Assembly: GCA_905160935.1 (NCBI GenBank)
Contig: CAJHZI010000240.1
Span: 65,001 to 129,000 of the forward strand
Length of the DNA: 64,000 nt
Reading direction: 5' to 3'
From: Enchytraeus crypticus
Taxonomy: Eukaryota > Annelida > Clitellata > Enchytraeida > Enchytraeidae
Program-made: the position numbers and the translations under genes
In this document: one piece after another, positions 1 through 64,000 of the stretch
Numbering within the stretch: the first letter of the stretch is position 1
Layout of the letters: each line of letters begins with the position of its first letter
The notes under the pieces: model-generated
Database searches by the model: none
Told to the model about the DNA's origin: nothing
The model's input: only the letters and a program-made list of their open reading frames with translations

Positions 1-335
1 CCTCTAGGAAATTGGATAAATACCGTGATTTGTCCTTAGGATATGATGTTGTTCCGGTGGCCATTGAAACTTTGGGCCCGATGAATTCCGAAGGAGTTGA
101 TTTTATTAATGGTATAAGCAGACTTATTGCAGAGCAAACCGGCGATAAGCGAGAGACATCTTTTCTTTGGCATAGGCTTTCCATGACTTTGCAAAAATTT
201 AGTGCAGTCTGCTTCATCAGTTCTTTTAAGCCGATTGATGGCCTCGAGTAGCCGGGCGGCGATTCAGCACGTATTGCTTGAATCGGTTTTTATCAAACCT
301 TATGTTCTTTACATCGGGGTAATAATAAAAATAAA
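1..335 (+). mobile_element. Retrotransposon family A, copy 1: 3' end
   Basis: An open frame from the window edge to 251 encodes the end of a polyprotein (KYRDLSLGYDVVPVAIETLG, DKRETSFL), then a 3' tail with gcggcgattcagcacgtatt and tgttctttacatcgggg, then (AAT)n. The same C-terminus recurs in copy 3 (4560-4790), and the tail recurs at 9000, 18110 and 52460. Confidence 0.85.
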
Positions 336-539
336 TAAAATAATAATAATAATAACAATAATAATACCAATAATAAAATAAAAGAACGACTTTATTTAAT
401 TAAAAGATAGATGAAAAGGAAATGTTTAAAATAATTCCTCTACGCTCTGGTAGGCCGTATTCGTCACGAGCGCAGACATCATTAGAGCGCTGGAGTGCAA
501 TGGACAGGCGCTGCCATAGAAAGGCTTTTTCGTGTTAAT

Positions 540-1395
540 CGCCGGTAATAGCGCTGGTTCTCCTGCCTATTTCGTTTATGAAGTCACACAGAGTTGTTGG
601 GGCACAAGGTCTCGGAGGAAATTGGCAGGAGGATGTAGTTATAAGAGACTGTAACATATTTAAGAGACTTGGCAGCGGCTTCAGCAGCTGAGCCAGCAGA
701 AGTGCATGGAAGGCTGAGATTGCTTGCTGAGAATGTGTCCGTCATGGTGCCATTCAGCCCAAGGAATTTGTGATACACCGTCCGGTTGTTTCTCATCTGA
801 GCGGCTCAATCCCTGGGGCTCTTTTATAGCCGGAATATTTGTGCGAGTTAGGGCACGCCATACCAGATCATTCAGATACTGATGTCTGCCGAATCTGTCA
901 GCGCTCCGCATGCACGACAGACCGTGAGTGCCCAGAATAATTAACCGAGGCTCCGCAGACACAGTTGTGTGGTTCACAAATAGTAGAGCCCAGACGTAGA
1001 CCGTCCTCTACTCTCAATGCCTCGTCGTGCAAGCGGAGGCCACAGAAAGATAAAGGCAAGGCTTTCATCAAGTCACCACTTTGAAGAGTTGAAACAGCAA
1101 GCAGCCGGGCCTTCCCTTGTGTCAATCACTCCTTCGCGAGGAGTTCCGAGTGCGCAGTGCCATAGATTTTTGAGTCCCAAGCCTTCATGTTCTAAGACAC
1201 CATTCCAATAGGCGCTTCAGATAAGGATAGAGCAGCCCATAGGCCTTGAACCCTGTCTACCTCTAAATCGGTGTACTGAGGAACGCAGGTAAGGATCGAG
1301 TCCTGTAAAGCGCTTGTCCACTCGCGGCAGAAGCCAAAAAGGCAGAAGGTGCCAGCGACGAGACAGAACGAATACCTAGCCCTCCATAGCAAATG
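540..1395 (-). mobile_element. Retrotransposon family A, copy 2: decayed C-terminal half, inverted
   Basis: Minus-strand frames contain GLGIRSVSSLAPSAFL, KARLLAVSTLQSGDLMKALP, CGLRLHDEALRVEDGLRLG, CVCG, and SRSDEKQPDGVSQIPW, in order but in different frames. These match copy 3 between about 3830 and 4600. Stops and frameshifts make it a dead copy. Confidence 0.82.
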
Positions 1396-1639
1396 CAAAT
1401 AATAATAATAACAATAACAGTAATAATAATAATAAAATAATGACAAAAATAATGAGACAAAATATTGACGTCACGTTTAATGGCGGTTGTTTATATTTGT
1501 AAAATAAAAACACCGTTATTAATTTAGTAATATGCTTGATTAATATTAGCCTAGTGACTGCTTCCTTTATCTCTTGACTCGTTAATTTATAATTAAGGAT
1601 ATAGAGTATTATATTCTGAAGGATTAACCTAACTGTCTC

Positions 1640-4600
1640 ATAATTCTAGTCCAATTCTACCTAACATAGTCACTCTCGTCTTGATTAATGAAGTTTATCT
1701 GGAAATGTCTCGTCAAAATTGGCCTTTATCTCAAACCATTGGTAAGCTGAATGGCGTCTGCCGGGTATGTCTAGCTGTGCGGCAAGTCCACTTGAGGGAT
1801 GGTCTTATTCATAAACACGGTCCTCGTAAGTCTCCTTGCCCGGGTTCAGGTCAGCCGCCTCTGACTCATAACATTTCACTCAACTCCCGTAGTGCTATAC
1901 CTTCACCTGACCACTCAATATCCAGCCAACCAGACAACCTTACAGATAGCAGCAACGCTAAATTTGATCATACAGTCAACTGTAGTGCAGGCTCAAATCT
2001 CGCAGCTAATTGTAAACGTAAAAGCTGCAGAACAGGCAGTAACTCTACTGCCAGCAGAAATTTTATCGTCAGCAACGCAGTTGGCAGCAGTAGTTTCAAC
2101 GCCAATTCTGCTAGCAGTAAATCTTCTGACCTCATATGTCCCCATGATACTGACTCATCATCAACTGATTCCTCTGCCATTCGCCATCCCACGCTGTCAC
2201 AACCCATTATCAAACACATTCCGAGGTCTGCCAGAGCTCCCTGTGCTAGAGCTCTGATTGCTATTCTTACGAACATTCCAGAAATTCTGAGAATTTAGTC
2301 AATTGGGACAATCTCTTTAATTTTGCTTTCTCAACCTTATCAGTTCCTGCTAAGGTAGGGAACAAAGTTAGTTTGGCAAATCTCATTCGGAATCGTCTCT
2401 CTAAAGATCAGATTACTCACAACATTGATGTACCTGAAGAGGAGGCCCTTGGAAAGAAAAGGCTTTTCTGTAAATCGTCTCTTTCCGCTTCAGTGCAATC
2501 CAAGTTAGAGGAAGCTAATATACGAGCTGCGGTCAGAATTCTCTGCTCGGATGATTCTTTAGCGGAAAATAATGAAAATACTTTCAAACAGTTGTTGGAT
2601 AAACATCCTACTAAAGCTGAGTCTCCTAACAATCTTTCGTCGACTTCAACACCTGCGATCCAAGTCGAAGAAGACATTGTGTTGAAGGCCGTGCTGAGCT
2701 TTACCGCCGGAACCGCTGGCGGCCCTGATGGCTTACGTCCTCAACATCTCAAAGATTTAGTTTCTTCCAAGGAGGTAGGTGCTCAGTTGCTTACTGCAAT
2801 CACTGCTTTTATAAACTGTCTAATTCGGGGTGGCTGCCCTATTCAAGTACGACCAGTACTTTTCGGGGCCAATCTAATTGCTATTCAGAAAAAGAATGGC
2901 GATATTCGTCCAATTGCCATAGGTTATACATGGAGGAGACTAGCGGCTAAATGCGTGAACATGTATGCTCTACCAAAGATCTCTGACTATCTTCGTCCTA
3001 TTCAGCTGGGTGTTGGTGTATCAGGTGGCTGTGAAGCTGCAATTCATGCTACCCGTCAGTTTATAACGAATTTGACCCCGGGTTTCTCTGTCCTTAGTTG
3101 GATTTTGCTAACGCATGCAACTGCCTAAGTAGGTCAAAGATGTTAGAAACTATTCACAGACTTCTGCCAGAGATATTCAGCTTTTGTTCATCTGCCTATA
3201 GCCAACCGACCCTTCTCAAATTTGAGAATCAATTCATCCACTCTAGTGAAGGAGTTCAACAGGGGGACCCGCTTTGGGCCGGTTACTTTTCTGTTTAACT
3301 ATTCAACCTGTACTTACCCAACTTCAAAGTACTTTCAGGCTAAGCTACCTGGATGATCTAACGCTCGGAGGTTTAGATAGTGCGGTAGCTAATGGTGTTA
3401 GGATTATTTTGTCTAAGGGGGCAGAGCTCGGTCTGAGGCTCAATTTAAACAAGTGCGAGATCATCTAAGACAATTACTCATGATGATCCTCTCCTAGAAT
3501 CTCTCATGAAAACTTCAATCACTGATGCAGAACTTTTAGGTGCTCCTCTAACTGTAGGCCATGCCATGGATACTAAACTTGAGAAACATGTTGCGGATCT
3601 ACAGAGAGCTGCTGCAAGATTGAAGGATATACAGCGTCACGATGTTCTGATCTTGCTGCGCTACTCCGTTAGCGCTCCTAAGGTTATGCACACTCTGCGT
3701 TCTTCACCCTGTTTTCAACACCCATTACTTCAGAATATTGACAAGATTGTAAGAGACTGTTTGTGCAGCCTGATAAATGCAGATTTATCAGACTCTCAAT
3801 GGCAGCAAGCAAGTCTTCCAGTTCGGAACGGTGGTCTCGGAATTCGCAGTATTTCTCAACTGTCTCCGTCAGCCTACCTGTCGTCTTATAATTCAACTCG
3901 GAGCCTTCAAGAAGAAATACTGAGAAGCAGTGTCTCTTCCATCGATCCTGTGTACATCAAAGCTGCTGAGTCAATGTGGTGCAGTGAAGTCGAGGCCAGC
4001 GCTCCAGTCGGTCCTGCTGCTGGAATTCAAAGAAATTGGGACGATTGTATTGTGAAGAAGAGCTTCAATCAGATTCTAAACTCACTTTCTGACTTGAAAG
4101 AGAAAGCTCGACTGCTTGCAGTTTCGTCTCCACACAGTAGTGACTGGCTGCACGCGCTTCCGATTGCCTCCTGCGGATTACGCCTTGACGACGAATCTAT
4201 CAGAATAGCAGTTGGCCTTCGTCTCGGCACCAAGCTTTGTGAAATTCACCAATGTGTGTGCGGTAGTCTGGTAGATCCTAAAGGTCATCATGGACTTGCC
4301 GCAAGAGCGCTGGCAGATCGAGCAGGCACCACAACATAAATCACATAATTTGGCATGCCCTGATTAAGGCCAATATACCCTCCAAATTAGAACCGACTGG
4401 AATTTCTAGATCAGATGGCAAAAGACCAGATGGTCTTACTCTGATCCCGTGGAAAGGTGGCAAATCTCTGCTTTGGGATGTTACAGTACCAGATACCGTA
4501 GCTAAGTCTTATTTAAACGTGTCTTCGGTGTCAGCTGGTGGAGCTGCTGAACTAGCCGCCGACAGAAAAATAAGCAAATATCATGAATTGTCTCATAGCT

Positions 4601-6240
4601 ATTGTTTCATACCACTTGCTCTCGAGACTTTAGGTCCTATGAATAAGGAAGGAAGCGAATTTATTTCTTCATTGGGTCATCATTTATCCGCCGCTACAGG
4701 AAGATAAGCGCGAAACCAGCTTCTTGAGACAGAGACTCTCAATCTGCCTACAGAGATATAATTCCATCTGTGTAAGGGGGACCTTTAGTGCAAATCGGAC
4801 AGATAGCTATGTTACAACTGAAAACACTCTTGCATCTGATTATCTAATTCGTTCTACTTCTCTCTCCAACAGCTTGGCTCACACTCAGAATTTAATTTCA
4901 CCCCGCCATTCTTCAACAGTCTACCCACATGCACAGCTCCGTTCGGAATATCATCATCATGGTCAGACTGATAATGAAGTTCTTCATGCACATCAACTAG
5001 TTTCTGAAGATCTTCATGAACGTCAACCCGAACTTACGGCACCTGCCAGAGGTCTTGCCAAGGCTGATGCAACGGAAGAAAGTGATGTGATTAAGAGAGT
5101 TTTGTCTACTAGTCCATCTACAGACGCTTATCCTCCTCAATCTGCGCTATTCAAATATGACGCTCACAACCCTTACAAGACCTCTGACTTAACTTCCACC
5201 CCAACTGTGACTGCTATCTACAAAGAGAGCTCCTTAGGTTTGTTGGAGAGTGACTCAGAGGCTATTCAGTCAGTGTGCCGAGGTTATAAGCCCATCTCAC
5301 TGCGCCGTCTCGAACAGGGAGTCCTGGGCTACAGCCTCAGGGAGCGTTTCTCCGCCGCCTCTCAGCCCTGTCCTCCACGGCGTACCAACGCCGTATCCCC
5401 TAGATGCTCGAAGGCCGAGACCCTCATGGGTGCCTCCAGGGATGGTAGGAATAAATTCCCTTCGAGTAGGAAGAGGCAGGTATCGAGGCTGACATTGATC
5501 GATCCGCGGAGAAATTTAGGCAGTCAGCCTGTCGATGGGCTTGAAGAGTCAGAGAGTGTGGTAAAGAGAATGAATGAAATTTTCACGAACCGAACGTGGG
5601 TCGCTACATATCACAACGACCAGAGGCGCGTTAAAACAGTGAAGGCTAAGAACTACGGGACTCACGAGAGGACAATGGAACAGAGGCCTGACGAATGCGG
5701 TGGCTCCTCTGGTACTCAGGCTGGCTACCCCTCCTCACCCAGCCATATGTCCAGATCTCCCTGCAATCAGCGGCATGCCCCGTCCAATCCCAGTCACGCT
5801 TCCCCTCGACATTCCCTGCAGAGTTTATCACGGAATACGACAGGGGAGGCAGGGAGGAGAAGGGCGCTGGGACTTATGTCTGAACATGCAGAATCCGCTA
5901 ATGGAATCGTGGAAAGGATTTATAGCGTTGCGGAAAGCGAGCCCGGTGAGTTGCAGGACACTGAATTGGAAGAGTTGAATGAACAAATTACTGGTGAACA
6001 GTTGAACCTCGACAATGAGATCACTGACGTGTTAGGTGACGGTCGCGATGTGATTCAGAAACACTATGTGGACGCTGTTAGTGTCCTGACGTAACCAGAA
6101 ACATGGAAAACACTTCCACCATAATTACAACAATAATAATAATAATAATTTGACAATTAATTCAAATAATAATAATAATAATAAAAATTATAAATAAAAA
6201 AAAATAATAATAATAACAATAATAATAAAAATAATAAAGG
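1640..6240 (+). mobile_element. Retrotransposon family A, copy 3: nearly full length, REL-endonuclease type
   Basis: The polyprotein is broken into frames 1681-2298, 2373-3128, 3098-3298, 3274-3468, 3506-4339 and 4519-4707. In order: an N-terminal Cys/His finger (CRVCLAVRQ...HKHG), RT blocks (AGTAGGPDGLRPQHL, ANLIAIQKKNGDIRPIAIG, QLGVGVSGGCEAAIHATRQF, EGVQQGDPL, YLDDLTLGG), a CxC...H motif (QCVCGSLVDPKGHHG), then SRSDGKRPDGLTLIPW...LLWDVTV, which fits a PD-(D/E)XK restriction-like endonuclease as in R2-type non-LTR elements. The element ends near an (AAT)n run. At least five frameshifts or stops make it non-functional as read. It sits in an HDLBP intron, in the sense direction. Confidence 0.82.
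4724..6094 (+). CDS. 456-aa open frame downstream of the RT polyprotein, unknown
   Basis: The first 17 or so residues (RQRLSICLQRYNSICVRGTF region) are the C-terminus of the family A polyprotein. The remaining 1.3 kb is open without a stop, polar, rich in Ser, Arg, His and Glu, and matches nothing I recognise. Copy 1 has a stop soon after the equivalent point, so this is either a C-terminal extension specific to this copy, a second gene of the element, or captured sequence. No membrane segment or cofactor motif is seen. It is followed by (AAT)n, the usual 3' end for this family. Confidence 0.35.
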   Translation: MRQRLSICLQRYNSICVRGTFSANRTDSYVTTENTLASDYLIRSTSLSNSLAHTQNLISPRHSSTVYPHAQLRSEYHHHGQTDNEVLHAHQLVSEDLHERQPELTAPARGLAKADATEESDVIKRVLSTSPSTDAYPPQSALFKYDAHNPYKTSDLTSTPTVTAIYKESSLGLLESDSEAIQSVCRGYKPISLRRLEQGVLGYSLRERFSAASQPCPPRRTNAVSPRCSKAETLMGASRDGRNKFPSSRKRQVSRLTLIDPRRNLGSQPVDGLEESESVVKRMNEIFTNRTWVATYHNDQRRVKTVKAKNYGTHERTMEQRPDECGGSSGTQAGYPSSPSHMSRSPCNQRHAPSNPSHASPRHSLQSLSRNTTGEAGRRRALGLMSEHAESANGIVERIYSVAESEPGELQDTELEELNEQITGEQLNLDNEITDVLGDGRDVIQKHYVDAVSVLT

Positions 6241-6589
6241 ATTAATGTCGATTTCCTCATACAAGGATGATGTCAGGGACGTCCGCCCATCACATGTCAC
6301 CACAAATCGATTCACCCCAAACTATCTGAAAATTCAATAAACTTATGAATTAATTACTTAACTATTCAACTTAGTTAATTAGTTAAATTCTTCTCGTTTC
6401 TGCATAATTTATTTATTTAATAATATTATTTTAGAAGGTTAGTATTATATCTCCGCCGGCGTCAATTGATGCGCCATCAATAGACAAACAGTACTAATAA
6501 CCATCGAGACTTTCTGTCGAACAGCTGATCTCCCATATCTGTCATTTCCGCACAGCAAATACAGTGCCTATTATAATTATACTATTATT

Positions 6590-6865
6590 GGGGTGGTGAT
6601 CTAGCGTAGTGGTTAGAGTGTTCGCCTCGAATACAAGTGGCCTGGATTCAACCTTCAAAGCTCAGGTCAGTCAAGTAATGGTGGATATCCCCATGGACGG
6701 CTAATCTTTTATCGGAGCTTGCTGCCGCTTTTCACTATTAATAGCAAAGATAAGATTAACCATGGAAAGGATTAATAATAACCTGCCAGGAACCTGTAAA
6801 GCATTCTCGAACACCGGACATCGGTCATGACGCCGCTATGGTAATTGTCGTAGGTTATTAATACT
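6590..6865 (+). mobile_element. tRNA-derived SINE, family S3
   Basis: Begins with a tRNA-like head: box A-like tagcgtagtggttagagtg, the anticodon-arm region tcgcctcgaa, and box B-like ggattcaacc. A unique body follows (ggagcttgctgccgctttt, aggattaataataacctgcc). A body fragment of the same family lies at 60530-60620. Confidence 0.7.
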
Positions 6866-6922
6866 ATTACTATACTATTATTATATTGTTTTAATATAAT
6901 TAATACGACTTATTTGCTGTAG

Positions 6923-7027
6923 ATTCACATAGAGTTTAGTGACGAGCAGGATAAGGTGACGCTAGAGGGCCCACCTGAGGAAGTAGAGGCCGCCACTGCG
7001 CTTATAATCGCTAAACGAGACGATCTG
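6923..7027 (+). CDS. HDLBP: HDLBP exon A: C-terminal half of KH4
   Basis: This exon gives 35 codons, beginning IHIEFSDEQDKVTLEG and ending RDDL. The acceptor is tttgctgtag and the donor is gtgggt; both ends are phase 0. The IHIEF...DKVTLEGP strand pattern is the last beta strand and helix of a vigilin KH domain. The exon carrying the first half of KH4 is not in the window, so the intron upstream is at least 6.9 kb and holds the retrotransposon cluster. Confidence 0.93.
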
Positions 7028-8169
7028 GTGGGTGTTTTGTGGAAATATTGTGGATATTGAATTTTGTCTTTATTTAACTATTTGTAGTAGTTTAATTTTC
7101 ATCCTTTTCGTCATCGTCCTCTTCCATTTAATCACAGTTTAGCTAGAGTCAAGATACGAATAGATAGTTACACTTCTCTCTATTACAATTTAATATTTTA
7201 ATTTTGTATTTAATATTTTAATCTTAATTCAATTTAAATAGATTTTGAAATTAGAAATAAATAATATCAGCAGCGTATCAGTAGCAGTGTCTGTAGCCTA
7301 GGTGCTCACCAACCAAATGCCCTTTCTAACTTTATTTTGGATCTTAGTGCTTTAGTTGCCTTTTACGACACTTGGCTAGTCTATTCTTCAGTAATGCACG
7401 CACAACACGATGAGTATATTTTAACTATAAAGTTATTAAATAAAATAAGCATAAAGCACCATTGGATAAACTAATACGTAGAATTTAAAATATAATTAAT
7501 CAATATGGAAGTTGAAGACTAATTTGTTTGTTTTTGCTGCAGTTGTCCAAGATGGCTTTTGTAGATCTCAAAATAGATCCTAAGTATCACAGACATATCA
7601 TTGGTAGAGCTGGAGCCAATAGTAAGCTGTTGTTCTTTTCTTATTTTTCGTCTGAAATCTTTTCCTTATCTGTTATTTTTGTGACTTTTTCTTTTCTGTT
7701 TTTGAATATGTTCTCAATCTGTCGTTCTGAGGAGGAACCACTAAGCTTCTGAGCTGGACGCTAAGTTCCTGGACCAAATTAATAAAAGGTAAAATTAAAA
7801 CCTAGTTTAACGTCAGTTTCTGGGCTCGCGAGAATGCCAACGACTTGAACAGCACAGGGTCTGAACTCTGCATGTACTGCGTACTGATTAGAATGTCTAA
7901 ATAGCCTAGGGGTAACGTCATGAAGTTTTAAATGACAAATCCTAAGGTGGCTTGAATCCTCGTGGGTTCGAATCCCGGTCGCGCTGAACTGAGAGTAAAA
8001 TCTCGGACATTCACTGGACTGGTTATACGGAAAATGGTCTAAATTGCCTAACGGATTAAACATGTGGTTTTAAAAGTGATAGATATCAACATAGTTGATT
8101 ATTCACTATAATGCGTGTTTACTTTTTGATCAACTAATAATAATAATAATATTAATAATGATTATGATG

Positions 8170-8202
<33 letters not shown>

Positions 8203-9063
8203 TCTAACAAAAAAATAATATAATATCATCGTCATCTTCCCTTGAATCCCAGTTTAGCCAGGGTCGGGATAGGAATAGACTGTCTCAAATTCTCTAAAAA
8301 ATAGAATAAAATAAACAAAAAAAATCAAATAATAATAGTAATAATAATAATATTTATTATTATTATTACTATTATTATTATAAAGATTTAACGTTCGTTT
8401 CCTCGTTCAAGGATGATGTCAGGGACGTCCCCACAGCACACATCACTACAGATCAATTCGCCCAAACCAATCTGCTAAAGAAATATGCTGAGAAGTAAGA
8501 TCCTAAACGAAAGCCGGTCCAATAGCAACTTACGAACATGATATCTGCTCAGGTTCCGTCGTCGTAATGGACTCAAGCATATTATAAATGTAGAATTCGT
8601 TTGCTATGCCAAACTATGCCAGCCCAGTGATCGTCTTACGATCACTGGGCTGGCATAGTTTGGGATCCGATTTTTGTTCTATGCACGTTTACAAAACATG
8701 CGCACAGAAACATATTGTACAGAACATTTAGTTTGGATTGGCTTGTGGTGTTGCTACAGAATACTCAATAATCTAAACTGGCTTTTGTTCAGGACCTTAC
8801 TTCTTCTCAGCACATATCTTTTGCAGATTGGTCTGGGTGAATTGATCTGTGGTGATGATTGCTGTGGGGACGTGTCTGACATCATCCCTGGATGAGGAAA
8901 CGGACGCTAAACCTTTAATATTAATATTAATATAATTATTATTTTTTATTTTTTTATTATTTATTTATTTATTCATTCATTTTTTTTGTTTTTTTTACCC
9001 CGGTGTAAAGAACCTGGGGTTTGATAAAAACGATTCAAGCAATACGTGCTGAATCGCCGCCCG

Positions 9064-9101
<38 letters not shown>

Positions 9102-12100
9102 CCCAGTTCAGCGCATAAAGCAGGAGACAGGAGTGTCTATTCGCATTCCACCTGACGAGTCCAACAGCAACATTGTGCGCATAGAGGGGGCACCAGAGGG
9201 CGTAGCCAGAGCTAAGTTTGACCTCATCGAAATGATTGAGAAATTTGTAAGTAATCCCACTGTAAATTATCAAGTAGTTTGTAAGTTATCTCACTGTAAA
9301 CTGTCGCCTTTGAACGAGAGGTCACGAGTTCGAGACTGCGTAGCGACGTGGGTTTTTCTCTTCCGAGGGGCGAATAAAATCCTAGTCGTGTACGCTTAGT
9401 GGTGTCAGGCCGATGGATAGCAGACCTTAATGTTCCATTTCCTATCTAGTTACCTCCGTATCGACCCCGAATAGGGATTAACAGCACGCTAAACGGGTAG
9501 TTTTTATTTCTGAGTTAAATTGTAAAATCTTCAATCCGTTAATTAATTCTGGCTCATTGATTGATTGTGTAGTAGTATAACAGGATCACACCACTGTCAT
9601 AGATCATATGTTTTACAAGGCTACCGTAGGCTGGAACCTGTATAAAACATATTGATTAATTGATTGGTCGGTTGATTTCTAGCTGATTGATTGATTAGTT
9701 GATTTACTAATTGACTGATTTATTGATTTAATTGATTTGTTTTTTGATTGACTTATTAATTTATTGATTTGTTGATTATTGATTGATCGGTTGACTGATT
9801 AATTGATGGATAGGCTGATTGATTGATCGATTAATTTATGGGCTGATTGATCGATTGATTGATTAATCGATTGATTGATTGATCGGTTGATTGATCGATT
9901 GATTGATCGGCTGATTGATTGATTGTATAGGATAACGAGAAGAACAGGGACATACTGATCGACCACAGGTTTCACAAGGCCATCATTGGCGCCGGTGGCT
10001 CCAGTATTAAGGAAATACGAGAGAAGTTTCCCCAGGTGGCCATTTCCTTTCCTGACCCTGCCAAACAGAGTGACGTGGTAACGCTGAGAGGACCTAAGCA
10101 AGAAGTAGACGAATGCTATAAACATCTGCAGACGATCGCTCAGAACATGGTTTGTGGAATTATTTCACTGATGTTTTCTTAATATGATAAAAGACATTTT
10201 AATGGTAAGATACTTTTTTGGTAAGATACTTTTTTGGTAGATACTCGACCGCAGATCAGTAGGTGCGGGGTTCAAATCCTGGGCTCGCCCGTCACTAACA
10301 TCGCTTTCGGGTTACGAAACTGACGTTAACCTTAGCTTTACCAGCTTTAATGCCTTTTACTGTTAATGTTTTAATGTCGGCACAAATTTAACAAGCAACC
10401 TAATCATATATAGCAGTAATTAGATTTCATCAATGTTCTTAGTATGTTTGAGGCGAAGTAAGCAAAGCTTAAAAGTAGTAATTAAGTAGGCACATCAGCA
10501 AATTGCTTGACAGGGGATTGGTATATGTAGGGTTCAAATCCCGTGCTATACCGTCAGTAAGAGCTGAAAATTGATGTTTAGCTTGGCTTTAGCCTTTAGA
10601 ATATTTGTGTGTTGGCCTTTCTAAGTTTCTATTTACCTTTATGTCCTAAAGTTAAATTAAATTAAAGTTAAATTGTGTTTAATTGAATTGAAAAGTAATC
10701 CAATGACGTACTCAACGTCTTATGTTACTTTCTTAGACACTTTCTCTTCCTTTCCCCTCACTGGTTAACGGAATGATATATCTCATTGTCCATGGATTTA
10801 CCAGCGCGTCCTCGTAGAACTGCTTGTAGTGGAATATTTCGCTTAAGATGCACCTGACTTACTTTGGAATAATGAACCGCACTTTAAATCATTCACTCAT
10901 CCATCCATCCATTATTTGACCGCGGATCAGTATGTGCAGGGTTCAAATCCTGGGCTCGCCCGTCACTGACATCGCTTTCGAGTGAGGAAACCGACATTAA
11001 CATTAGCGTTTTAACTTTTTTACCATCCATCCGTCAATCCACCCATCAATCCATCCATCAATCCATCCACCAATCAATCAATCGATCGATCAATCAATTC
11101 ATCTGCCCACCCATCCACCTACCAACCCATCCATCCATCACCCATCCATCTAACCTTAACCCTAATCCATCCATCCATCCATACTAGACTGGACGAGTCA
11201 TTTTTGGTTTGTCTAACTATTAAATTGTTTTAAAGATGTTTTATTAAATGATGATCTATTAAAGACATATTATGTGTGACAGGCTGCCAGCAGTCATAAA
11301 GCTGAGGTTCATATTTTCAAGGAGGTTCACAGGAACATCATCGGCAAGGGAGGAGCTAAAATTAGACAGGTAGGCTCACAATAGCTCTCTAGGTAGACCT
11401 ATGATAAGTCTCCAGGTAGGCCTATGCTAGATCTCCTGGTAGGCCTATGATAAGTCTCCAGTAGGCCTATGATATATGTCCAGGTAGGCTTATGATAGGT
11501 CTCCAGGCAGGCTTATGATAGGTATCCAGGAAGGTTTATGATAGGTATCCAGGTAGGCCTATGATAGGTCTCCAGGTAGGCCTATGATAGGTCTCCAGGT
11601 AGGCCTATGATAGGTCTCCAGTAGGCCTATGATAGGTCTCCAGGTAGGCCTATGATAGGTATCCAGGTAGGCTTATGATAGGTATCCAGGTAGGCCTATG
11701 ATAGGTATCCAGGTAGGCCTATGATAGGTCTCCAGGTAGGCCTATGATAGGTCTCCAGTAGGCCTATGATGGGTCTCCAGGTAGGCCTATGAGAGGTATC
11801 CAGGTAGGCCTATGATAGGTCTCCAGGTAGGCCTATGATAGGTATCCAGGTAGGCTTATGATAGGTTTGCAGTAGGCCTATGATATATGTCCAGGTAGGC
11901 CTATGATCTGTCTCTATAGGAACTCTCTCTCTTTATAAGTGCCTTGTCCTTTCTAGACGATGGCGATCATTTTGTTTATTTTTTCTGCTTTTTTGTCTGA
12001 AAAAAACAAAAAAAATATATAATATTTTTGAGTACAGAGTTAAAGTCTTGATTTGAACGTCTTGTGTAATCGTTTAGGTGCTCAACTGTCGACCGCTAGT

Positions 12101-15100
12101 CATTAGGTTCAGAGTTAAATTCTGGTGCTTTACTCCTCACTGACCCGCTTCTTACGATAAGAAAATAGGGTTAAGTTAATTGATTGTTTGATTGATCAAT
12201 TATTGAATTGATTGATTACTATATAATTCATGTTTCCATCATCCTTGGATGAGGAACGGACGTTAAGCCATTATTATTAGTATAAGAGAAAAGACAGCTA
12301 TGGGCTTGTTGAGAAAGATTGAATAAGTGATAGATTGATTATTGAATATAATAGTTGATTGATGGCTAAGAAAAGCTGACAGATACCCAAAGTAACTAAT
12401 CTAAGGAGAAAATTTAATGATTGATTATTTTTAGTTAAATAGTTATATATATTATTTAAGTGATACGAGATACGGAGATATATACGAAGGTGAAATTAAG
12501 GAGAAATATTGATTGATTGATTGATTTATTAAATAATAAATAGGAGAAGCTACAGATAAAAAAGATAGATCTACTTGATTTTCTCGCGTTAGATGTAGAA
12601 ATTGCAGTTGATGCTTTGTTTGTCGTTTATGCGTTTGGTATCTTTGCTGAAAATAGACATATTATTAATTATTGATTGATTTATTAATTAATTATTGATT
12701 GATTGATTAATAGATGGGAAAAGTGACAGGTGCAAAGACAGATCTATCTAAGGAAAAAAATTGATTGATTGACTGATTAATTACTTGATTAATTAGTGTA
12801 TAAGAAAAGTAACTGATGCCGAGATATGTAGATCCATGTAAGGAGAAAGGCTAATTAATAATTGATTGATTAATAGATAAGAGAAGCTACGGATACAAAG
12901 ATAGATCTACCTAAGGAAAACAGCGATAGTGACGTCATCACTATTACAGGGCGTAAGGAGAATGTGGAGAAAGCAAAGAACATGATAGAGGCCATCCAGA
13001 AAGAACTGGTACGTTCAATCTCTCTTTCTCTTTCTTTTTTTGTTCGTATAGTTACACGCATAACATACCGCATGTGCTTACATAGTTTTCCTTTCTTATG
13101 GTTCCTGTTTTTGTAGTTTTCGCTATTTCCTAAGTTCCTCTCCATGGTTATTAGTAATTGTTGCCGCACCAATTTCAGCCGGCGCGGATTTCAGACTAAC
13201 CTTCCAACACCCTCGGGATTTTTTTCTTTCAAAGCTGTCAACACTCGGTCTTCAAAGGTGGTCACCCAAAAAGTACTAACCGGCGCAGTGGAGCTTAACT
13301 TCGTTCAATTGACGCTCAGCTTAACCGAGTGCGCTAAATCCCGCCCTATCTCGTCTTTTTCTCAGCTTACTGATGAACAGTGGGTCCATGGCTTACTCCT
13401 TAAATTAATTTTATCCTCGTCCTGTTATTTGACCTTTCTGCACAAATGTTTTAACAGTTTTTCCGGTATACCGTGTTTCAGTTTTCCCTTTTAATTCTTT
13501 TTAATTCTTTTATTTTTATTCTCTCTTCTATTCGCAATCAAGACCATCTAGTGCAGTGTTTCCCAACCTGCTTAACCCAGCGAACCTGCAGTTTTGGTTC
13601 TATTATGGTTTCAATCTATACAAGAACTTCTGAAAATAAAATTGAATAAAATAAAGTTTTTAATTCCCCGTGTTGTGTCCGGGTTGTGTGAAGAATTAAC
13701 CAACCGGTGACTGCACGTGTCGTAGAAGGCGACTAAAGCACTAGGAGCCACACCAACGTCAGAAGGGCATTCGGTTGGTGAGTGCCTAGGCTCCAGAAAT
13801 TGCTACAAAAATTTAAACGAATGGAAAAGTCTCAAATAGGGGATTGAGTGAATAATGATATGGTATGGGACAGAGAGGATTTGAGACAGTGTATTCGTAT
13901 CCCGACCCTGGTTGAATTTGGATTCAGGGAAGATGGTGATGATTAAAGTAAACGTTTGAATACCAGATCTCTGTATTAATGTGACTAATATACTCTATTG
14001 TGAATAATTATACTCATACTGTCAAGTGTTCATTTCTGCAATGGTAGTGACTGAGTTGTTAGTAATAATAAAACACATTATAGTGAAATTATCAACCAGG
14101 TTGAAATCTATCAGTTTTAATACCACATGTTAAATTCGTTAGGCAATCTAGTCTAATTTCCGTGTAACCAGTCCAGTGAATGTTCGTGATTTAACCCTCA
14201 GATCTGCGCGTCTGGGATTCGAACCCACGAGAGTTCACCTCAGGATCGATCATTTAAAACTTCATGGCGTTACTGACGCCTAAGCACTAGCATTATTGAT
14301 AGATTCTTTGCATTAATGTTAAAATTTGACCACAATAGAGGTGTAACTACGTCTGCTCTGTAAAGAATTATTTTATTCTTAGTACAACATGACATGAGAT
14401 TTGGCTCAGTGATTAAGAGTCTTGTGTTTGGTATTAGATGATCGAGTACATGCGCTCACTATGGAAGCCTGTATGTCTGCAAGTTTCTGTCGTATGCATG
14501 TTGTGTGCATGCCTGTGGATTTGTGTATATATCTGTGTATGTGCGATTGTGCGTGTGTATATTTTGTGTTTTTTATGTGTGGGCGCGCTTGTGTGTACAT
14601 TTGTGTATAAGTGTCTGTATGTGTCTATGTGTGGTTCGTGGTTTGATTTCAGTTTTCTGTGTATTTGTGCGGATGATTATAAACGTTATTCACTTGCCGT
14701 GTCTTGCCGATTTCGCCACAGGCTGGAGCCAGTGGCGAAATCGGCAAGATACTCGATCGCGGTCAGTATGTGCGGGGTTCAAATCCTGGGCTCTCTCGTC
14801 ACTGACTGACTGACTGACTGACTGACTGGAGTGAGGAAACTGACGCTATCCTTAGCTTTTTTTTAGCTTTTATGTTTTATGGCAGGCATTAGATCAAAAG
14901 CAACGGCCAAATCATGGCCATGTGATTTCTTTACTTTTGTTCTCATATTTTGCAATTTTTTACTTTTTCGAAGTTAAGGGTTATGTTTAGGCCCTGTTGT
15001 TAGGGATTTTGGTTAGAGGTTTAATTAGAATGGAATTATGGCTGCATTAATGGAATGAGGGTTAGATTAGATTGGGGTTGGGTAAATAAGCAATCTAACG

Positions 15101-18100
15101 GTTGTTTCTATCTAATACCTTCACATTTTATGTAGTCCATGTCCTCTTTATGGCAAAGTGTGATCCTCTTTATGACAAAATCTTATCCTCTTTATGACAA
15201 AATCTTATCCTCTTTATGACAAAATCTTATCCTCTTTGTGACAAAGTCTTATCCTTTTTATGACAAAGTCTGATCCTCTTTATGACAAAATCTGATCACT
15301 CAAACCTCCGTGTCACTTGAACGTTTAAATGGTACTTGTTGAAAATTTACCGTCCGGTTCCGTATCGAAGTCTAAAATGTTAGAGACCTCTGTAGCGGAA
15401 TATTTCTACGTTATCCTTCTCATCGTAGCTGTGACTCGATGAACTGTTTGATGTCTATCTCTGCAATGTGGTGACTGGTGCAGTGACTGCTTTATTCGAT
15501 GTTGATGTTTATCTCTGCAATGTGGTGACTGGTGCAGTGACTGCTTTATTCGATGTTGATGTTTTTCTCTGCAATGTGGTGACTGGTGCAGTGACTGCTT
15601 TATTCGATGTTGATGTTTATCTCTGCAATGTGGTGACTGGTGCAGTGACTGCTTTATTCGATGTTGATGTTTATCTCTGCAATGTGGTGACTGGTGCAGT
15701 GACTGCTTTATTCGATGAATCTGAATGAAGCTGAATCCGTATGGTGTAGTAACACTCTGGTAACTGTTTGTTGACGTTATGTCTGTATATAACTGAATCT
15801 GTATAGTGTGATAACACGGTGGTAACGGTTTAATGACTATATTTCTTATAAGATTGCGATTGCTGAATTCCTTTTTAATGATTCATTATACGAAGATATA
15901 CTAACCTCTATTTTATCTAGAGCCTAGTTTAGTTTAACTAGAACTTAGTCTAGTTTAACTAGAGCTAGTCTAGTTTAACTAGAGCTAGTCTAGTTTAACT
16001 AGAGCCTAGTCTAGTTTAACTGTAGATTAGTCTAGTTTAACTAGAGCCTAGTCTAGTTTAACTAGAGCCTAGTCTTGATTAACTAGAGCCTAGTCTAGTT
16101 TAACTGTAGATTAGTCTAGCTTAACCTGGACTAGTATAGTGTTAGTATGTTATTACTATCATATGGCTTAGTATATTAGTTTAGTATAGTCTAAATTAAC
16201 TCTGGAAAAACTGCGTAAAGCAATGTCGGCGAAATTTCAAACCTTCCTACTGATTGATGCTAGTACTATTTGTTTAGTCGACGTCGAATCGTTGATTATT
16301 ATTATTGTCAGTTGTTGAATATAAAGGCATTAAATTTTCAGTCTGTTTTCAGACTACCACTGATTTTCAGGGATGATTCACATGGGATTTGATCACCCAC
16401 ATCGGTTTTGATTTAGTTCCATAGTGCTCGATGTTGTCATGGATAACAGTAGCACTCTAATCGTTTTGTTGTTGTTGTTGATATATCGTAGTTTCCTGCT
16501 GTTGAATTAGTTAACACCCGTTTTTACCTCGTCGGCGTAAAATAAAGGAACACGGTGCTTAAATTTTACGATATTCTTTCAGCATCGCGTTCCTTACTAT
16601 ACGTAGACTAATGTAAAGGTTATATTGTGGTAGATACCATGCTACCATCTCCCGTCGCTAATAGAGTCTAAGGGACTGCTAGCGATTAATTAATGGCGAT
16701 TAATAATTGTTTCATTAACTTGCTTGTAGGTTAAAATGTAAGAAATAACCGCATAATTATATGACGTACGGCTACCAATATGTAGCTGATAGGTTCTAAA
16801 GTGTGTCTAAAATTTGTTTTATTGATTACTTGAATAATTTGATGAGTGTATGATTGATTAATTAAACGAAAGAATTAATTCATGATTGAGTGTTTGGCTG
16901 TTTGATTGATTAACTGATTGATTGTCTAAATGATCGATTGACTCATTTATTATTTAAAATTGTGATCTTCTGATTGGCTGATTGATTAATTGATTTATTA
17001 ATTGTTTAAATGATCAATTGGCTGTTTATTATTATTTTGATCACGTAACTGGTTGTTTTATCAGCCTATTTATTCACTGATTAATTATTTAAAGGACTTA
17101 TTAGCTGATTTATTAATTGATATTTTGATCATCTGACTGATTGATCGTAGGCTAACATAAAGGAGATAACTATAGAGATACCCTACGACTATCACACGTC
17201 GCTGATTGGCTCAAAGGGACGCCTGATAAGAGCTGTGATGGAGGAGTGCGGAGGGGTCATCATTCGCTTTCCAGGCGAGAACCTCAAGAGTGACAAGGTC
17301 GTTATACGTGGACCTAAAGACGACGTCGAGAAGGCGAAGAAGCATCTCCTGGAAATGGCTGATCAGAGGGTATGGTTTCCTTATTGAATTTCTGATTAGG
17401 CAATCACTCGATCGATCAATCAATCGGTTAATATATCAATCATTAGATCAATCTATTAATCAGTCAATAAGTTACTCATTCAATCGGTTAATATATCAAT
17501 CAATCAGTTAATCAGTCAATAAGTTCATCACTCAATCAATTAGTTAATCAATCAGTTAATCAATTAATCAGTCAATAAGTTAATCACTCAATCAATTAGT
17601 TAATCAATCAATCAATCAATTAATCAGTCAATAAGTTCATCACTCAATCAATTAGTTAATCAATCAGTTAATCAATCAATCAATCAATCAGTTAATCAAT
17701 CAATCAATCAGTTAATCAGTCAGTTAATCAATCAGTTAATAAATCAGTTAACCAATCACTAAACTAATTTTGTCGCGAAATTTAAACTGTAATTCAGTTC
17801 TATGCCATTTGTTGTTCTGATTATTATAATTATAATTGTTTTGTTATTTGAAATAACATTAATACACTGATTATTATTATTATTATTATAATTATTATAA
17901 CTATAATAATAATTATTATTTTTGTTATTAATATTATCATTAGTACTGTGAATATTATTATTGTTGTTGTTAATATTATTATTACTATAATATTAGTAAT
18001 AATAATATTATTAATAATCATTATAAAAATAATATTATTAATAATAAAAACTTTCTATAACTTTGCAAGGATTTAATGCAATCTACTTCAGCAATTCTTT

Positions 18101-18208
18101 TAAGCAGCTAGGCGGCGATTCAGCACGTGCATGTGTATTGCTCGAATCTTTTTTATCAAACCTCGGGTTCTTTACACCCGGAGTAAAGAAAATGATATTA
18201 ATTATTAC

Positions 18209-18257
<49 letters not shown>

Positions 18258-21200
18258 GGTTATATAGAAAGAGTCTAGCTATACGGAGGAAGTCCGCACT
18301 AAGCCAGAGTTTCACGGATTCCTGATCGGCAAGAAGGGTTCCAGTATCCGAGGTATCCGCGAGCAGACTGGAGCGAGGATTATCTTTCCATCTGCCAAGG
18401 ACCAGGATCAGGACCTCATCACTATCGTCGGCACCAAGGAGGCCGTCCAGCAAGCCAAGAAGGATCTGGAGGCGAAGATAAAGGACTTGGTCTGTAGCTT
18501 GATGTTATAATTACAATACTCTTACAATTTAGAGTATTTGTCTTATCTTTATTTTAGATCTTTTAGTGCTCTTTTCAGTAACTGATAATTTTTCAAAGTT
18601 TATTTATTGATTGGCAGGAGAACGTAAATGGAAGAGGAAATGGACGTTAAGGCCTAGCATATGTTACATTTCTTTCGCAGATTGGTCTGGGTGAATTGAT
18701 CTGTAGCGATATGTGCTGTTGGGGACGTCCCTGACATCATCCCTGGATGAGGAAACGGACGTTAAGGCCGAGCATATGATTGATCATTTCACTATAATGC
18801 GTGTTATTCATTAATATTATTATTACAATAATAAGACACTGGTGTTGTTTATTAATATCTGATAATTTTTCAAAGTTGATTGATTGATTGATTGGCAGGA
18901 GAATGTGGTAGAAGAGGAGATGGAGGTGGAGGTGAAGCACCACAAGCACTTCACAGCAAGGCGTGGTGAGACTCTTCAGCAGATCAGTCAGGACTGCGGG
19001 GGCGTGGTCATCAGCTTTCCCCGCCCATCGTCCGGCAGCAGCAAGGTCACGCTGAAGGGCGCCAAGGAGTGCATCGAGGCGGCGAGGAAGCGTGTCCTAG
19101 AGATCATCACTGACATCGTACGTGCCTGTCAATCAATCTACTCGTTGTCTGTCATTAGCCAATCTCACCTGTCAATCAATCTACTCGTTATCTGTCAATC
19201 AGCCAATCTCACTGGTGTACCTGTCAATCAATCTACTCGTTATCTGTCAATCAGCCAAACTCACTGGTGTACCTGTCAATCAATCTACTCGCTATCTGTC
19301 AATCAGCCAAACTCACTGGTGTACCTGTCAATCAGTCTACTCGCTATCTGTCAATCATCTCACTGATGTACCTGTCAATTAATCTACTCGCTATCTGTCA
19401 ATTAGCCAATCTCACTGATGTACATGTCAATCAGTCTAACCATCAGTTATTAGCCATAAATTAAAGTATCTGTCAATTATTATATTCATTATCCATCAAT
19501 TAATCAACCCATATAAAGTACCAGCCAATCAATCTATAATTTAGCAATAAATCAATCCCACTGAAGTACCTCTCTATCCATCAATTCGATAACAATCAAT
19601 CATTTCCAATGAAGCATCTCTCAACCAATCAGTGCATAATCTATCAAATATTCAACCACAGTGTATATTGGTCATGCTTTAGGTTGTTTGATAAAAGAAG
19701 AATTATTACAGAATCTTGTTTTACCGCTTAAATGGTTTTTGCCTGTTATGTACCAAAATTTACTTCAGTGTTGAATAACTTAATCTTAGCGACGGTAGCT
19801 CGAGTGTGACGAGTCGTCTTTAAGAGAAGCCTTGTGCTTCTGAACCCTGATGTTAAGTAATCACAGGACAACCTATCCATCAGCAATTTACATTTATAGT
19901 GATGTGGAAAAATATTCTTACATTTTCATTGCAAAATATGTTTTTATACTAATTACCCGCTGAGTATTAAACAGATAATTTTAAATTGTCCTCTCTTTTA
20001 GTGCACTGCCTACTGGCAGATCCGTGATATATAAAATTGTCTATAAGCTAAATCTAACGTTAAGTTTAGCGTCGGTTTCCTGCTCGATAGCATTAGCTAA
20101 CATTAGCTCGACGGTAATATTGGCTTTATATGTATGATCTTTATTTCACCAAAATACATGATAGTATAAACAGAACAAGAAATGAAAAATAATGAACGAA
20201 CAGAACAACAGAAACCACGGATTACCCATCAAAGAGTCTGCAAATAAAGAAATTTAAACTAAAATCGCCGTTTATCTTAGGATCGGCTTTCAATAATCTA
20301 ATTAGGTCAATATACCTTCGAAATAAGTCCAAACTTTATATCTTATTTTGCCAATAGTGTCATCGCTCTGAATTGAATATTTATTTTTAATATTAACATA
20401 ATCCATATAATCAGACTTATCTAAATGTAGTTTACTATCCAAGGATTCAGAGTCAATTAGCTTATGTAAGAAATTATATCTATGATACTGATAGAGTAGC
20501 TCAAACCTTTACCTGTGCTGTGGTACAATAGGAGAACCAGGTGACGATAGAGTACGTTGTACCCGCCAAGCTTCACGGCAGTATCATGGGACCCAAGGGC
20601 TCTCGTATACAGGACATCACTAGGGAGCACAATGTGCAGGTCAAGTTTCCGGATAGAAAACCTGCAGAGGGTAGGATTTCATTTGATCTATTTACATAGC
20701 ATGACCTATTTACATAGCATGACCTATTTACATAGCGTGACCTATTTACATAGCGTGACCTATTTATATGATGACTTATTTATTAAATATCTTTCTTGAC
20801 TTACTAGCCGTTGCCTTCCACAGTTCTATAAAAGATTAACTGCCATATTAATCCTGGTGGATACGAATTCAAAATCAAAATACTTCACTAATATAATTCT
20901 AAAATTCTTCACTTATAGCACTTATATGTATGTTTCGTTTGCAGATAAGTTCAGCGTAGGAGTGAGATTGCCCACTTTTTATCGTTTAGTATCTCTATTT
21001 GTTCATCACAGCACAGATTATACAAACAATAGGAACGTGCATGTAGTTAGATAAACAAATAACAATACTAAAGAGGCTACCATAAAAAAGCCATAGCTCT
21101 GTTCGGTAATACCATAATTAGTAGCTATGGCAGAATCTACTTGAGTTTGAAATACAAATAAATTCTATTACATTACCAAGTACTGTAAAAACGTTGGTAG

Positions 21201-24200
21201 CCATACAATTGAACATGTTCAAATTAGTAAATGGCAAGCTACTGGCAAGTGAAAATTCAAAATAAATTTTGAAAAACACTTTATCTCCAAGAATTTTTCC
21301 AATATTTACATAGCATGACTTATTTATATGATGACTTATTTATATCTTGACTTATTTAACAACCTGGAAATAATATTTTGTCGAGATAATTATACAATTT
21401 TGTTGGTCGAATGTAAATATTTCAACTCCTTATTTGAACTTGATGTGGTTGATTCCACCAAACTTACTGAAGTCTACGTCAGGTTGGATGCTGGGTGCTT
21501 TCTCTGCTTGTATTATAATTCTATAAGTGTGTTCTTGAAATGATATCTTTGAGTGAAATGTACTTAAAATGATATCAAAGCTTTTTAGTATGTATAGGGT
21601 TTAATGCGGCGGAGAAGTCGGACGTAATACGTTGATTTGGCAACTCGAGTGATTGATTTATTGATTGATTGATCTATTATTCTATCGATTGATTGATTGA
21701 CTGATCGATTGATAGATTGATTGATTGATAAATAGATAGATTGATTGATTGATTGATTGATCGATTGAACCATCGATTGATAGATTGATTGATAATTAAG
21801 TTGATTGATTGATTGATCGATTGACTGATTGAGCGATAGATTGATTGATCGATTGATTGATTGATCGATTGATTGATAGATCGATTGATCGATGGATAGA
21901 TTAATTGATCGATTGATTGATGATTGTAGGTGAGAATGGGCACGCCGATAGAGCAGTGAATGGGGAGGAGGGGGAGGAGGAAATTGAAGCCCCGCCCACT
22001 CGCACCTCTCGCCCTGACGTCATCCTCATAACTGGACTGAAAGACAACTGTGAGGCTGCCAGAGAGGCCATGCAGGTCTCTGCCCGCTTCATTCTGTAAT
22101 TATAATAATAATAATAATAATAATGATAATAATAATAATAATAGTAATAAGTACATTTATATGTACTTATTACTACTATTATTATTATCATTATTATTAT
22201 TATTATATATATTATTATTATTATTACTATATGTACTTATGATTGATTGACTGACTGATTGATTGATTGACTGATTGATTGATACCAGGCTCTACTGCCT
22301 ATCACGGAAGAGGTAGAGGTGTCCTATGATCTTCACAGACAGATCATAGGACAGAAGATTGATTGATTGATGGATTGATTGACTGATTGATTGATTGATT
22401 GAGTGATTGATACCAGGCTCTGCTGCCTATCACGGAAGAGGTAGAAATAGCCTATGCACTGCATGGACAGATCATAGGACAGAAGATTGATTGATTGATG
22501 GATTGATTGATTGACTGATTGATTGACTGATCGATTGATTGATTGATACTAGGCTCTGCTGCCTATCACGGAAGAGGTAGAGGTAGCCTATGAACTGCAT
22601 GGACAGATCATAGGACAGAAGGGTAAGGATGTGAGACAGCTGATGGAGACGTATGACGTCAACATCTCCATCCCGCCCTCCGACCAGCAGCGTAACTATG
22701 TCAAGGTCTCTGGAGTGCCGGCCAAGGTCGAGGCGGCCAAGGTCGCCCTGGCGGAGCGAGTGGCAGTGCTGGAGGGAGAGAGGGAACTGAGGGTGTGTGA
22801 TGATTAGCCTTTGAGTCAATCAATCAGTTAGTCTGTAAATGAATAATTAATAACTCAGCCAGTGAGTCGAAATAAGTAAGTTAAGCGATTATTTATGCTT
22901 CTATTTTTATTTTCTCATTTATAGTTCAAAGATAGATCATAGATGAAGAAAACGTTCTATCAATTTACTGATTGATATATTGATAGGCCGATAGACTGCC
23001 GAATTGATTGATCTATTGATAGGCTGATTGACTGATGAATTGATTGATCTATTGCATGGATGAAAAAAACGTTTTTTATGTTTTTTATATCTTTGAAAAA
23101 ACGCGTTTTTTTACTTTTTTTATTTTTTATAAAATAAAAAACCTAAAAAACGTAAACCATGGTTTGACGTGGACTGCACATAAATATTGAGAAGTTGCCG
23201 TTAGTTTCGTGCCATAAACATCACTGTTTAAAAAGTAATTCATTACCTTTTTTATTTTCCTGGTTAGGCAGTTGTTCTAATTTTTAAGACATTGTCTATT
23301 CTTAATTTCTTACGGATTTAAATTTTCTTGTATTGATAATTATGAACAACTGGCAGTGTGTCTGTATGTGACCTGAAAGTACTTGTTTATATTTGTATGG
23401 AGTCTATGGACATACTTTAGAACTTTAGATCAAGTCAAGTTGTATAAAATTGTTTAGTGTTATGGAATGAAGGCATGGTAATATATATGCAAGCTACGTG
23501 TACGCAACTAACGTTCTTTCCAACGATTTTTTACGTTTTTTATTTTTTGGAAAAACGCGTTTTTTAACGTTTTTTATTTTTGTAAGAACGTTTTTTTCAT
23601 CTATGATCTATTGAATGTCTGATAGAATGATGAATCAATTGATTGACTGATCTACTGATTGACTGAGAGACTGATGAATCAATTGATTGACTGATCTATT
23701 GATTGACTGAGAGACTGATGAATCAATTGATTGACTGATCTACTGATTGACTGAGAGACTGATGAATCAATTGATTGACTGATCTACTGATTGACTGAGA
23801 GACTGATGAATCGATTGATTGATCAATGTATTGATTGACCAATAGACTGATTAATTGATTGACTGATACACTACTGAATTGATTGATTGATTATAGGAGC
23901 TGAAGAACTTCAAGCTAGAGGTAGAGATAGCCGCTAAGCACCACACTAGAATCATTGGCAAGCGAGGAGTCGAGATAACGAAGGTGCGTCAGAAGCACGA
24001 CGTTCAGATTTCATTCCCAGGTCGAGACAGTGAGAGCTCTAACCCTGATCTGATCGTCATCACAGGATTGCAGGCTAACGCTGAGGCTTGCAGGGACGAA
24101 CTGCTCGAGAAAGTCAAAGAAATGGTAGGTGGAGTTTGATTGTGGTAGATGTAGTTTGATGTGGTAAATTTCGAAGTGGTAGGTGCAGTTTGAAATGGTA

Positions 24201-26576
24201 GATGCTGTTTGAAATAGTAGGTGTTGTTTTAAATGGTAGGTGTTGTTTGAACTGGTAGATGTTGTTTGAAATGGTAGATATTATTTTGAACTGGTAGATG
24301 TTGTTTGAAATGGTAGATATTATTTTGAAATGGTAGATGTTGTTTGAAATGGTAGACGTTGTTTGAATTGGTAGATATAATTTGAAGAGGTAGGTGCTGT
24401 TTTAAATAGCAGGTGATATGTTTGAAATATTACGAGTAGTTAATAATGGTAAGTTTAGGTTGAAATGATATTGTAATTGGAGAACTCGTTATTTCTAACT
24501 TTTACTGTGAAAGGCAAATGGAAACATCTCAGTGGCCATAGACTTCATAAATGCTACTTTCTTTAGTGTTCTGCCCAGTGCCAGGTCTAGGATACATATT
24601 CCTACTCATATGCTGTTTTCTTTGCTTCTTAAAGAGCACTCAATTTATCAAAGAGCCAATCCATTCATAAAAGGTCTATGCCTTGTTTCCCAACTTAATG
24701 TAGCCAATTGCTTGGAAATTTAGTTATTACTTTCAAACCACTTCATTTTTGCAAAATAGGTCAACAATAGAAAACAAACTGCTACAGCGAACAATGGTTT
24801 ATTCTTTATTTTATTTCTATAATAAAATATAGTATGTATTTCTAATATGTAAACAAATGTAAGTCTCAAATAGGGGATTGGCTGGTGGTGTGGTGTAGGA
24901 CAGAGAGGATTTGAGACAGTCTATTTGTATCCCGACCCTAGATAAACTGGGAATCAAGGTAAGATAATGATGATGGTGCTATTTGTATTATTCAGAAATA
25001 ACATGGTTTCTAGTTCAGGTAGTTTCCCGTTGCCTTCCTTTACTGTATCTAATCATATTACTCTTACACGTATCCTATAATGGTTATTATACGTATCGTA
25101 TAATGGTTTATTCTTTTATTATATTTCTATAATACGGAAATAATATGGTTTCCAGTTCAGGCAGTTTTCCGTTGCCTTCCTTTAGTGTATTTAATCATAT
25201 AACTTTTGCACGTATCCTATTGCAGGAGGATCAGATAACGGAGGAGGTGTCCATCGACCCCAGGGTGCACTCTCGCATCATCGGGGCGAAGGGCCGGGCG
25301 GTCAGTAGGCTGATGACGGAGTACAAGGTGGACATCCGGTTCCCTGGTCGAGACGCCGAGGACAACAGTATTATACTGATCACAGGCGCTGAGGAGAACG
25401 TGCTGGACTGTAGAGATCATCTGCTGAATCTCGAGGAGGAATATGTACGCATTTATCTAGTATTTATGATGATGATGATGAATGATGATGATGATGATGA
25501 TGATGATGATAATGGTGGTGGTGGTGGTGGTGGTGGTGGTAGGGATGATGATAATGATGATGATGATGATGATGATGAGGCAGAAAAATAATTATCCATG
25601 TTGTATTCGGGTTGCTGACGAAAAGACTATAACTGTGGACTGCACTTGTCGTAAAAGGCGATAAAGCTCTAAGACCCAAACCAAGTCATAAAGGTCATTC
25701 GGTTGGTGAGCGCCTAGGTTCCAGAAATTTTCACAAATTTTTTTAATCCCGACCCTAATTAAGCTGGGATTTAAGAGAAGATGATTATGGTGAAGATGGT
25801 TTTGTACTGCAGCTTTAGTACTTATTATATAATAATATTTGCTACCTTTATTTAAAGTGTCAGGGCATTTTATATATTTTACTACATTGTTCTACCGTTA
25901 TATTTTGTTCTACAGCTGCAGGACTTGTTATATACTGTATTACATTGTTCTACAGCTACAGGACCTGTTATATACTGTATTACATTGTTCTACAGCTGCA
26001 GGACTTGTTATATACTGTATTACATTGTTCTACAGCTGCAGGACTTGTTATATACTGTATTACATTGTTCTACAGCTACAGGACTTGTTATATACTGTAT
26101 TACATTGTTCTACAGCTGCAGGACTTGTTATATACTGTATTACATTGTTCTACAGCTACAGGACTTGTTATATACTGTATTACATTGTTCTACAGCTGCA
26201 GGACTTGTTATACACTGTATTGTTCTACAGCTGCAGGACTTGTTATATACTGTACTACATTGTTCTACAGCTGCAGGACTTGTTATATACTGTATTGTTC
26301 TACAGCTACAGGGATTATTATATACTGTACTACATTGTTCTACAGCTACAGGACTTGTTATACTGTATTACATTGCCCTATTGTATTATATTGGTTTGAA
26401 TCCTAGCCGCGCTTATCTCAGAAAAAAATCTCGGACATTCACTAGACTGGTTATACGGAAAATGGTATAAATTTTCTAACGGTTTAAACTTGTGGTATTA
26501 AAAGTGATAGATATCAACATAGTTGATCATTTCACTATAATGCGTGTTTACTTTATATATAATATACTATATGTAC

Positions 26577-26643
<67 letters not shown>

Positions 26644-26943
26644 ACCTTTCCTTACAGCTGCAGGACTAGTTATATACTGTACTGTATTGTTCTACAGCTG
26701 CAGGACGTTGTGGAGGGTGACGACAGCTACCGCCCCGCTGCTAGATCCACTGCCAACGACTTCTTCGCCGGTATCCCCACGCCACAGCAGCAGACCACGC
26801 CCTCTGGAGGCGGGGCCCCGCCCCGTGGGTTCTGCGTGAGGGACGCCCCGTGGTCTCTGAGCTCTACTGAGGAATTTCCTGATTTGGGGAGCGGGGCAGC
26901 GGCCACGGGTGGGGGTAAACCTGCGTGGCCCGTCAGACGCTAG
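6923..26943 (+). CDS. HDLBP: Vigilin (HDLBP), KH4 end to C-terminus, 15 exons
   Basis: Vigilin is a large cytoplasmic and ER-associated RNA-binding protein built from 14 KH domains. Exons: 6923-7027, 7543-7621, 9107-9246, 9931-10149, 11283-11369, 12877-13008, 17151-17369, 18268-18489, 18899-19117, 20532-20670, 21930-22075, 22553-22792, 23897-24124, 25226-25444, 26698-26943. They join in phase to 879 codons ending in TAG. Counting back from the C-terminus, they hold the end of KH4, all of KH5-KH14 and the tail. GXXG loops seen include GRAG (KH5), GAGG (KH6), GKGG (KH7), GSKG (KH8), GKKG (KH9), GPKG (KH11), GQKG (KH12), GKRG (KH13) and GAKG (KH14). KH10 lacks the loop. KH6, 8, 9, 10, 13 and 14 are each one phase-0 exon of 219-228 nt. 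The human protein is about 1268 aa, so roughly 390 residues lie upstream of the window. The assignment rests on recognised family sequence and domain order. Confidence 0.97.
7090..7410 (-). repeat. Dispersed repeat family R1 copy
   Basis: The family carries the conserved blocks gtcgtaaaaggcgac, cattcggttggtgagtgcct, aggctccagaaa, and a 3' end cccgaccctagttaaactgg followed by (GATGAT)n. This inverted copy is interrupted. Other copies: 8222-8310 (-), 13660-13950 (+), 24860-24980 (+), 25595-25800 (+), 47210-47415 (+), 53715-53825 (+), 59035-59225 (-). Reading the reverse strand gives box B-like ggttcgaatc, so it may be tRNA-derived. Confidence 0.6.
7543..7621 (+). CDS. HDLBP: HDLBP exon B: first half of KH5
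   Basis: This exon gives 26 codons plus one base, with YHRHIIGRAGAN carrying the KH5 GXXG loop as GRAG. The acceptor is gctgcag and the donor is gtaagc. It ends in phase 1, and the split codon completes to Ile with exon C. Confidence 0.94.
7893..8120 (+). mobile_element. tRNA-derived SINE, family S2
   Basis: Family consensus: gtaacgtcatgaagttttaa, box B gggttcgaatccc, ctgagagtaaaatctcggac, ttcactggactggttatacg, gtgatagatatcaacatagt, cactataatgcgtgtttact. This copy is nearly complete. Confidence 0.78.
8375..8930. mobile_element. Foldback (long inverted repeat) element, complete copy
   Basis: The left arm (acgttcgtttcctcgttcaa, gatgtcagggacgtccccac, cagatcaattcgcccaaacc) is the reverse complement of the right arm (tctgggtgaattgatctgtg, gctgtggggacgtgtctgac, tgaggaaacggacgctaaac). 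The centre is a perfect 26-bp hairpin (8609-8634 and 8638-8663). Half-copies of the family, all with gtcagggacgtc and ggaaacggacgttaa type ends: 6235-6345, 12225-12270, 18625-18770, 31395-31460, 32150-32260, 51465-51515. A related form (cctcgccataaggcaatgtc) is at 35820-35890, 61765-61835 and 63340-63385. Confidence 0.75.
8995..9075 (-). mobile_element. Family A 3' tail fragment, inverted
   Basis: Contains the reverse complement of the family A tail (gtgtaaagaacctggggttt, caatacgtgctgaatcgccg), followed by (ATT)n that runs into the acceptor of HDLBP exon C. Confidence 0.75.
9107..9246 (+). CDS. HDLBP: HDLBP exon C: second half of KH5
   Basis: This exon gives two bases plus 46 codons, QRIKQETGVSIRIPP through IEMIEKF. 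Phase with exon B fixes the acceptor at tatcccag, not the nearby ttcag five bases on. An (ATT)n run and a reversed retrotransposon 3' tail lie directly upstream, so the polypyrimidine tract is mostly ATT repeat. Confidence 0.94.
9650..9930 (+). repeat. GATT repeat before HDLBP exon D acceptor
   Basis: Interrupted (GATT)n on the sense strand ending in the acceptor tgattgtatag. Confidence 0.9.
9931..10149 (+). CDS. HDLBP: HDLBP exon D: KH6
   Basis: This 73-codon phase-0 exon holds a complete KH domain: FHKAIIGAGGSSIKEI with GXXG = GAGG, then ISFPDPAKQSDVVTLRGP. The acceptor tgattgtatag is preceded by about 280 bp of GATT-type repeat. The donor is gtttgt. Confidence 0.96.
10230..10355 (+). mobile_element. 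tRNA-derived SINE, family S1
   Basis: Family consensus: ggagccagtggcgatgtcgg (box A region), gatactcgaccgcggatcag, box B gggttcaaatcc, tgggctcgcccgtcactgac, atcgctttcgagtgaggaaa, ctgacgttaacattagcttt. This copy lacks the first 30 or so bases. Further degenerate copies: 10505-10600 (+), 38346-38380 (+). Confidence 0.72.
10914..11015 (+). mobile_element. SINE S1, 5'-truncated
   Basis: Contains gaccgcggatcagtatgtgc, gttcaaatcctgggctcgcc and atcgctttcgagtgaggaaa. Embedded in CCATC repeats of HDLBP intron D-E. Confidence 0.75.
11283..11369 (+). CDS. HDLBP: HDLBP exon E: first half of KH7
   Basis: This exon gives 29 codons ending VHRNIIGKGGAKIRQ, with GXXG = GKGG. The donor CAG|gtaggc is the first unit of a roughly 23-bp tandem array that repeats the same CAG|gtaggc junction (see the repeat at 11370-11915). 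Confidence 0.96.
11370..11915 (+). repeat. About 23-bp minisatellite starting at HDLBP exon E donor
   Basis: About 23 units of the type ccaggtaggcctatgatagg + tct. The first unit starts at the real donor CAG|gtaggc, and most units repeat the same cag|gtaggc. Confidence 0.9.
12364..12876 (+). repeat. Decayed tandem copies of the HDLBP exon F 5' edge with GATT spacers
   Basis: Units resembling ataagagaagctacggatac + aaagatagatctacctaagg recur near 12364, 12540, 12712 and 12796, each followed by a gattgattgatt run as before the true exon at 12877. A weaker copy may lie near 12460. Confidence 0.75.
12877..13008 (+). CDS. HDLBP: HDLBP exon F: second half of KH7
   Basis: This exon gives 44 codons, IREATDTKIDLPKENSDSD through AIQKEL. 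The acceptor is gattaatag and the donor is gtacgt. Several decayed copies of its first 40 or so bases lie upstream between 12364 and 12860, separated by GATT repeats. Confidence 0.95.
13660..13950 (+). repeat. Dispersed repeat R1, longest copy
   Basis: Contains gcacgtgtcgtagaaggcga, catcagaagggcattcgg-like sequence, tgcctaggctccagaaattg, aataggggattgagtg and gtatcccgaccctggttga, ending near gatggtgatga. It lies in HDLBP intron F-G. Confidence 0.65.
14055..14290 (-). mobile_element. tRNA-derived SINE S2, inverted
   Basis: Reverse complement of the S2 blocks: tgaatgttcgtgatttaacc, ctgggattcgaacccacgag, tcatttaaaacttcatggcg. Confidence 0.78.
14702..14885 (+). mobile_element. SINE S1 with inverted duplication of its head
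   Basis: The normal head gtggcgaaatcggcaaga (14732-14749) is preceded by its exact reverse complement (14702-14719), with a 12-base loop. Then box B gggttcaaatcc and a (GACT)n-like run follow. Confidence 0.75.
15140..15300 (+). repeat. About 22-bp tandem repeat in HDLBP intron F-G
   Basis: About seven units of tctttatgacaaaatcttat + cc. Confidence 0.85.
15455..15720 (+). repeat. 54-bp tandem repeat in HDLBP intron F-G
   Basis: Nearly five units containing gtggtgactggtgcagtgac and tttattcgatgttgatgttt. Because 54 is a multiple of three, the array is open in one frame, which is a by-product of repetition. Confidence 0.9.
15915..16135 (+). repeat. About 22-bp tandem repeat (ctagagcctagtctagttta)
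   Basis: About nine to ten units of ctagagcctagtctagttta with 1-3 base variations; lies in HDLBP intron F-G. Confidence 0.85.
17151..17369 (+). CDS. HDLBP: HDLBP exon G: KH8
   Basis: This 73-codon phase-0 exon carries YHTSLIGSKGRLIRAV (GXXG = GSKG) and MEECGGVIIRFP. The acceptor tgatcgtag follows a GATT-rich stretch. The donor gtatgg is followed within 40 bases by a long AATC array. Confidence 0.97.
17395..17765 (+). repeat. AATC repeat after HDLBP exon G donor
   Basis: Interrupted (AATC)n with longer-period repeats of agtcaataagttcatcactc, starting about 27 bases after the donor. Confidence 0.9.
18061..18195 (+). mobile_element. Family A 3' tail fragment
   Basis: Contains ctttgcaaggatttaatgca, ggcggcgattcagcacgtg and gggttctttacacccgg, then (ATT)n that runs to the HDLBP exon H acceptor. 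Confidence 0.75.
18268..18489 (+). CDS. HDLBP: HDLBP exon H: KH9
   Basis: This 74-codon phase-0 exon carries FHGFLIGKKGSSIRGI (GXXG = GKKG) and ARIIFPSAKDQDQDLITIVG. The acceptor tatatag follows a long (ATT)n run next to a retrotransposon 3' tail. The donor is gtctgt. Confidence 0.96.
18577..18652 (+). repeat. Partial upstream copy of HDLBP intron H-I end and exon I start
   Basis: ctgataatttttcaaagttt, gattggcaggagaacg and tggaagaggaaatgga match 18858-18925 (ctgataatttttcaaagttg, gattggcaggagaatg, tagaagaggagatgga). It runs on into a foldback fragment. Confidence 0.8.
18899..19117 (+). CDS. HDLBP: HDLBP exon I: KH10, lacking the GXXG loop
   Basis: This 73-codon phase-0 exon reads HHKHFTARRGETLQQI where other KH domains have (I/L)IGxxGxxI. 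Human vigilin KH10 is similarly divergent at this point, so this looks like a conserved non-canonical domain and not local decay. CGGVVISFPRP and KVTLKGAKECIEAA follow. The acceptor is gattggcag and the donor is gtacgt. A copy of the intron-exon edge lies 290 bp upstream. Confidence 0.96.
19118..19445 (+). repeat. About 50-bp tandem repeat starting at HDLBP exon I donor
   Basis: About six units of cctgtcaatcaatctactcg, ttatctgtcaatcagccaat, ctcactggtgta. The junction region tcactgacatcgtacgtgcc resembles the unit border tcactggtgtacc. Confidence 0.8.
20532..20670 (+). CDS. HDLBP: HDLBP exon J: first half of KH11
   Basis: This exon gives 46 codons plus one base, ENQVTIEYVVPAKLHGSIMG then PKGSRIQDI (GXXG = GPKG), and stops in the loop before the last KH strand. 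The acceptor is tacaatag and the donor is G|gtagga (phase 1). Confidence 0.96.
20675..20790 (+). repeat. 19-bp tandem repeat in HDLBP intron J-K
   Basis: Four units of atttacatagcatgaccta; another copy of the array end occurs at 21300-21350, about 520 bp downstream. Confidence 0.85.
21640..21929 (+). repeat. GATT repeat before HDLBP exon K acceptor
   Basis: Nearly uninterrupted gattgattgatcgattgatt type sequence ending in tgattgtag. Confidence 0.92.
21930..22075 (+). CDS. HDLBP: HDLBP exon K: KH11 insert and C-terminal half
   Basis: This exon gives two bases plus 48 codons. It starts with a charged insert, ENGHADRAVNGEEGEEE, also present as an acidic loop in vertebrate KH11, then PDVILITGLKDNCEAA. 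The acceptor tgattgtag follows about 280 bp of GATT repeat; the donor is CAG|gtctct. Confidence 0.95.
22289..22357 (+). pseudogene. Pseudo-exon copy 1 of HDLBP exon L start
   Basis: 69 bp after a good acceptor (gataccag) encoding ALLPITEEVEVSYDLHRQII + GQK. It differs from the true exon at several codons, and runs into gattgattga with no donor and a stop two codons later. Confidence 0.85.
22417..22485 (+). pseudogene. Pseudo-exon copy 2 of HDLBP exon L start
   Basis: 69 bp after the acceptor taccag, encoding ALLPITEEVEIAYALHGQII + GQK. No donor follows. It is closer to the true exon than copy 1. Confidence 0.85.
22553..22792 (+). CDS. HDLBP: HDLBP exon L: KH12
   Basis: This 80-codon exon carries ALLPITEEVEVAYELHGQII then GQKGKDVRQL (GXXG = GQKG). 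The acceptor is gatactag and the donor is AGG|gtgtgt. Its first 69 bases, with their acceptor, occur twice more just upstream (22289-22357 and 22417-22485). Only this copy continues into the rest of the KH domain. Confidence 0.95.
23055..23604. mobile_element. Possible non-autonomous DNA transposon with inverted ends
   Basis: Ends gatgaaaaaaacgtt and aacgtttttttcatc are inverted; aaaaacgcgttttttta type palindromes occur near both ends. The flanks carry the direct repeat gatctattg (23046-23054 and 23605-23613). A related sequence, catagatgaagaaaacgttc, lies at 22940. The body has no coding frame. Confidence 0.5.
23610..23896 (+). repeat. GATT-type repeat before HDLBP exon M acceptor
   Basis: Includes a roughly 51-bp unit (gatgaatcaattgattgact, gatctactgattgactgaga) about four times, then gattgattgattatag. 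Confidence 0.88.
23897..24124 (+). CDS. HDLBP: HDLBP exon M: KH13
   Basis: This 76-codon phase-0 exon carries HHTRIIGKRGVEITKV (GXXG = GKRG) and HDVQISFPGRD. The acceptor gattatag follows GATT repeats. The donor GAAATG|gtaggt opens a minisatellite that repeats AAATG|gtag. Confidence 0.96.
24121..24425 (+). repeat. About 20-bp minisatellite starting at HDLBP exon M donor
   Basis: About 14 units of gaaatggtagatgttgttt. The first is the true exon end GAAATG|gtaggtggagtttg. Confidence 0.88.
25226..25444 (+). CDS. HDLBP: HDLBP exon N: KH14
   Basis: This 73-codon phase-0 exon carries VHSRIIGAKGRAVSRL (GXXG = GAKG), EYKVDIRFPGRD and HLLNLEEEY. The acceptor is cctattgcag and the donor is gtacgc, followed by (GAT)n/(GGT)n. 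It is GC-richer than the flanking intron. Confidence 0.97.
25465..25580 (+). repeat. (GAT)n/(GGT)n simple repeat
   Basis: gatgatgatgat runs flanking ggtggtggtggt, just after the exon N donor. Confidence 0.95.
25595..25800 (+). repeat. Dispersed repeat R1 copy
   Basis: Contains cttgtcgtaaaaggcgataa, ggtcattcggttggtgagcg, ccgaccctaattaagctggg and the gatgatt end. Lies in the last HDLBP intron, just before the 40-bp array. Confidence 0.65.
25885..26395 (+). repeat. 40-bp array copying the last HDLBP acceptor
   Basis: About 12 units of tacattgttctacagctgca + ggacttgttatatactgtat. Each contains the true acceptor and first exon bases ctacag|CTGCAGGAC. Two more units (26641-26700) abut the exon after the SINE and TA inserts. 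Confidence 0.93.
26385..26555 (+). mobile_element. S2 SINE, 5'-truncated, ending the 40-bp array
   Basis: Starts within box B (ggtttgaatcctagccgcgc) and keeps the rest of the family to cactataatgcgtgtttact. It interrupts the splice-acceptor array of the last HDLBP intron. Confidence 0.75.
26587..26640 (+). repeat. (TA)n simple repeat
   Basis: About 27 TA units between the SINE and the last copies of the 40-bp array. Other TA arrays: 31566-31620, 39239-39285, 42590-42628, 53473-53511. Confidence 0.97.
26698..26943 (+). CDS. HDLBP: HDLBP last exon O: C-terminal tail and stop
   Basis: This exon gives 81 codons plus TAG. LQDVVEGDD continues the KH14 helix, then comes a proline/glycine-rich stretch, then RGFCVRDAPWSLSS...EEFPDLG, the conserved vigilin C-terminal motif. 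Two in-phase acceptors sit six bases apart (ctacag|CTGCAG|GAC); the first gives LQD, which matches the vertebrate LAD. The exon is much more GC-rich than its surroundings. The same acceptor and first 9 bases are repeated about a dozen times upstream. Confidence 0.95.
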   Translation: MQDVVEGDDSYRPAARSTANDFFAGIPTPQQQTTPSGGGAPPRGFCVRDAPWSLSSTEEFPDLGSGAAATGGGKPAWPVRR

Positions 26944-29900
26944 TCAGTTCAGTGATGATCTTCTGACGCTGGTTTAGTGTGGATGAATTGATGTTGTTGG
27001 ATGGGTTTGGAGGCTGGATGATTGATTTATTGATTGATGTAGTTGTCGGTATTAACTGTTATGGCTGGTTGATTGATTGATTGATTTGAGTGATTGATTG
27101 ATTGATCTGAGAGAGTAATTACTTAATTGGTTATTTGATTGATATGAGAGATTGATTAGTTGGTTGATTGACTGATTTGAGTGATTAATTACTTGGTTGA
27201 TTGATTGATCTGAGAGATTAAATACTTGATGGATTGCTTGATTGATTTGAGTGATTGATTGATTGAATAGTTGATTGCTGAACTGTTAAGTTTAATTGAG
27301 TGGAAACGTGATTGATTGGTTGCCTGATTGATTGTACGTTTATTTGTAATATCTGTCTCATGATAGACTCCATTCATCTTATTCATTCCCACTACCTTCA
27401 TTCTCTTTATTTCTTTCTTTCTTTCTTTCTTTATTTCTTTCTTTATTTATTTCTTTTATTTATTTATTTCTCTCTCTTTATTTCTCTTTATTTTCTTTCT
27501 TTCTCTTTTTTTATTTCTTTCTTTTTTTATTTCTTTTTTTTCTTTTTTTCTCTTTATTTCTTTCTAACCTCTTTCGTCGCTGGTGAATCAGCTGCAAAAG
27601 CGTTTATGCTTGTATTGTTGTGTGAGATTTGCTGTTTTATTTGTTGCTCACTGTTGTCGCGGACAACAGTAGCACTATATTTGTGTTAGGATGATAATAC
27701 CTTGAATTCATTCTATTGAAGTTTACGAAGAGTTGTGGTGAGCCGGTATTAGTAAGTCATCTGTAACTTAAAATAACTGTGTCTGTAGTCTGTAGTTCAT
27801 ATTTAATGTTTACTGCTTAACGCCAGACTTTTATATCTTATGTACGTCAAGGTGATTTTAAAATACAACCGCCTGAGAGCTGCTACTCGGAATACGAATA
27901 TTGTGCAATTATGAATGTAATAGTAATAAATAAGGTGTGGATTAGAGATGGCCTTTAGTGCATGGTTTAGCTTGTTGATCGATGGAGTGCTCTTTATGGA
28001 GCGTGATAAGGAGCATATGAATGCGATAATCCAAATGCGTGTGAGTGCATGCATGCGATGTGAGTGTTTTAAATTATATGTAGATTCGCTGACAACAATT
28101 TAAGATTTCACTGAGAATTCTTGTAGTAGTAGATTTCTTTAGGTTTTGCTATTAAATGATTTATGCTAACAGTTTTCTATTATTATATGAAATTATGCAA
28201 ATAATTTTCTGCAATCACTGCAAGTAATCCATATACATGTAATTTATAGCCTATATATGCTTGGGTATGTAAAAAATATATTTTAAATATTTGTTGAAAT
28301 ATTTGAACAGAGATTAGGATTTCTTTGTAACTTGTATGTGTATGTTACAATTTTTGGCAGATCTGCGTGCAATATAGCTAGTATTATTATTTCAATATAA
28401 ACTTAAAATTATAAATCTTTTAGTAATAAAGTCTGACAATTCTGCACACACTTTACCAAAAACCTTTTTTAAACTCAATCTTAAATTAATTAAATTAAAT
28501 TAATTTAATTAAAATTAATTAATCAGAAATTATCGTTTACATGTTAATGACTGTACATTTATTTGTAAGAATTAGGGCTGTGTATGTAAACTGCATTGAT
28601 GTATATTATTACTGTTGTTGTGTATATATTCGTATCATGTTATCCCATTCTTAGCGGAGTATAGTATTAAATTATGTAATCGATTGTTATTCATTTAGAT
28701 GTTGTATATTAATGCTATTGAAACCCTTTAAAATGAAGTAACTTAATTTCTCAGTTTGGTCGAATGTTCTTTTGCCTTTGCATTGTTAGATTTGACGTAA
28801 CTTTGCTCATTTGCGTGCTGTTATTTAACTTCTACGAGCGGCTATATCTCCAATCTACGCAATGTTCTTAGTAGATTCATAAGCCCATATTGATACATAT
28901 ACTTTAAATTGAATAGATTTATAAATCTTTATTAATTACTTTTATTTGAAATTTAAGAGCTATAGGCATATGTGTCTTTTGTTAATTACATTTGCGTTTT
29001 TAATTTAATTTAGCGATGTATAGGCCTACATTAAGTTTAGTTTGATTAATACAAATGAATGAATTTCAGGGGGAATGTATTGAAGACAGTTTAGAGGAAT
29101 GACCTGGAGGTTAAGTTAGAGAGAGGTAGACCACAACTGACGTGGGATGCTGATTAAGAGAGGTATGAAAAATAGGCGATTGATGATATGATAGAGAGGA
29201 TTGAAGAAGACTTTACTGGTATCCTGGTCCCAGTTAAACTGGATTTCAAGGGAAGATGATAATGATCATCACCATGACAATGATGATATATACAAATGAT
29301 GCCCCCTATTATCTGTATCAACTACTAACATATTTATTAAATGTAATTCATTTGGTCTCATTGTAATTTGTTCCCATGCTAATCCCTGCCGCACTATTTT
29401 TGTTCTAGTCTGACGTTTGCGATCTATAAAAACCTTTATTTCACCGTGATTAGTTTTATATTTACCTAAGACCTAAATCTTATTAGCTTGTACTGTATCC
29501 CATTAGTTAGCAACTACTCTTACCTTAATCTTAATGTGACGGTAGCTCGAGTATGTCGAGTCGTCTTGAAGAGAAGCCTTGTGCTAATGAACCTTGACGC
29601 TAAGCACACCAACATTATTAGTTTGAAGAGGGATTTTCGTAGGCTTCGTGCGGGAAAGCGGACGTTAAATCCTAATTGATTGATTTACCTAAAACTGCAT
29701 CACACTTGTTTTTCAAAAAAGCTCTGTCTTGTACTGTATGTTTTAACTTGCAGGATTCCATTACTAAGAGACTTCAAACTCCTTGAGAAATTTATTCAAA
29801 CTCCTCTGGCCCGTTAAGATAGTCTTATCATAAGAGTATGAGAATTTTGATTATTCTGTGTTTTGTTTTTCATATGGTTGCGCACATGACATTCAGCGTG

Positions 29901-31562
29901 TTACAAATTGCAGTAGTCTACATAGAGTCTCCAGCTAATATCATGAAGTTTTAAATGACAGATCCTGAGGTGAATTCAACTCTCGTGAGTTCGAACCCCA
30001 GCCGCGCTGATCTAAGAGTAAAATCGCGGATATTCATACGACTGGTTACACGGAATATAGCCTAAATTTATTTTCTAACCGTTTAAACAGGTGGTATTAA
30101 AAGTAATAGATATCAATATAGTTGATTATTTTACTATAATGCGTGTTTACTTTTTTAGAAGATTAGAATTGATTTAATTTAGCGTTTAATATGGAAAGAC
30201 CTTGCTTTAAATGATCTAATCACATGGGATATATGAATAGAAGCTCTAAGTATGCTATGGCTCAACTTTCGCTGATTAAATTACTCTAAAGTTCAATTAC
30301 TGAGCTTTCTTGAGGTATCAAAATCCGCATTGAACCTTCATTTTTGCAATGATTTTTACTTTTGTGTGATTAACGCCTGATTCAGAAGCATTAGACTTTC
30401 TATAACACTACTCGACACACTCGAGCTATCGTCACAAAATGAATGTTACGGATACGCTTAATTTCTGGACTAGTCTGGATGAGCTTATCATGACAGTAGG
30501 TTTTGTATCGCTATCGTAACCTGTTGCCTGTAACATTCTTATAATTATACAAGACTATTTATTGTAGTGTTTTACAAGACTACTTATTGTGGTGTGTGCT
30601 TTCAAATTGTCTCTGGCATCTCGGTGGTCGGCAGTTTTCATGTTTTACTACACTCTATGCAATCATGACTTATATGTGATTCTAATTGTATATAAGGTTT
30701 TAATCTTAGAGTTTTGCAATTACGCTGTAAACTATTCTATCCTCCTTTGCCAGCAAGTACCGGATTATTATGTCGTTCTTAGTGTTTTCTTGAGTGAGTG
30801 ATAAAAATATATTTCAACCGTTTGCTCAAAATTTCTGCTAATTTGGTGTTTTCTGCGTCTATGTCTTGGTATAAACACTAAAATGCACATATATAGTATT
30901 GTTCTTTAAAATCTGTTTACAGTAAGACAAATTGAATTCTATTCGACTATTTCTGTTCACTTCTGTTTAATATAATTCAAATTTTATTTTTTTCTATTTA
31001 ATTATTTTCTACGATGTGAAATATGATTGACTCTTTATTCTCAACGGTTAATATGTCCAAATTCGGGTCAATCATTAAATCAATCAATCAATAAGTATTT
31101 TTAGAAAGAGTCGGTCAGTGCGTAATGCCACAGTAGCGCCAAATGGTCAGCGAAGAGTCGAGTAGCCTGCAGTAAAAGACCACAAATGGTGTGTCAGCTA
31201 GACCTCTGCATTTCTGAACTATACGCCTGTTTATAAACTCGTACATCATAACCGCACGACTATTCGCTGTCATCTCTGAGTCGGTCATCTTTTACGAACA
31301 CGCGCAGTTTTAGGTTTGTTTAGCTCAAGTTTTGCAGAACATATTTGAGTAGAAGAGTAGGCCAATTTAGTGCAGATCTGAAGCAGAAAAATTTAACCTC
31401 TCTTGACCACCCTGACATCGTCCTTGTATGAGGAAACGGACGTTTAACCTTGACTATTATTGTTATATTTATTATTATTGTTATTAATATTATTGTTGTT
31501 ATTATTAATATTTTTAATATTATTACTATTATTATTGTTATTATCATGACTATTGTTATAGT

Positions 31563-31620
<58 letters not shown>

Positions 31621-31859
31621 AAACAATTTTAACGCCCGGTTCTAGGCCGGGAGGTGGCACCAGGGACATCAGATTAAACCCCCCCAAAAAGCTTCCTGAA
31701 AATGAAGCAACATTTAAATTAATGGAAATGAAATGCAGGATCTTATCCTAAGTCCACATCACGTCCATATTTAATCAATTGACAATCAATCAATTAACGT
31801 TCACTTTCTGGATCACTCGATAATATTGGACGTCGAATTTAAATAGAGAAAACTTAGAT
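26944..31859. other. HDLBP 3' flank: no gene seen
   Basis: From 26990 to 27330 there are GATT repeats, probably within the HDLBP 3' UTR. A (TTTC)n tract is at 27395-27560, and a retrotransposon E 3' fragment at 27590-27690. AT-rich unique sequence follows to 29080, then an R1-like fragment (29185-29265), a 150-bp repeat (29530-29690, tagctcgagtatgtcgagtc; also near 19793 and inverted near 30390), and the S2 SINE. An aataaa at 28424 is a possible poly(A) signal. Open frames here are short and AT-driven. Confidence 0.6.
29925..30155 (+). mobile_element. S2 SINE in the HDLBP 3' flank
   Basis: Contains atcatgaagttttaaatgac, gtgagttcgaaccccagccg and tgatagatat-like sequence, ending actataatgcgtgtttactt. 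Confidence 0.75.
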
Positions 31860-32041
31860 TCAGTTGATAGCGACATTTAAGACTATCGCAGCAATGCTGA
31901 CAGCACCGTGCTGAATATAAGAATGGATGGACACTGAGTTACTGGATAGCAGGCTAAGGTCCTTGGATTCAGCCATCAGTTCATCGGAAGCACGATCCAG
32001 GTTCCTCCAGGATTGTGGAGAGCCTGGGATATCCTTGGGTA
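31860..32041 (-). CDS. CAP/ShK gene last exon 6: linker and hydrophobic C-terminus
   Basis: Two bases plus 59 codons and TGA. A polar Ser-rich linker (SKDLSLLSSNSVS) leads to a roughly 16-residue hydrophobic end (GAVSIAAIVLNVAIN). The acceptor is gtacttcag. The end could be a GPI-attachment signal or a tail anchor; there is no cytoplasmic basic stretch. Confidence 0.75.
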
Positions 32042-33201
32042 CTGAAGTACAAATCAATCATTGGTATAATCAATCTATCAATCAATCAGTAACATAAATA
32101 ATCAATCAATAGATTCCACAGTTTAGGATCTTTTTCTTTCTCTTTAGCACATGTTTTTTCAGCTGGTTTGGAGTGAATCGATTTGTGGTAACATGTGATG
32201 GGGGGACCTGACATCAAGCTTGTATGAGGAAACGGCCGTTAAACCTTTATTATTATTATTCTTATAAATTTATAATCTATTAATTAAAATAGATCATAGC
32301 ACAGAAATTATTTATCACTGAATGAATCGCTAAATACATTGACTAATGCACTGATAGATGGATTGATCGATTGATTTTCTGTTGGCTTTCCTTCCTATTG
32401 ATAGAATGATTGATGGTTGAATCGATTGATCAAATACTTAATTCATTGATTTATGAATTGGTTTATGTGATTGATTGGTTGATTGAATACTTGATGGACT
32501 GATTGACTAATTGATTGATTGCTTGATTGATTGATTGATTGCTTGATTGATTGATTGACTGATTGATTGATCGATTGAGACCTACCACAGTTACCACATG
32601 TTACGGGGCACACTGTCAGTGCCTCTGAGCTAGCACAGCCATTTTGCTCATACAGCCTGTCACAGATCTCTCTATTAACATCCCTACACTCAACTGTAAT
32701 CAATCAATCAATCAATCAATCAATCTAACAACAAGTGAGAGAACCATGTTCTTTTATTTGTAACTAAATCCAAATATACACAAATAGCACACAACGAGAC
32801 AGAATACAAATAAAACGGCCGCCAGAAAGAGCACAATTTAGCTCTATCTAGCTGGCTACCAGAAACACGGAAACATAGCAACATAAGATCGTAGAAAAAT
32901 TGAAGATAGTAAACATAAATAATGAAAATAGCATTGTACTGCAAAGAGCAACACATTACGGATCATCTAAAGCAGAAACAAATCAATAATCGTCATCTTC
33001 CTCTGAATCCTAGTTTAAATACTGTAGGATCGGGCTAAGAAAAGACCTCCAATTCTCTCTGTTTCACACCACACTACCGGTCAATCCCCCAATTTCCATT
33101 CGTTGTAACAAAAAAATGTCGCAATTTCTAGACCCAAGGAACATACTCAAACAAGCAATTAATCTTAATTATTGCGAAGATTATAGTAGTACGGTATGTC
33201 C

Positions 33202-33298
<97 letters not shown>

Positions 33299-36033
33299 CT
33301 CTTCTGCTCTAAATACCGGCACGCGTAACTGCATATTTAATAGTTTAATTAATCAGTAGTTAAACCAAGCAGTTAATTAAAAAATTAACCAATCAGTTTC
33401 TAAATTAAGGTAAATAAATCAGTAAATGTTTCAGTTATTCCATCAACGCATATTTTTCATGTAAAATAGCAAGTTCAATATAAAAAAGTAATAATAACAC
33501 AATAACACACGTTATAGTGAAATGACCAACTACGTTGATATCTATCACTTTTAATACCACATGCTAAATCCGTTAGGCAATTTAGTCCATTTTTCCTGTA
33601 ACCAGTCCAGTGAATGTCCGAGATTTTACTCTCAGGTCAGCGCGGCTGGGATTCGAACCCACGAGGGTTCAATTCACCTCAGGATCTGTCATTTAAAACT
33701 TCATGACGTTATCTACACCTCTAACCAATGAGCTATGGAGACATTCATAAATTTATAAAGGTGTAAGGGCTAATACACTACAATTTAAAAACATTCATTA
33801 CAAGGTAACTTTTTTAAAATTCATCGATAAAAGAAATAAATGTAAAAAAACAAAAATTAAATATTTGATAGATAGATAAGCAGACAAATGAAGACCAGCA
33901 CTACCTTTTAGAGAGTACCAAATTTAAAAAATATAAACCCAAGCAATTGAATCCGGTTAAATTAACCAATAGGAGGGAGCAATATTACGGTATTATGATT
34001 ATTTTTTGTTTTATTAACAACGAAAACTTTTTATAGCAGTGTCATAGACGAAATAGGTCTTCAAGACTAGTTAACAGAAAGAGGTCAATAATAGTAATAA
34101 GCTAAATAAAAATTACATTAAATTTAAATTTATATCTAAAAATGTCTATATATGAGTGGAACTTAAGATCATCTAGCAAAGCATCTAGCTTCAATCATCC
34201 TTTTATATATCAACTGCGTGTAATATGAACATGCAGGTGTCTTCATAGGAGAGAGTTCGGAGAGAGTTACTACAGATAGACAGATAATAAATGTATTAAG
34301 AAATAGAAAAAGAGTTGGGTAGGACACATTCTAAGGGGGGAAAGTTAACTAAAAGAGATCATAGAAGTCAGAACGGAAGGAAATAGAGGCAGAGGCAGGC
34401 CGAGATTAGGAATGCTACATGATTTAAAGATCCACTCGTATGTGGACATGAAGAGGAACACGGACGACAGAGAAGAGTGGAGGCGTTATGGACCTGTCAG
34501 TTGGCTGTGCACTAAGAGAGACTCGTGTAATAAATAAATACAAATATGTACACACAATTACTGTCCTATTTTTGCTAATTAACAATCAACACCGACAATA
34601 TGAGAGTAAAAACAACAAAGACATTTAAAGTGACATGTCAATGACAACATCGACCACTTTTGAACCAATCACATGCCGACGAGCCTAAAACAGGCAAGTA
34701 TCGTTAATTGCTTACCCGAGCAATTAAGACCGGCCCAGCCAATGGGACAGTGGCATGAGCATCTGTTAGGAATGTACACAAAAGTTCCTCCGTTCATACA
34801 GCGAGTCTCTCCTTTTAGTAGTCTGCAGTCTAAACAATCGATGAATCTGTTAATGAATCATTTGATGAAATAAGTTATATCAAATAAAGTTGAGTAAAAA
34901 ATCATTTGATAAAATTCAATGTAAGTTGATCATCTTCAATTCAAGTTAATCATCTTCATCTATTCAATGGAGAACATCCATTGTTTAGGAATTGGAAGTT
35001 AATCTTTATTATAGTTATATTTATTAGTTATATATTATTGCTCTTTCTCAACTATGTTCCTGAGTGAAAAAGACTGCAGCAAGCAACTATCATCCATTAC
35101 AATATCAAGCAGAATAGAAACAAAGCTAACTTAGCTAAGAAGATGGGTATAATAGAAAGTCCAATAAACAATGCACATGGAAAATTTGCGGAAAAATCAG
35201 TCCAAAGTTGGACACAATAAGTCAATGGAATTGTAAGTCAATCACTAATGTCATTCAATTAATCAACTAAACCAATCATATTGATATTGTAAATAGAATT
35301 TTAAATTTCCGTTTTGCAATCAATGATCGCCTACAGTATAGTTATAGATTACAATTAACAATGAATGTACTGTATATTAAGAAATCTATTTCAACATTTA
35401 AATGTAAATCAAATGATATACCACTCATGAAATACTCAATTAAAGGAAATGCAAAGGCCTATATATTATCCAAAATTTATGCTGTAAACCTATAAGGCAA
35501 TTAGGTCTACAATTCTCTAGATTTAATTTCAAAACAAATCAAATGGTGCATTCTAAATATATAAAAAATAAAAAATTACAATTAGAACTAAGTTGAGTTA
35601 ATTAAATTGATGTCAAAGAAATTAGAAATAAATTTAAAAGAAGATAAGCATACGATACCGCAGTTCTTGAGAGACGATGGACATCGTTCTGCAACATAAA
35701 AAAACAAACTATATTGTACAAATCCTGGGCTCGACCGTCACTGATATCGCTTTCGAGTGAGGAAACTGACGTTAACATTAGCTTTAAAAGTTTTAATCAT
35801 TAATGTTAGTACCATAATCAATCAATCAATCAATAAGAATTTAACGTCGGGTTCCTCGCCATAAGGCAATGTCAGGGACGTCATAATAAGCAACAACTCC
35901 ACTTATACATACTACTATCTACTGCATACCACAGGCCGCCTGTATGGACTTTCTGATCGATTGATTGATCGATCGATTGATTGATTGATTGATCGGTTGA
36001 TTTTTTTATTGATTGATTGATGGACTGATTGAT

Positions 36034-36064
<31 letters not shown>

Positions 36065-37573
36065 TTGATTGATTGATAGATTGGTTGATTGAATGATTGA
36101 TTAAATAATTTATTGATTGACCGATCGATTGATTGATTGACTGTTGGATTGATTGATTGATTAATTGATTGATTGATTGCTCACCCACACACAGAGAGTC
36201 GTTGTAACAGAAAGGCGTCCTCAGGTCACAATCACTGCAGGGCCAGCCTCGCCTATAGGGCGTCCTCTTGTTGTCTGCAATCCTATCACAAAACGTCAAT
36301 AAAAATCTCCGTCTAGGGTTCTGCCAAGTGGCAGGTCCTCCTTCAAATCAACAGCAGTACACGTACAAAACATTTATAAAAATCTCCGTCTATGGTTCAG
36401 CCAATTGACAGGTCTTCCTTCCAATCAACAACAGCATAATCAACAGAAGTACACAATATTAATAAAAAATAGCTGTCTAGTGTTTTGCCAGCTATAGGCT
36501 ACATAAGGTATGGTAAGGCATATACTTTTTGAAGGGATAAACTTTTTGATCTAGGGAGTAAAAGCTGTTAAAGCTAAGCTTAAAGTCAATTTCCTAACTC
36601 GAAAGCGATGTCAGTGACGGGCGAGCCCAGGATTTGAACCCCGCACATACTGATCCGCGGTCGAGTATCTTAACGACTTCGCCACTGGTTCCAGCCTATT
36701 ACAACGCTGCTTTCTTCAATGATAAAATCGAGCAATGTTGAACGAAATTCAATTCATCTATCAAAAGCAATTGTTTTCAAAAAATTCACAATAATATGTC
36801 CAAAACCAGTCCAAAGAGATGATGGAGCACAAGAGATTTCTCGAAATTTGTGAATTTTTTGAGATAAAGACAAAAGTAAATCTTTAAATAAATATATCAT
36901 CATAAATCGTTTGAAAACTTGCCTTGTATCGAACAGACAGGTGATGAGGCGGTATTTAGCTGAAGAAGGAGTTGGGCTAATTTTCGCGTTACCGCACAAT
37001 ATTTGACTGCAGCCAACACGCGAACTACTCGCCAATACAATCTACAAGTTAAATGTAAGTTAATAATAGTTAATAATAGTTAATTAAATAATAATTAGTT
37101 AATACTAGTTCATCAATTATATAATAAACTCAAAATCCTCATCAAAAGCATAACCCACAAGAAGGAATGGTAAATCACGACGCTCTTAAATGGATGAAGC
37201 ATGGACCGAAAGGAAGGAAGATACCCGAAAACTAGAGGCATTGGAAATGTAGATTTGAAGAAGAATGGAGAGGATTAGTTGGACTCAAAAGGCTACAAAT
37301 GAGGAAGTTCTAGAGAGAGTTGGCACAGATAGACAGTTGATAAATGTATTAAGAAATAGGAAGAAGAGTTGGATAGGACATATTCTAAGGGAGAAGTCTA
37401 CTAAACGAGATTACAGATAACAGAATGGAAGGAAATAGACGCAGAGGCAGGCCGAGATTAGGTATGTTAAGTGATTTAAAACCCACTCATATGTGGACAT
37501 GAAGAGGATGGCGGAAGACAGAGAAGAATGGAGGCGTTATATACCAAGGACCTACCAGTAGGCAGAGCAATAC

Positions 37574-37614
<41 letters not shown>

Positions 37615-39235
37615 AAACGACGAAATTAGGTTAGTCTGTTTTTTTCAACTTAAGAACCTACGGACAAGACATAGTTCGATGGAATGGTGTTTAATAGCAC
37701 GCAACTTACGTCAGTTATGTTGCGCGCTATGTACAAAACGTTAATTCTAATTGCATTATTATAAATATATTCATTAGGCTTTTCATTATATTTCTTTTAT
37801 TCATTATATACATTATATAGGCCTACGATATATCAATTAATATTAATTATATTCCATTCATTAAGCCTAATATTCATTATAATTATCCGTTATATTTATT
37901 TAATCATTTAATTTTATATGCTATTAGTTGAGATTTTAAACTAATCATATTAAAATCAATAGAACATTGTTTATTTATTTTGTTCATTTTCGTTGATTTA
38001 AGGATTCATTAAGTTCATGGTGGACTGATTAATAATTTGCTGGTTTCATTTTTCCCTGAGTACTTGATAGACAAATTGGCTCACACAATGTTATTTCGAC
38101 CGATCAACTTATTAAGTGACTGAGTATAATTTAATTCATTAATTTAATTATTGATTAACTGACTGACTGATAGACTGACTGACGACTGACTGATTGACAG
38201 ACTAACAGACCGACTAAAAGCTAAGGTTAACGTCAGGTTCCTCACTAGAAAGCGATGTCAGTAACGGGCGAATCCAGGATTTGAACCTCGAACATAATGA
38301 TACGCGGTCAAATATCTTACCTACATTGCCACTGGCTCCAGCTCCAGGTGCAGGGTTCAAATCCACCGCTTTATCAAGCAGGAAGCAGACTTTATAAACT
38401 TGGCCTGAGCATTTAAAGCTAAAAAGCTAAGTTTAACGTCAGTTTCCTCACTCGAAAGCGATTTGAAGATAAAGAACCTGTTTATAAGCAGCACAGGAAG
38501 GGTTCTCGGGGTTACACATCAGAACATGCTGCTTCTCCACACCCCATTCCCTCATAGCTCTTCTTATCAACAGCTCGTGGTTATCAGTGTCCTTATCAGT
38601 AACGTTATCAGTTAAAGCGATATCCGACTGATAAGATAGTCGGCCGAGGTCTTGACTATTGTAGCGCTCTGATGTCAGCTGAACATTGGAGATTGCGGAG
38701 AAGTCCTTTCTGCAGGTTTGAGCCCAGGCTGAGGTAGTCTCTTCCAAATCGTGGTCCCAATCCTAACATCAACAGAAACAATGACAATAATAACAATAAT
38801 AAAACTCCACTAATGGCAACAACTACCTAATAATTTCTTTAGACTACGATGTCTGAAGAAAATAATAACGACAAAAAAGCAATAGCAACAACAACAAAAT
38901 AACTACTAATTAGCTACTGGAGCAAAGTATAATAATAATAATAACAAAAATAAAAATAATAAATATATTTATTAATCGCCGCTTTGTGCTATATTTCACA
39001 GTAGCGCTGAATGGACGGTGAAGGTCAAGAACAGTGAAGGTCAAATCTCTCTCCATTTAATTCCTATTTTTTTCAAGATATTCATCATCGTTATCCAAAC
39101 AATCCTGTCAAAGGCCTTCTCAAAATCTACAAAGCATACAAAAACGTCATTTCAATATTTTAAGCTTCTTTCGCTATGAACCCGCATTAACCCTATTGCT
39201 TTTCTTGTGCCGCATACTATAAAATAAATATAAAG

Positions 39236-39286
<51 letters not shown>

Positions 39287-39445
39287 TAGTGTTCTGCCTA
39301 CTAGCAGGTCCATGGTATATAACGCCTCCACTCTTCTCTGTCTTCCACTTTCCTTCTCTTCATGTCCACATATGAGTGGGTCTTTAAAATATACATACCT
39401 AACATACCTAATCTCGGCCTGCTTCTGTCTCTGCCCTATATATAT

Positions 39446-39485
<40 letters not shown>

Positions 39486-40177
39486 ATGCCTACGTAAGTC
39501 CGTTTACCATTCATTGGTTGAGTCAGTAGCACGTCAGGACCTATTCGACTGAGGATCACTATAGGTGCAACGTGCAGGATTCAAATCCAGTAAGCGCGTC
39601 CCGTCTTTGGCATGCCTCTTACAAGACAGGGAAACTAGGACATTGATCTCGTCTTATGACTTTATCATTTTATCATCTTTAATTCAAGTATTGCAACTCT
39701 AAATCGTATTCAGTCTATTCGTGTCCCGGCCCTAGTCAACTAGGATTTAAGGGAAGAAGAAGAAGAAAAAAAAAGAAGAAAATGATGATGATGATGATTA
39801 AGATGATGATGATGATGATGATGAAGATGATGATGATGATGATGATGACGATAGTGGTGACGGCGATGATGACGATGACGATGACGATGATGAAGATGAT
39901 GACAATGATGATGATGTTGATTGCAACTCTAATTTTACGCATAGTCACTAACAGTAAAACTCTTCAGTAATTGCATTACCAGTCGTCTCATGTCGGAGGC
40001 GTGCATGGAAGAACGTTCCAGGTTGAAAGCTTCCAGCAGCGTCCATCTCCAGCTGTTCGTGACGTCATCAGCCATCACGTGACTTGTGGTTTGTGACGTC
40101 ACAATGGCGCCGCTAAGCAACAAGTGTACAAGCAGTATCTGCTGATAGCTCGTCTCGTCGAGGGTAGGCTTGACCAT
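31860..40177 (-). CDS. Secreted CAP (CRISP/PI15-like) protein with ShK domain, 6 exons
   Basis: Exons on the minus strand: 40177-39980, 38762-38478, 37041-36923, 36282-36185, 32693-32586, 32041-31860. All phases agree and give 329 aa. Order: a signal-like hydrophobic stretch (about 14-28, ILLVHLLLSGAIVTS); CAP domain (about 46-200: WDHDL, AWAQTC, REWGVE, SSSRVGC); a short Cys-rich hinge like that of CRISPs (PYRRGWPCSDC, about 209-232); a ShK domain (ECRDVNREIC...CPVTCGNC, 235-269); and a Ser-rich linker ending in a hydrophobic C-terminus (SIAAIVLNVAIN). CAP proteins are secreted and bind lipids or other proteins; no enzyme activity is implied. The usual CAP histidines and the GEN motif are missing. 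The C-terminal tail could be a GPI-anchor signal (inference). Most similar by eye to PI15/GLIPR/CRISP proteins; the exact family member is not assigned. Confidence 0.88.
32586..32693 (-). CDS. CAP/ShK gene exon 5: ShK domain
   Basis: Two bases, 35 codons and one base, carrying six cysteines in ShK order: ECRDVNREIC, then NGCASS, then CPVTCGNC. ShK domains are small disulfide folds found in many secreted animal proteins. The acceptor gattacag follows (GATT)n and the donor G|gtaggt is followed by AATC repeats. Confidence 0.9.
33490..33750 (-). mobile_element. S2 SINE, inverted
   Basis: A well-preserved copy including the 5' head (gataacgtcatgaag reversed) and ctgggattcgaacccacgag; sense to the CAP/ShK gene, in intron 4. 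Confidence 0.78.
34240..34535 (+). mobile_element. RTE-like retrotransposon C-terminal fragment
   Basis: Broken frames give ERVTTDRQIINVLRNRKRVG-like and GRGRPRLGMLHDLKIHSYVD + MKRNTDDREEWRRYG, the usual C-terminal end of RTE-type polyproteins (linker, then basic GRPR box). Confidence 0.65.
35715..35805 (+). mobile_element. SINE S1, 3' half
   Basis: Begins at box B (aaatcctgggctcgaccgtc) and ends ttagctttaaaagtttt. Confidence 0.65.
36185..36282 (-). CDS. CAP/ShK gene exon 4: Cys-rich hinge
   Basis: One base, 32 codons and one base, with PYRRGWPCSDCDLRTPFC then YNDSLCV. This matches the short cysteine hinge after the CAP domain in CRISP and PI15 proteins. The donor G|gtgagc is followed at once by AATC repeats on the sense strand. 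Confidence 0.87.
36560..36705 (-). mobile_element. SINE S1, inverted, in CAP/ShK intron 3
   Basis: A full copy: actcgaaagcgatgtcagtg, ggcgagcccaggatttgaac, ctgatccgcggtcgagtatc, acttcgccactggttccagc. Confidence 0.78.
36923..37041 (-). CDS. CAP/ShK gene exon 3: end of CAP domain
   Basis: This exon gives 39 codons plus two bases: IVLASSSRVGCSQILCG matches the CAP strand usually written VVWxxSxxVGC, and YRLITCLF matches the final strand YLVCNY. The acceptor is aacttgtag. The donor is AAG|gcaagt, a consensus GC donor. Phase 2 joins exon 4 to make Arg. Confidence 0.85.
37230..37605 (+). mobile_element. RTE-like retrotransposon C-terminal fragment, longer copy
   Basis: Broken frames give LERVGTDRQLINVLRNRKKS + WIGHILR and THMWT/HSYVDMKRMAEDREEWRR + YIPRTYQ. 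It ends in (GA)n at 37584-37612. Antisense to the CAP/ShK gene, between exons 2 and 3. Confidence 0.72.
38216..38345 (-). mobile_element. SINE S1, inverted, in CAP/ShK intron 2
   Basis: A full, diverged copy: tcactagaaagcgatgtcag, gcgaatccaggatttgaacc, acattgccactggctccagc. Confidence 0.75.
38415..38463 (-). mobile_element. SINE S1 3' fragment abutting a splice donor
   Basis: Contains taagtttaacgtcagtttcc and tcactcgaaagcgat, ending about 9 bases from the donor of CAP/ShK exon 2. Confidence 0.65.
38478..38762 (-). CDS. CAP/ShK gene exon 2: CAP core
   Basis: This exon gives 95 codons: DWDHDLEETTSAWAQTC is the CAP helix 2 signature, then MREWGVE and NPENPSCAAYKQ. The acceptor is gatgttag. The donor CAG|gttctt is weak, and a truncated SINE begins about 15 bases downstream of it. 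Confidence 0.88.
39285..39435 (-). mobile_element. RTE-like 3' fragment
   Basis: Contains gcctactagcaggtccatgg, ccactcttctctgtcttcca and catgtccacatatgagtggg, the reverse complement of the end of the 37230-37605 copy. Confidence 0.7.
39480..39979. other. CAP/ShK intron 1, exon 1 side: simple repeats
   Basis: Unique sequence, an R1 3' end (39715-39775), then (GAT)n to 39920. No exon is needed here because phases of exons 1 and 2 match. Confidence 0.6.
39980..40177 (-). CDS. CAP/ShK gene exon 1: signal region and CAP start
   Basis: This exon gives 66 codons from ATG. The hydrophobic stretch starts only after about 13 residues, long for a signal peptide n-region. LLEAFNLERS aligns with the usual CAP opening in which HN replaces FN; SDMRRL ends the exon. 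The donor is CTG|gtaatg, phase 0. Confidence 0.85.
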
Positions 40178-40253
40178 TGCTTGCTGGTACTGTCACTGTC
40201 TACTGAAAAACTAAAATAGTGACTTAATTTTATGCTGCCCAAGAGTAATGATA

Positions 40254-40289
<36 letters not shown>

Positions 40290-40299
40290 TAATAATAAT

Positions 40300-40400
40300 A
40301 ATAATTGCTCTCCAGCGATTCAATGCAGTCTGCTTCAGTGGCACTTTGGCTAAAGCGGCTTCCCAGAGTGCAGAGGAATTATTTTAATCGCTTTTATAAT
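40300..40400 (+). mobile_element. Possible family A 3' tail fragment
   Basis: Only a short match (gattcaatgcagtctgcttc) flanked on both sides by (AAT)n; weak. Confidence 0.4.
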
Positions 40401-40639
40401 AATAATAATAATAATAACAATAATAATAATATTAATATTAATATTAATAATATAAATAATACTAACAATAATATATTATAATAAGTATATATTTAAAGCG
40501 CCGCTCTATGCTAAATGCCCCAGTAGCTCTGAACGGACAGTGAATATCAAGTAGTCTGGTGGTATAACGCCACAACCGGTGTAGCGATTAGAACTCTGCA
40601 AGTTTGGAGTATGAGAGACTAATTGGTCTAAAACACAGA

Positions 40640-40935
40640 AATCATCATTCACTGTCGTATCTGCGTCAGTCGCCATTTATGAATGAAGTGAATTGAACTG
40701 TCGTGAGTTTGATTCTTGGCTGCGCTGATCTGAGAGCAAATCTCGGTCATTTACATGATGGCTGTTCGAAAAATGGAAGAAATTGTCTATATGAATCAAT
40801 CAGTAAGAATTTAAAGTCCGGTTCCGGTAACGGTTTTAACATGCGGTATTACAAGTGATAGATATCAGCATAGTTGATTTTCTCCATATTTTCACTATAG
40901 ACCTACTGTAGACTTTCACTATGGGCCTATGCGTG
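40640..40935 (+). mobile_element. S2 SINE, decayed, with an insertion
   Basis: Retains gtcgtgagtttgattcttgg, gctgcgctgatctgagagca and gtgatagatatcagcatagt. About 40 bp of foldback-family sequence (aagaatttaaagtccggttc) interrupts the body. Confidence 0.6.
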
Positions 40936-41128
40936 TCATTTTGGTTACTAATTAAATTTTTGTTATCCCTTTAGCATCTTTAACCTCAATTGTCTAGAGT
41001 ATATAGGCTATAGTGTTTATAAATAATAGTTTTACTGTTAATGACGCCATAATAGAAGATTATACAATATTCAATGTCACTGCAGCTTCACGAGTTTGTA
41101 CACTTATGACTAGAAATACATGCAGGTA

Positions 41129-41457
41129 TAGTGGCGGACTGGCTCTCAAAGGCCCACTGAGGAAATTTTTGCGACAAGAAGAATCAAATTACAACAGAAC
41201 CTGTAATTTCATGCAGTAGTTATTTTGGCAACGTTGTGATATTATATTCTTTCACTACTCCTCCTCCCGCTCCTAATATTTATTCGCCGGTTTTAGCCTG
41301 ATCTCAAGTGGTCAAATTTCACATTTTTACCGTTCAAATTCAAATTTTTCTTTCGCTTTCATTTAATTTTTTTGCTGCATGGGGCCCATGGGGTCCACAG
41401 GGTGAGGGGGACCCACTGAGGGATCCCTCAGTCCCTCACCAGGCCAGTCCGACCCTG
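41129..41457. mobile_element. hAT-type non-autonomous DNA transposon with 8-bp target duplication
   Basis: Starts tagtggcggactggc and ends gccagtccgaccctg; reversed, the end reads cagggtcggactggc, so the tips are inverted. An identical 8-bp flank TGCAGGTA lies on both sides (41121-41128 and 41458-41465). Tips of the CAG(T/G)G type and an 8-bp duplication are hAT features. The interior has no transposase. Confidence 0.72.
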
Positions 41458-41554
41458 TGCAGGTATAGTATATTATTTGTACACTTATCGAAAGTAGCAG
41501 CTAAATTATGTTCAGTGGTTAAAGTGGGAATTGCAGGCGAACTAGAGGAAAGGT

Positions 41555-41625
41555 CAGAATGTCATTTAGTACTTCATGACTTTATCTACACCTTTGACCA
41601 TTACGCTATTGAGACATTCAAATTA
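41555..41625 (-). mobile_element. S2 SINE 5' fragment, inverted
   Basis: Only the head remains: gtcatttagtacttcatgac and acgctattgagacattcaa. Confidence 0.55.
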
Positions 41626-42364
41626 CAAAAAAATAAACAATTAAAAAGTAAAAAGTAGGCCAAATCACAGGTATATAAGAAGTTCTCTCTAATGGCCTAC
41701 TTTGTTGGGCTAAATAATATTTAAAAAATAGTAAAAAACACAGATTCTTATGGTACCCCATGTACAATTGAGATTTCTTACGGAGCGCTACTGTGGCATT
41801 TAGCATAGATCTAGTGTTTTTTATTACTATTATTGTTTTTAATTTTAGTAGTAGTAGAATATTGTTATTAGTATTATTATTATTATTCGAGTTAATTATT
41901 AATTATTAATCGAGTTAATTATTATTAGAATTAAGATATGCATTTGTGACATGAAAATAATATTTTAATTGACCCTATTATATTTGATGCACTTTTATTG
42001 CTTAGCTTGTTGACTGGTTTTGCCAAATACATTTGATTTCAGTTTCTTACTAGAAAACCTTTATCGCATCAGTCATAGATCTTCACTACCAACTTAACTG
42101 CCACAACCAATATTGGACATGAAGTGTTAACGTGGTTTTAGAGTTTCTCAATGGTAACATTTCACAATTTGTTTGTAAACAAACTACGGCTAAAGAGTTC
42201 TAACTTAACATATACTGGTTATGGAGGTCACAAAGACCTGTAACACCAGTATTAGCTGTAATTTCATACCTCTAAACATAGAGACCAGACCGTAAAGGGG
42301 AAAAAAGATACAAACCGTGACAAGTTGATAGGCTTCAAAAGAAGAACATTAGAAAAAAAACTAA

Positions 42365-42586
42365 ACACCAACAAACCTCACACACACATAACCAGCTCAA
42401 GTATAAACTACACACAGGTATACAACTATGCAAAAATATACATACATGCACCAATGCATGTTCACATACATGTACATGCATACACATCAACACACATTTG
42501 CACATATACACATACAAAAATACATACAAACACTCAAATACTTAGATACATATACATACATACATATATCCAAACATACCCCACAT

Positions 42587-42631
<45 letters not shown>

Positions 42632-43090
42632 TACACACATAAATATGCACATATATACATACGTATACATACATACACATGCACGCACATACATACATAC
42701 ATACACACATATACATATATATACACACATACATTCACATATGTACATATATACACATATACACACATATATATACATGTACACACATATATACACACAT
42801 ACACATATACATATATACATACACATAAATATGTACACACATACACAATTACACATACACCTACATCTATAAATATAGAATACACTCACTTGTATATACA
42901 CACATCGTCCTTACAGACAAAAATATGCAAGCATGCATATAACTACATACTAGGCATATCAACAATTCGCAAAATATAGTCATACATTACATTACATACA
43001 TGCATATATGCAGAAACATACATAGACATACATACATGTGTACAGACATACCCACACCTACACATACACACACATACAAGCCTTACCCAC
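42365..43090. repeat. ACAT/CATA-type complex simple repeat
   Basis: Variable acatacatacacata sequence with a pure (TA)n core at 42590-42628. Long open frames on both strands (Tyr/Ile/Thr/His-rich) are artefacts of repetition. Confidence 0.92.
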
Positions 43091-43177
43091 ACTCATGAAT
43101 ACCTAGAAACCAAATACCCTCATGTGGTGTGCAACTAATCAGCCTATCTACACAAAACAAACAAATAATTTATAAAT

Positions 43178-43915
43178 TCAATGTATTTCTTTCCAATATT
43201 TATCTAGCCTATTCTTAAAAGCATTCACTGACTCTGCCTCTACTACATACTGAGGTAACACGTTCCATATATTGACAACTCTCTGACTGAAAAAGTTTAT
43301 TTTAACATCTAATCTGGATCTAACCTTTATTATTTTGAATCTATGTCCACTAGTTCTAGCATAATCAGATAATTTGAAAAATTCTCCACATTCGATTTTG
43401 TCAAAACCTTTAATTATTTTAAACACTTGAATTAAATCCCCTCTGGTGTGTCTATCTTCTAAACTAATTAGACCTAATACATCTAATTTAGATTCATAGC
43501 TTTGACCTCTACATTCAGTAATCATTCTAGTTGCTCTCCTTTGAACTCTTTCCATACATTTTATTTCCTTCCTTAAAAAAGGTGTTCACGCTTGTACGCA
43601 ATATTCTAATTTAGGTCTTACTAATGCTTTATATAATTTAACTATTACATCCTTATTATGACTTTTTATAGTTCTCCTAATTAAACCTAAAGTGCGATTA
43701 GCACAATTTACTGCTGATTTACACTGCTCTGAAAATTTTAGGGTATTATCAATAATGACACCTAGATCTTTTTCTTTAATAGATGATTTTAGTTCTTCAT
43801 TGCCAAGCTTATATTGATTACAACTATTTAGTTTAATTAGCTTATATTGATTACAACTATTTAGTTTAATTAGCTAATATTGATTACAACTATTTAGTTT
43901 AATGCGTTCAACTAT
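43178..43915 (-). mobile_element. CR1/Jockey-like retrotransposon, RT C-terminal part
   Basis: The frame 43555-43178 (MERVQRRATRMITECRGQSY, GDLIQVFKIIKGFD, VVNIWNVLP) is the usual end of CR1/Jockey-type RT proteins. Upstream on the same strand, after a stop, come DLGVIIDNTLKFSEQCKSAV and NRTLGLIRRTIKSHNKDVIV. At 43805-43915 a 33-bp unit is repeated three times, in frame. Confidence 0.82.
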
Positions 43916-45115
43916 GAAATTTAAAAAAATACACACAGAAATAGAAATCATGCTTCTAGACATGAGTAAGGTGTTTGATACTGTCAATAGAAATAAATTA
44001 TTAGAGGATGTAAGTAAAATAATTGATCAGGACGAACTGCATATAATATAACTTATCATTGATGATGTAATTTTAAGAGTTAAAAATGGAGATGTAACTG
44101 GAAATGAGTTTGAAACTAATATTGGAATACCACAAGAGATTGCCTAAGCCCGGTACTTTTCACATTTTACCTTGCAAATAGCTTAAACAAACATGAGAAC
44201 CAAATTCAAATAGCAAACCAAATTGAAGAGCACTCATACTCCAAAGAAGATATACCAGATGAAGAATTAATTCCTAATCATATTATAGAACATAACTATA
44301 GCATAAAGCGAGAAATAGGTATAAATATTGATCAGCAGTTTGCAGATGATATTGAATATGTAAGCACATGCAAAAATATAACAGACAAAATTCAAAAGGA
44401 AGTCAATGATAAACTGAATAAGAGAGATTAAAAACTAAACATGGAAAAAACAGAAAAATATACCATTGGAAACAACAATGATCAGGAATGGAAGAAATGC
44501 AGTATTTAGGTTCTTACTTGGATACTGAAAGAGACATGATCCATAGAAAGCAATTGTGTATGGCTATTTTTAATAAATACAAGATGAAACTAACAAATAG
44601 CAAAATAACAATGAAAACAAGAATAAATATATTCAATGCTTATATTATGCCAGTTTACTTATATAATAGTGAGCTATGGACATTAACTTCAAAACAGGAA
44701 CATGAAATTGACATATTTCATAGAAGTCTATTAAGAAAAATACTTAAAATATATTACCCTCACATTATAAGCAACGATAACTTATACATCAGAACAAATG
44801 AAAAAAATGGAGTCTTGCAATTAAAACACGAAGACTAAAATGGATAGGTCACTTACTTAGGTTACTGAACAATGCACCTGTAAAACTTGCTTTAAATGAG
44901 AATAAAAAATCTCAGACAAAACAAAGAGGTTGTCAAAATAAACAAACATGGATCAAATTAGTAAATAAAGATCTCAGTGATATAAATCAGAATTTGAACA
45001 TATTAGATGAGAGCATCTGTGATCTGGCTGAGGATAGAGCGAAGTGGAGTCAATTAACCTTGAAGCCTACTGCAGGGTCCAAATAGGACATAGCGCAGTC
45101 TCAATAGTAGTAGTA
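43900..45115 (+). mobile_element. Degenerate non-LTR retrotransposon RT (family D)
   Basis: LLDMSKVFDTVNRNKLLEDV, a stop, ETNIGIPQ (the usual QGD is lost), QFADDIEYVST (catalytic FADD), then the open frame 44488-44838 (YLGSYLDTERDMIHRKQ, MPVYLYNSELWTLTSKQE, FHRSLLRKI), then DLAEDRAKWSQL, and a (TAG)n tail. Several frameshifts and stops. Confidence 0.8.
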
Positions 45116-45299
45116 GTAACAATGAAATTTCAATGTCAAAATTTCATTAAAGTTATGGCAAGTCAAGAGGGCAGCATATAATTTAAAATTAGCTAATAAT
45201 AAAATAGCATGTATATACTATAGCTCTGAAAACGACTGATGTAAGACTGAAATCTGTAAAGATTCTGTCATCTCGATTGCCAATGAACAAATCTTTGAC

Positions 45300-45435
45300 C
45301 TACTGTAACAGTAGTATTGCACTGAATATTATTATAGTAGTATTACACTGAATATTATTATAGTAGTATTGCACTGAATATTATTATAGTAGTATTGCAT
45401 TGAATATTATTATAGTAGTATTGCACTCAATATTA
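45300..45435 (+). repeat. 26-bp tandem repeat upstream of MFSD9
   Basis: About five units of agtagtattgcactgaatat + tattat. It ends 80 bp before the MFSD9 start codon, so it may lie in the promoter or 5' UTR. Confidence 0.85.
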
Positions 45436-45512
45436 TTAGAAGATAGAAGTCTTTGCCAATTTTCACTGTGGATCCTTACACCAATAGAAGGCTGAGATAA
45501 AGCGCTTCAGCC

Positions 45513-45563
45513 ATGCCATCTAGTAAAGCTGTTGTCTGCATGGTGCACCTCGTTGGATTCCTG
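45513..45563 (+). CDS. MFSD9: MFSD9 exon 1: start and first helix start
   Basis: This exon gives 17 codons, MPSSKAVVCMVHLVGFL. The donor is CTG|gtttgt. The later gtaagt at 45579 looks stronger but would put a stop in frame at the next exon, so phase and family sequence (LVGFL|DLFGV) choose the earlier site. Confidence 0.8.
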
Positions 45564-48500
45564 GTTTGTTATTTTACTTGTAAGTTGCTTTTGGATTTTT
45601 ACTTGATATTTTTTTTAGCAAAAGGACAGTGTTTCTGGATGATAGAAAGGAACTGAAAGACCATCTAAGATGTGCTATTGTAACAAGTTATTTATCTCTA
45701 TTGAAACTGTAAATGCATGGTCAATGGGTCATTAACTAGATGAACATTTTAGGAAATTTAGCTGTTCAGGCTGGTATTAGTATAATTTAACTCTTTATTT
45801 AGTGCAGATCCTGGCACTCTGATTGCGATGGCGACAGTTTACTGAAAGCATGCGAGTTAATATACTAATATATGTAATAATTGAAAAGTTTGTAAATATA
45901 TATTAAGGTTTTATTTTGATAGAGCTGGTAAAAGCTTATGTTAACGTCAGTTTCCTTACTCGAAAGTGATGTCAGTAACGGATGAGCCAGGATTTGAACC
46001 CTGCACATACTGGTCTGCAGTCGAATATCTTACCGACATCACCACTGGCTTCAGCCAGTGTCAATTGATATACCATTTCGGCAATAGGCACTAGTTATGC
46101 TGTATTGTAAGTTATTGTATTGCATAGGATTTATTTGGAGTCAGCATGATAATACCTCTACTCTCAAAGCACTATAAGGACATGGGAACTTCAGCCACTG
46201 CCATGGGTTTAATTAGTAAGTCTAATTAATACTACCTGTTGGCTCCATTTTAAGTTTACAGTAATGTTTAGAGAGAATTTTTTTTAAAGATTACTTTTCA
46301 TTGTGTTCATTAAGTACCGGTGCTGTACAACTTCACAGGGTTTGTGCAAAATCTGCAGGGGTTAAAAATTTTCATAAACTAGTAACATTGAAAGCAGTAA
46401 ATATTAGAGTACTTAATAACAGTATGGTTATTAATAGATATATCTGTTAAATTTATTAGTATTTATACGATAGTATTACTGTATCATCTTCATCTTCCAT
46501 TGAATTGAGTCTCAGTTTAACTAGGGTCAGAATTTGAAAATTGTGCAGCAATTTTCTAGATTTTCTAGAATTTCTAGGGTTCTAGATTTTCTTGAGTTTC
46601 GATGAACACCTCATTTAAGTAATGAACTAAAAAGTTAATATTACAGTTAAGTATTAAAAGAGTTTTAAATGCTGAGAATTTTCATAGCTTACAAGCATAC
46701 TTATTTTTTATGAAAAAGTACCTTTTTTATTTGAAAACTTTCCTTAAAAATATTACTTTATGAAGAATATAAAAATTAATTTAAGTAAATTAATTTTCAT
46801 GTGAATGAGCAACCGATCCATTGTCGAATTCCCTATGATTCATAGATAGATTGATTTGTTTATTTAGTGACTGATTGATTGATTTATGGATTTAGTGAAT
46901 GACTATAAATTGATTGATTAATTTTTGTTTGATTGATCAATTGATGGATTGGTTGTTTGATTTGATCGATTGATGGATTTGTTAATTTCATGAATGATTT
47001 ATAAATTTCTTGACTTTTGTTCGATCGATTAATTAATGGATTTGTTGTTTGATTTGATTGATTGATTGTTATATTAAGGTTCACTCTATGGAGCTATTCA
47101 GCTATTCTCTGGACCTGTAGTGGTTTGTACTTTTTATTCTTATATAATTTTAAAATTTTATATCTTTTTGTCCTATTTGTTTGATTATTTCTTTTTTGTT
47201 CTATTTGTTATTTTTACACTTGTTGTGTCCAGGCTACTGAAGAATAGACCATTCGTGGACCCCACGTGTCGTAAAAGGCGAAAAGCACCAAGATCCAAAC
47301 TAACGTCAGAAAGGGCTTTAGATTGTTGAGTGCCTTGGCTCCAGAAAGTTATATAGAATTGCTTAATCCTGATGATAGTTAAACTGGTATTCAAGAGAAG
47401 ATGATGAGTATGATGATAATGATGATAATGATGGTGATGATGATGATATTGATTAATTGTAGGGTCGCTGGTCAGATAGATCAGGAAGAAAGTTTGTTCT
47501 GCTGAGTTGTCTAGTTCTTTCTTCCGTCAGCTACCTCATGCTTGGTGCCACCAACACTGTCGTCATACTGCTCATATCTAGGATCATTGCTGGTCAGTTG
47601 TACTACTGTACTGCTCATATCTAGGATCATTGCAGGTCAGTTGTACTGCTGTACTGCTCATATCTAGGATCATTGCTGGTCAGTTGTACTGTTGTACTGC
47701 TCATGTCTAGAATCATTGCTGGTCAGTTGTACTGCTCATGTCTAAGATCATTGCAGGTCAGTTGTACTGCTGTACTGCTAATATTTAGGATCATTGCAGG
47801 TCAGTTGTACTGCTGTACTGCTCATATTTAGGATCATTGCAGGTCAGTTGTACTGCTGTACTGCTAATATCTATGATCATTGCTGGTCAGTTGTACTGCT
47901 GTACTGCTAATATCTAAGATCATTGCAGGTCAGTTGTACTGCTGTACTGCTCATATCTAGGATCATTGCAGGTCAGTTGTACTGCTGTATTGCTCATATT
48001 TAGGATCATTGCAGGTCTGTTGTACTACTGTACTGCTCATATCTAGGTTCATTGCTGGTCTGTTGTACTACTGTACTGCTCATATCTACTGCTCATATCT
48101 ACTGCTCATATCATAATTAGCTAGTTATTCAAAACATTATAGATGATGTTATTATTCTCATCACTATAATTCCTTGCAATTCAGAGACGTCTGACAAGCC
48201 AATGTCAGGGACGTCATTGCCTTATAATAAATATAATAAAGGTTTGAAGTCCGTTTCCACATATAACGATAATGTCAGGGACGTCCCCATCACTTGGTCA
48301 TTGCTGGTCAGTTGTACTGCTGTACTGCTAATATCTAGAATCATTGCTGGTCAGTTGTACAGCTGTACTGCTCATATCTAAGATCATTGCTGGTCAGTTG
48401 TACTACTGTACTGCTCATATTTAGGATCATTGCAGGTCAGTTGTACTGCTGTACTGCTCATGTCTAAGATCATTGCCGGTCAGTTGTACTACTGTACTGC

Positions 48501-50267
48501 TCATGTCTAGGATCATTGCAGGTCAGTTGTACTGCTGTACTGCTCATGTCTAAGATCATTGCCGGTCAGTTGTACTACTGTACTGCTCATGTCTAGGATC
48601 ATTGCCGGTCAGTTGTACTACTGTACTGCTCATGTCTAGGATCATTGCCGGTCAGTTGTACTACTGTACTGCTCATGTCTAGGATCATTACTACTTAGTT
48701 GTATTTTAATTAAACTAGATTTGAATCCTGCATCTATTGATTCTCAGTTGGTCACCTTGCTGATATTAATTTTGATATTCAGGATTGTTGAGGCTACGAA
48801 ATGTTCATCATAAAGTATTGCTCTGTTATCTTGTTACATTTTTTGTATCCAGGATTGTTCAAGCACAGTCAGGAACTGTGTAAAGCTCTGCTGTCAGATA
48901 TTACCCCGTCATCCCAACATTCCGCCGTGTTTGGTCACTTTAACTCCGTATCTAGTACAGGATTTATCTTTGGACCGCTGATTGGAGGGCACTTAAGTGA
49001 TCTGCCGCACGGATTCTTCATCATGTGCACTACTGCTGCCGTTCTATTCTTTATCAGCTTCAGTGAGACCATGTTTGCTATCAATCAATAAACGAATAAG
49101 AATTTAACGTCCGATACCTCGCCATAAGTGTGGTGACACGTGATGGGGACGTCCCTGACATTATCCTTATATGTGGAAACGGACTTCAAACCTTTATTAT
49201 TATTTATTATAAGGCAATGACGTCCCTGACATTGGCTTGTCAGACGTCTCTGAATTGCAAGGAATTATAGTGATGAGAATAATAATAACATTATCTATAA
49301 TGTTTTGAGTAACTAGCTAATTATGATCGAATGAGTGAATATATGATTGAACGAGGTAATGCTTAAATTATTCTTATTTTGGGTTAGCCTATTCAATTTT
49401 TTTAAAAGATTTATTTCTATGCTTTCATTTATCTATGCAATTCATTATTTACCAAATACTATTTATTAATTATTTTATGTTCATAATTGTTGGAATTTGG
49501 CTGTATAATTGCATGAATTAAATATAAGTTTTCGTTGTTTTTTTTAAAAATATTTTGTTTGTTTAGTATTGGTCAAGTTCCTGGTACCTGGACCATCAGT
49601 CTATGTCAATCTCAAACCTGAACCCGCCCATTCCGCAAACAAAGATCTCTCATTGGTCGACACTCTACGCGCCCTCTCTCGCACCGGCCTATGGGACATT
49701 TTTCTCGTTCGATTCTTTCTCGGTCTGGCTGTTCTCGTCTATCGCTCAAATCTCGCTCTAGACCTCGAGTCTCGCTATGCCGCATCGGGCAAGACCATCG
49801 GCTACCTGATCTCTTACAGCGGATTGGTCGGAACTGCGGCCGGTTTCGCGGTTGGACCAATAGCGTCTCATTACAGCAGCGACTCTAAACTTCTGTTCCA
49901 TTCGTCAATCGCTCAGTTTCTATCGCTCGCCGGGATCATATTTGCTCCCAGTATGATTGGCGTGGCCGTGTGTTTGACGTTGTTGGGCGTCGTGAACGCC
50001 ATAGCACGGGTGTCCTCTCTTCAGGTCACCCTGGTGAGGGGAGGGGAGCACGAGAAGGGAATTTTGATGGGTTTGGGGGCAAGTGTGTTGTCCGGCAGTA
50101 GAATGGTTGCCCCACTTGTGGCAGGGCTAGCCGATGATGGTTGGTTGCCCTTTGGGTCGGGTGTTATGGCGGCTTTAGTGGCATTGGTGGGTGTAGTTAT
50201 TCTTTGGTGCCGGATGTCACCGTGGATAGAAGAAGAACGGATAGCTTCAAGTTTGAAGTTGTTGTAA
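45513..50267 (+). CDS. MFSD9: MFSD9-like major facilitator transporter, 6 exons
   Basis: Exons: 45513-45563, 46128-46215, 47079-47122, 47463-47592, 48853-49062, 49567-50267; joined in phase they give 407 aa (human MFSD9 is about 474). HLVGFLDLFGVSMIIPLLS is the first membrane segment, GRWSDRSGRK (62-71) is the MFS loop 2-3 signature, and GLFKHSQELCKALLSD plus GHFNSVSSTGFIFGPLIGG match MFSD9 rather than MFSD10. The last exon holds the second six-helix half. MFSD9 is an orphan transporter of intracellular or plasma membranes; its substrate is unknown. The start ATG gives a shorter N-terminus than in vertebrates. Intron 4 carries a minisatellite that repeats the exon 4 donor. The gene is convergent with COX20. 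Confidence 0.92.
45915..46060 (-). mobile_element. SINE S1, inverted, in MFSD9 intron 1
   Basis: A full copy: cttactcgaaagtgatgtca, gagccaggatttgaaccctg, acatcaccactggcttcagc. Confidence 0.75.
46128..46215 (+). CDS. MFSD9: MFSD9 exon 2: first helix
   Basis: 29 codons plus one base, DLFGVSMIIPLLSKHYKDMG onward. The acceptor is ttgcatag and the donor is A|gtaagt. Confidence 0.92.
46840..47078 (+). repeat. GATT-type repeat before MFSD9 exon 3 acceptor
   Basis: Diverged gattgatt sequence ending gattgattgattgttatattaag. Confidence 0.85.
47079..47122 (+). CDS. MFSD9: MFSD9 exon 3: second helix
   Basis: This 44-bp exon encodes SLYGAIQLFSGPVV after a split Ser codon. The acceptor tatattaag follows GATT repeats; the donor is gtttgt. 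It is too short to stand out as an open frame and is placed by phase and family sequence. Confidence 0.9.
47210..47415 (+). repeat. Dispersed repeat R1 copy in MFSD9 intron 3
   Basis: Contains cacgtgtcgtaaaaggcgaa, tgagtgccttggctccagaa and aaactggtattcaagagaag, then (GATGAT)n. Confidence 0.65.
47463..47592 (+). CDS. MFSD9: MFSD9 exon 4: RWSDRSGRK loop
   Basis: This exon gives 43 codons plus one base, with GRWSDRSGRKFVLLSCLVLS then LLISRIIAG. The donor G|gtcagt and the preceding 25 or so exon bases are the founder unit of the 43-bp array that fills intron 4. Confidence 0.93.
47593..48690 (+). repeat. 43-bp array copying the MFSD9 exon 4 donor
   Basis: More than 20 units of ggtcagttgtactgctgtac + tgctcatatctaggatcatt + gca, split at 48112-48293 by the inverted-repeat arm. 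Each unit includes the last 25 or so exon bases and the donor g|gtcagt. Confidence 0.93.
48112..48293 (+). repeat. Left arm of inverted repeat flanking MFSD9 exon 5
   Basis: 182 bp made of foldback-family sequence (ccaatgtcagggacgtcatt, agtccgtttccacatataac). Its reverse complement matches 49140-49325 almost base for base. It is inserted into, and splits, the 43-bp array of intron 4. Confidence 0.85.
48853..49062 (+). CDS. MFSD9: MFSD9 exon 5
   Basis: Two bases, 69 codons and one base: LFKHSQELCKALLSD, FGHFNSVSSTGFIFGPLIGG, and the hydrophobic FFIMCTTAAVLFFISF. The acceptor is gtatccag and the donor is A|gtgaga. It is flanked by a near-identical inverted repeat (48112-48293 and 49140-49325). 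Confidence 0.94.
49140..49325 (-). repeat. Right arm of inverted repeat flanking MFSD9 exon 5
   Basis: Lies in intron 5; begins gtgatggggacgtccctgac and ends gagtaactagctaattatg. Only a handful of differences from the reverse complement of the left arm are visible. Confidence 0.85.
49567..50267 (+). CDS. MFSD9: MFSD9 last exon 6: C-terminal six helices
   Basis: Two bases plus 232 codons and TAA. The acceptor is gtttgtttag. After a soluble linker (PGPSVYVNLKPEPAHSAN) come alternating hydrophobic segments typical of the second MFS half, such as IFLVRFFLGLAVLVYR and VAVCLTLLGVVNAIARV. It ends with the polar tail SPWIEEERIASSLKLL. Confidence 0.93.
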
Positions 50268-51895
50268 TCTGGTTGTTTGTTTGTGGATATTTATGAGTAA
50301 TTTTTATATCTCTCTCTTAGTGCACTGCCTACTGGCAGGTCCATGGTAAAAATGGACCTGCACCACACACATACCTAAGCCTCCAAGTAGCTGGATTACA
50401 GGAGCACGCCACAACTCCCAATATTTTATACATGTTAATATATTTCTTTGTTAGATTTTGAGGGCTTTAAATAAGAAAGAATACATTTTCTTCTTTTTAA
50501 ACTAAATTGTTTTACCTCACTCTTTGTCTTGCATTGATGGTGCTGCGTAATGGTAGGTTCAGAATTATTGAACTACAATCTCCTATTTCTCGTACAATCT
50601 GCTTTCTCCCTTTGTTTTTCAATTTTATTCTTTTTAGAGATGAAGAGGAATGTGGAGGATTGAGATAGTTGGAGGAATGACTTACTATGTACGTGCCATG
50701 AGGCTGTTCTCTGAAAGCGAGAGGGAATAGTGTATAATAATGACAACAATTAGAGTGCTACAGTCATCAATGACAACATCGAGCACTATTGAGACAAAAT
50801 CAAGCCAGCGAGCAAAAAGAAGGTCCAGACATGGTGCAAATTCCAAAATCAAGAACATCAGTCCAAAGTAAAGGGAATTAAAGAAAAGGAGGTTTAGGCA
50901 CAGGTCGCAACTCATGGACACGAGATGTAAGACTGAGAGTGGGAATGGTGTATAATTTAACATTAAAGCAACTTAATCATTTGAAAATAATAAAAAAAAG
51001 AAGACTGTGAATCTGAATATACACGTTTTGTAATTTGTAAGTTCTAATTGAAAATATTTCTAGAAGAATTTCTGTTCAGGTAAAGTTGATGTTGATGGGA
51101 ATAGTGCTGGTTTTTTTGTTAACGAAATATGATGGTATTTATATTCTCTGCAATTTAATAGCACAAACATTTGGTCAAAGTTTCAGTTAGATTAGTTATT
51201 TATGTTATCTTCTCTACAGTCAATCAGCATATCAAGTCTGAGCATAGATTGAACGTTCGTGTAAGATGTTATTGAATGAGTTACACATGTTTCGAGTCAC
51301 CTATTTTGAATTCAATCATATCCCATTTTTATTAAAAATTTGTGAACTAATCTGTTTTGACGTTGTCACGAGGTGATGTGCATACTGGTATATACCTGGA
51401 GATATTGTATTGAATATACCTTATAACATAGAGTAATAGTAATAATTATTATAATAATCAAGGTTTAACGCCCATTTTCATATCCAAGGATGAAGTCAGG
51501 GACGCCCCTGTGTATTGTATCAAATGCAACAGATTCTAAATTCTAATTAGGCTCATTGCAACAGAGAATGGTGGCTAATCAACTGCAAAACCACACAAAA
51601 GAAAATAACAGAATGTCATAATAGCGTAGGGGTAACGTCATGAAGTTTTAAATGTCAGACCCTGAGGTGAATTGAACCCTTGTGGGTTCGAATCCCAGCA
51701 GCACTGATCTGAAAGTAAAATCTCGGACATACACTGGACTGGTTATACGGAAAATTGAATAAATTGCCTAATGGTTTAAACATGTGGTATTAAAAAGTGA
51801 CAGATATCAACATAGTTGATCATTTCACTGTAATGCGTATCTACTTCTACAAAAGAAAAAGTCAAAACTTAAATCAAACATTCTAACATCCATTG
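50268..51895. other. Region between convergent MFSD9 and COX20
   Basis: Holds an RTE fragment (50318-50350), a family E 3' end (50745-50985, -), AT-rich unique sequence, a foldback fragment (51465-51515), and the S2 SINE. No gene is seen; both 3' UTRs must lie here. Confidence 0.65.
51620..51850 (+). mobile_element. S2 SINE between MFSD9 and COX20
   Basis: Contains gcgtaggggtaacgtcatga, tgtgggttcgaatcccagca, actggactggttatacggaa. It ends about 45 bp from the COX20 stop codon, so it probably lies in or next to the COX20 3' UTR. Confidence 0.78.
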
Positions 51896-52136
51896 CTACC
51901 GCTCTCTATTAACATCTTTGATATTTGAAGTGTTAGAATTTTTAACAGTTTCACTGGGGGAACCTGAACCCCCGGTTCTATTGTTCAAAATTGGACCAAT
52001 CCCGGCCCCCGGGGGCACGTCCTGCCACTGCTGGGGGTCACCCATTGTCCCCTCCCGCAGTAGTTTCTGCTCAAAAGCTTTGCGGAAGATCTTCTCTTCG
52101 AGTTCTTGCTTGGCTAAGTTGTAGTGGCAGTAGCAC
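51896..52136 (-). CDS. COX20: COX20 exon 3
   Basis: One base, 79 codons and stop. CYCHYNLAKQELEEKIFRKA is the most recognisable COX20 stretch; the rest is a low-complexity tail. The acceptor is tatatcag. Confidence 0.93.
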
Positions 52137-53471
52137 CTGATATAAAGCAAGACAGCCATTTTAATAATAAACTTAAAAATAATAACTTAATAAATTATAT
52201 TAATAAAGCATGTTTACGATCTCATATGGTAAATTTTGATTTGATTTCTATTTAGTTGATTATTATGGGGCTATTTCTGTAAGGCAGTCTCAATGATCGA
52301 TTTCGGCCATGACACTCTATATATGCTATTGTTGTTAATCATAATAATAACAATAATAATAATAATAACAAAAATAATAAGGCTTTCCATTATTTGAAAA
52401 ATAAGTAATGCAGTCTGCTTCAACAATTCTTTTAAGCTTATTGATGACCTCGAGTAGCCGGGTGGCGATTCAGCACGTATTGCACGAATCGTTTTTATCA
52501 AACCTCGCATTCTTTACACCCGGTGTAAAAACTTGAAATACAAAAAATAATAATATATTAATAAACATTAACTAATTAAATAATAGTATTAATAACTTAA
52601 TTACAGATTCATAAATAATGTTAATCACAAATGCATTACTTAATTTTTTAATAGAATTTATGTTAATGTTACTAATGTCTTGTAACTGTATGCTCTATGC
52701 TTGTATAAATTAAGAAAATAAGGGGTGACTTGTAATTTGCTTAATTAATCTAAGAAGCCTGAGATAATGGAGTCGAGTTATTAATATTATTATAATTATT
52801 AATTTATTAATATTACCATTGTTATTCTTAGGTATTAAGATTGATTAATATTTTGTTGTGTTAATATTATTATGTGGAGAAAAAGTGAAATATATACTGC
52901 CATTGGCGATGTCGGTACCGATTCGACCGCGGATCAGTATATGTGGGATTCAAATCCTGGGCTCTCCTGTCACTGACATGACGGCTTTGGAGTGACGAAA
53001 CTGACGTTCACATGAGCGTTTTTAGTATGAGTCAATATAGTCATGCAGCTTTAGGCTATTATATATTTTATTTTATTTCTATTTAATATTTGATTTTCTC
53101 TCTCTCTCTTAGCGCACTGCCTACTGGCAGGTCCATGGTATATAACGCCTTCACTCTTCTCTATCTTCTATTTTCCTCTTATGTCCACAAGCGAGTGGAT
53201 CTTTAAATCATTTCTATTTAATATTTGATTTTCTTTCTCTCGTTTAGTGCACTGCCTACTGGCAGATCCAATGGTCCATGGTATATAGAGCCTCCATTCA
53301 TCTCTATCTTCCGTTTTCCTCTTCATGTCCACAAACGAGTGGATCTTTAAATTATTTATAACATTCCTTTTCATATATACCATTATTCTTGGAGGGATTC
53401 CGCTTATGACGAGGAGGACCTCCATATTCCATGTATGTTTTCTGCGGTATGTCAGATTTCATGCAATAAAC

Positions 53472-53511
<40 letters not shown>

Positions 53512-54109
53512 TGTGCCTTTCTCAGCTTCAACAGACATTTACTGGACAGGGGTGTGTGTTTGATTTATTCAAGAATATAAACTACAACATACGGGAAATT
53601 AAGGAACATACCAGGATGATAGTGTCACACCTACGTAGCTCGCCATTCCAACGTGCGTTGCCATCCTTGTTCTACCTGTAAATAATATCAAGTAATAAAG
53701 ACTTAACTTATAACACTATATGGGAATGACTTACGATATGGTATTTGAGACAGAGAAGAGTGGAGAAGATCTTTTCGTAACCCGATCCTAGTTTAACTGG
53801 AAGTAAATGGATGATGATGATGAGGATGAAATTGAAGACTTTACTTATAATTCACGTATATTTTTTGTCTCCATCCACTTGAATAAAGCGCAAGAAATAA
53901 TAAATTAGACATAATAAATTAGTCATTAGACATAAAATTTGGTCTATAGGATTCACATTTAAACTACATATTAGTGATCACATACTAGTAAAGAGGAAGT
54001 AGGCAAGGCCCATTCCTAATCCAGATGACAGTCCATACAGCATAGAAGTTCTGTAGCACGGCGTCTCCAGCTTCTGCTGCAGCCATCCCTTCTTCTCGTC
54101 CTCTGCCAT
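51896..54109 (-). CDS. COX20: COX20, cytochrome c oxidase assembly factor, 3 exons
   Basis: Exons on the minus strand: 54109-53986, 53675-53612, 52136-51896; phases agree and give 142 aa (human 118). COX20 is a mitochondrial inner-membrane chaperone that stabilises newly made COX2 during complex IV assembly. Residues 17-42 (PCYRTSMLYGLSSGLGMGLA, then YFLF) and about 50-64 (ASYVGVTLSSWCYCHY) are the two membrane segments. YNLAKQELEEKI and LLREGTMGDP match the conserved region after the second helix. The C-terminal tail is longer and Ser/Gly/Asn-rich compared with human. It is convergent with MFSD9 and head-to-head with PNPT1. Confidence 0.93.
52395..52535 (+). mobile_element. Family A 3' tail fragment in COX20 intron 2
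   Basis: Contains atgcagtctgcttcaacaat, tgatgacctcgagtagccgg and attctttacacccggtgt, closely matching the end of copy 1. Antisense to COX20. Confidence 0.75.
52895..53025 (+). mobile_element. SINE S1 in COX20 intron 2
   Basis: Contains attggcgatgtcggtaccga, gaccgcggatcagtatatgt and aatcctgggctctcctgtca. Confidence 0.75.
53100..53350 (-). mobile_element. Two tandem RTE-like 3' fragments in COX20 intron 2
   Basis: Two head-to-tail copies, each starting ctgcctactggcag and ending gagtggatctttaaa, with ctatttaatatttgattttc repeated between them. Smaller pieces: 50318-50350 and 62478-62515. Confidence 0.7.
53612..53675 (-). CDS. COX20: COX20 exon 2
   Basis: This 64-bp exon encodes RTRMATHVGMASYVGVTLSS between split Ser and Trp codons. 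The acceptor is atttacag and the donor is TG|gtatgt. It matches the human TSR...GGFILVTLGCW region in position. An open frame on the opposite strand covers it and is a shadow. Confidence 0.9.
53986..54109 (-). CDS. COX20: COX20 exon 1
   Basis: 41 codons plus one base, MAEDEKKGWLQQKLETPC onward to AYFLFT. The donor is A|gtatgt. The ATG is the first in frame. Confidence 0.92.
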
Positions 54110-54199
54110 CACAGCTTATACAGGATTCCGTCGAGATCTCTATTCTGTTGACATGCAAATACATCTTTAATTAAATAAAAAAATTAAATTAAAAACACA

Positions 54200-54425
54200 A
54201 ATATTATAGTGAAATGATCAACTATGTTGATATCGATCACTTTCAATACCACATGTACATATGAATAAACCGTTACGCAATTTTTCCCATTTTCAATGCA
54301 ACCGGTCTAGTTACACTGAAGTGACATTTTACTCTAGTCCGAGATTTTACTCTCAGATCAGCGCGGCTGGGTTTCGAACCCACGAGAGTTCAATTCACTT
54401 CAGGATCTGTTATGTATTAAGACAG
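54200..54425 (-). mobile_element. S2 SINE upstream of COX20, inverted
   Basis: Contains gtgaaatgatcaactatgtt, a short internal duplication (gacattttactctagtccga), ctgggtttcgaacccacgag. It is 90 bp upstream of the COX20 ATG, so it may lie in the COX20 promoter or 5' UTR. Confidence 0.75.
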
Positions 54426-55074
54426 CCTATAAAGCTGTATCATCTGTAATCCTAGCAATTTAATATCATTAATATCATAATTAATATTAATCCAAGCCAC
54501 TGCCGACAGAAAATTTCAACGTAAGCAAAGGCAGGCCCTAGCCTAATCTTATTTCAGTAGTGGCGATATCTTATGAATTTTTCTGAATGATGACAAACAG
54601 GCAGTGTTTATAATACGTATATTGTAATATTTAAATAATGTATTATTTAAAGCACAAACAGATTTTTGCTCATCAGATAGACTACGGCTTAACGTGACAG
54701 ACTGGTGTCTTTGACAACTATATTCTCAGCATTTTCGCATTTTTCATTTTTATTAAATAATTAAAAATCGCCTAACCTTCAATCTTACAAGCCTCTATTA
54801 TCACTAATATAAACACAACGGTAGGCATTTCTTATGCTTCTTTTCACTGCTTGACGTTACTTTGTGGATATCAGAGCACTCTTTACCTTCAGAAGCCTCC
54901 ACTGATATCGGTCCCGGACGAGATCGTAGACAGTCTCTTCGAGAGGGTATATTTAATGTATATTTGTCCCAAGAAGGTTATATGGCCACTTAACCTCTAT
55001 GATTTTTCTTATATCTTCATTATATATAACAACGATATATACACAACGCTTATATACATAACATAACGTAACAA

Positions 55075-55490
55075 CAATTAGAGTGCTACAGTCATCAATG
55101 ACAACATCAAGCACTATTGAGACAAAATCAAGCCGGCGAGCAAAAAAAGGTCCAAAAACGGTGCAAATTCCAAAATCCAGAAAATCAGTCCAAAGTAAGG
55201 AAATTAAGGGAAATGAGGTTTAGGCACTGGTCGCAACTCATGCATGAACACTGGATGAAAAAGAGAGACGGAAAAGATAGGTCTTCAACTGCTTATGGAA
55301 CTGCTCATAGGAAAGCAAAGGCTGATGTGATTCAAATGAAGATTTCCGAAGATTGGATGGAAGAGAATTCCAGATCTGAGGTGCAGCATGTTGGAAAGAA
55401 CGATTAGATAGCTTAGAGCGTGAAGGTAAGCTAGGTCTCACAAGAGTAATTAACTTAGAAGACCGAGTAATAGCAGGCTGCATCACTAAA
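55075..55490 (-). mobile_element. Family E non-LTR retrotransposon, C-terminus and 3' UTR
   Basis: The minus frame 55486-55238 reads LVRPSLPSRSKLSNRSFQHA + APQIWNSLPSNLRKSS and LKTYLFRLSF, a standard end of RT polyproteins of the CR1/L2 type. The 3' UTR follows (gactgattttctggattttg, gatgttgtcattgatgactg). Confidence 0.75.
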
Positions 55491-55655
55491 CCTCCTTTTC
55501 TTTAATACCCTGTACTTTGGACTGATTATCTGGATTTTGGAATTTGCACCGTTTTGGACCATCTTTTTGCTCGCAGGCTTGATTTTGTCTCGATAGTGCT
55601 CGATGTTGTCATTGATGACAGTAGCACTCTACTTGTTGTTGTTGTTGTATATTGT
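55490..55655 (+). mobile_element. Family E 3' UTR copy, opposite orientation
   Basis: Contains tgtactttggactgattatc, tggaatttgcaccgttttgg, atgttgtcattgatgacagt, ending (GTT)n. Further copies: 16375-16490 (+), 50745-50985 (-), 60660-60850 (+). Confidence 0.75.
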
Positions 55656-55939
55656 TTAATTAACTTAACAATATAGATTATTTATATATTAAAGTATATT
55701 TATTTCTCATTCATAATTTCATTCTACTATTTTTTTACTCTATTAAATGTCCCATATTGTAATTCTGTACTACTGCAATACTAATACTGTAAATGGTCCA
55801 TACTGTAACACAAGTTCTATAAGTTTAGTTCAAGTTGGGTAAAAGAAGATCAAAGTCAACGCAAATCAAAACAAATATGGCAGCTCCCATAGAAGCGATC
55901 AGCTGATTTGTTTCATGCGTTAAAAACGTTGTTGTAAAG

Positions 55940-56190
55940 GAAGTAAACACGCATTATAGTGAAATGATCAACTATGTTGATATCTATCACTTTTTAACAC
56001 CACATGTTTAATCCTTTAAGCAATTTAGTCCATTTTCCGAGTAACCAGTCCAGTGAATGTCCGAGATTTGACTCAGATCAGCGCGGCTGGTATTCGAACC
56101 CGCGAGGGTTCCATTCACCAATGGATCTGTCATTTAAAAGTTCATGACGTTATCCATTGCGCTATTGAGACATTCAATAGCGCAATGTTG
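55940..56190 (-). mobile_element. S2 SINE upstream of PNPT1, inverted
   Basis: Contains acgcattatagtgaaatgat, tgtccgagatttgactcaga, tattcgaacccgcgagggtt and a palindromic repeat of cattgcgctattgagacatt at its head. Confidence 0.75.
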
Positions 56191-56637
56191 GTGAATTTTA
56201 TTTGTACAACTTTTTGTATAAAAAATTATTAGAGATGTATATAACAACATAAAGTATATTTACTGATGTCCAATCAACAGTGAGTAGGCTTTAGTGAAAT
56301 TTAGCGTGGCTTGGGTATGCCGCTTTCCATCATTTTCAGTTTGAACAGGTTTTCACACAAATGCTAAAATATTAGAAGTTACAAAATATCCACATTTAAG
56401 TTTTAAAACCGGCAGTAACCTTTTCTCCTTATTTATTGCATCAAACTAAAACGAATAATCTTGTATTGGGGTTGATCCGAAAGTTAACTCATGTATTAGT
56501 ATTTGCTAGATATTCGTAAAGAACTAAGAAATGTTATATAACACTGTGTTATGATCATTTGTGATATCTTGTTTTTGTTAAAATATGGGTTATTTTTGAT
56601 AATTTTATTAATTTCAGAAATTGTAATTTATATCAGA

Positions 56638-57020
56638 ATGTTTTATCATCGGTATTGCTCTCAATTAGTAGGCTCTGGGATAAGGAGACACTGTATAGTA
56701 GATAATTTTCAATTGTCGAAATACATGCGCGGTATTTCCTGGTCAGACTCAAAAGGCATTCAGTCTGTTCACAATAATAAAACCCACATTTTAACAATCA
56801 AAGCATGCCTGCGGCTCTCTGCCTTGCACAAGATTCGATCAAGCTTCATCATTCCTCCTTTGCTGCCGAATGCCTGTTTGAATGGCAATGCGGCTTTTGG
56901 AATGTCATCGATACTGCAAAAGCGCATGAAACATCAAGATAGCAGTGCAATGAAGGCAAACAATGCATGGACAAAAGAATCTGGCAAACAGTCATCTGTC
57001 GAGATAAAAGTTGACGCAAG
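56638..57020 (+). CDS. PNPT1: PNPT1 exon 1: mitochondrial leader and first strand
   Basis: 127 codons plus two bases. [19 protein letters not shown] has the positive, amphipathic look of a mitochondrial presequence, and the exon ends SSVEIKVDA, equivalent to human AVAVDLG. The donor AAG|gttaca is moderate. Joining the next exon in phase makes a Ser codon. Extending to the ATG at 56551 would add a hydrophobic segment unlike a presequence. Confidence 0.72.
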
Positions 57021-60000
57021 GTTACAATTTTTTATATTTCAATGACTTCAGTTAATTGGTACTGCTATTTGAGACTTCAATAATTTACTGTATTATCTAA
57101 TACACATTTCACTAATACACATAATATACATTTATTTACCAAGAACAATTTCCAAATGAACCAGTCTGACGTCCAACTTTGATTTAATCATAAACTAATT
57201 TAACTGACGGGATTTTAATTTAATTATTGATACATTTTACTTAAAACTAAATTAAAATGTCTATTAATCGAACTTTTAAATGAAGTGGGTTTTTTTTTCT
57301 GTTGTTTTACAACTACTTGGGATTTTAATTTTGATTTTATATTTGTTCTCTTGATTGCGTCTTTTTCTTGCAGTACTATGATCGTAAGCAGTGGAGATCT
57401 CGCCAGATTCGCTGATGGATGCGCTGTTGTTAAGGTAATGATTGTCCAGGAACATAAGTGACAATTATTAATTATTGACATTCATGCAATCCATTGAATT
57501 TGTTTTCATAATATAATGATGCATATTAAAGTAACTCTAGACAAGCAAAATTTGACAAAAACTTTACCCTGCCTATTTTTATATCTAATTTTTTAATACT
57601 AGGGTCAGTGTTTAAGAGCTCATCTGCAATGTAATGGCAGTGCCAAGAAGGTTAATTAATTAATTCTTAACAATTATATAATTCATCTTCGTCTTCATTA
57701 TCTTCTCTTGAATCCCAGTTTAATTTAGGGTCTGGAATAATTAAAAATATTAATATTAATAATACTACAATTAATAATTATTCATTATTAAATAATTTTT
57801 ATAATTATTATTAATAATTAAATAATTATTAGTCATTAGTAATTGATCATTAGTAATTATTATTCATTATACAAGAGAAAAGTTTAAAAGCTGTTTTATC
57901 TCATGTCAGTGATAAACTAGCCAAGGATTTAAACCTTATAGCACCTACTATTCAACAACCAGAGCCTTTCATGATATGGATACTGGCTTAGGTAAGTATA
58001 CTTAAATAAATAATTGACACAATAACAAATTTAAAAAACTAAATGTATCTGTATTAGAAACAAATGGCATGAAATTAAAAAAATTGCAAAATGGGAGGAA
58101 TATAATGAATGAACAGGAAAATCATGATGAAATTATAAAAAAATTAATATAAAGGAAAGTAGAAAATGAAGCTTACACTTATAGCATATGGCTTTATGTG
58201 GTAGAGCCCACTGCAGATGCTGATTTGTCAAGTTATGATAGAGTTAGGGAATCATGCTAATGCATAATTCACAATGTATAAAGCTGGTATGGCTAAGGTT
58301 ACCGTCAGTTTCCTCACTCGAAAGCGATGTCAGTAACGGGCGAGCCCAGGATTTTAACCCTGTACATACTGATCTGCGGTCGAGTATCCTACTGACGTCG
58401 CCACTGGCTCCAGCCATGTATGTTGCAAAACTGTAGAGTATTTACTTGAAAATATAATAAACTATAAATATACATGTATAATGAATTTTTGCAGTTTGGT
58501 GAGACAAGTGTGATGGTAACAGCTGTTAGCAAGCAGAAGAGTTCTCAATCTTCTTCTTTTCTTCCTCTTACGGTAAGCAGACAATTTCATGAGATAATAT
58601 TCGTAGCAGTAGAGAAATTAGTAATTATTGTTTCTAAATACCAGAATGCATCTGTAGAAGTTATATAAGTACTTAATTGTAAAGACTATTTCATTTATAG
58701 TGTTAATCGTTTATTTACCGTTTAATTGTTTCAAATGTTTAATTATATATTGCTTTAGCTAATTCCAAAAATAATCTCCGTATACGACGCCTATTACCTT
58801 TTCTTTTTTAATTATGTTACTAAATATCATTTTAATTAGCCATTATAATGTAATAAAAGTGCGTACTATAAATAAAGTAATAAGGCACTGAGTGATATAG
58901 AATTAGGCGCCATGTAGGTTGATGCCAAAACAATTCTCTGTCTATTGAAACAATAGCATTTGTATTAAATTATTCTAATTATTATTATTATAATTTTTCA
59001 GTATTTTAATAATCATAGATCCTGCAAACTTAATCATCATCATCCCCCCCCCCGAATCCCTGGCTAACTAGGATCGAGATTAGAAAATTTAGTAGCAATT
59101 TCTGGAGCCTAGGTGCTTGCCAACCGAATGGCCTTTCGGACGTTGGTTCGAATCTTAGTGCTTTGTCGCCTTTGACGTCATGTGCAGTCCACGATTGTTC
59201 TATTCTTCAGCAACTTGGACACTACCTAGATAAAAGACAAAATGAATACGTAAATTATGTTTTATCAATATAGGTTGACTACAGGCAGAAAGCTGCAGCT
59301 GCTGGCAGAATTCCAACCAATCACCTGAGGCGAGAGATGGGACCGACCGACACTGAGATTCTTACAGGCCGCATGATTGGTGAGATATTTATAGCCACTG
59401 TAAATAATTTATTCTTTTTGCACATCCTATCAAGACTTTGTGGTCATTGTGTACTATTCAAATCATTCGGATTATATCCTATAAATTTCTCCTTAGATAT
59501 GTAGAATTTCTAATTTTTTATATAACCGCTATTGCTCGTTGTGTAAATATTAAATTTTTGTCTTTCTCTGATTTTTTTTGTTTTTTCGTAGGATTACGGC
59601 AGGATTAACTTAGGTGTGCAATGTAAAATACTATATACAATGTGAAAATTCTTCATGAGATATATAAGCATGGTAGAACAGCTGATTGCATGCTACTCTC
59701 GTACAGTTAGGCACGTGCAGTCTACAGCTCGTCTATTATTGCTGGAGTCAGTGGCGATGTCTGTAAGATACTCGATCGCGGATCAGTATGTTCAGGGTTT
59801 AAATCCTGGGCTAGCTCATCACTGACATCGCTTTCGAGTGAAGAAACTGACGTTAACATTAGCCTTACCTTACCTTATTCTTCAGCAGCCCGGACACTAC
59901 ACGGGTAAAGCAATATTTGGCATGATTCAATGTGGAAATTCTTTATGCGGTTTATGGGTATATATGGTAGAACTGCTTATTTCATGTTAGCCGCCTATCC

Positions 60001-60989
60001 TTGAAGGATGAATATTCAGGGAACGAGAAGTGCAGAATTTTTTACGATCAACTTGCGATAACATACTAATAGAGGTAGTATGTAGTGTATTTAACGTTTA
60101 GCTCAGAAGCTTGCAGCATCTTTTCTAGACTGTTCGACGCACTCTAACTACTATCGTAATACTACTAAAGCTGTTGGAGTGTTCCCATCTAAAAGTACAT
60201 AGCAGTTTAGTAATGTTCATGACCTCCTGGGCGAAATAGGAGTAAGAGTATCTACCGACAAAGTTTCATTATAAGTTATTATAGAAATATAAATATTTGA
60301 AAAACTGGTGTTTACCTACGATTATAAAGTTCATTATCCTGTACTGAAAACAAACTTTTATAAATGCTGTTTAAATAATGGAGATTCAGCGATTAAATAA
60401 TTGCTTGTTATTAACTGTAAGTAACTGTATGTTACTAAATAATTACATGTCATTATTACATTATATCAACTAATTGCATGGTAATATATGTGATTGACAG
60501 TATAACTGCTTAAACCCATAGAAGATTAACCTTGTATTGGAGCTTACTGCAAGTTGCCGCTATCAGTAGCAAATTAACGATATAAAGGATTAATAATAAC
60601 CATAATTAATAATAGCCATAAGCAGATGAAGACCTATCTTTTCAATCTCTCTTTTCCATCCAGTGTCCATGAGCAGCGACCTGCGCCTAAACCACCCTTT
60701 CTTTAACTCCCTTTACTTTGGACTGATTTTCTGGATTTTGGAATTTGCACCATTTTTGGACCTTCTTCTTTTTGCTCGCCGGCTTGATTATGTCTCAATA
60801 GTGCTCGATGGTGTCATTGATGACTGTAGCACTCTAATTGTTGTTATTATTATTAACCTGCTAGAACCAATCTAATTGATTCTTTAAACAAGTATATAAA
60901 TGCTTTCTGACTAAATACTGTAATTACTTTTATTATTATTATTATTATTATTATTATGAAATATATTTCTTATTGTTATTTCTAATATA

Positions 60990-61033
<44 letters not shown>

Positions 61034-63145
61034 TTATTAAATTTTATTGAAAGTATGAAATAAAAAAAAAATAATGTTTATAATAAATTATAGAATACTA
61101 TTATTATTGCTACTATTATTATTAATGTTAATATTATTATTATTATTATTATTATATAATAAAAATTATTATAATTATTATTATTATAATAACTATTATT
61201 ATAACTATTATTATTAATATAATTATTATTAATAATATTAATAATAATATTATTAATAATAATAATAAGGCCAAAAGTAGATTCAATATCAGTTTTCTGG
61301 TACAAGGGCCTGCATGTGACAGGGTGAACGCTGGAATTGAAACCTTCACCTGTTGCTCCACCGTTGGATTACTTATCAATGGGCTACCGACGTGGCCTGT
61401 GCATCTTTGCGTTGTGTGTTTAACAATTTGACTACTGAACTATTTAATGGTAATACTTGTGCGTCTTTGTGATGTGTGTTAATTATTTTACTATTGAATT
61501 ATTTAATGGCACCTATTTAATGGTTTCATGTAGATCGCTCCATTCGTCCGCTGTTTCCTAAGGACTATTTCTGCGACACTCAGCTGATGTGTAATCTACT
61601 TGCGGTGGATGGGGTTTATGATCCTGGTGTAGCTGGCATCAACGCAGGTTTGACATAAGCTTATACTTCTATTCCACAGGTGTCAGCAGTGTCAAAGCAC
61701 TTTTTAGTCTCATAACTATTTGCTACACTTATTTAGCAAGTTCCAACTTGGATTGTCTTATGAATCAATCGATCAATAAGAATTTAACGTACAGTTCCTC
61801 GCCGTAAGGCAATGTCAGGGACGTCTCTTGCAGACTCTACACAAACGGGTGCCAAATCACCACACGATGACGACTGAGTACACAAAGACCACAAGAGAAA
61901 GCGAGATCAAAACAGTGGAAGTTCAAGATCCAAGGCAAGCGGTTCAAAATTTAGATCTATGGCGGAAAGAGATGGGTTTTTAGATATGGGTACTTATAAT
62001 CATCGTATTACAGGAATTTTCTAAATCAAGATTTAAACCGAGATTTTGTTGCATCTCTATTGTAGATAACTCATGCCCCTGTTTCAATCGGTAGTACCAA
62101 AAAATGTTCTGTGTTATTATCTTCAAGGTCAACTTTTAAAACTATACAGTTCAGCCAATGGCATCGCTGTCCTTCAGGTTGATCAACCAATCAGCCTACT
62201 TCGTTGGCAAAACTGGAATGTTACTTGTTAAACCATGGTGTAACTAATTCGCTACTTAAACCTCCGAAAATGGAGATGCAACTACCAATTCAAGAATTAA
62301 GCTTACGTAATAACAAATTGTGAGTATCAGTTATTTAAACCACTGTTGAGGTTTAAACTGTGATTATTCTATTCCTGTAAGCTCTTATTTGTTTACTACA
62401 CATTATGTAGCAATGCAGGTGTTGTTTTAATCGCTTCCATTTTAGTACACAGTTGTTCCTGTAGCAATGCAGGTTTGTCTTCTCTCTCTTAGTGCACTGC
62501 CTACTGTCAGGAGAGAGAGAGCTCGGTACTGATTGCTGCTGTTAACCAGCAAAATATCCAATGGGTCTAGATGTTTAAAAGCTTTAAAGAAATTAGGAAT
62601 AGAGGCTATGGCCAACAGTTTAACATTTAAGTCCTGTCTTGTAAGGGAAAGGTTGCACACTGGATTTGAACTCTAAACCTACTGACCTGTAGCTGGACAA
62701 CCTACCATCATGCCACTTGTTCAGTCCAAGCTCAGATGTTTCTGCTTTAATCAATTTTAATGTTAATAGAAAGTAATTGATTGATTGATATCTATTGTAG
62801 TATTTAGTGTATAAGTGCGTCAGTATTTCTGTTTTGAGTCTATTTACTTTCTTTTGGTATGATCATTTCTAAAGCAGCGCCATGGCCGATGACTGGTCTT
62901 CAAGACTACTTTCTTGTCATGATTAATCGTAGCTTTGCTGCTGGTGACGCCAATTGGCAGTATGCGCTGATACAGGATTAACCTTTCAGGTGTCATAAAT
63001 AATATCAAATTGTTGTTGACTTACCGAAGTATTGAACACGGGCCATTTGCTTCTGAGACGAACACTCAGCCAATTACTACATATCTCTTTTTTGCAGCCT
63101 CGGCAGCCTTGGCAATATCAGATATTCCTTGGAATGGACCTGTAG
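56638..63145 (+). CDS. PNPT1: PNPT1, mitochondrial polynucleotide phosphorylase, 5' six exons (partial)
   Basis: Exons: 56638-57020, 57374-57434, 58495-58572, 59274-59379, 61534-61647, 63098-63145; phases agree and give 263 codons, and the gene runs past the window end. PNPase is a phosphorolytic 3'-5' exoribonuclease of mitochondria that also helps RNA import and processing. The part seen is a leader plus the start of RNase PH domain 1: [76 protein letters not shown]. These blocks match animal PNPT1 closely. The leader before the domain is about 120 residues, longer than the human 45 or so, and rich in Lys/Arg/Ser. The start ATG is my choice; one in-frame ATG lies upstream at 56551. Confidence 0.94.
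57374..57434 (+). CDS. PNPT1: PNPT1 exon 2
   Basis: One base plus 20 codons, [20 protein letters not shown]. The acceptor is tcttgcag and the donor is gtaatg. Confidence 0.94.
58285..58415 (-). mobile_element. SINE S1, inverted, in PNPT1 intron 2
   Basis: Full copy: cctcactcgaaagcgatgtc, acgggcgagcccaggatttt, gacgtcgccactggctccag. It ends about 80 bp before PNPT1 exon 3. Confidence 0.78.
58495..58572 (+). CDS. PNPT1: PNPT1 exon 3
   Basis: 26 codons, [20 protein letters not shown] then SFLPLT. The acceptor is tttttgcag and the donor is gtaagc. Confidence 0.94.
59035..59225 (-). repeat. Dispersed repeat R1 copy in PNPT1 intron 3, inverted
   Basis: Starts with atcatcatc and an unusual run of ten C, then gaatccctggctaactagga, aggtgcttgccaaccgaatg, gttggttcgaatcttagtgc. 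Confidence 0.65.
59274..59379 (+). CDS. PNPT1: PNPT1 exon 4
   Basis: 35 codons plus one base: [20 protein letters not shown], then [15 protein letters not shown]. The acceptor is caatatag and the donor is G|gtgaga. Confidence 0.95.
59735..59870 (+). mobile_element. SINE S1 in PNPT1 intron 4
   Basis: Full copy: ggagtcagtggcgatgtctg, gatactcgatcgcggatcag, atcgctttcgagtgaagaaa. Confidence 0.78.
60660..60850 (+). mobile_element. Family E 3' UTR copy in PNPT1 intron 4
   Basis: Contains actttggactgattttctgg, tttgctcgccggcttgatta and gtgtcattgatgactgtagc, ending ttgttgttatt. Confidence 0.75.
60920..61270. repeat. (ATT)n/(AAT)n palindromic simple repeat in PNPT1 intron 4
   Basis: Long ATT runs followed by AAT runs, so the transcript could fold on itself. 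Open frames through it (Ile/Asn/Tyr-rich) are artefacts. Confidence 0.9.
61534..61647 (+). CDS. PNPT1: PNPT1 exon 5
   Basis: Two bases, 37 codons and one base: [20 protein letters not shown], then [18 protein letters not shown]. The acceptor is catgtag and the donor is G|gtttga. Confidence 0.95.
63098..63145 (+). CDS. PNPT1: PNPT1 exon 6 (last in window)
   Basis: A 48-bp exon, [15 protein letters not shown] between split codons. The acceptor is tttttgcag and the donor is G|gtatgt. Later exons lie beyond the window; 63146-64000 is intron with repeats. Confidence 0.93.
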   Translation, partial: PRQPWQYQIFLGMDL

Positions 63146-64000
63146 GTATGTAATTTTAATTTGGTGCTTTAGTATTTATGAACTGTTTATTATTGTTGTT
63201 TATTATGATGTAATAGCTGTAAAATGAAATGTTTGTTCTCAATGATCAATCAATCAATCAATCAAACAATCAATTAATCAATCAATAAATCAATCCACCA
63301 ATAAATAAATAAATAAATAAATCAATTAATCATTCAATTAACGTCCAGTTCGTCTGGCAATGTCAGGGACGTCTCAAGCGGCTCTGAACCAACTGACATC
63401 AAAAGCTCCACATGATGATGACTAAGTATAGAAAGATCGCTATAGAAAGCGATATCACTATAGAAAGCTATATCAAAACAGTGCAAATCCATAATCCATA
63501 GCAAGAAAGTCAGAAGGTTTATCTGTGGCGAAAAGAGATGAGTTTTAAGCTGGCCCAGGAAGACATTTGTTTGGTTTTAATGTCATTTGTTCTAACCTTT
63601 AGGGAGTTTGTAATGAAGCATATTAATTTTTCCTATGTTGCTGTTACGATTTGTGTACTGAGCTATTTATTCTCATATACTGTGAATGTTTGACTCTTTT
63701 CTCAAAGTTCAGATCAATAAATTATTTAAATATTAAATTATTAAATTGTACTATGGCACATAGCACAGACAATTTGTTTATTCTGTGTCCTGTTTGTTAT
63801 TGCAGTGTTCCTTTTTTATAGTTGTAGTGGTTTTATATTTAGGTGCAGTCTGGGTTGGTTATAATGGTTTTATATTTAAAAGTGGCTCAGGTTGGTTGTA
63901 TTGTTATTATATATAAGAGTGGCTTAGGTTGGTTATAATGGTTTCATATGTATGAGTTTTGCAGGTTTATTGTATTGGTTTTATATTTATTAGCAGTTCA
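63146..64000. other. PNPT1 intron 6 start, to window end
   Basis: (AATC)n and (AAAT)n at 63243-63345, a foldback-family fragment (63340-63385), then unique sequence and a loose tandem repeat, ggttataatggttttatatt, from about 63840 to the window end. Confidence 0.65.

Follow-up and report, generated by a model that had tools for sequence, protein, structure and literature searches.

GATT and AATC repeats at intron ends of Enchytraeus crypticus: strand polarity and a candidate branch-site role

The window analysed here is a 64,000-nt stretch of Enchytraeus crypticus DNA (GCA_905160935.1, contig CAJHZI010000240.1, positions 65,001-129,000, forward strand). It raises the question of why GATT repeats should lie before the acceptors, and their complement AATC after the donors, of genes on both strands. 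Genome-wide pattern counts given below refer to the window's own 524 Mb assembly.

Gene models and repeats in the window

Three spliced gene models with intact reading frames (HDLBP, MFSD9, and CAP/ShK) provide 23 complete introns (Table 1). The HDLBP product carries 10 KH_1 stretches and KH_Vigilin (Pfam); no further 5' exons of this gene were found within the window, and a search of genome_contigs and viral_contigs with 267 residues of HDLBP confirmed no relative. The transporter product matched Pfam MFS_1 (E=1.8e-37), and we call the gene MFSD9-like after its naming in an earlier note on this DNA. The CAP/ShK product matched Pfam CAP (E=1.9e-6), with its EGF/ShK parts assigned by eye, and intron 3 of this gene is GC-AG. 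An Rfam scan of the window at gathering thresholds gave no match.

Table 1. Genes and repeats of the window, with positions counted from its first letter.
Feature	Position	Strand	Basis or state
HDLBP/vigilin gene; 14 exons found, 13 complete introns	7543..26943	+	spliced frame intact
GATT array, ends 5 nt before HDLBP exon 3 acceptor	9651..9925	+	array calling
AATC/ATCC-type array, acceptor side (exception), ends 184 nt before HDLBP exon 4 acceptor	11034..11098	+	
23-bp minisatellite, 24 copies, begins in last exon bases, repeats HDLBP exon 4 donor (CAGGTAGGC)	11367..11914	+	
Two GATT arrays near end of HDLBP intron 4 (final 213 nt), nearer one ending 82 nt from acceptor	12664..12794	+	
GATT array, ends 136 nt before HDLBP exon 6 acceptor	16814..17014	+	array calling
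AATC array, starts 32 nt into intron after HDLBP exon 6	17401..17758	+	array calling
GATT array, ends 4 nt before HDLBP exon 8 acceptor	18876..18894	+	array calling
52-bp minisatellite with CAATCAATC, 7 nt past HDLBP exon 8 donor	19125..19438	+	not called AATC array
GATT array, ends 3 nt before HDLBP exon 10 acceptor	21650..21926	+	array calling
Cassette array of HDLBP intron 10, 3 units, each with (GATT)n, AG, and exon 11 start	22240..22621	+	TRF period 128, sequence
Short AATC run after HDLBP exon 11 donor	22816..22827	+	11 nt exact 8-mer coverage
GATT array, ends 4 nt before HDLBP exon 12 acceptor	23610..23892	+	array calling
19-bp minisatellite, 16 copies, repeats HDLBP exon 12 donor region (GAAATGGTAG)	24119..24428	+	
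40-bp minisatellite, 12 copies, unit contains HDLBP exon 14 acceptor sequence (TTGTTCTACAGCTGCAGGAC)	25905..26375	+	
CAP-domain/ShK-like secreted protein gene; 7 exons, 6 introns	31860..40177	-	intact frame
Sense GATT array, ends 26 nt before CAP/ShK exon 7 acceptor	32068..32110	-	array calling
Sense AATC array, starts 8 nt into intron after CAP/ShK exon 6	32397..32578	-	array calling
Sense GATT array, ends 4 nt before CAP/ShK exon 6 acceptor	32698..32725	-	array calling
Sense AATC array, starts 6 nt into intron after CAP/ShK exon 4	35954..36179	-	array calling
MFSD9-like transporter gene; 5 exons found, 4 complete introns	46128..50267	+	intact frame
GATT array, ends 10 nt before acceptor of second MFSD9 exon found	46836..47068	+	array calling
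43-bp minisatellite, 27 copies, overlaps donor of third MFSD9 exon found	47566..48703	+	

When exact 8-mers were counted in the terminal 200 nt of each intron (or half the intron), sense-strand GATT was present on the acceptor side of 10/23 introns (7 HDLBP, 1 MFSD9, and 2 CAP/ShK) and AATC on the donor side of 6/23 (HDLBP 6, 8, and 11, CAP/ShK 4 and 6, and MFSD9 4), two of the latter with only 10-11 nt. Within 35 nt of the splice site, acceptors had 8 GATT and 0 AATC arrays, and donors 3 AATC and 0 GATT. Independent placement puts a mean of 0.79 arrays with the expected polarity this close to splice sites, against the 11 observed; 0/20,000 such trials, and 0/3779 rotations in a rotation test, reached the observed value. 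Array calling on the + strand of the window returned 21 GATT and 9 AATC arrays, against 0 in five first-order Markov simulations, and GATT arrays lie later within introns than AATC arrays (p=0.0017). A cruder test, which asked whether a YAG lies no more than 13 nt from an array end, gave 11/24 for each strand in the window and so no difference.

The GATT runs that the earlier note described before acceptors are real, with the same numbers per gene (exon letters were not matched singly), and AATC does lie on the donor side of introns, while its remark that no case of the reverse was seen does not strictly hold. By 8-mer count, AATC is found on the acceptor side of 1/23 introns (11 nt) and GATT on the donor side of 3/23 (8, 30, and 8 nt); within 200 nt, there are 12 GATT and 1 AATC at acceptors, and 1 GATT and 3 AATC at donors. 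The exceptions are the array before the HDLBP exon 4 acceptor, a GATT array called from 165 nt past the HDLBP exon 10 donor, and 141 donor matches genome-wide (see below).

Polarity across the assembly

Strand-polar placement of GATT and AATC at intron ends is genome-wide, strong at acceptors and weak at donors. T[AG]CAGG has 1013 matches directly after (GATT)3 and 71 directly after (AATC)3, with a rough chance level of 102-178 on either strand; these pattern counts take in overlapping registers and cassette copies, the 1013 being unreduced and the 71 corresponding to 62 distinct ends by hand count. After GGT[AG]AG, there are 284 AATC and 141 GATT matches. The polarity is thus 14 to 1 at acceptors and 2 to 1 at donors, where AATC is only 1.3-2.2 times rough chance. 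A first genome-wide contrast showed much weaker polarity ((AATC)4 then YAG, 7032; (GATT)4 then YAG, 9650) and was replaced by the stricter T[AG]CAGG pair because many of the AATC matches listed were array-internal CAG variants. The scrambled control, T[AG]GGAC, covered the (GATT)3 acceptor pattern only; it gave 238 matches, above chance, and was ill-chosen, since it contains TAG directly followed by GAC, with the true non-acceptor TGGGAC accounting for 6 of ~100 matches listed (by eye).

Polarity was also seen at 28 sampled loci, which were taken from the matches listed for (TGAT)6 on low-numbered contigs only, are not random across the genome, and exclude L014 and L016, both from a YAG-selected list. 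Among these loci, 46/52 array clusters were kept for a Pfam test (6 were without a long enough flank), and Pfam-supported ORFs abutted the arrays as GATT before an acceptor in ~14/38 ORFs and as AATC before an acceptor in 0/16; L013 is one gene giving several of these matches, and its BTB exon and one Kelch exon, lying between two GATT arrays, were counted both as acceptor and as GATT-after-donor cases. YAG followed the GATT strand in 34/44 arrays versus the AATC strand in 17/44 at 8 loci not chosen by YAG (p=0.0005), cassette arrays in this test not being independent. A count of donor-like motifs up to 25 nt away revealed no polarity, either in sampled loci (2/44 before AATC and 4/44 before GATT) or in the window (2 and 3 of 24). 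From a sample of 20 donors followed by AATC, 16 short ORFs were scanned (4 were left out) and 3 families were matched.

Pairing, composition, and branch sites

The earlier note proposed that donor-side AATC and acceptor-side GATT of one intron pair and draw the splice sites together. The polarity suits such pairing, there is a published precedent in the AC/GT repeats of fish and lamprey (PMC7404189), and introns with both repeats do exist, namely CAP/ShK intron 6 and HDLBP intron 11 (the latter with just 11 nt of AATC). However, they are 2/23 introns against 2.6 expected, and the 150-nt donor ends formed weaker duplexes with their own acceptor ends (mean energy -36.9) than with those of other introns (-41.2; permutation p=0.93, within genes 0.89). 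Pairing would also not lead one to expect acceptor arrays far more polar than donor arrays genome-wide, and we consider it very unlikely. Of the earlier interpretation, the polarity and the resemblance to branch points are supported, but the pairing of intron ends is not.

Pairing across an exon, where GATT upstream and AATC downstream would loop the exon out (as circular RNA or by skipping), is in our view just as doubtful. Exons flanked by both arrays are present at L013, L015, and L041, and the window has 4/22 exons flanked by both repeats against 2.45 expected (hand count), but this excess is not significant (p=0.15), the mean duplex energy of the flanking ends is no better than permuted (p=0.39), and a GATT array lies within 420 nt upstream in 4/20 sampled donors preceding AATC.

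The arrays might instead be a compositional by-product, T-rich repeats persisting near T-rich acceptors with branch motifs irrelevant. Repeat-masked acceptor ends are T-richer than intron middles (40% vs 35%), and (ATT)n arrays adjoin the acceptors of HDLBP exons 2 and 7; yet masked donor ends are nearly as T-rich (39%) while GATT is unenriched there, and window acceptors are abutted 8 times by GATT versus 2 by (ATT)n, which leaves this account improbable. Masked intron ends, compared for the shared sequence beyond the simple repeat that introner- or transposon-derived introns should have, gave 26 cross matches, with dispersed repeats common to the acceptor ends of HDLBP 7 and CAP/ShK 6 and several other intron ends; among the 25/26 matches listed, none was at the acceptor ends of HDLBP 2, 9, 10, and 11, MFSD9 1, and CAP/ShK 5.

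The consensus of the animal branch site is yUnAy (yTnAy in DNA), and the array units TTGAT and CTGAT/CTGAC fit it. At the eight array acceptors, the arrays contain 70 of the 71 yTnAy motifs present in the AG-free zone, so the likeness of ttgat and ctgac to branch points drawn in the earlier note gains support. Judging from motif and AG-free distance, the GATT run before the AG probably does the job of the branch point and pyrimidine signal. We propose that a GATT microsatellite of this lineage took over the 3' ends of many introns. Each sense unit would be transcribed as UUGAU (or the variants CUGAU and CUGAC), matching yUnAy, and a pure array contains no AG; therefore (GATT)n would offer a series of branch sites, any of which could serve in place of another, with no AG intervening before the splice site, thus replacing the usual branch site and pyrimidine tract and typically reaching 3-10 nt from the AG. 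The opposite orientation is rare at acceptors, in this view because only the GATT strand could serve. At donors the repeat would have no such job, AATC being tolerated or mildly favoured and GATT present at about chance frequency, and GATT just inside the intron is possibly a decoy branch region, which would keep it away from donors. Donor-side AATC enrichment has no mechanism of its own in the branch-site explanation.

Further observations speak against this explanation, among them the lack of a strand difference in the cruder YAG test of the window. At 11/13 window acceptors without a listed GATT end, the final 57 nt hold 0-2 yTnAy motifs, so by this rule a large number of such motifs is not needed. 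The arrays are also impure; of the 277 nt of the array in HDLBP intron 9, the AG-free zone takes up 28 nt.

Duplication across splice junctions and known systems

The cassette array of HDLBP intron 10 has its real acceptor in the last unit, exon 11 starting at 22553, and the exon 11 start recurs 264 nt upstream (1 mismatch in 24) and 136 nt upstream (0 mismatches). Upstream copies of the post-AG sequence occur in 15/39 sampled acceptor-like array clusters (30 nt, up to 7 mismatches; a raw, uncontrolled count in which one cluster is a donor-side mirror), so the unit [(GATT)n-AG-exon start] has multiplied. A stricter test in the window was positive at 3/46 edges vs 0/100 internal probes. We infer a slippage origin for these copies. 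In this view the crowding of arrays at exon edges comes from tandem duplication, which often crosses splice junctions; a GATT-like exon word would pair with the array and duplicate [exon start + array + AG] upstream into cassettes. Break points at such words are exemplified, without a control count, by ATTGA in L017 and GTGAT in L018; against this, the break in HDLBP intron 10 shares at most one base.

Other tandem repeats also favour junctions, 13/45 lying within 25 nt versus 2.2 expected (0/5000 placements), the CAATCAATC minisatellite at 19125 being one of the 45; the 43-bp minisatellite of MFSD9 has 20 junction copies at the 24-mer level. These unrelated repeats, the cassettes with their mirror-image donor counterparts, and the symmetry of the rule about exons would suit a DNA-level process that has no splicing role, in which duplication and microsatellite growth begin at exon borders and always take the same polarity (on either strand, AATC reads away from the exon), while splicing merely tolerates the result. 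A strand-symmetric process, however, predicts equal polarity at both edges, not 14 to 1 and 2 to 1, and GATT arrays mostly end 3-10 nt from the AG and contain almost every branch motif that the AG-free zone has. We regard this alternative as unlikely, although less so than the compositional one. As far as sequence can tell, we judge it rather probable that these are arrays of branch sites which grew by tandem duplication spanning splice junctions, and this is our best explanation. More tentatively, and with the balance somewhat against it, this lineage may possess a microsatellite-coded 3' splice site, tandem UUGAU taking the place of branch site and pyrimidine tract across hundreds to thousands of introns, the cassette unit multiplying by recombination with exon GATT words and acceptors thereby seeding their own expansion. 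Such introns would form a natural series, hundreds or more in number, along which slippage varies the count of branch sites and the AG-free length. They would permit direct tests of how the spliceosome picks one out of many equal branch sites, or one out of several near-identical acceptors, of the need for a pyrimidine tract, and of the part that splice junctions play in starting tandem duplication and intron growth.

A search of titles and abstract openings, with subscription journals mostly outside it, found no literature on GATT arrays at acceptors. The tail of a SINE or MITE at an acceptor can supply the sequence before the AG, and the (ATT)n before HDLBP exons 2 and 7 may act in this way; unlike such tails, six of the eight array acceptors have no common flanking element among the 25/26 matches listed. 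Three further systems are related. AC- and GU-rich elements bound a subset of introns in fish and lamprey, the (AC)m-(GT)n introns (Lin et al., described in the review PMC7404189). Splicing independent of U2AF2 would be expected of a member of this paired-end class. The arrays reported here similarly mark the boundaries of an intron subset (11 abutting against 0.8 by chance), but they have another unit, which itself matches the branch site, are mostly one-ended, and show neither own-end pairing nor complementary repeats at both ends above chance. Intron gain in the potato RdRp gene involved a tandem duplication across an intron-exon boundary (PMC4974935), which reminds us of the units at HDLBP exon 11 and in the sampled clusters, where the duplicate also crosses the acceptor and carries the putative branch site, the AG, and the exon start; here, unlike there, it is iterated, reaching about eight units in L018, and every unit has a GATT array of its own. 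Dual-specific splice sites in the tandem repeats of UBC have an AGGT core and serve as 5' and 3' sites alike (PMC10809524), and in both cases tandem repeats multiply splice sites, whereas the copies in E. crypticus are intronic, and the acceptor copies are without an evident donor of their own (by eye).

Placement and polarity of arrays in the window

The window DNA was animal and carried three spliced genes, whose exons were placed from open frames, KH-domain order, splice signals, and phase. The concatenated reading frames were intact in all three, a 267-residue part of HDLBP was matched by PDB vigilin chains, and the complete introns (n = 23 in the three genes) were of the GT-AG type in 22 cases and of the GC-AG type in one.

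Array calling by wrap-around alignment gave 21 GATT and nine AATC arrays on the + strand and none in five Markov simulations. Read in the sense of the gene, 26 arrays were intronic (GATT 19, AATC 7; 19 and 6 in a per-intron run). Within 35 nt of a splice site, GATT arrays stood at eight acceptors and AATC arrays at three donors with no reverse case, a placement matched by 0/3779 rotations and 0/20,000 independent placements. This agrees with the strand polarity described in the earlier note, whose remark that no reverse case was seen holds within 35 nt but not within 200 nt, where there was one on each side. The distance from array to exon was 3-10 nt for seven of the eight acceptor arrays and 26 nt in CAP/ShK intron 6.

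Tandem repeats other than GATT/AATC lay within 25 nt of junctions in 13/45 cases (2.2 expected), and several carried copies of the splice motif in the repeat (HDLBP introns 4, 12, and 13; MFSD9 intron 3). The flanks of the (ATT)n runs at HDLBP exons 2 and 7 resemble, by eye, a dispersed element with several copies in the window, as though the acceptor tract came from the tail of an element.

Gene models and side features (window positions unless a locus is named)
Feature	Position	Strand	Observation
HDLBP/vigilin		+	14 exons; KH_1 in Pfam with 10 stretches
MFSD9		+	5 exons; MFS_1 in Pfam
CAP/ShK		-	7 exons; CAP in Pfam
CAP/ShK intron 3	36283-36922	-	GC-AG type, strong donor AAG|GCAAGT
Long GATT array	27019-27277		Directly past HDLBP stop codon, not a splice site; probably within 3' UTR
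16-bp repeat TGGTAAGATACTTTTT	10203-10245		2.8 copies; contains donor-like GGTAAGAT; 53 nt 3' of weak HDLBP exon 3 donor
(ATT)n	9064-9101		5 nt before HDLBP exon 2 acceptor
(ATT)n	18196-18257		10 nt before HDLBP exon 7 acceptor
TTAAC-containing tandem unit	37058-37125	-	16 nt 5' of CAP/ShK exon 3 acceptor; second branch-like tandem motif, distinct from GATT
Open frames	1633-6091, 43181-45083		Resemble LINE reverse transcriptase remnants (by eye)
BTB/Kelch gene, locus L013	L013 3150-9830		GATT or AATC arrays at several exon edges; both flank some exons, one array fills some short introns

Polarity across the assembly and at sampled loci

The assembly containing the window (524 Mb, 802 contigs) held 11,348 matches to (TGAT)6 on both strands, versus 259 for the pattern read backwards. 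Scanning covered both strands, which means that one set of arrays underlies the GATT and AATC counts alike. T[AG]CAGG followed (GATT)3 at 0-6 nt 1013 times and (AATC)3 only 71 times, so the orientation bias of the window extends genome-wide at acceptors. On the donor side, GGT[AG]AG was followed at 0-10 nt by (AATC)3 in 284 cases and by (GATT)3 in 141. The (TGAT)6 ratio and the array density of ten stretches, nearby or random in location, gave rough chance levels with few matches behind the estimate: the acceptor pattern would be met 102-178 times and the donor pattern 129-224 times. Against these, GATT before acceptors reached 6-10 times chance and AATC fell below it; selection may act against AATC there. 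AATC after donors reached 1.3-2.2 times chance and GATT was close to chance, a weak polarity in the claimed direction. With any YAG allowed after the array, the polarity was much smaller (9650 for GATT vs. 7032 for AATC). Arbitrary 10-kb stretches rarely contained arrays (three with a score of at least 16 in nine stretches); by comparison, the window is therefore rich in arrays, and so are the sampled loci.

Twenty-eight loci were picked by (TGAT)6, splice signals not being used for the choice; 46 array clusters with both flanks present were kept, and the open frames abutting them were scanned with Pfam. Sense frames preceded by GATT gave 19 families (Kelch three times, kinase twice, Ets, BTB, dynein heavy chain, ion channel, PAS, MAP1B, and others) in about 14/38 frames, a figure read off family counts with members unlisted individually, and 12 once the two weakest families are left out. 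Pfam support was 2/37 for frames followed by AATC, 3/17 for those followed by GATT, and 0/16 for those preceded by AATC at the sampled loci. Two of the three GATT-followed cases are L013 exons, the short introns behind them being filled by one array up to the next acceptor, and the third is at locus L017, with the array about 50 nt from its donor. GC content was higher 3' of the GATT strand in 32/44 arrays.

Multiplied cassettes of array and exon start

Three (GATT)n-AG-exon start units occur in HDLBP intron 10, of which the final one holds the real acceptor. Counting the real one, L017 (a gene resembling Glu-tRNA synthetase, with a tRNA-synt_1c exon) has six units, one of which has lost its AG and whose exon part ends at ATTGA; the kinase-like exon of locus L015 has seven. 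In 15/39 acceptor-like clusters (a count without control), the 30 nt that follow YAG recurred one or more times further upstream, with copies of about 38-67 nt; one of the 15 is a donor-side mirror, as in L013, where exon-end copies have AATC arrays between them. In the window, exon-edge 24-mers were copied in introns for 3/46 edges versus 0/100 exon-internal probes. Slippage through GATT words in the exon may have produced the copies. Pure AATC is open, encoding NQSI, while pure GATT has a stop codon every 12 nt in all frames; an upstream cassette acceptor, if used, would therefore give an early stop.

Proposed intron-end pairing and branch sites

Pairing of intron ends, as proposed earlier, was not above chance when 150-nt ends were tested directly. 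The resemblance of the repeat units to branch points was supported: the AG-free zones before the eight array acceptors span 21-181 nt, and 70 of the 71 yTnAy motifs within them are array units. The branch site usually lies within the AG-free zone, and yTnAy is the branch-site consensus of animals; a branch site is therefore expected inside the array, which suggests that GATT arrays serve as branch sites matching this consensus.
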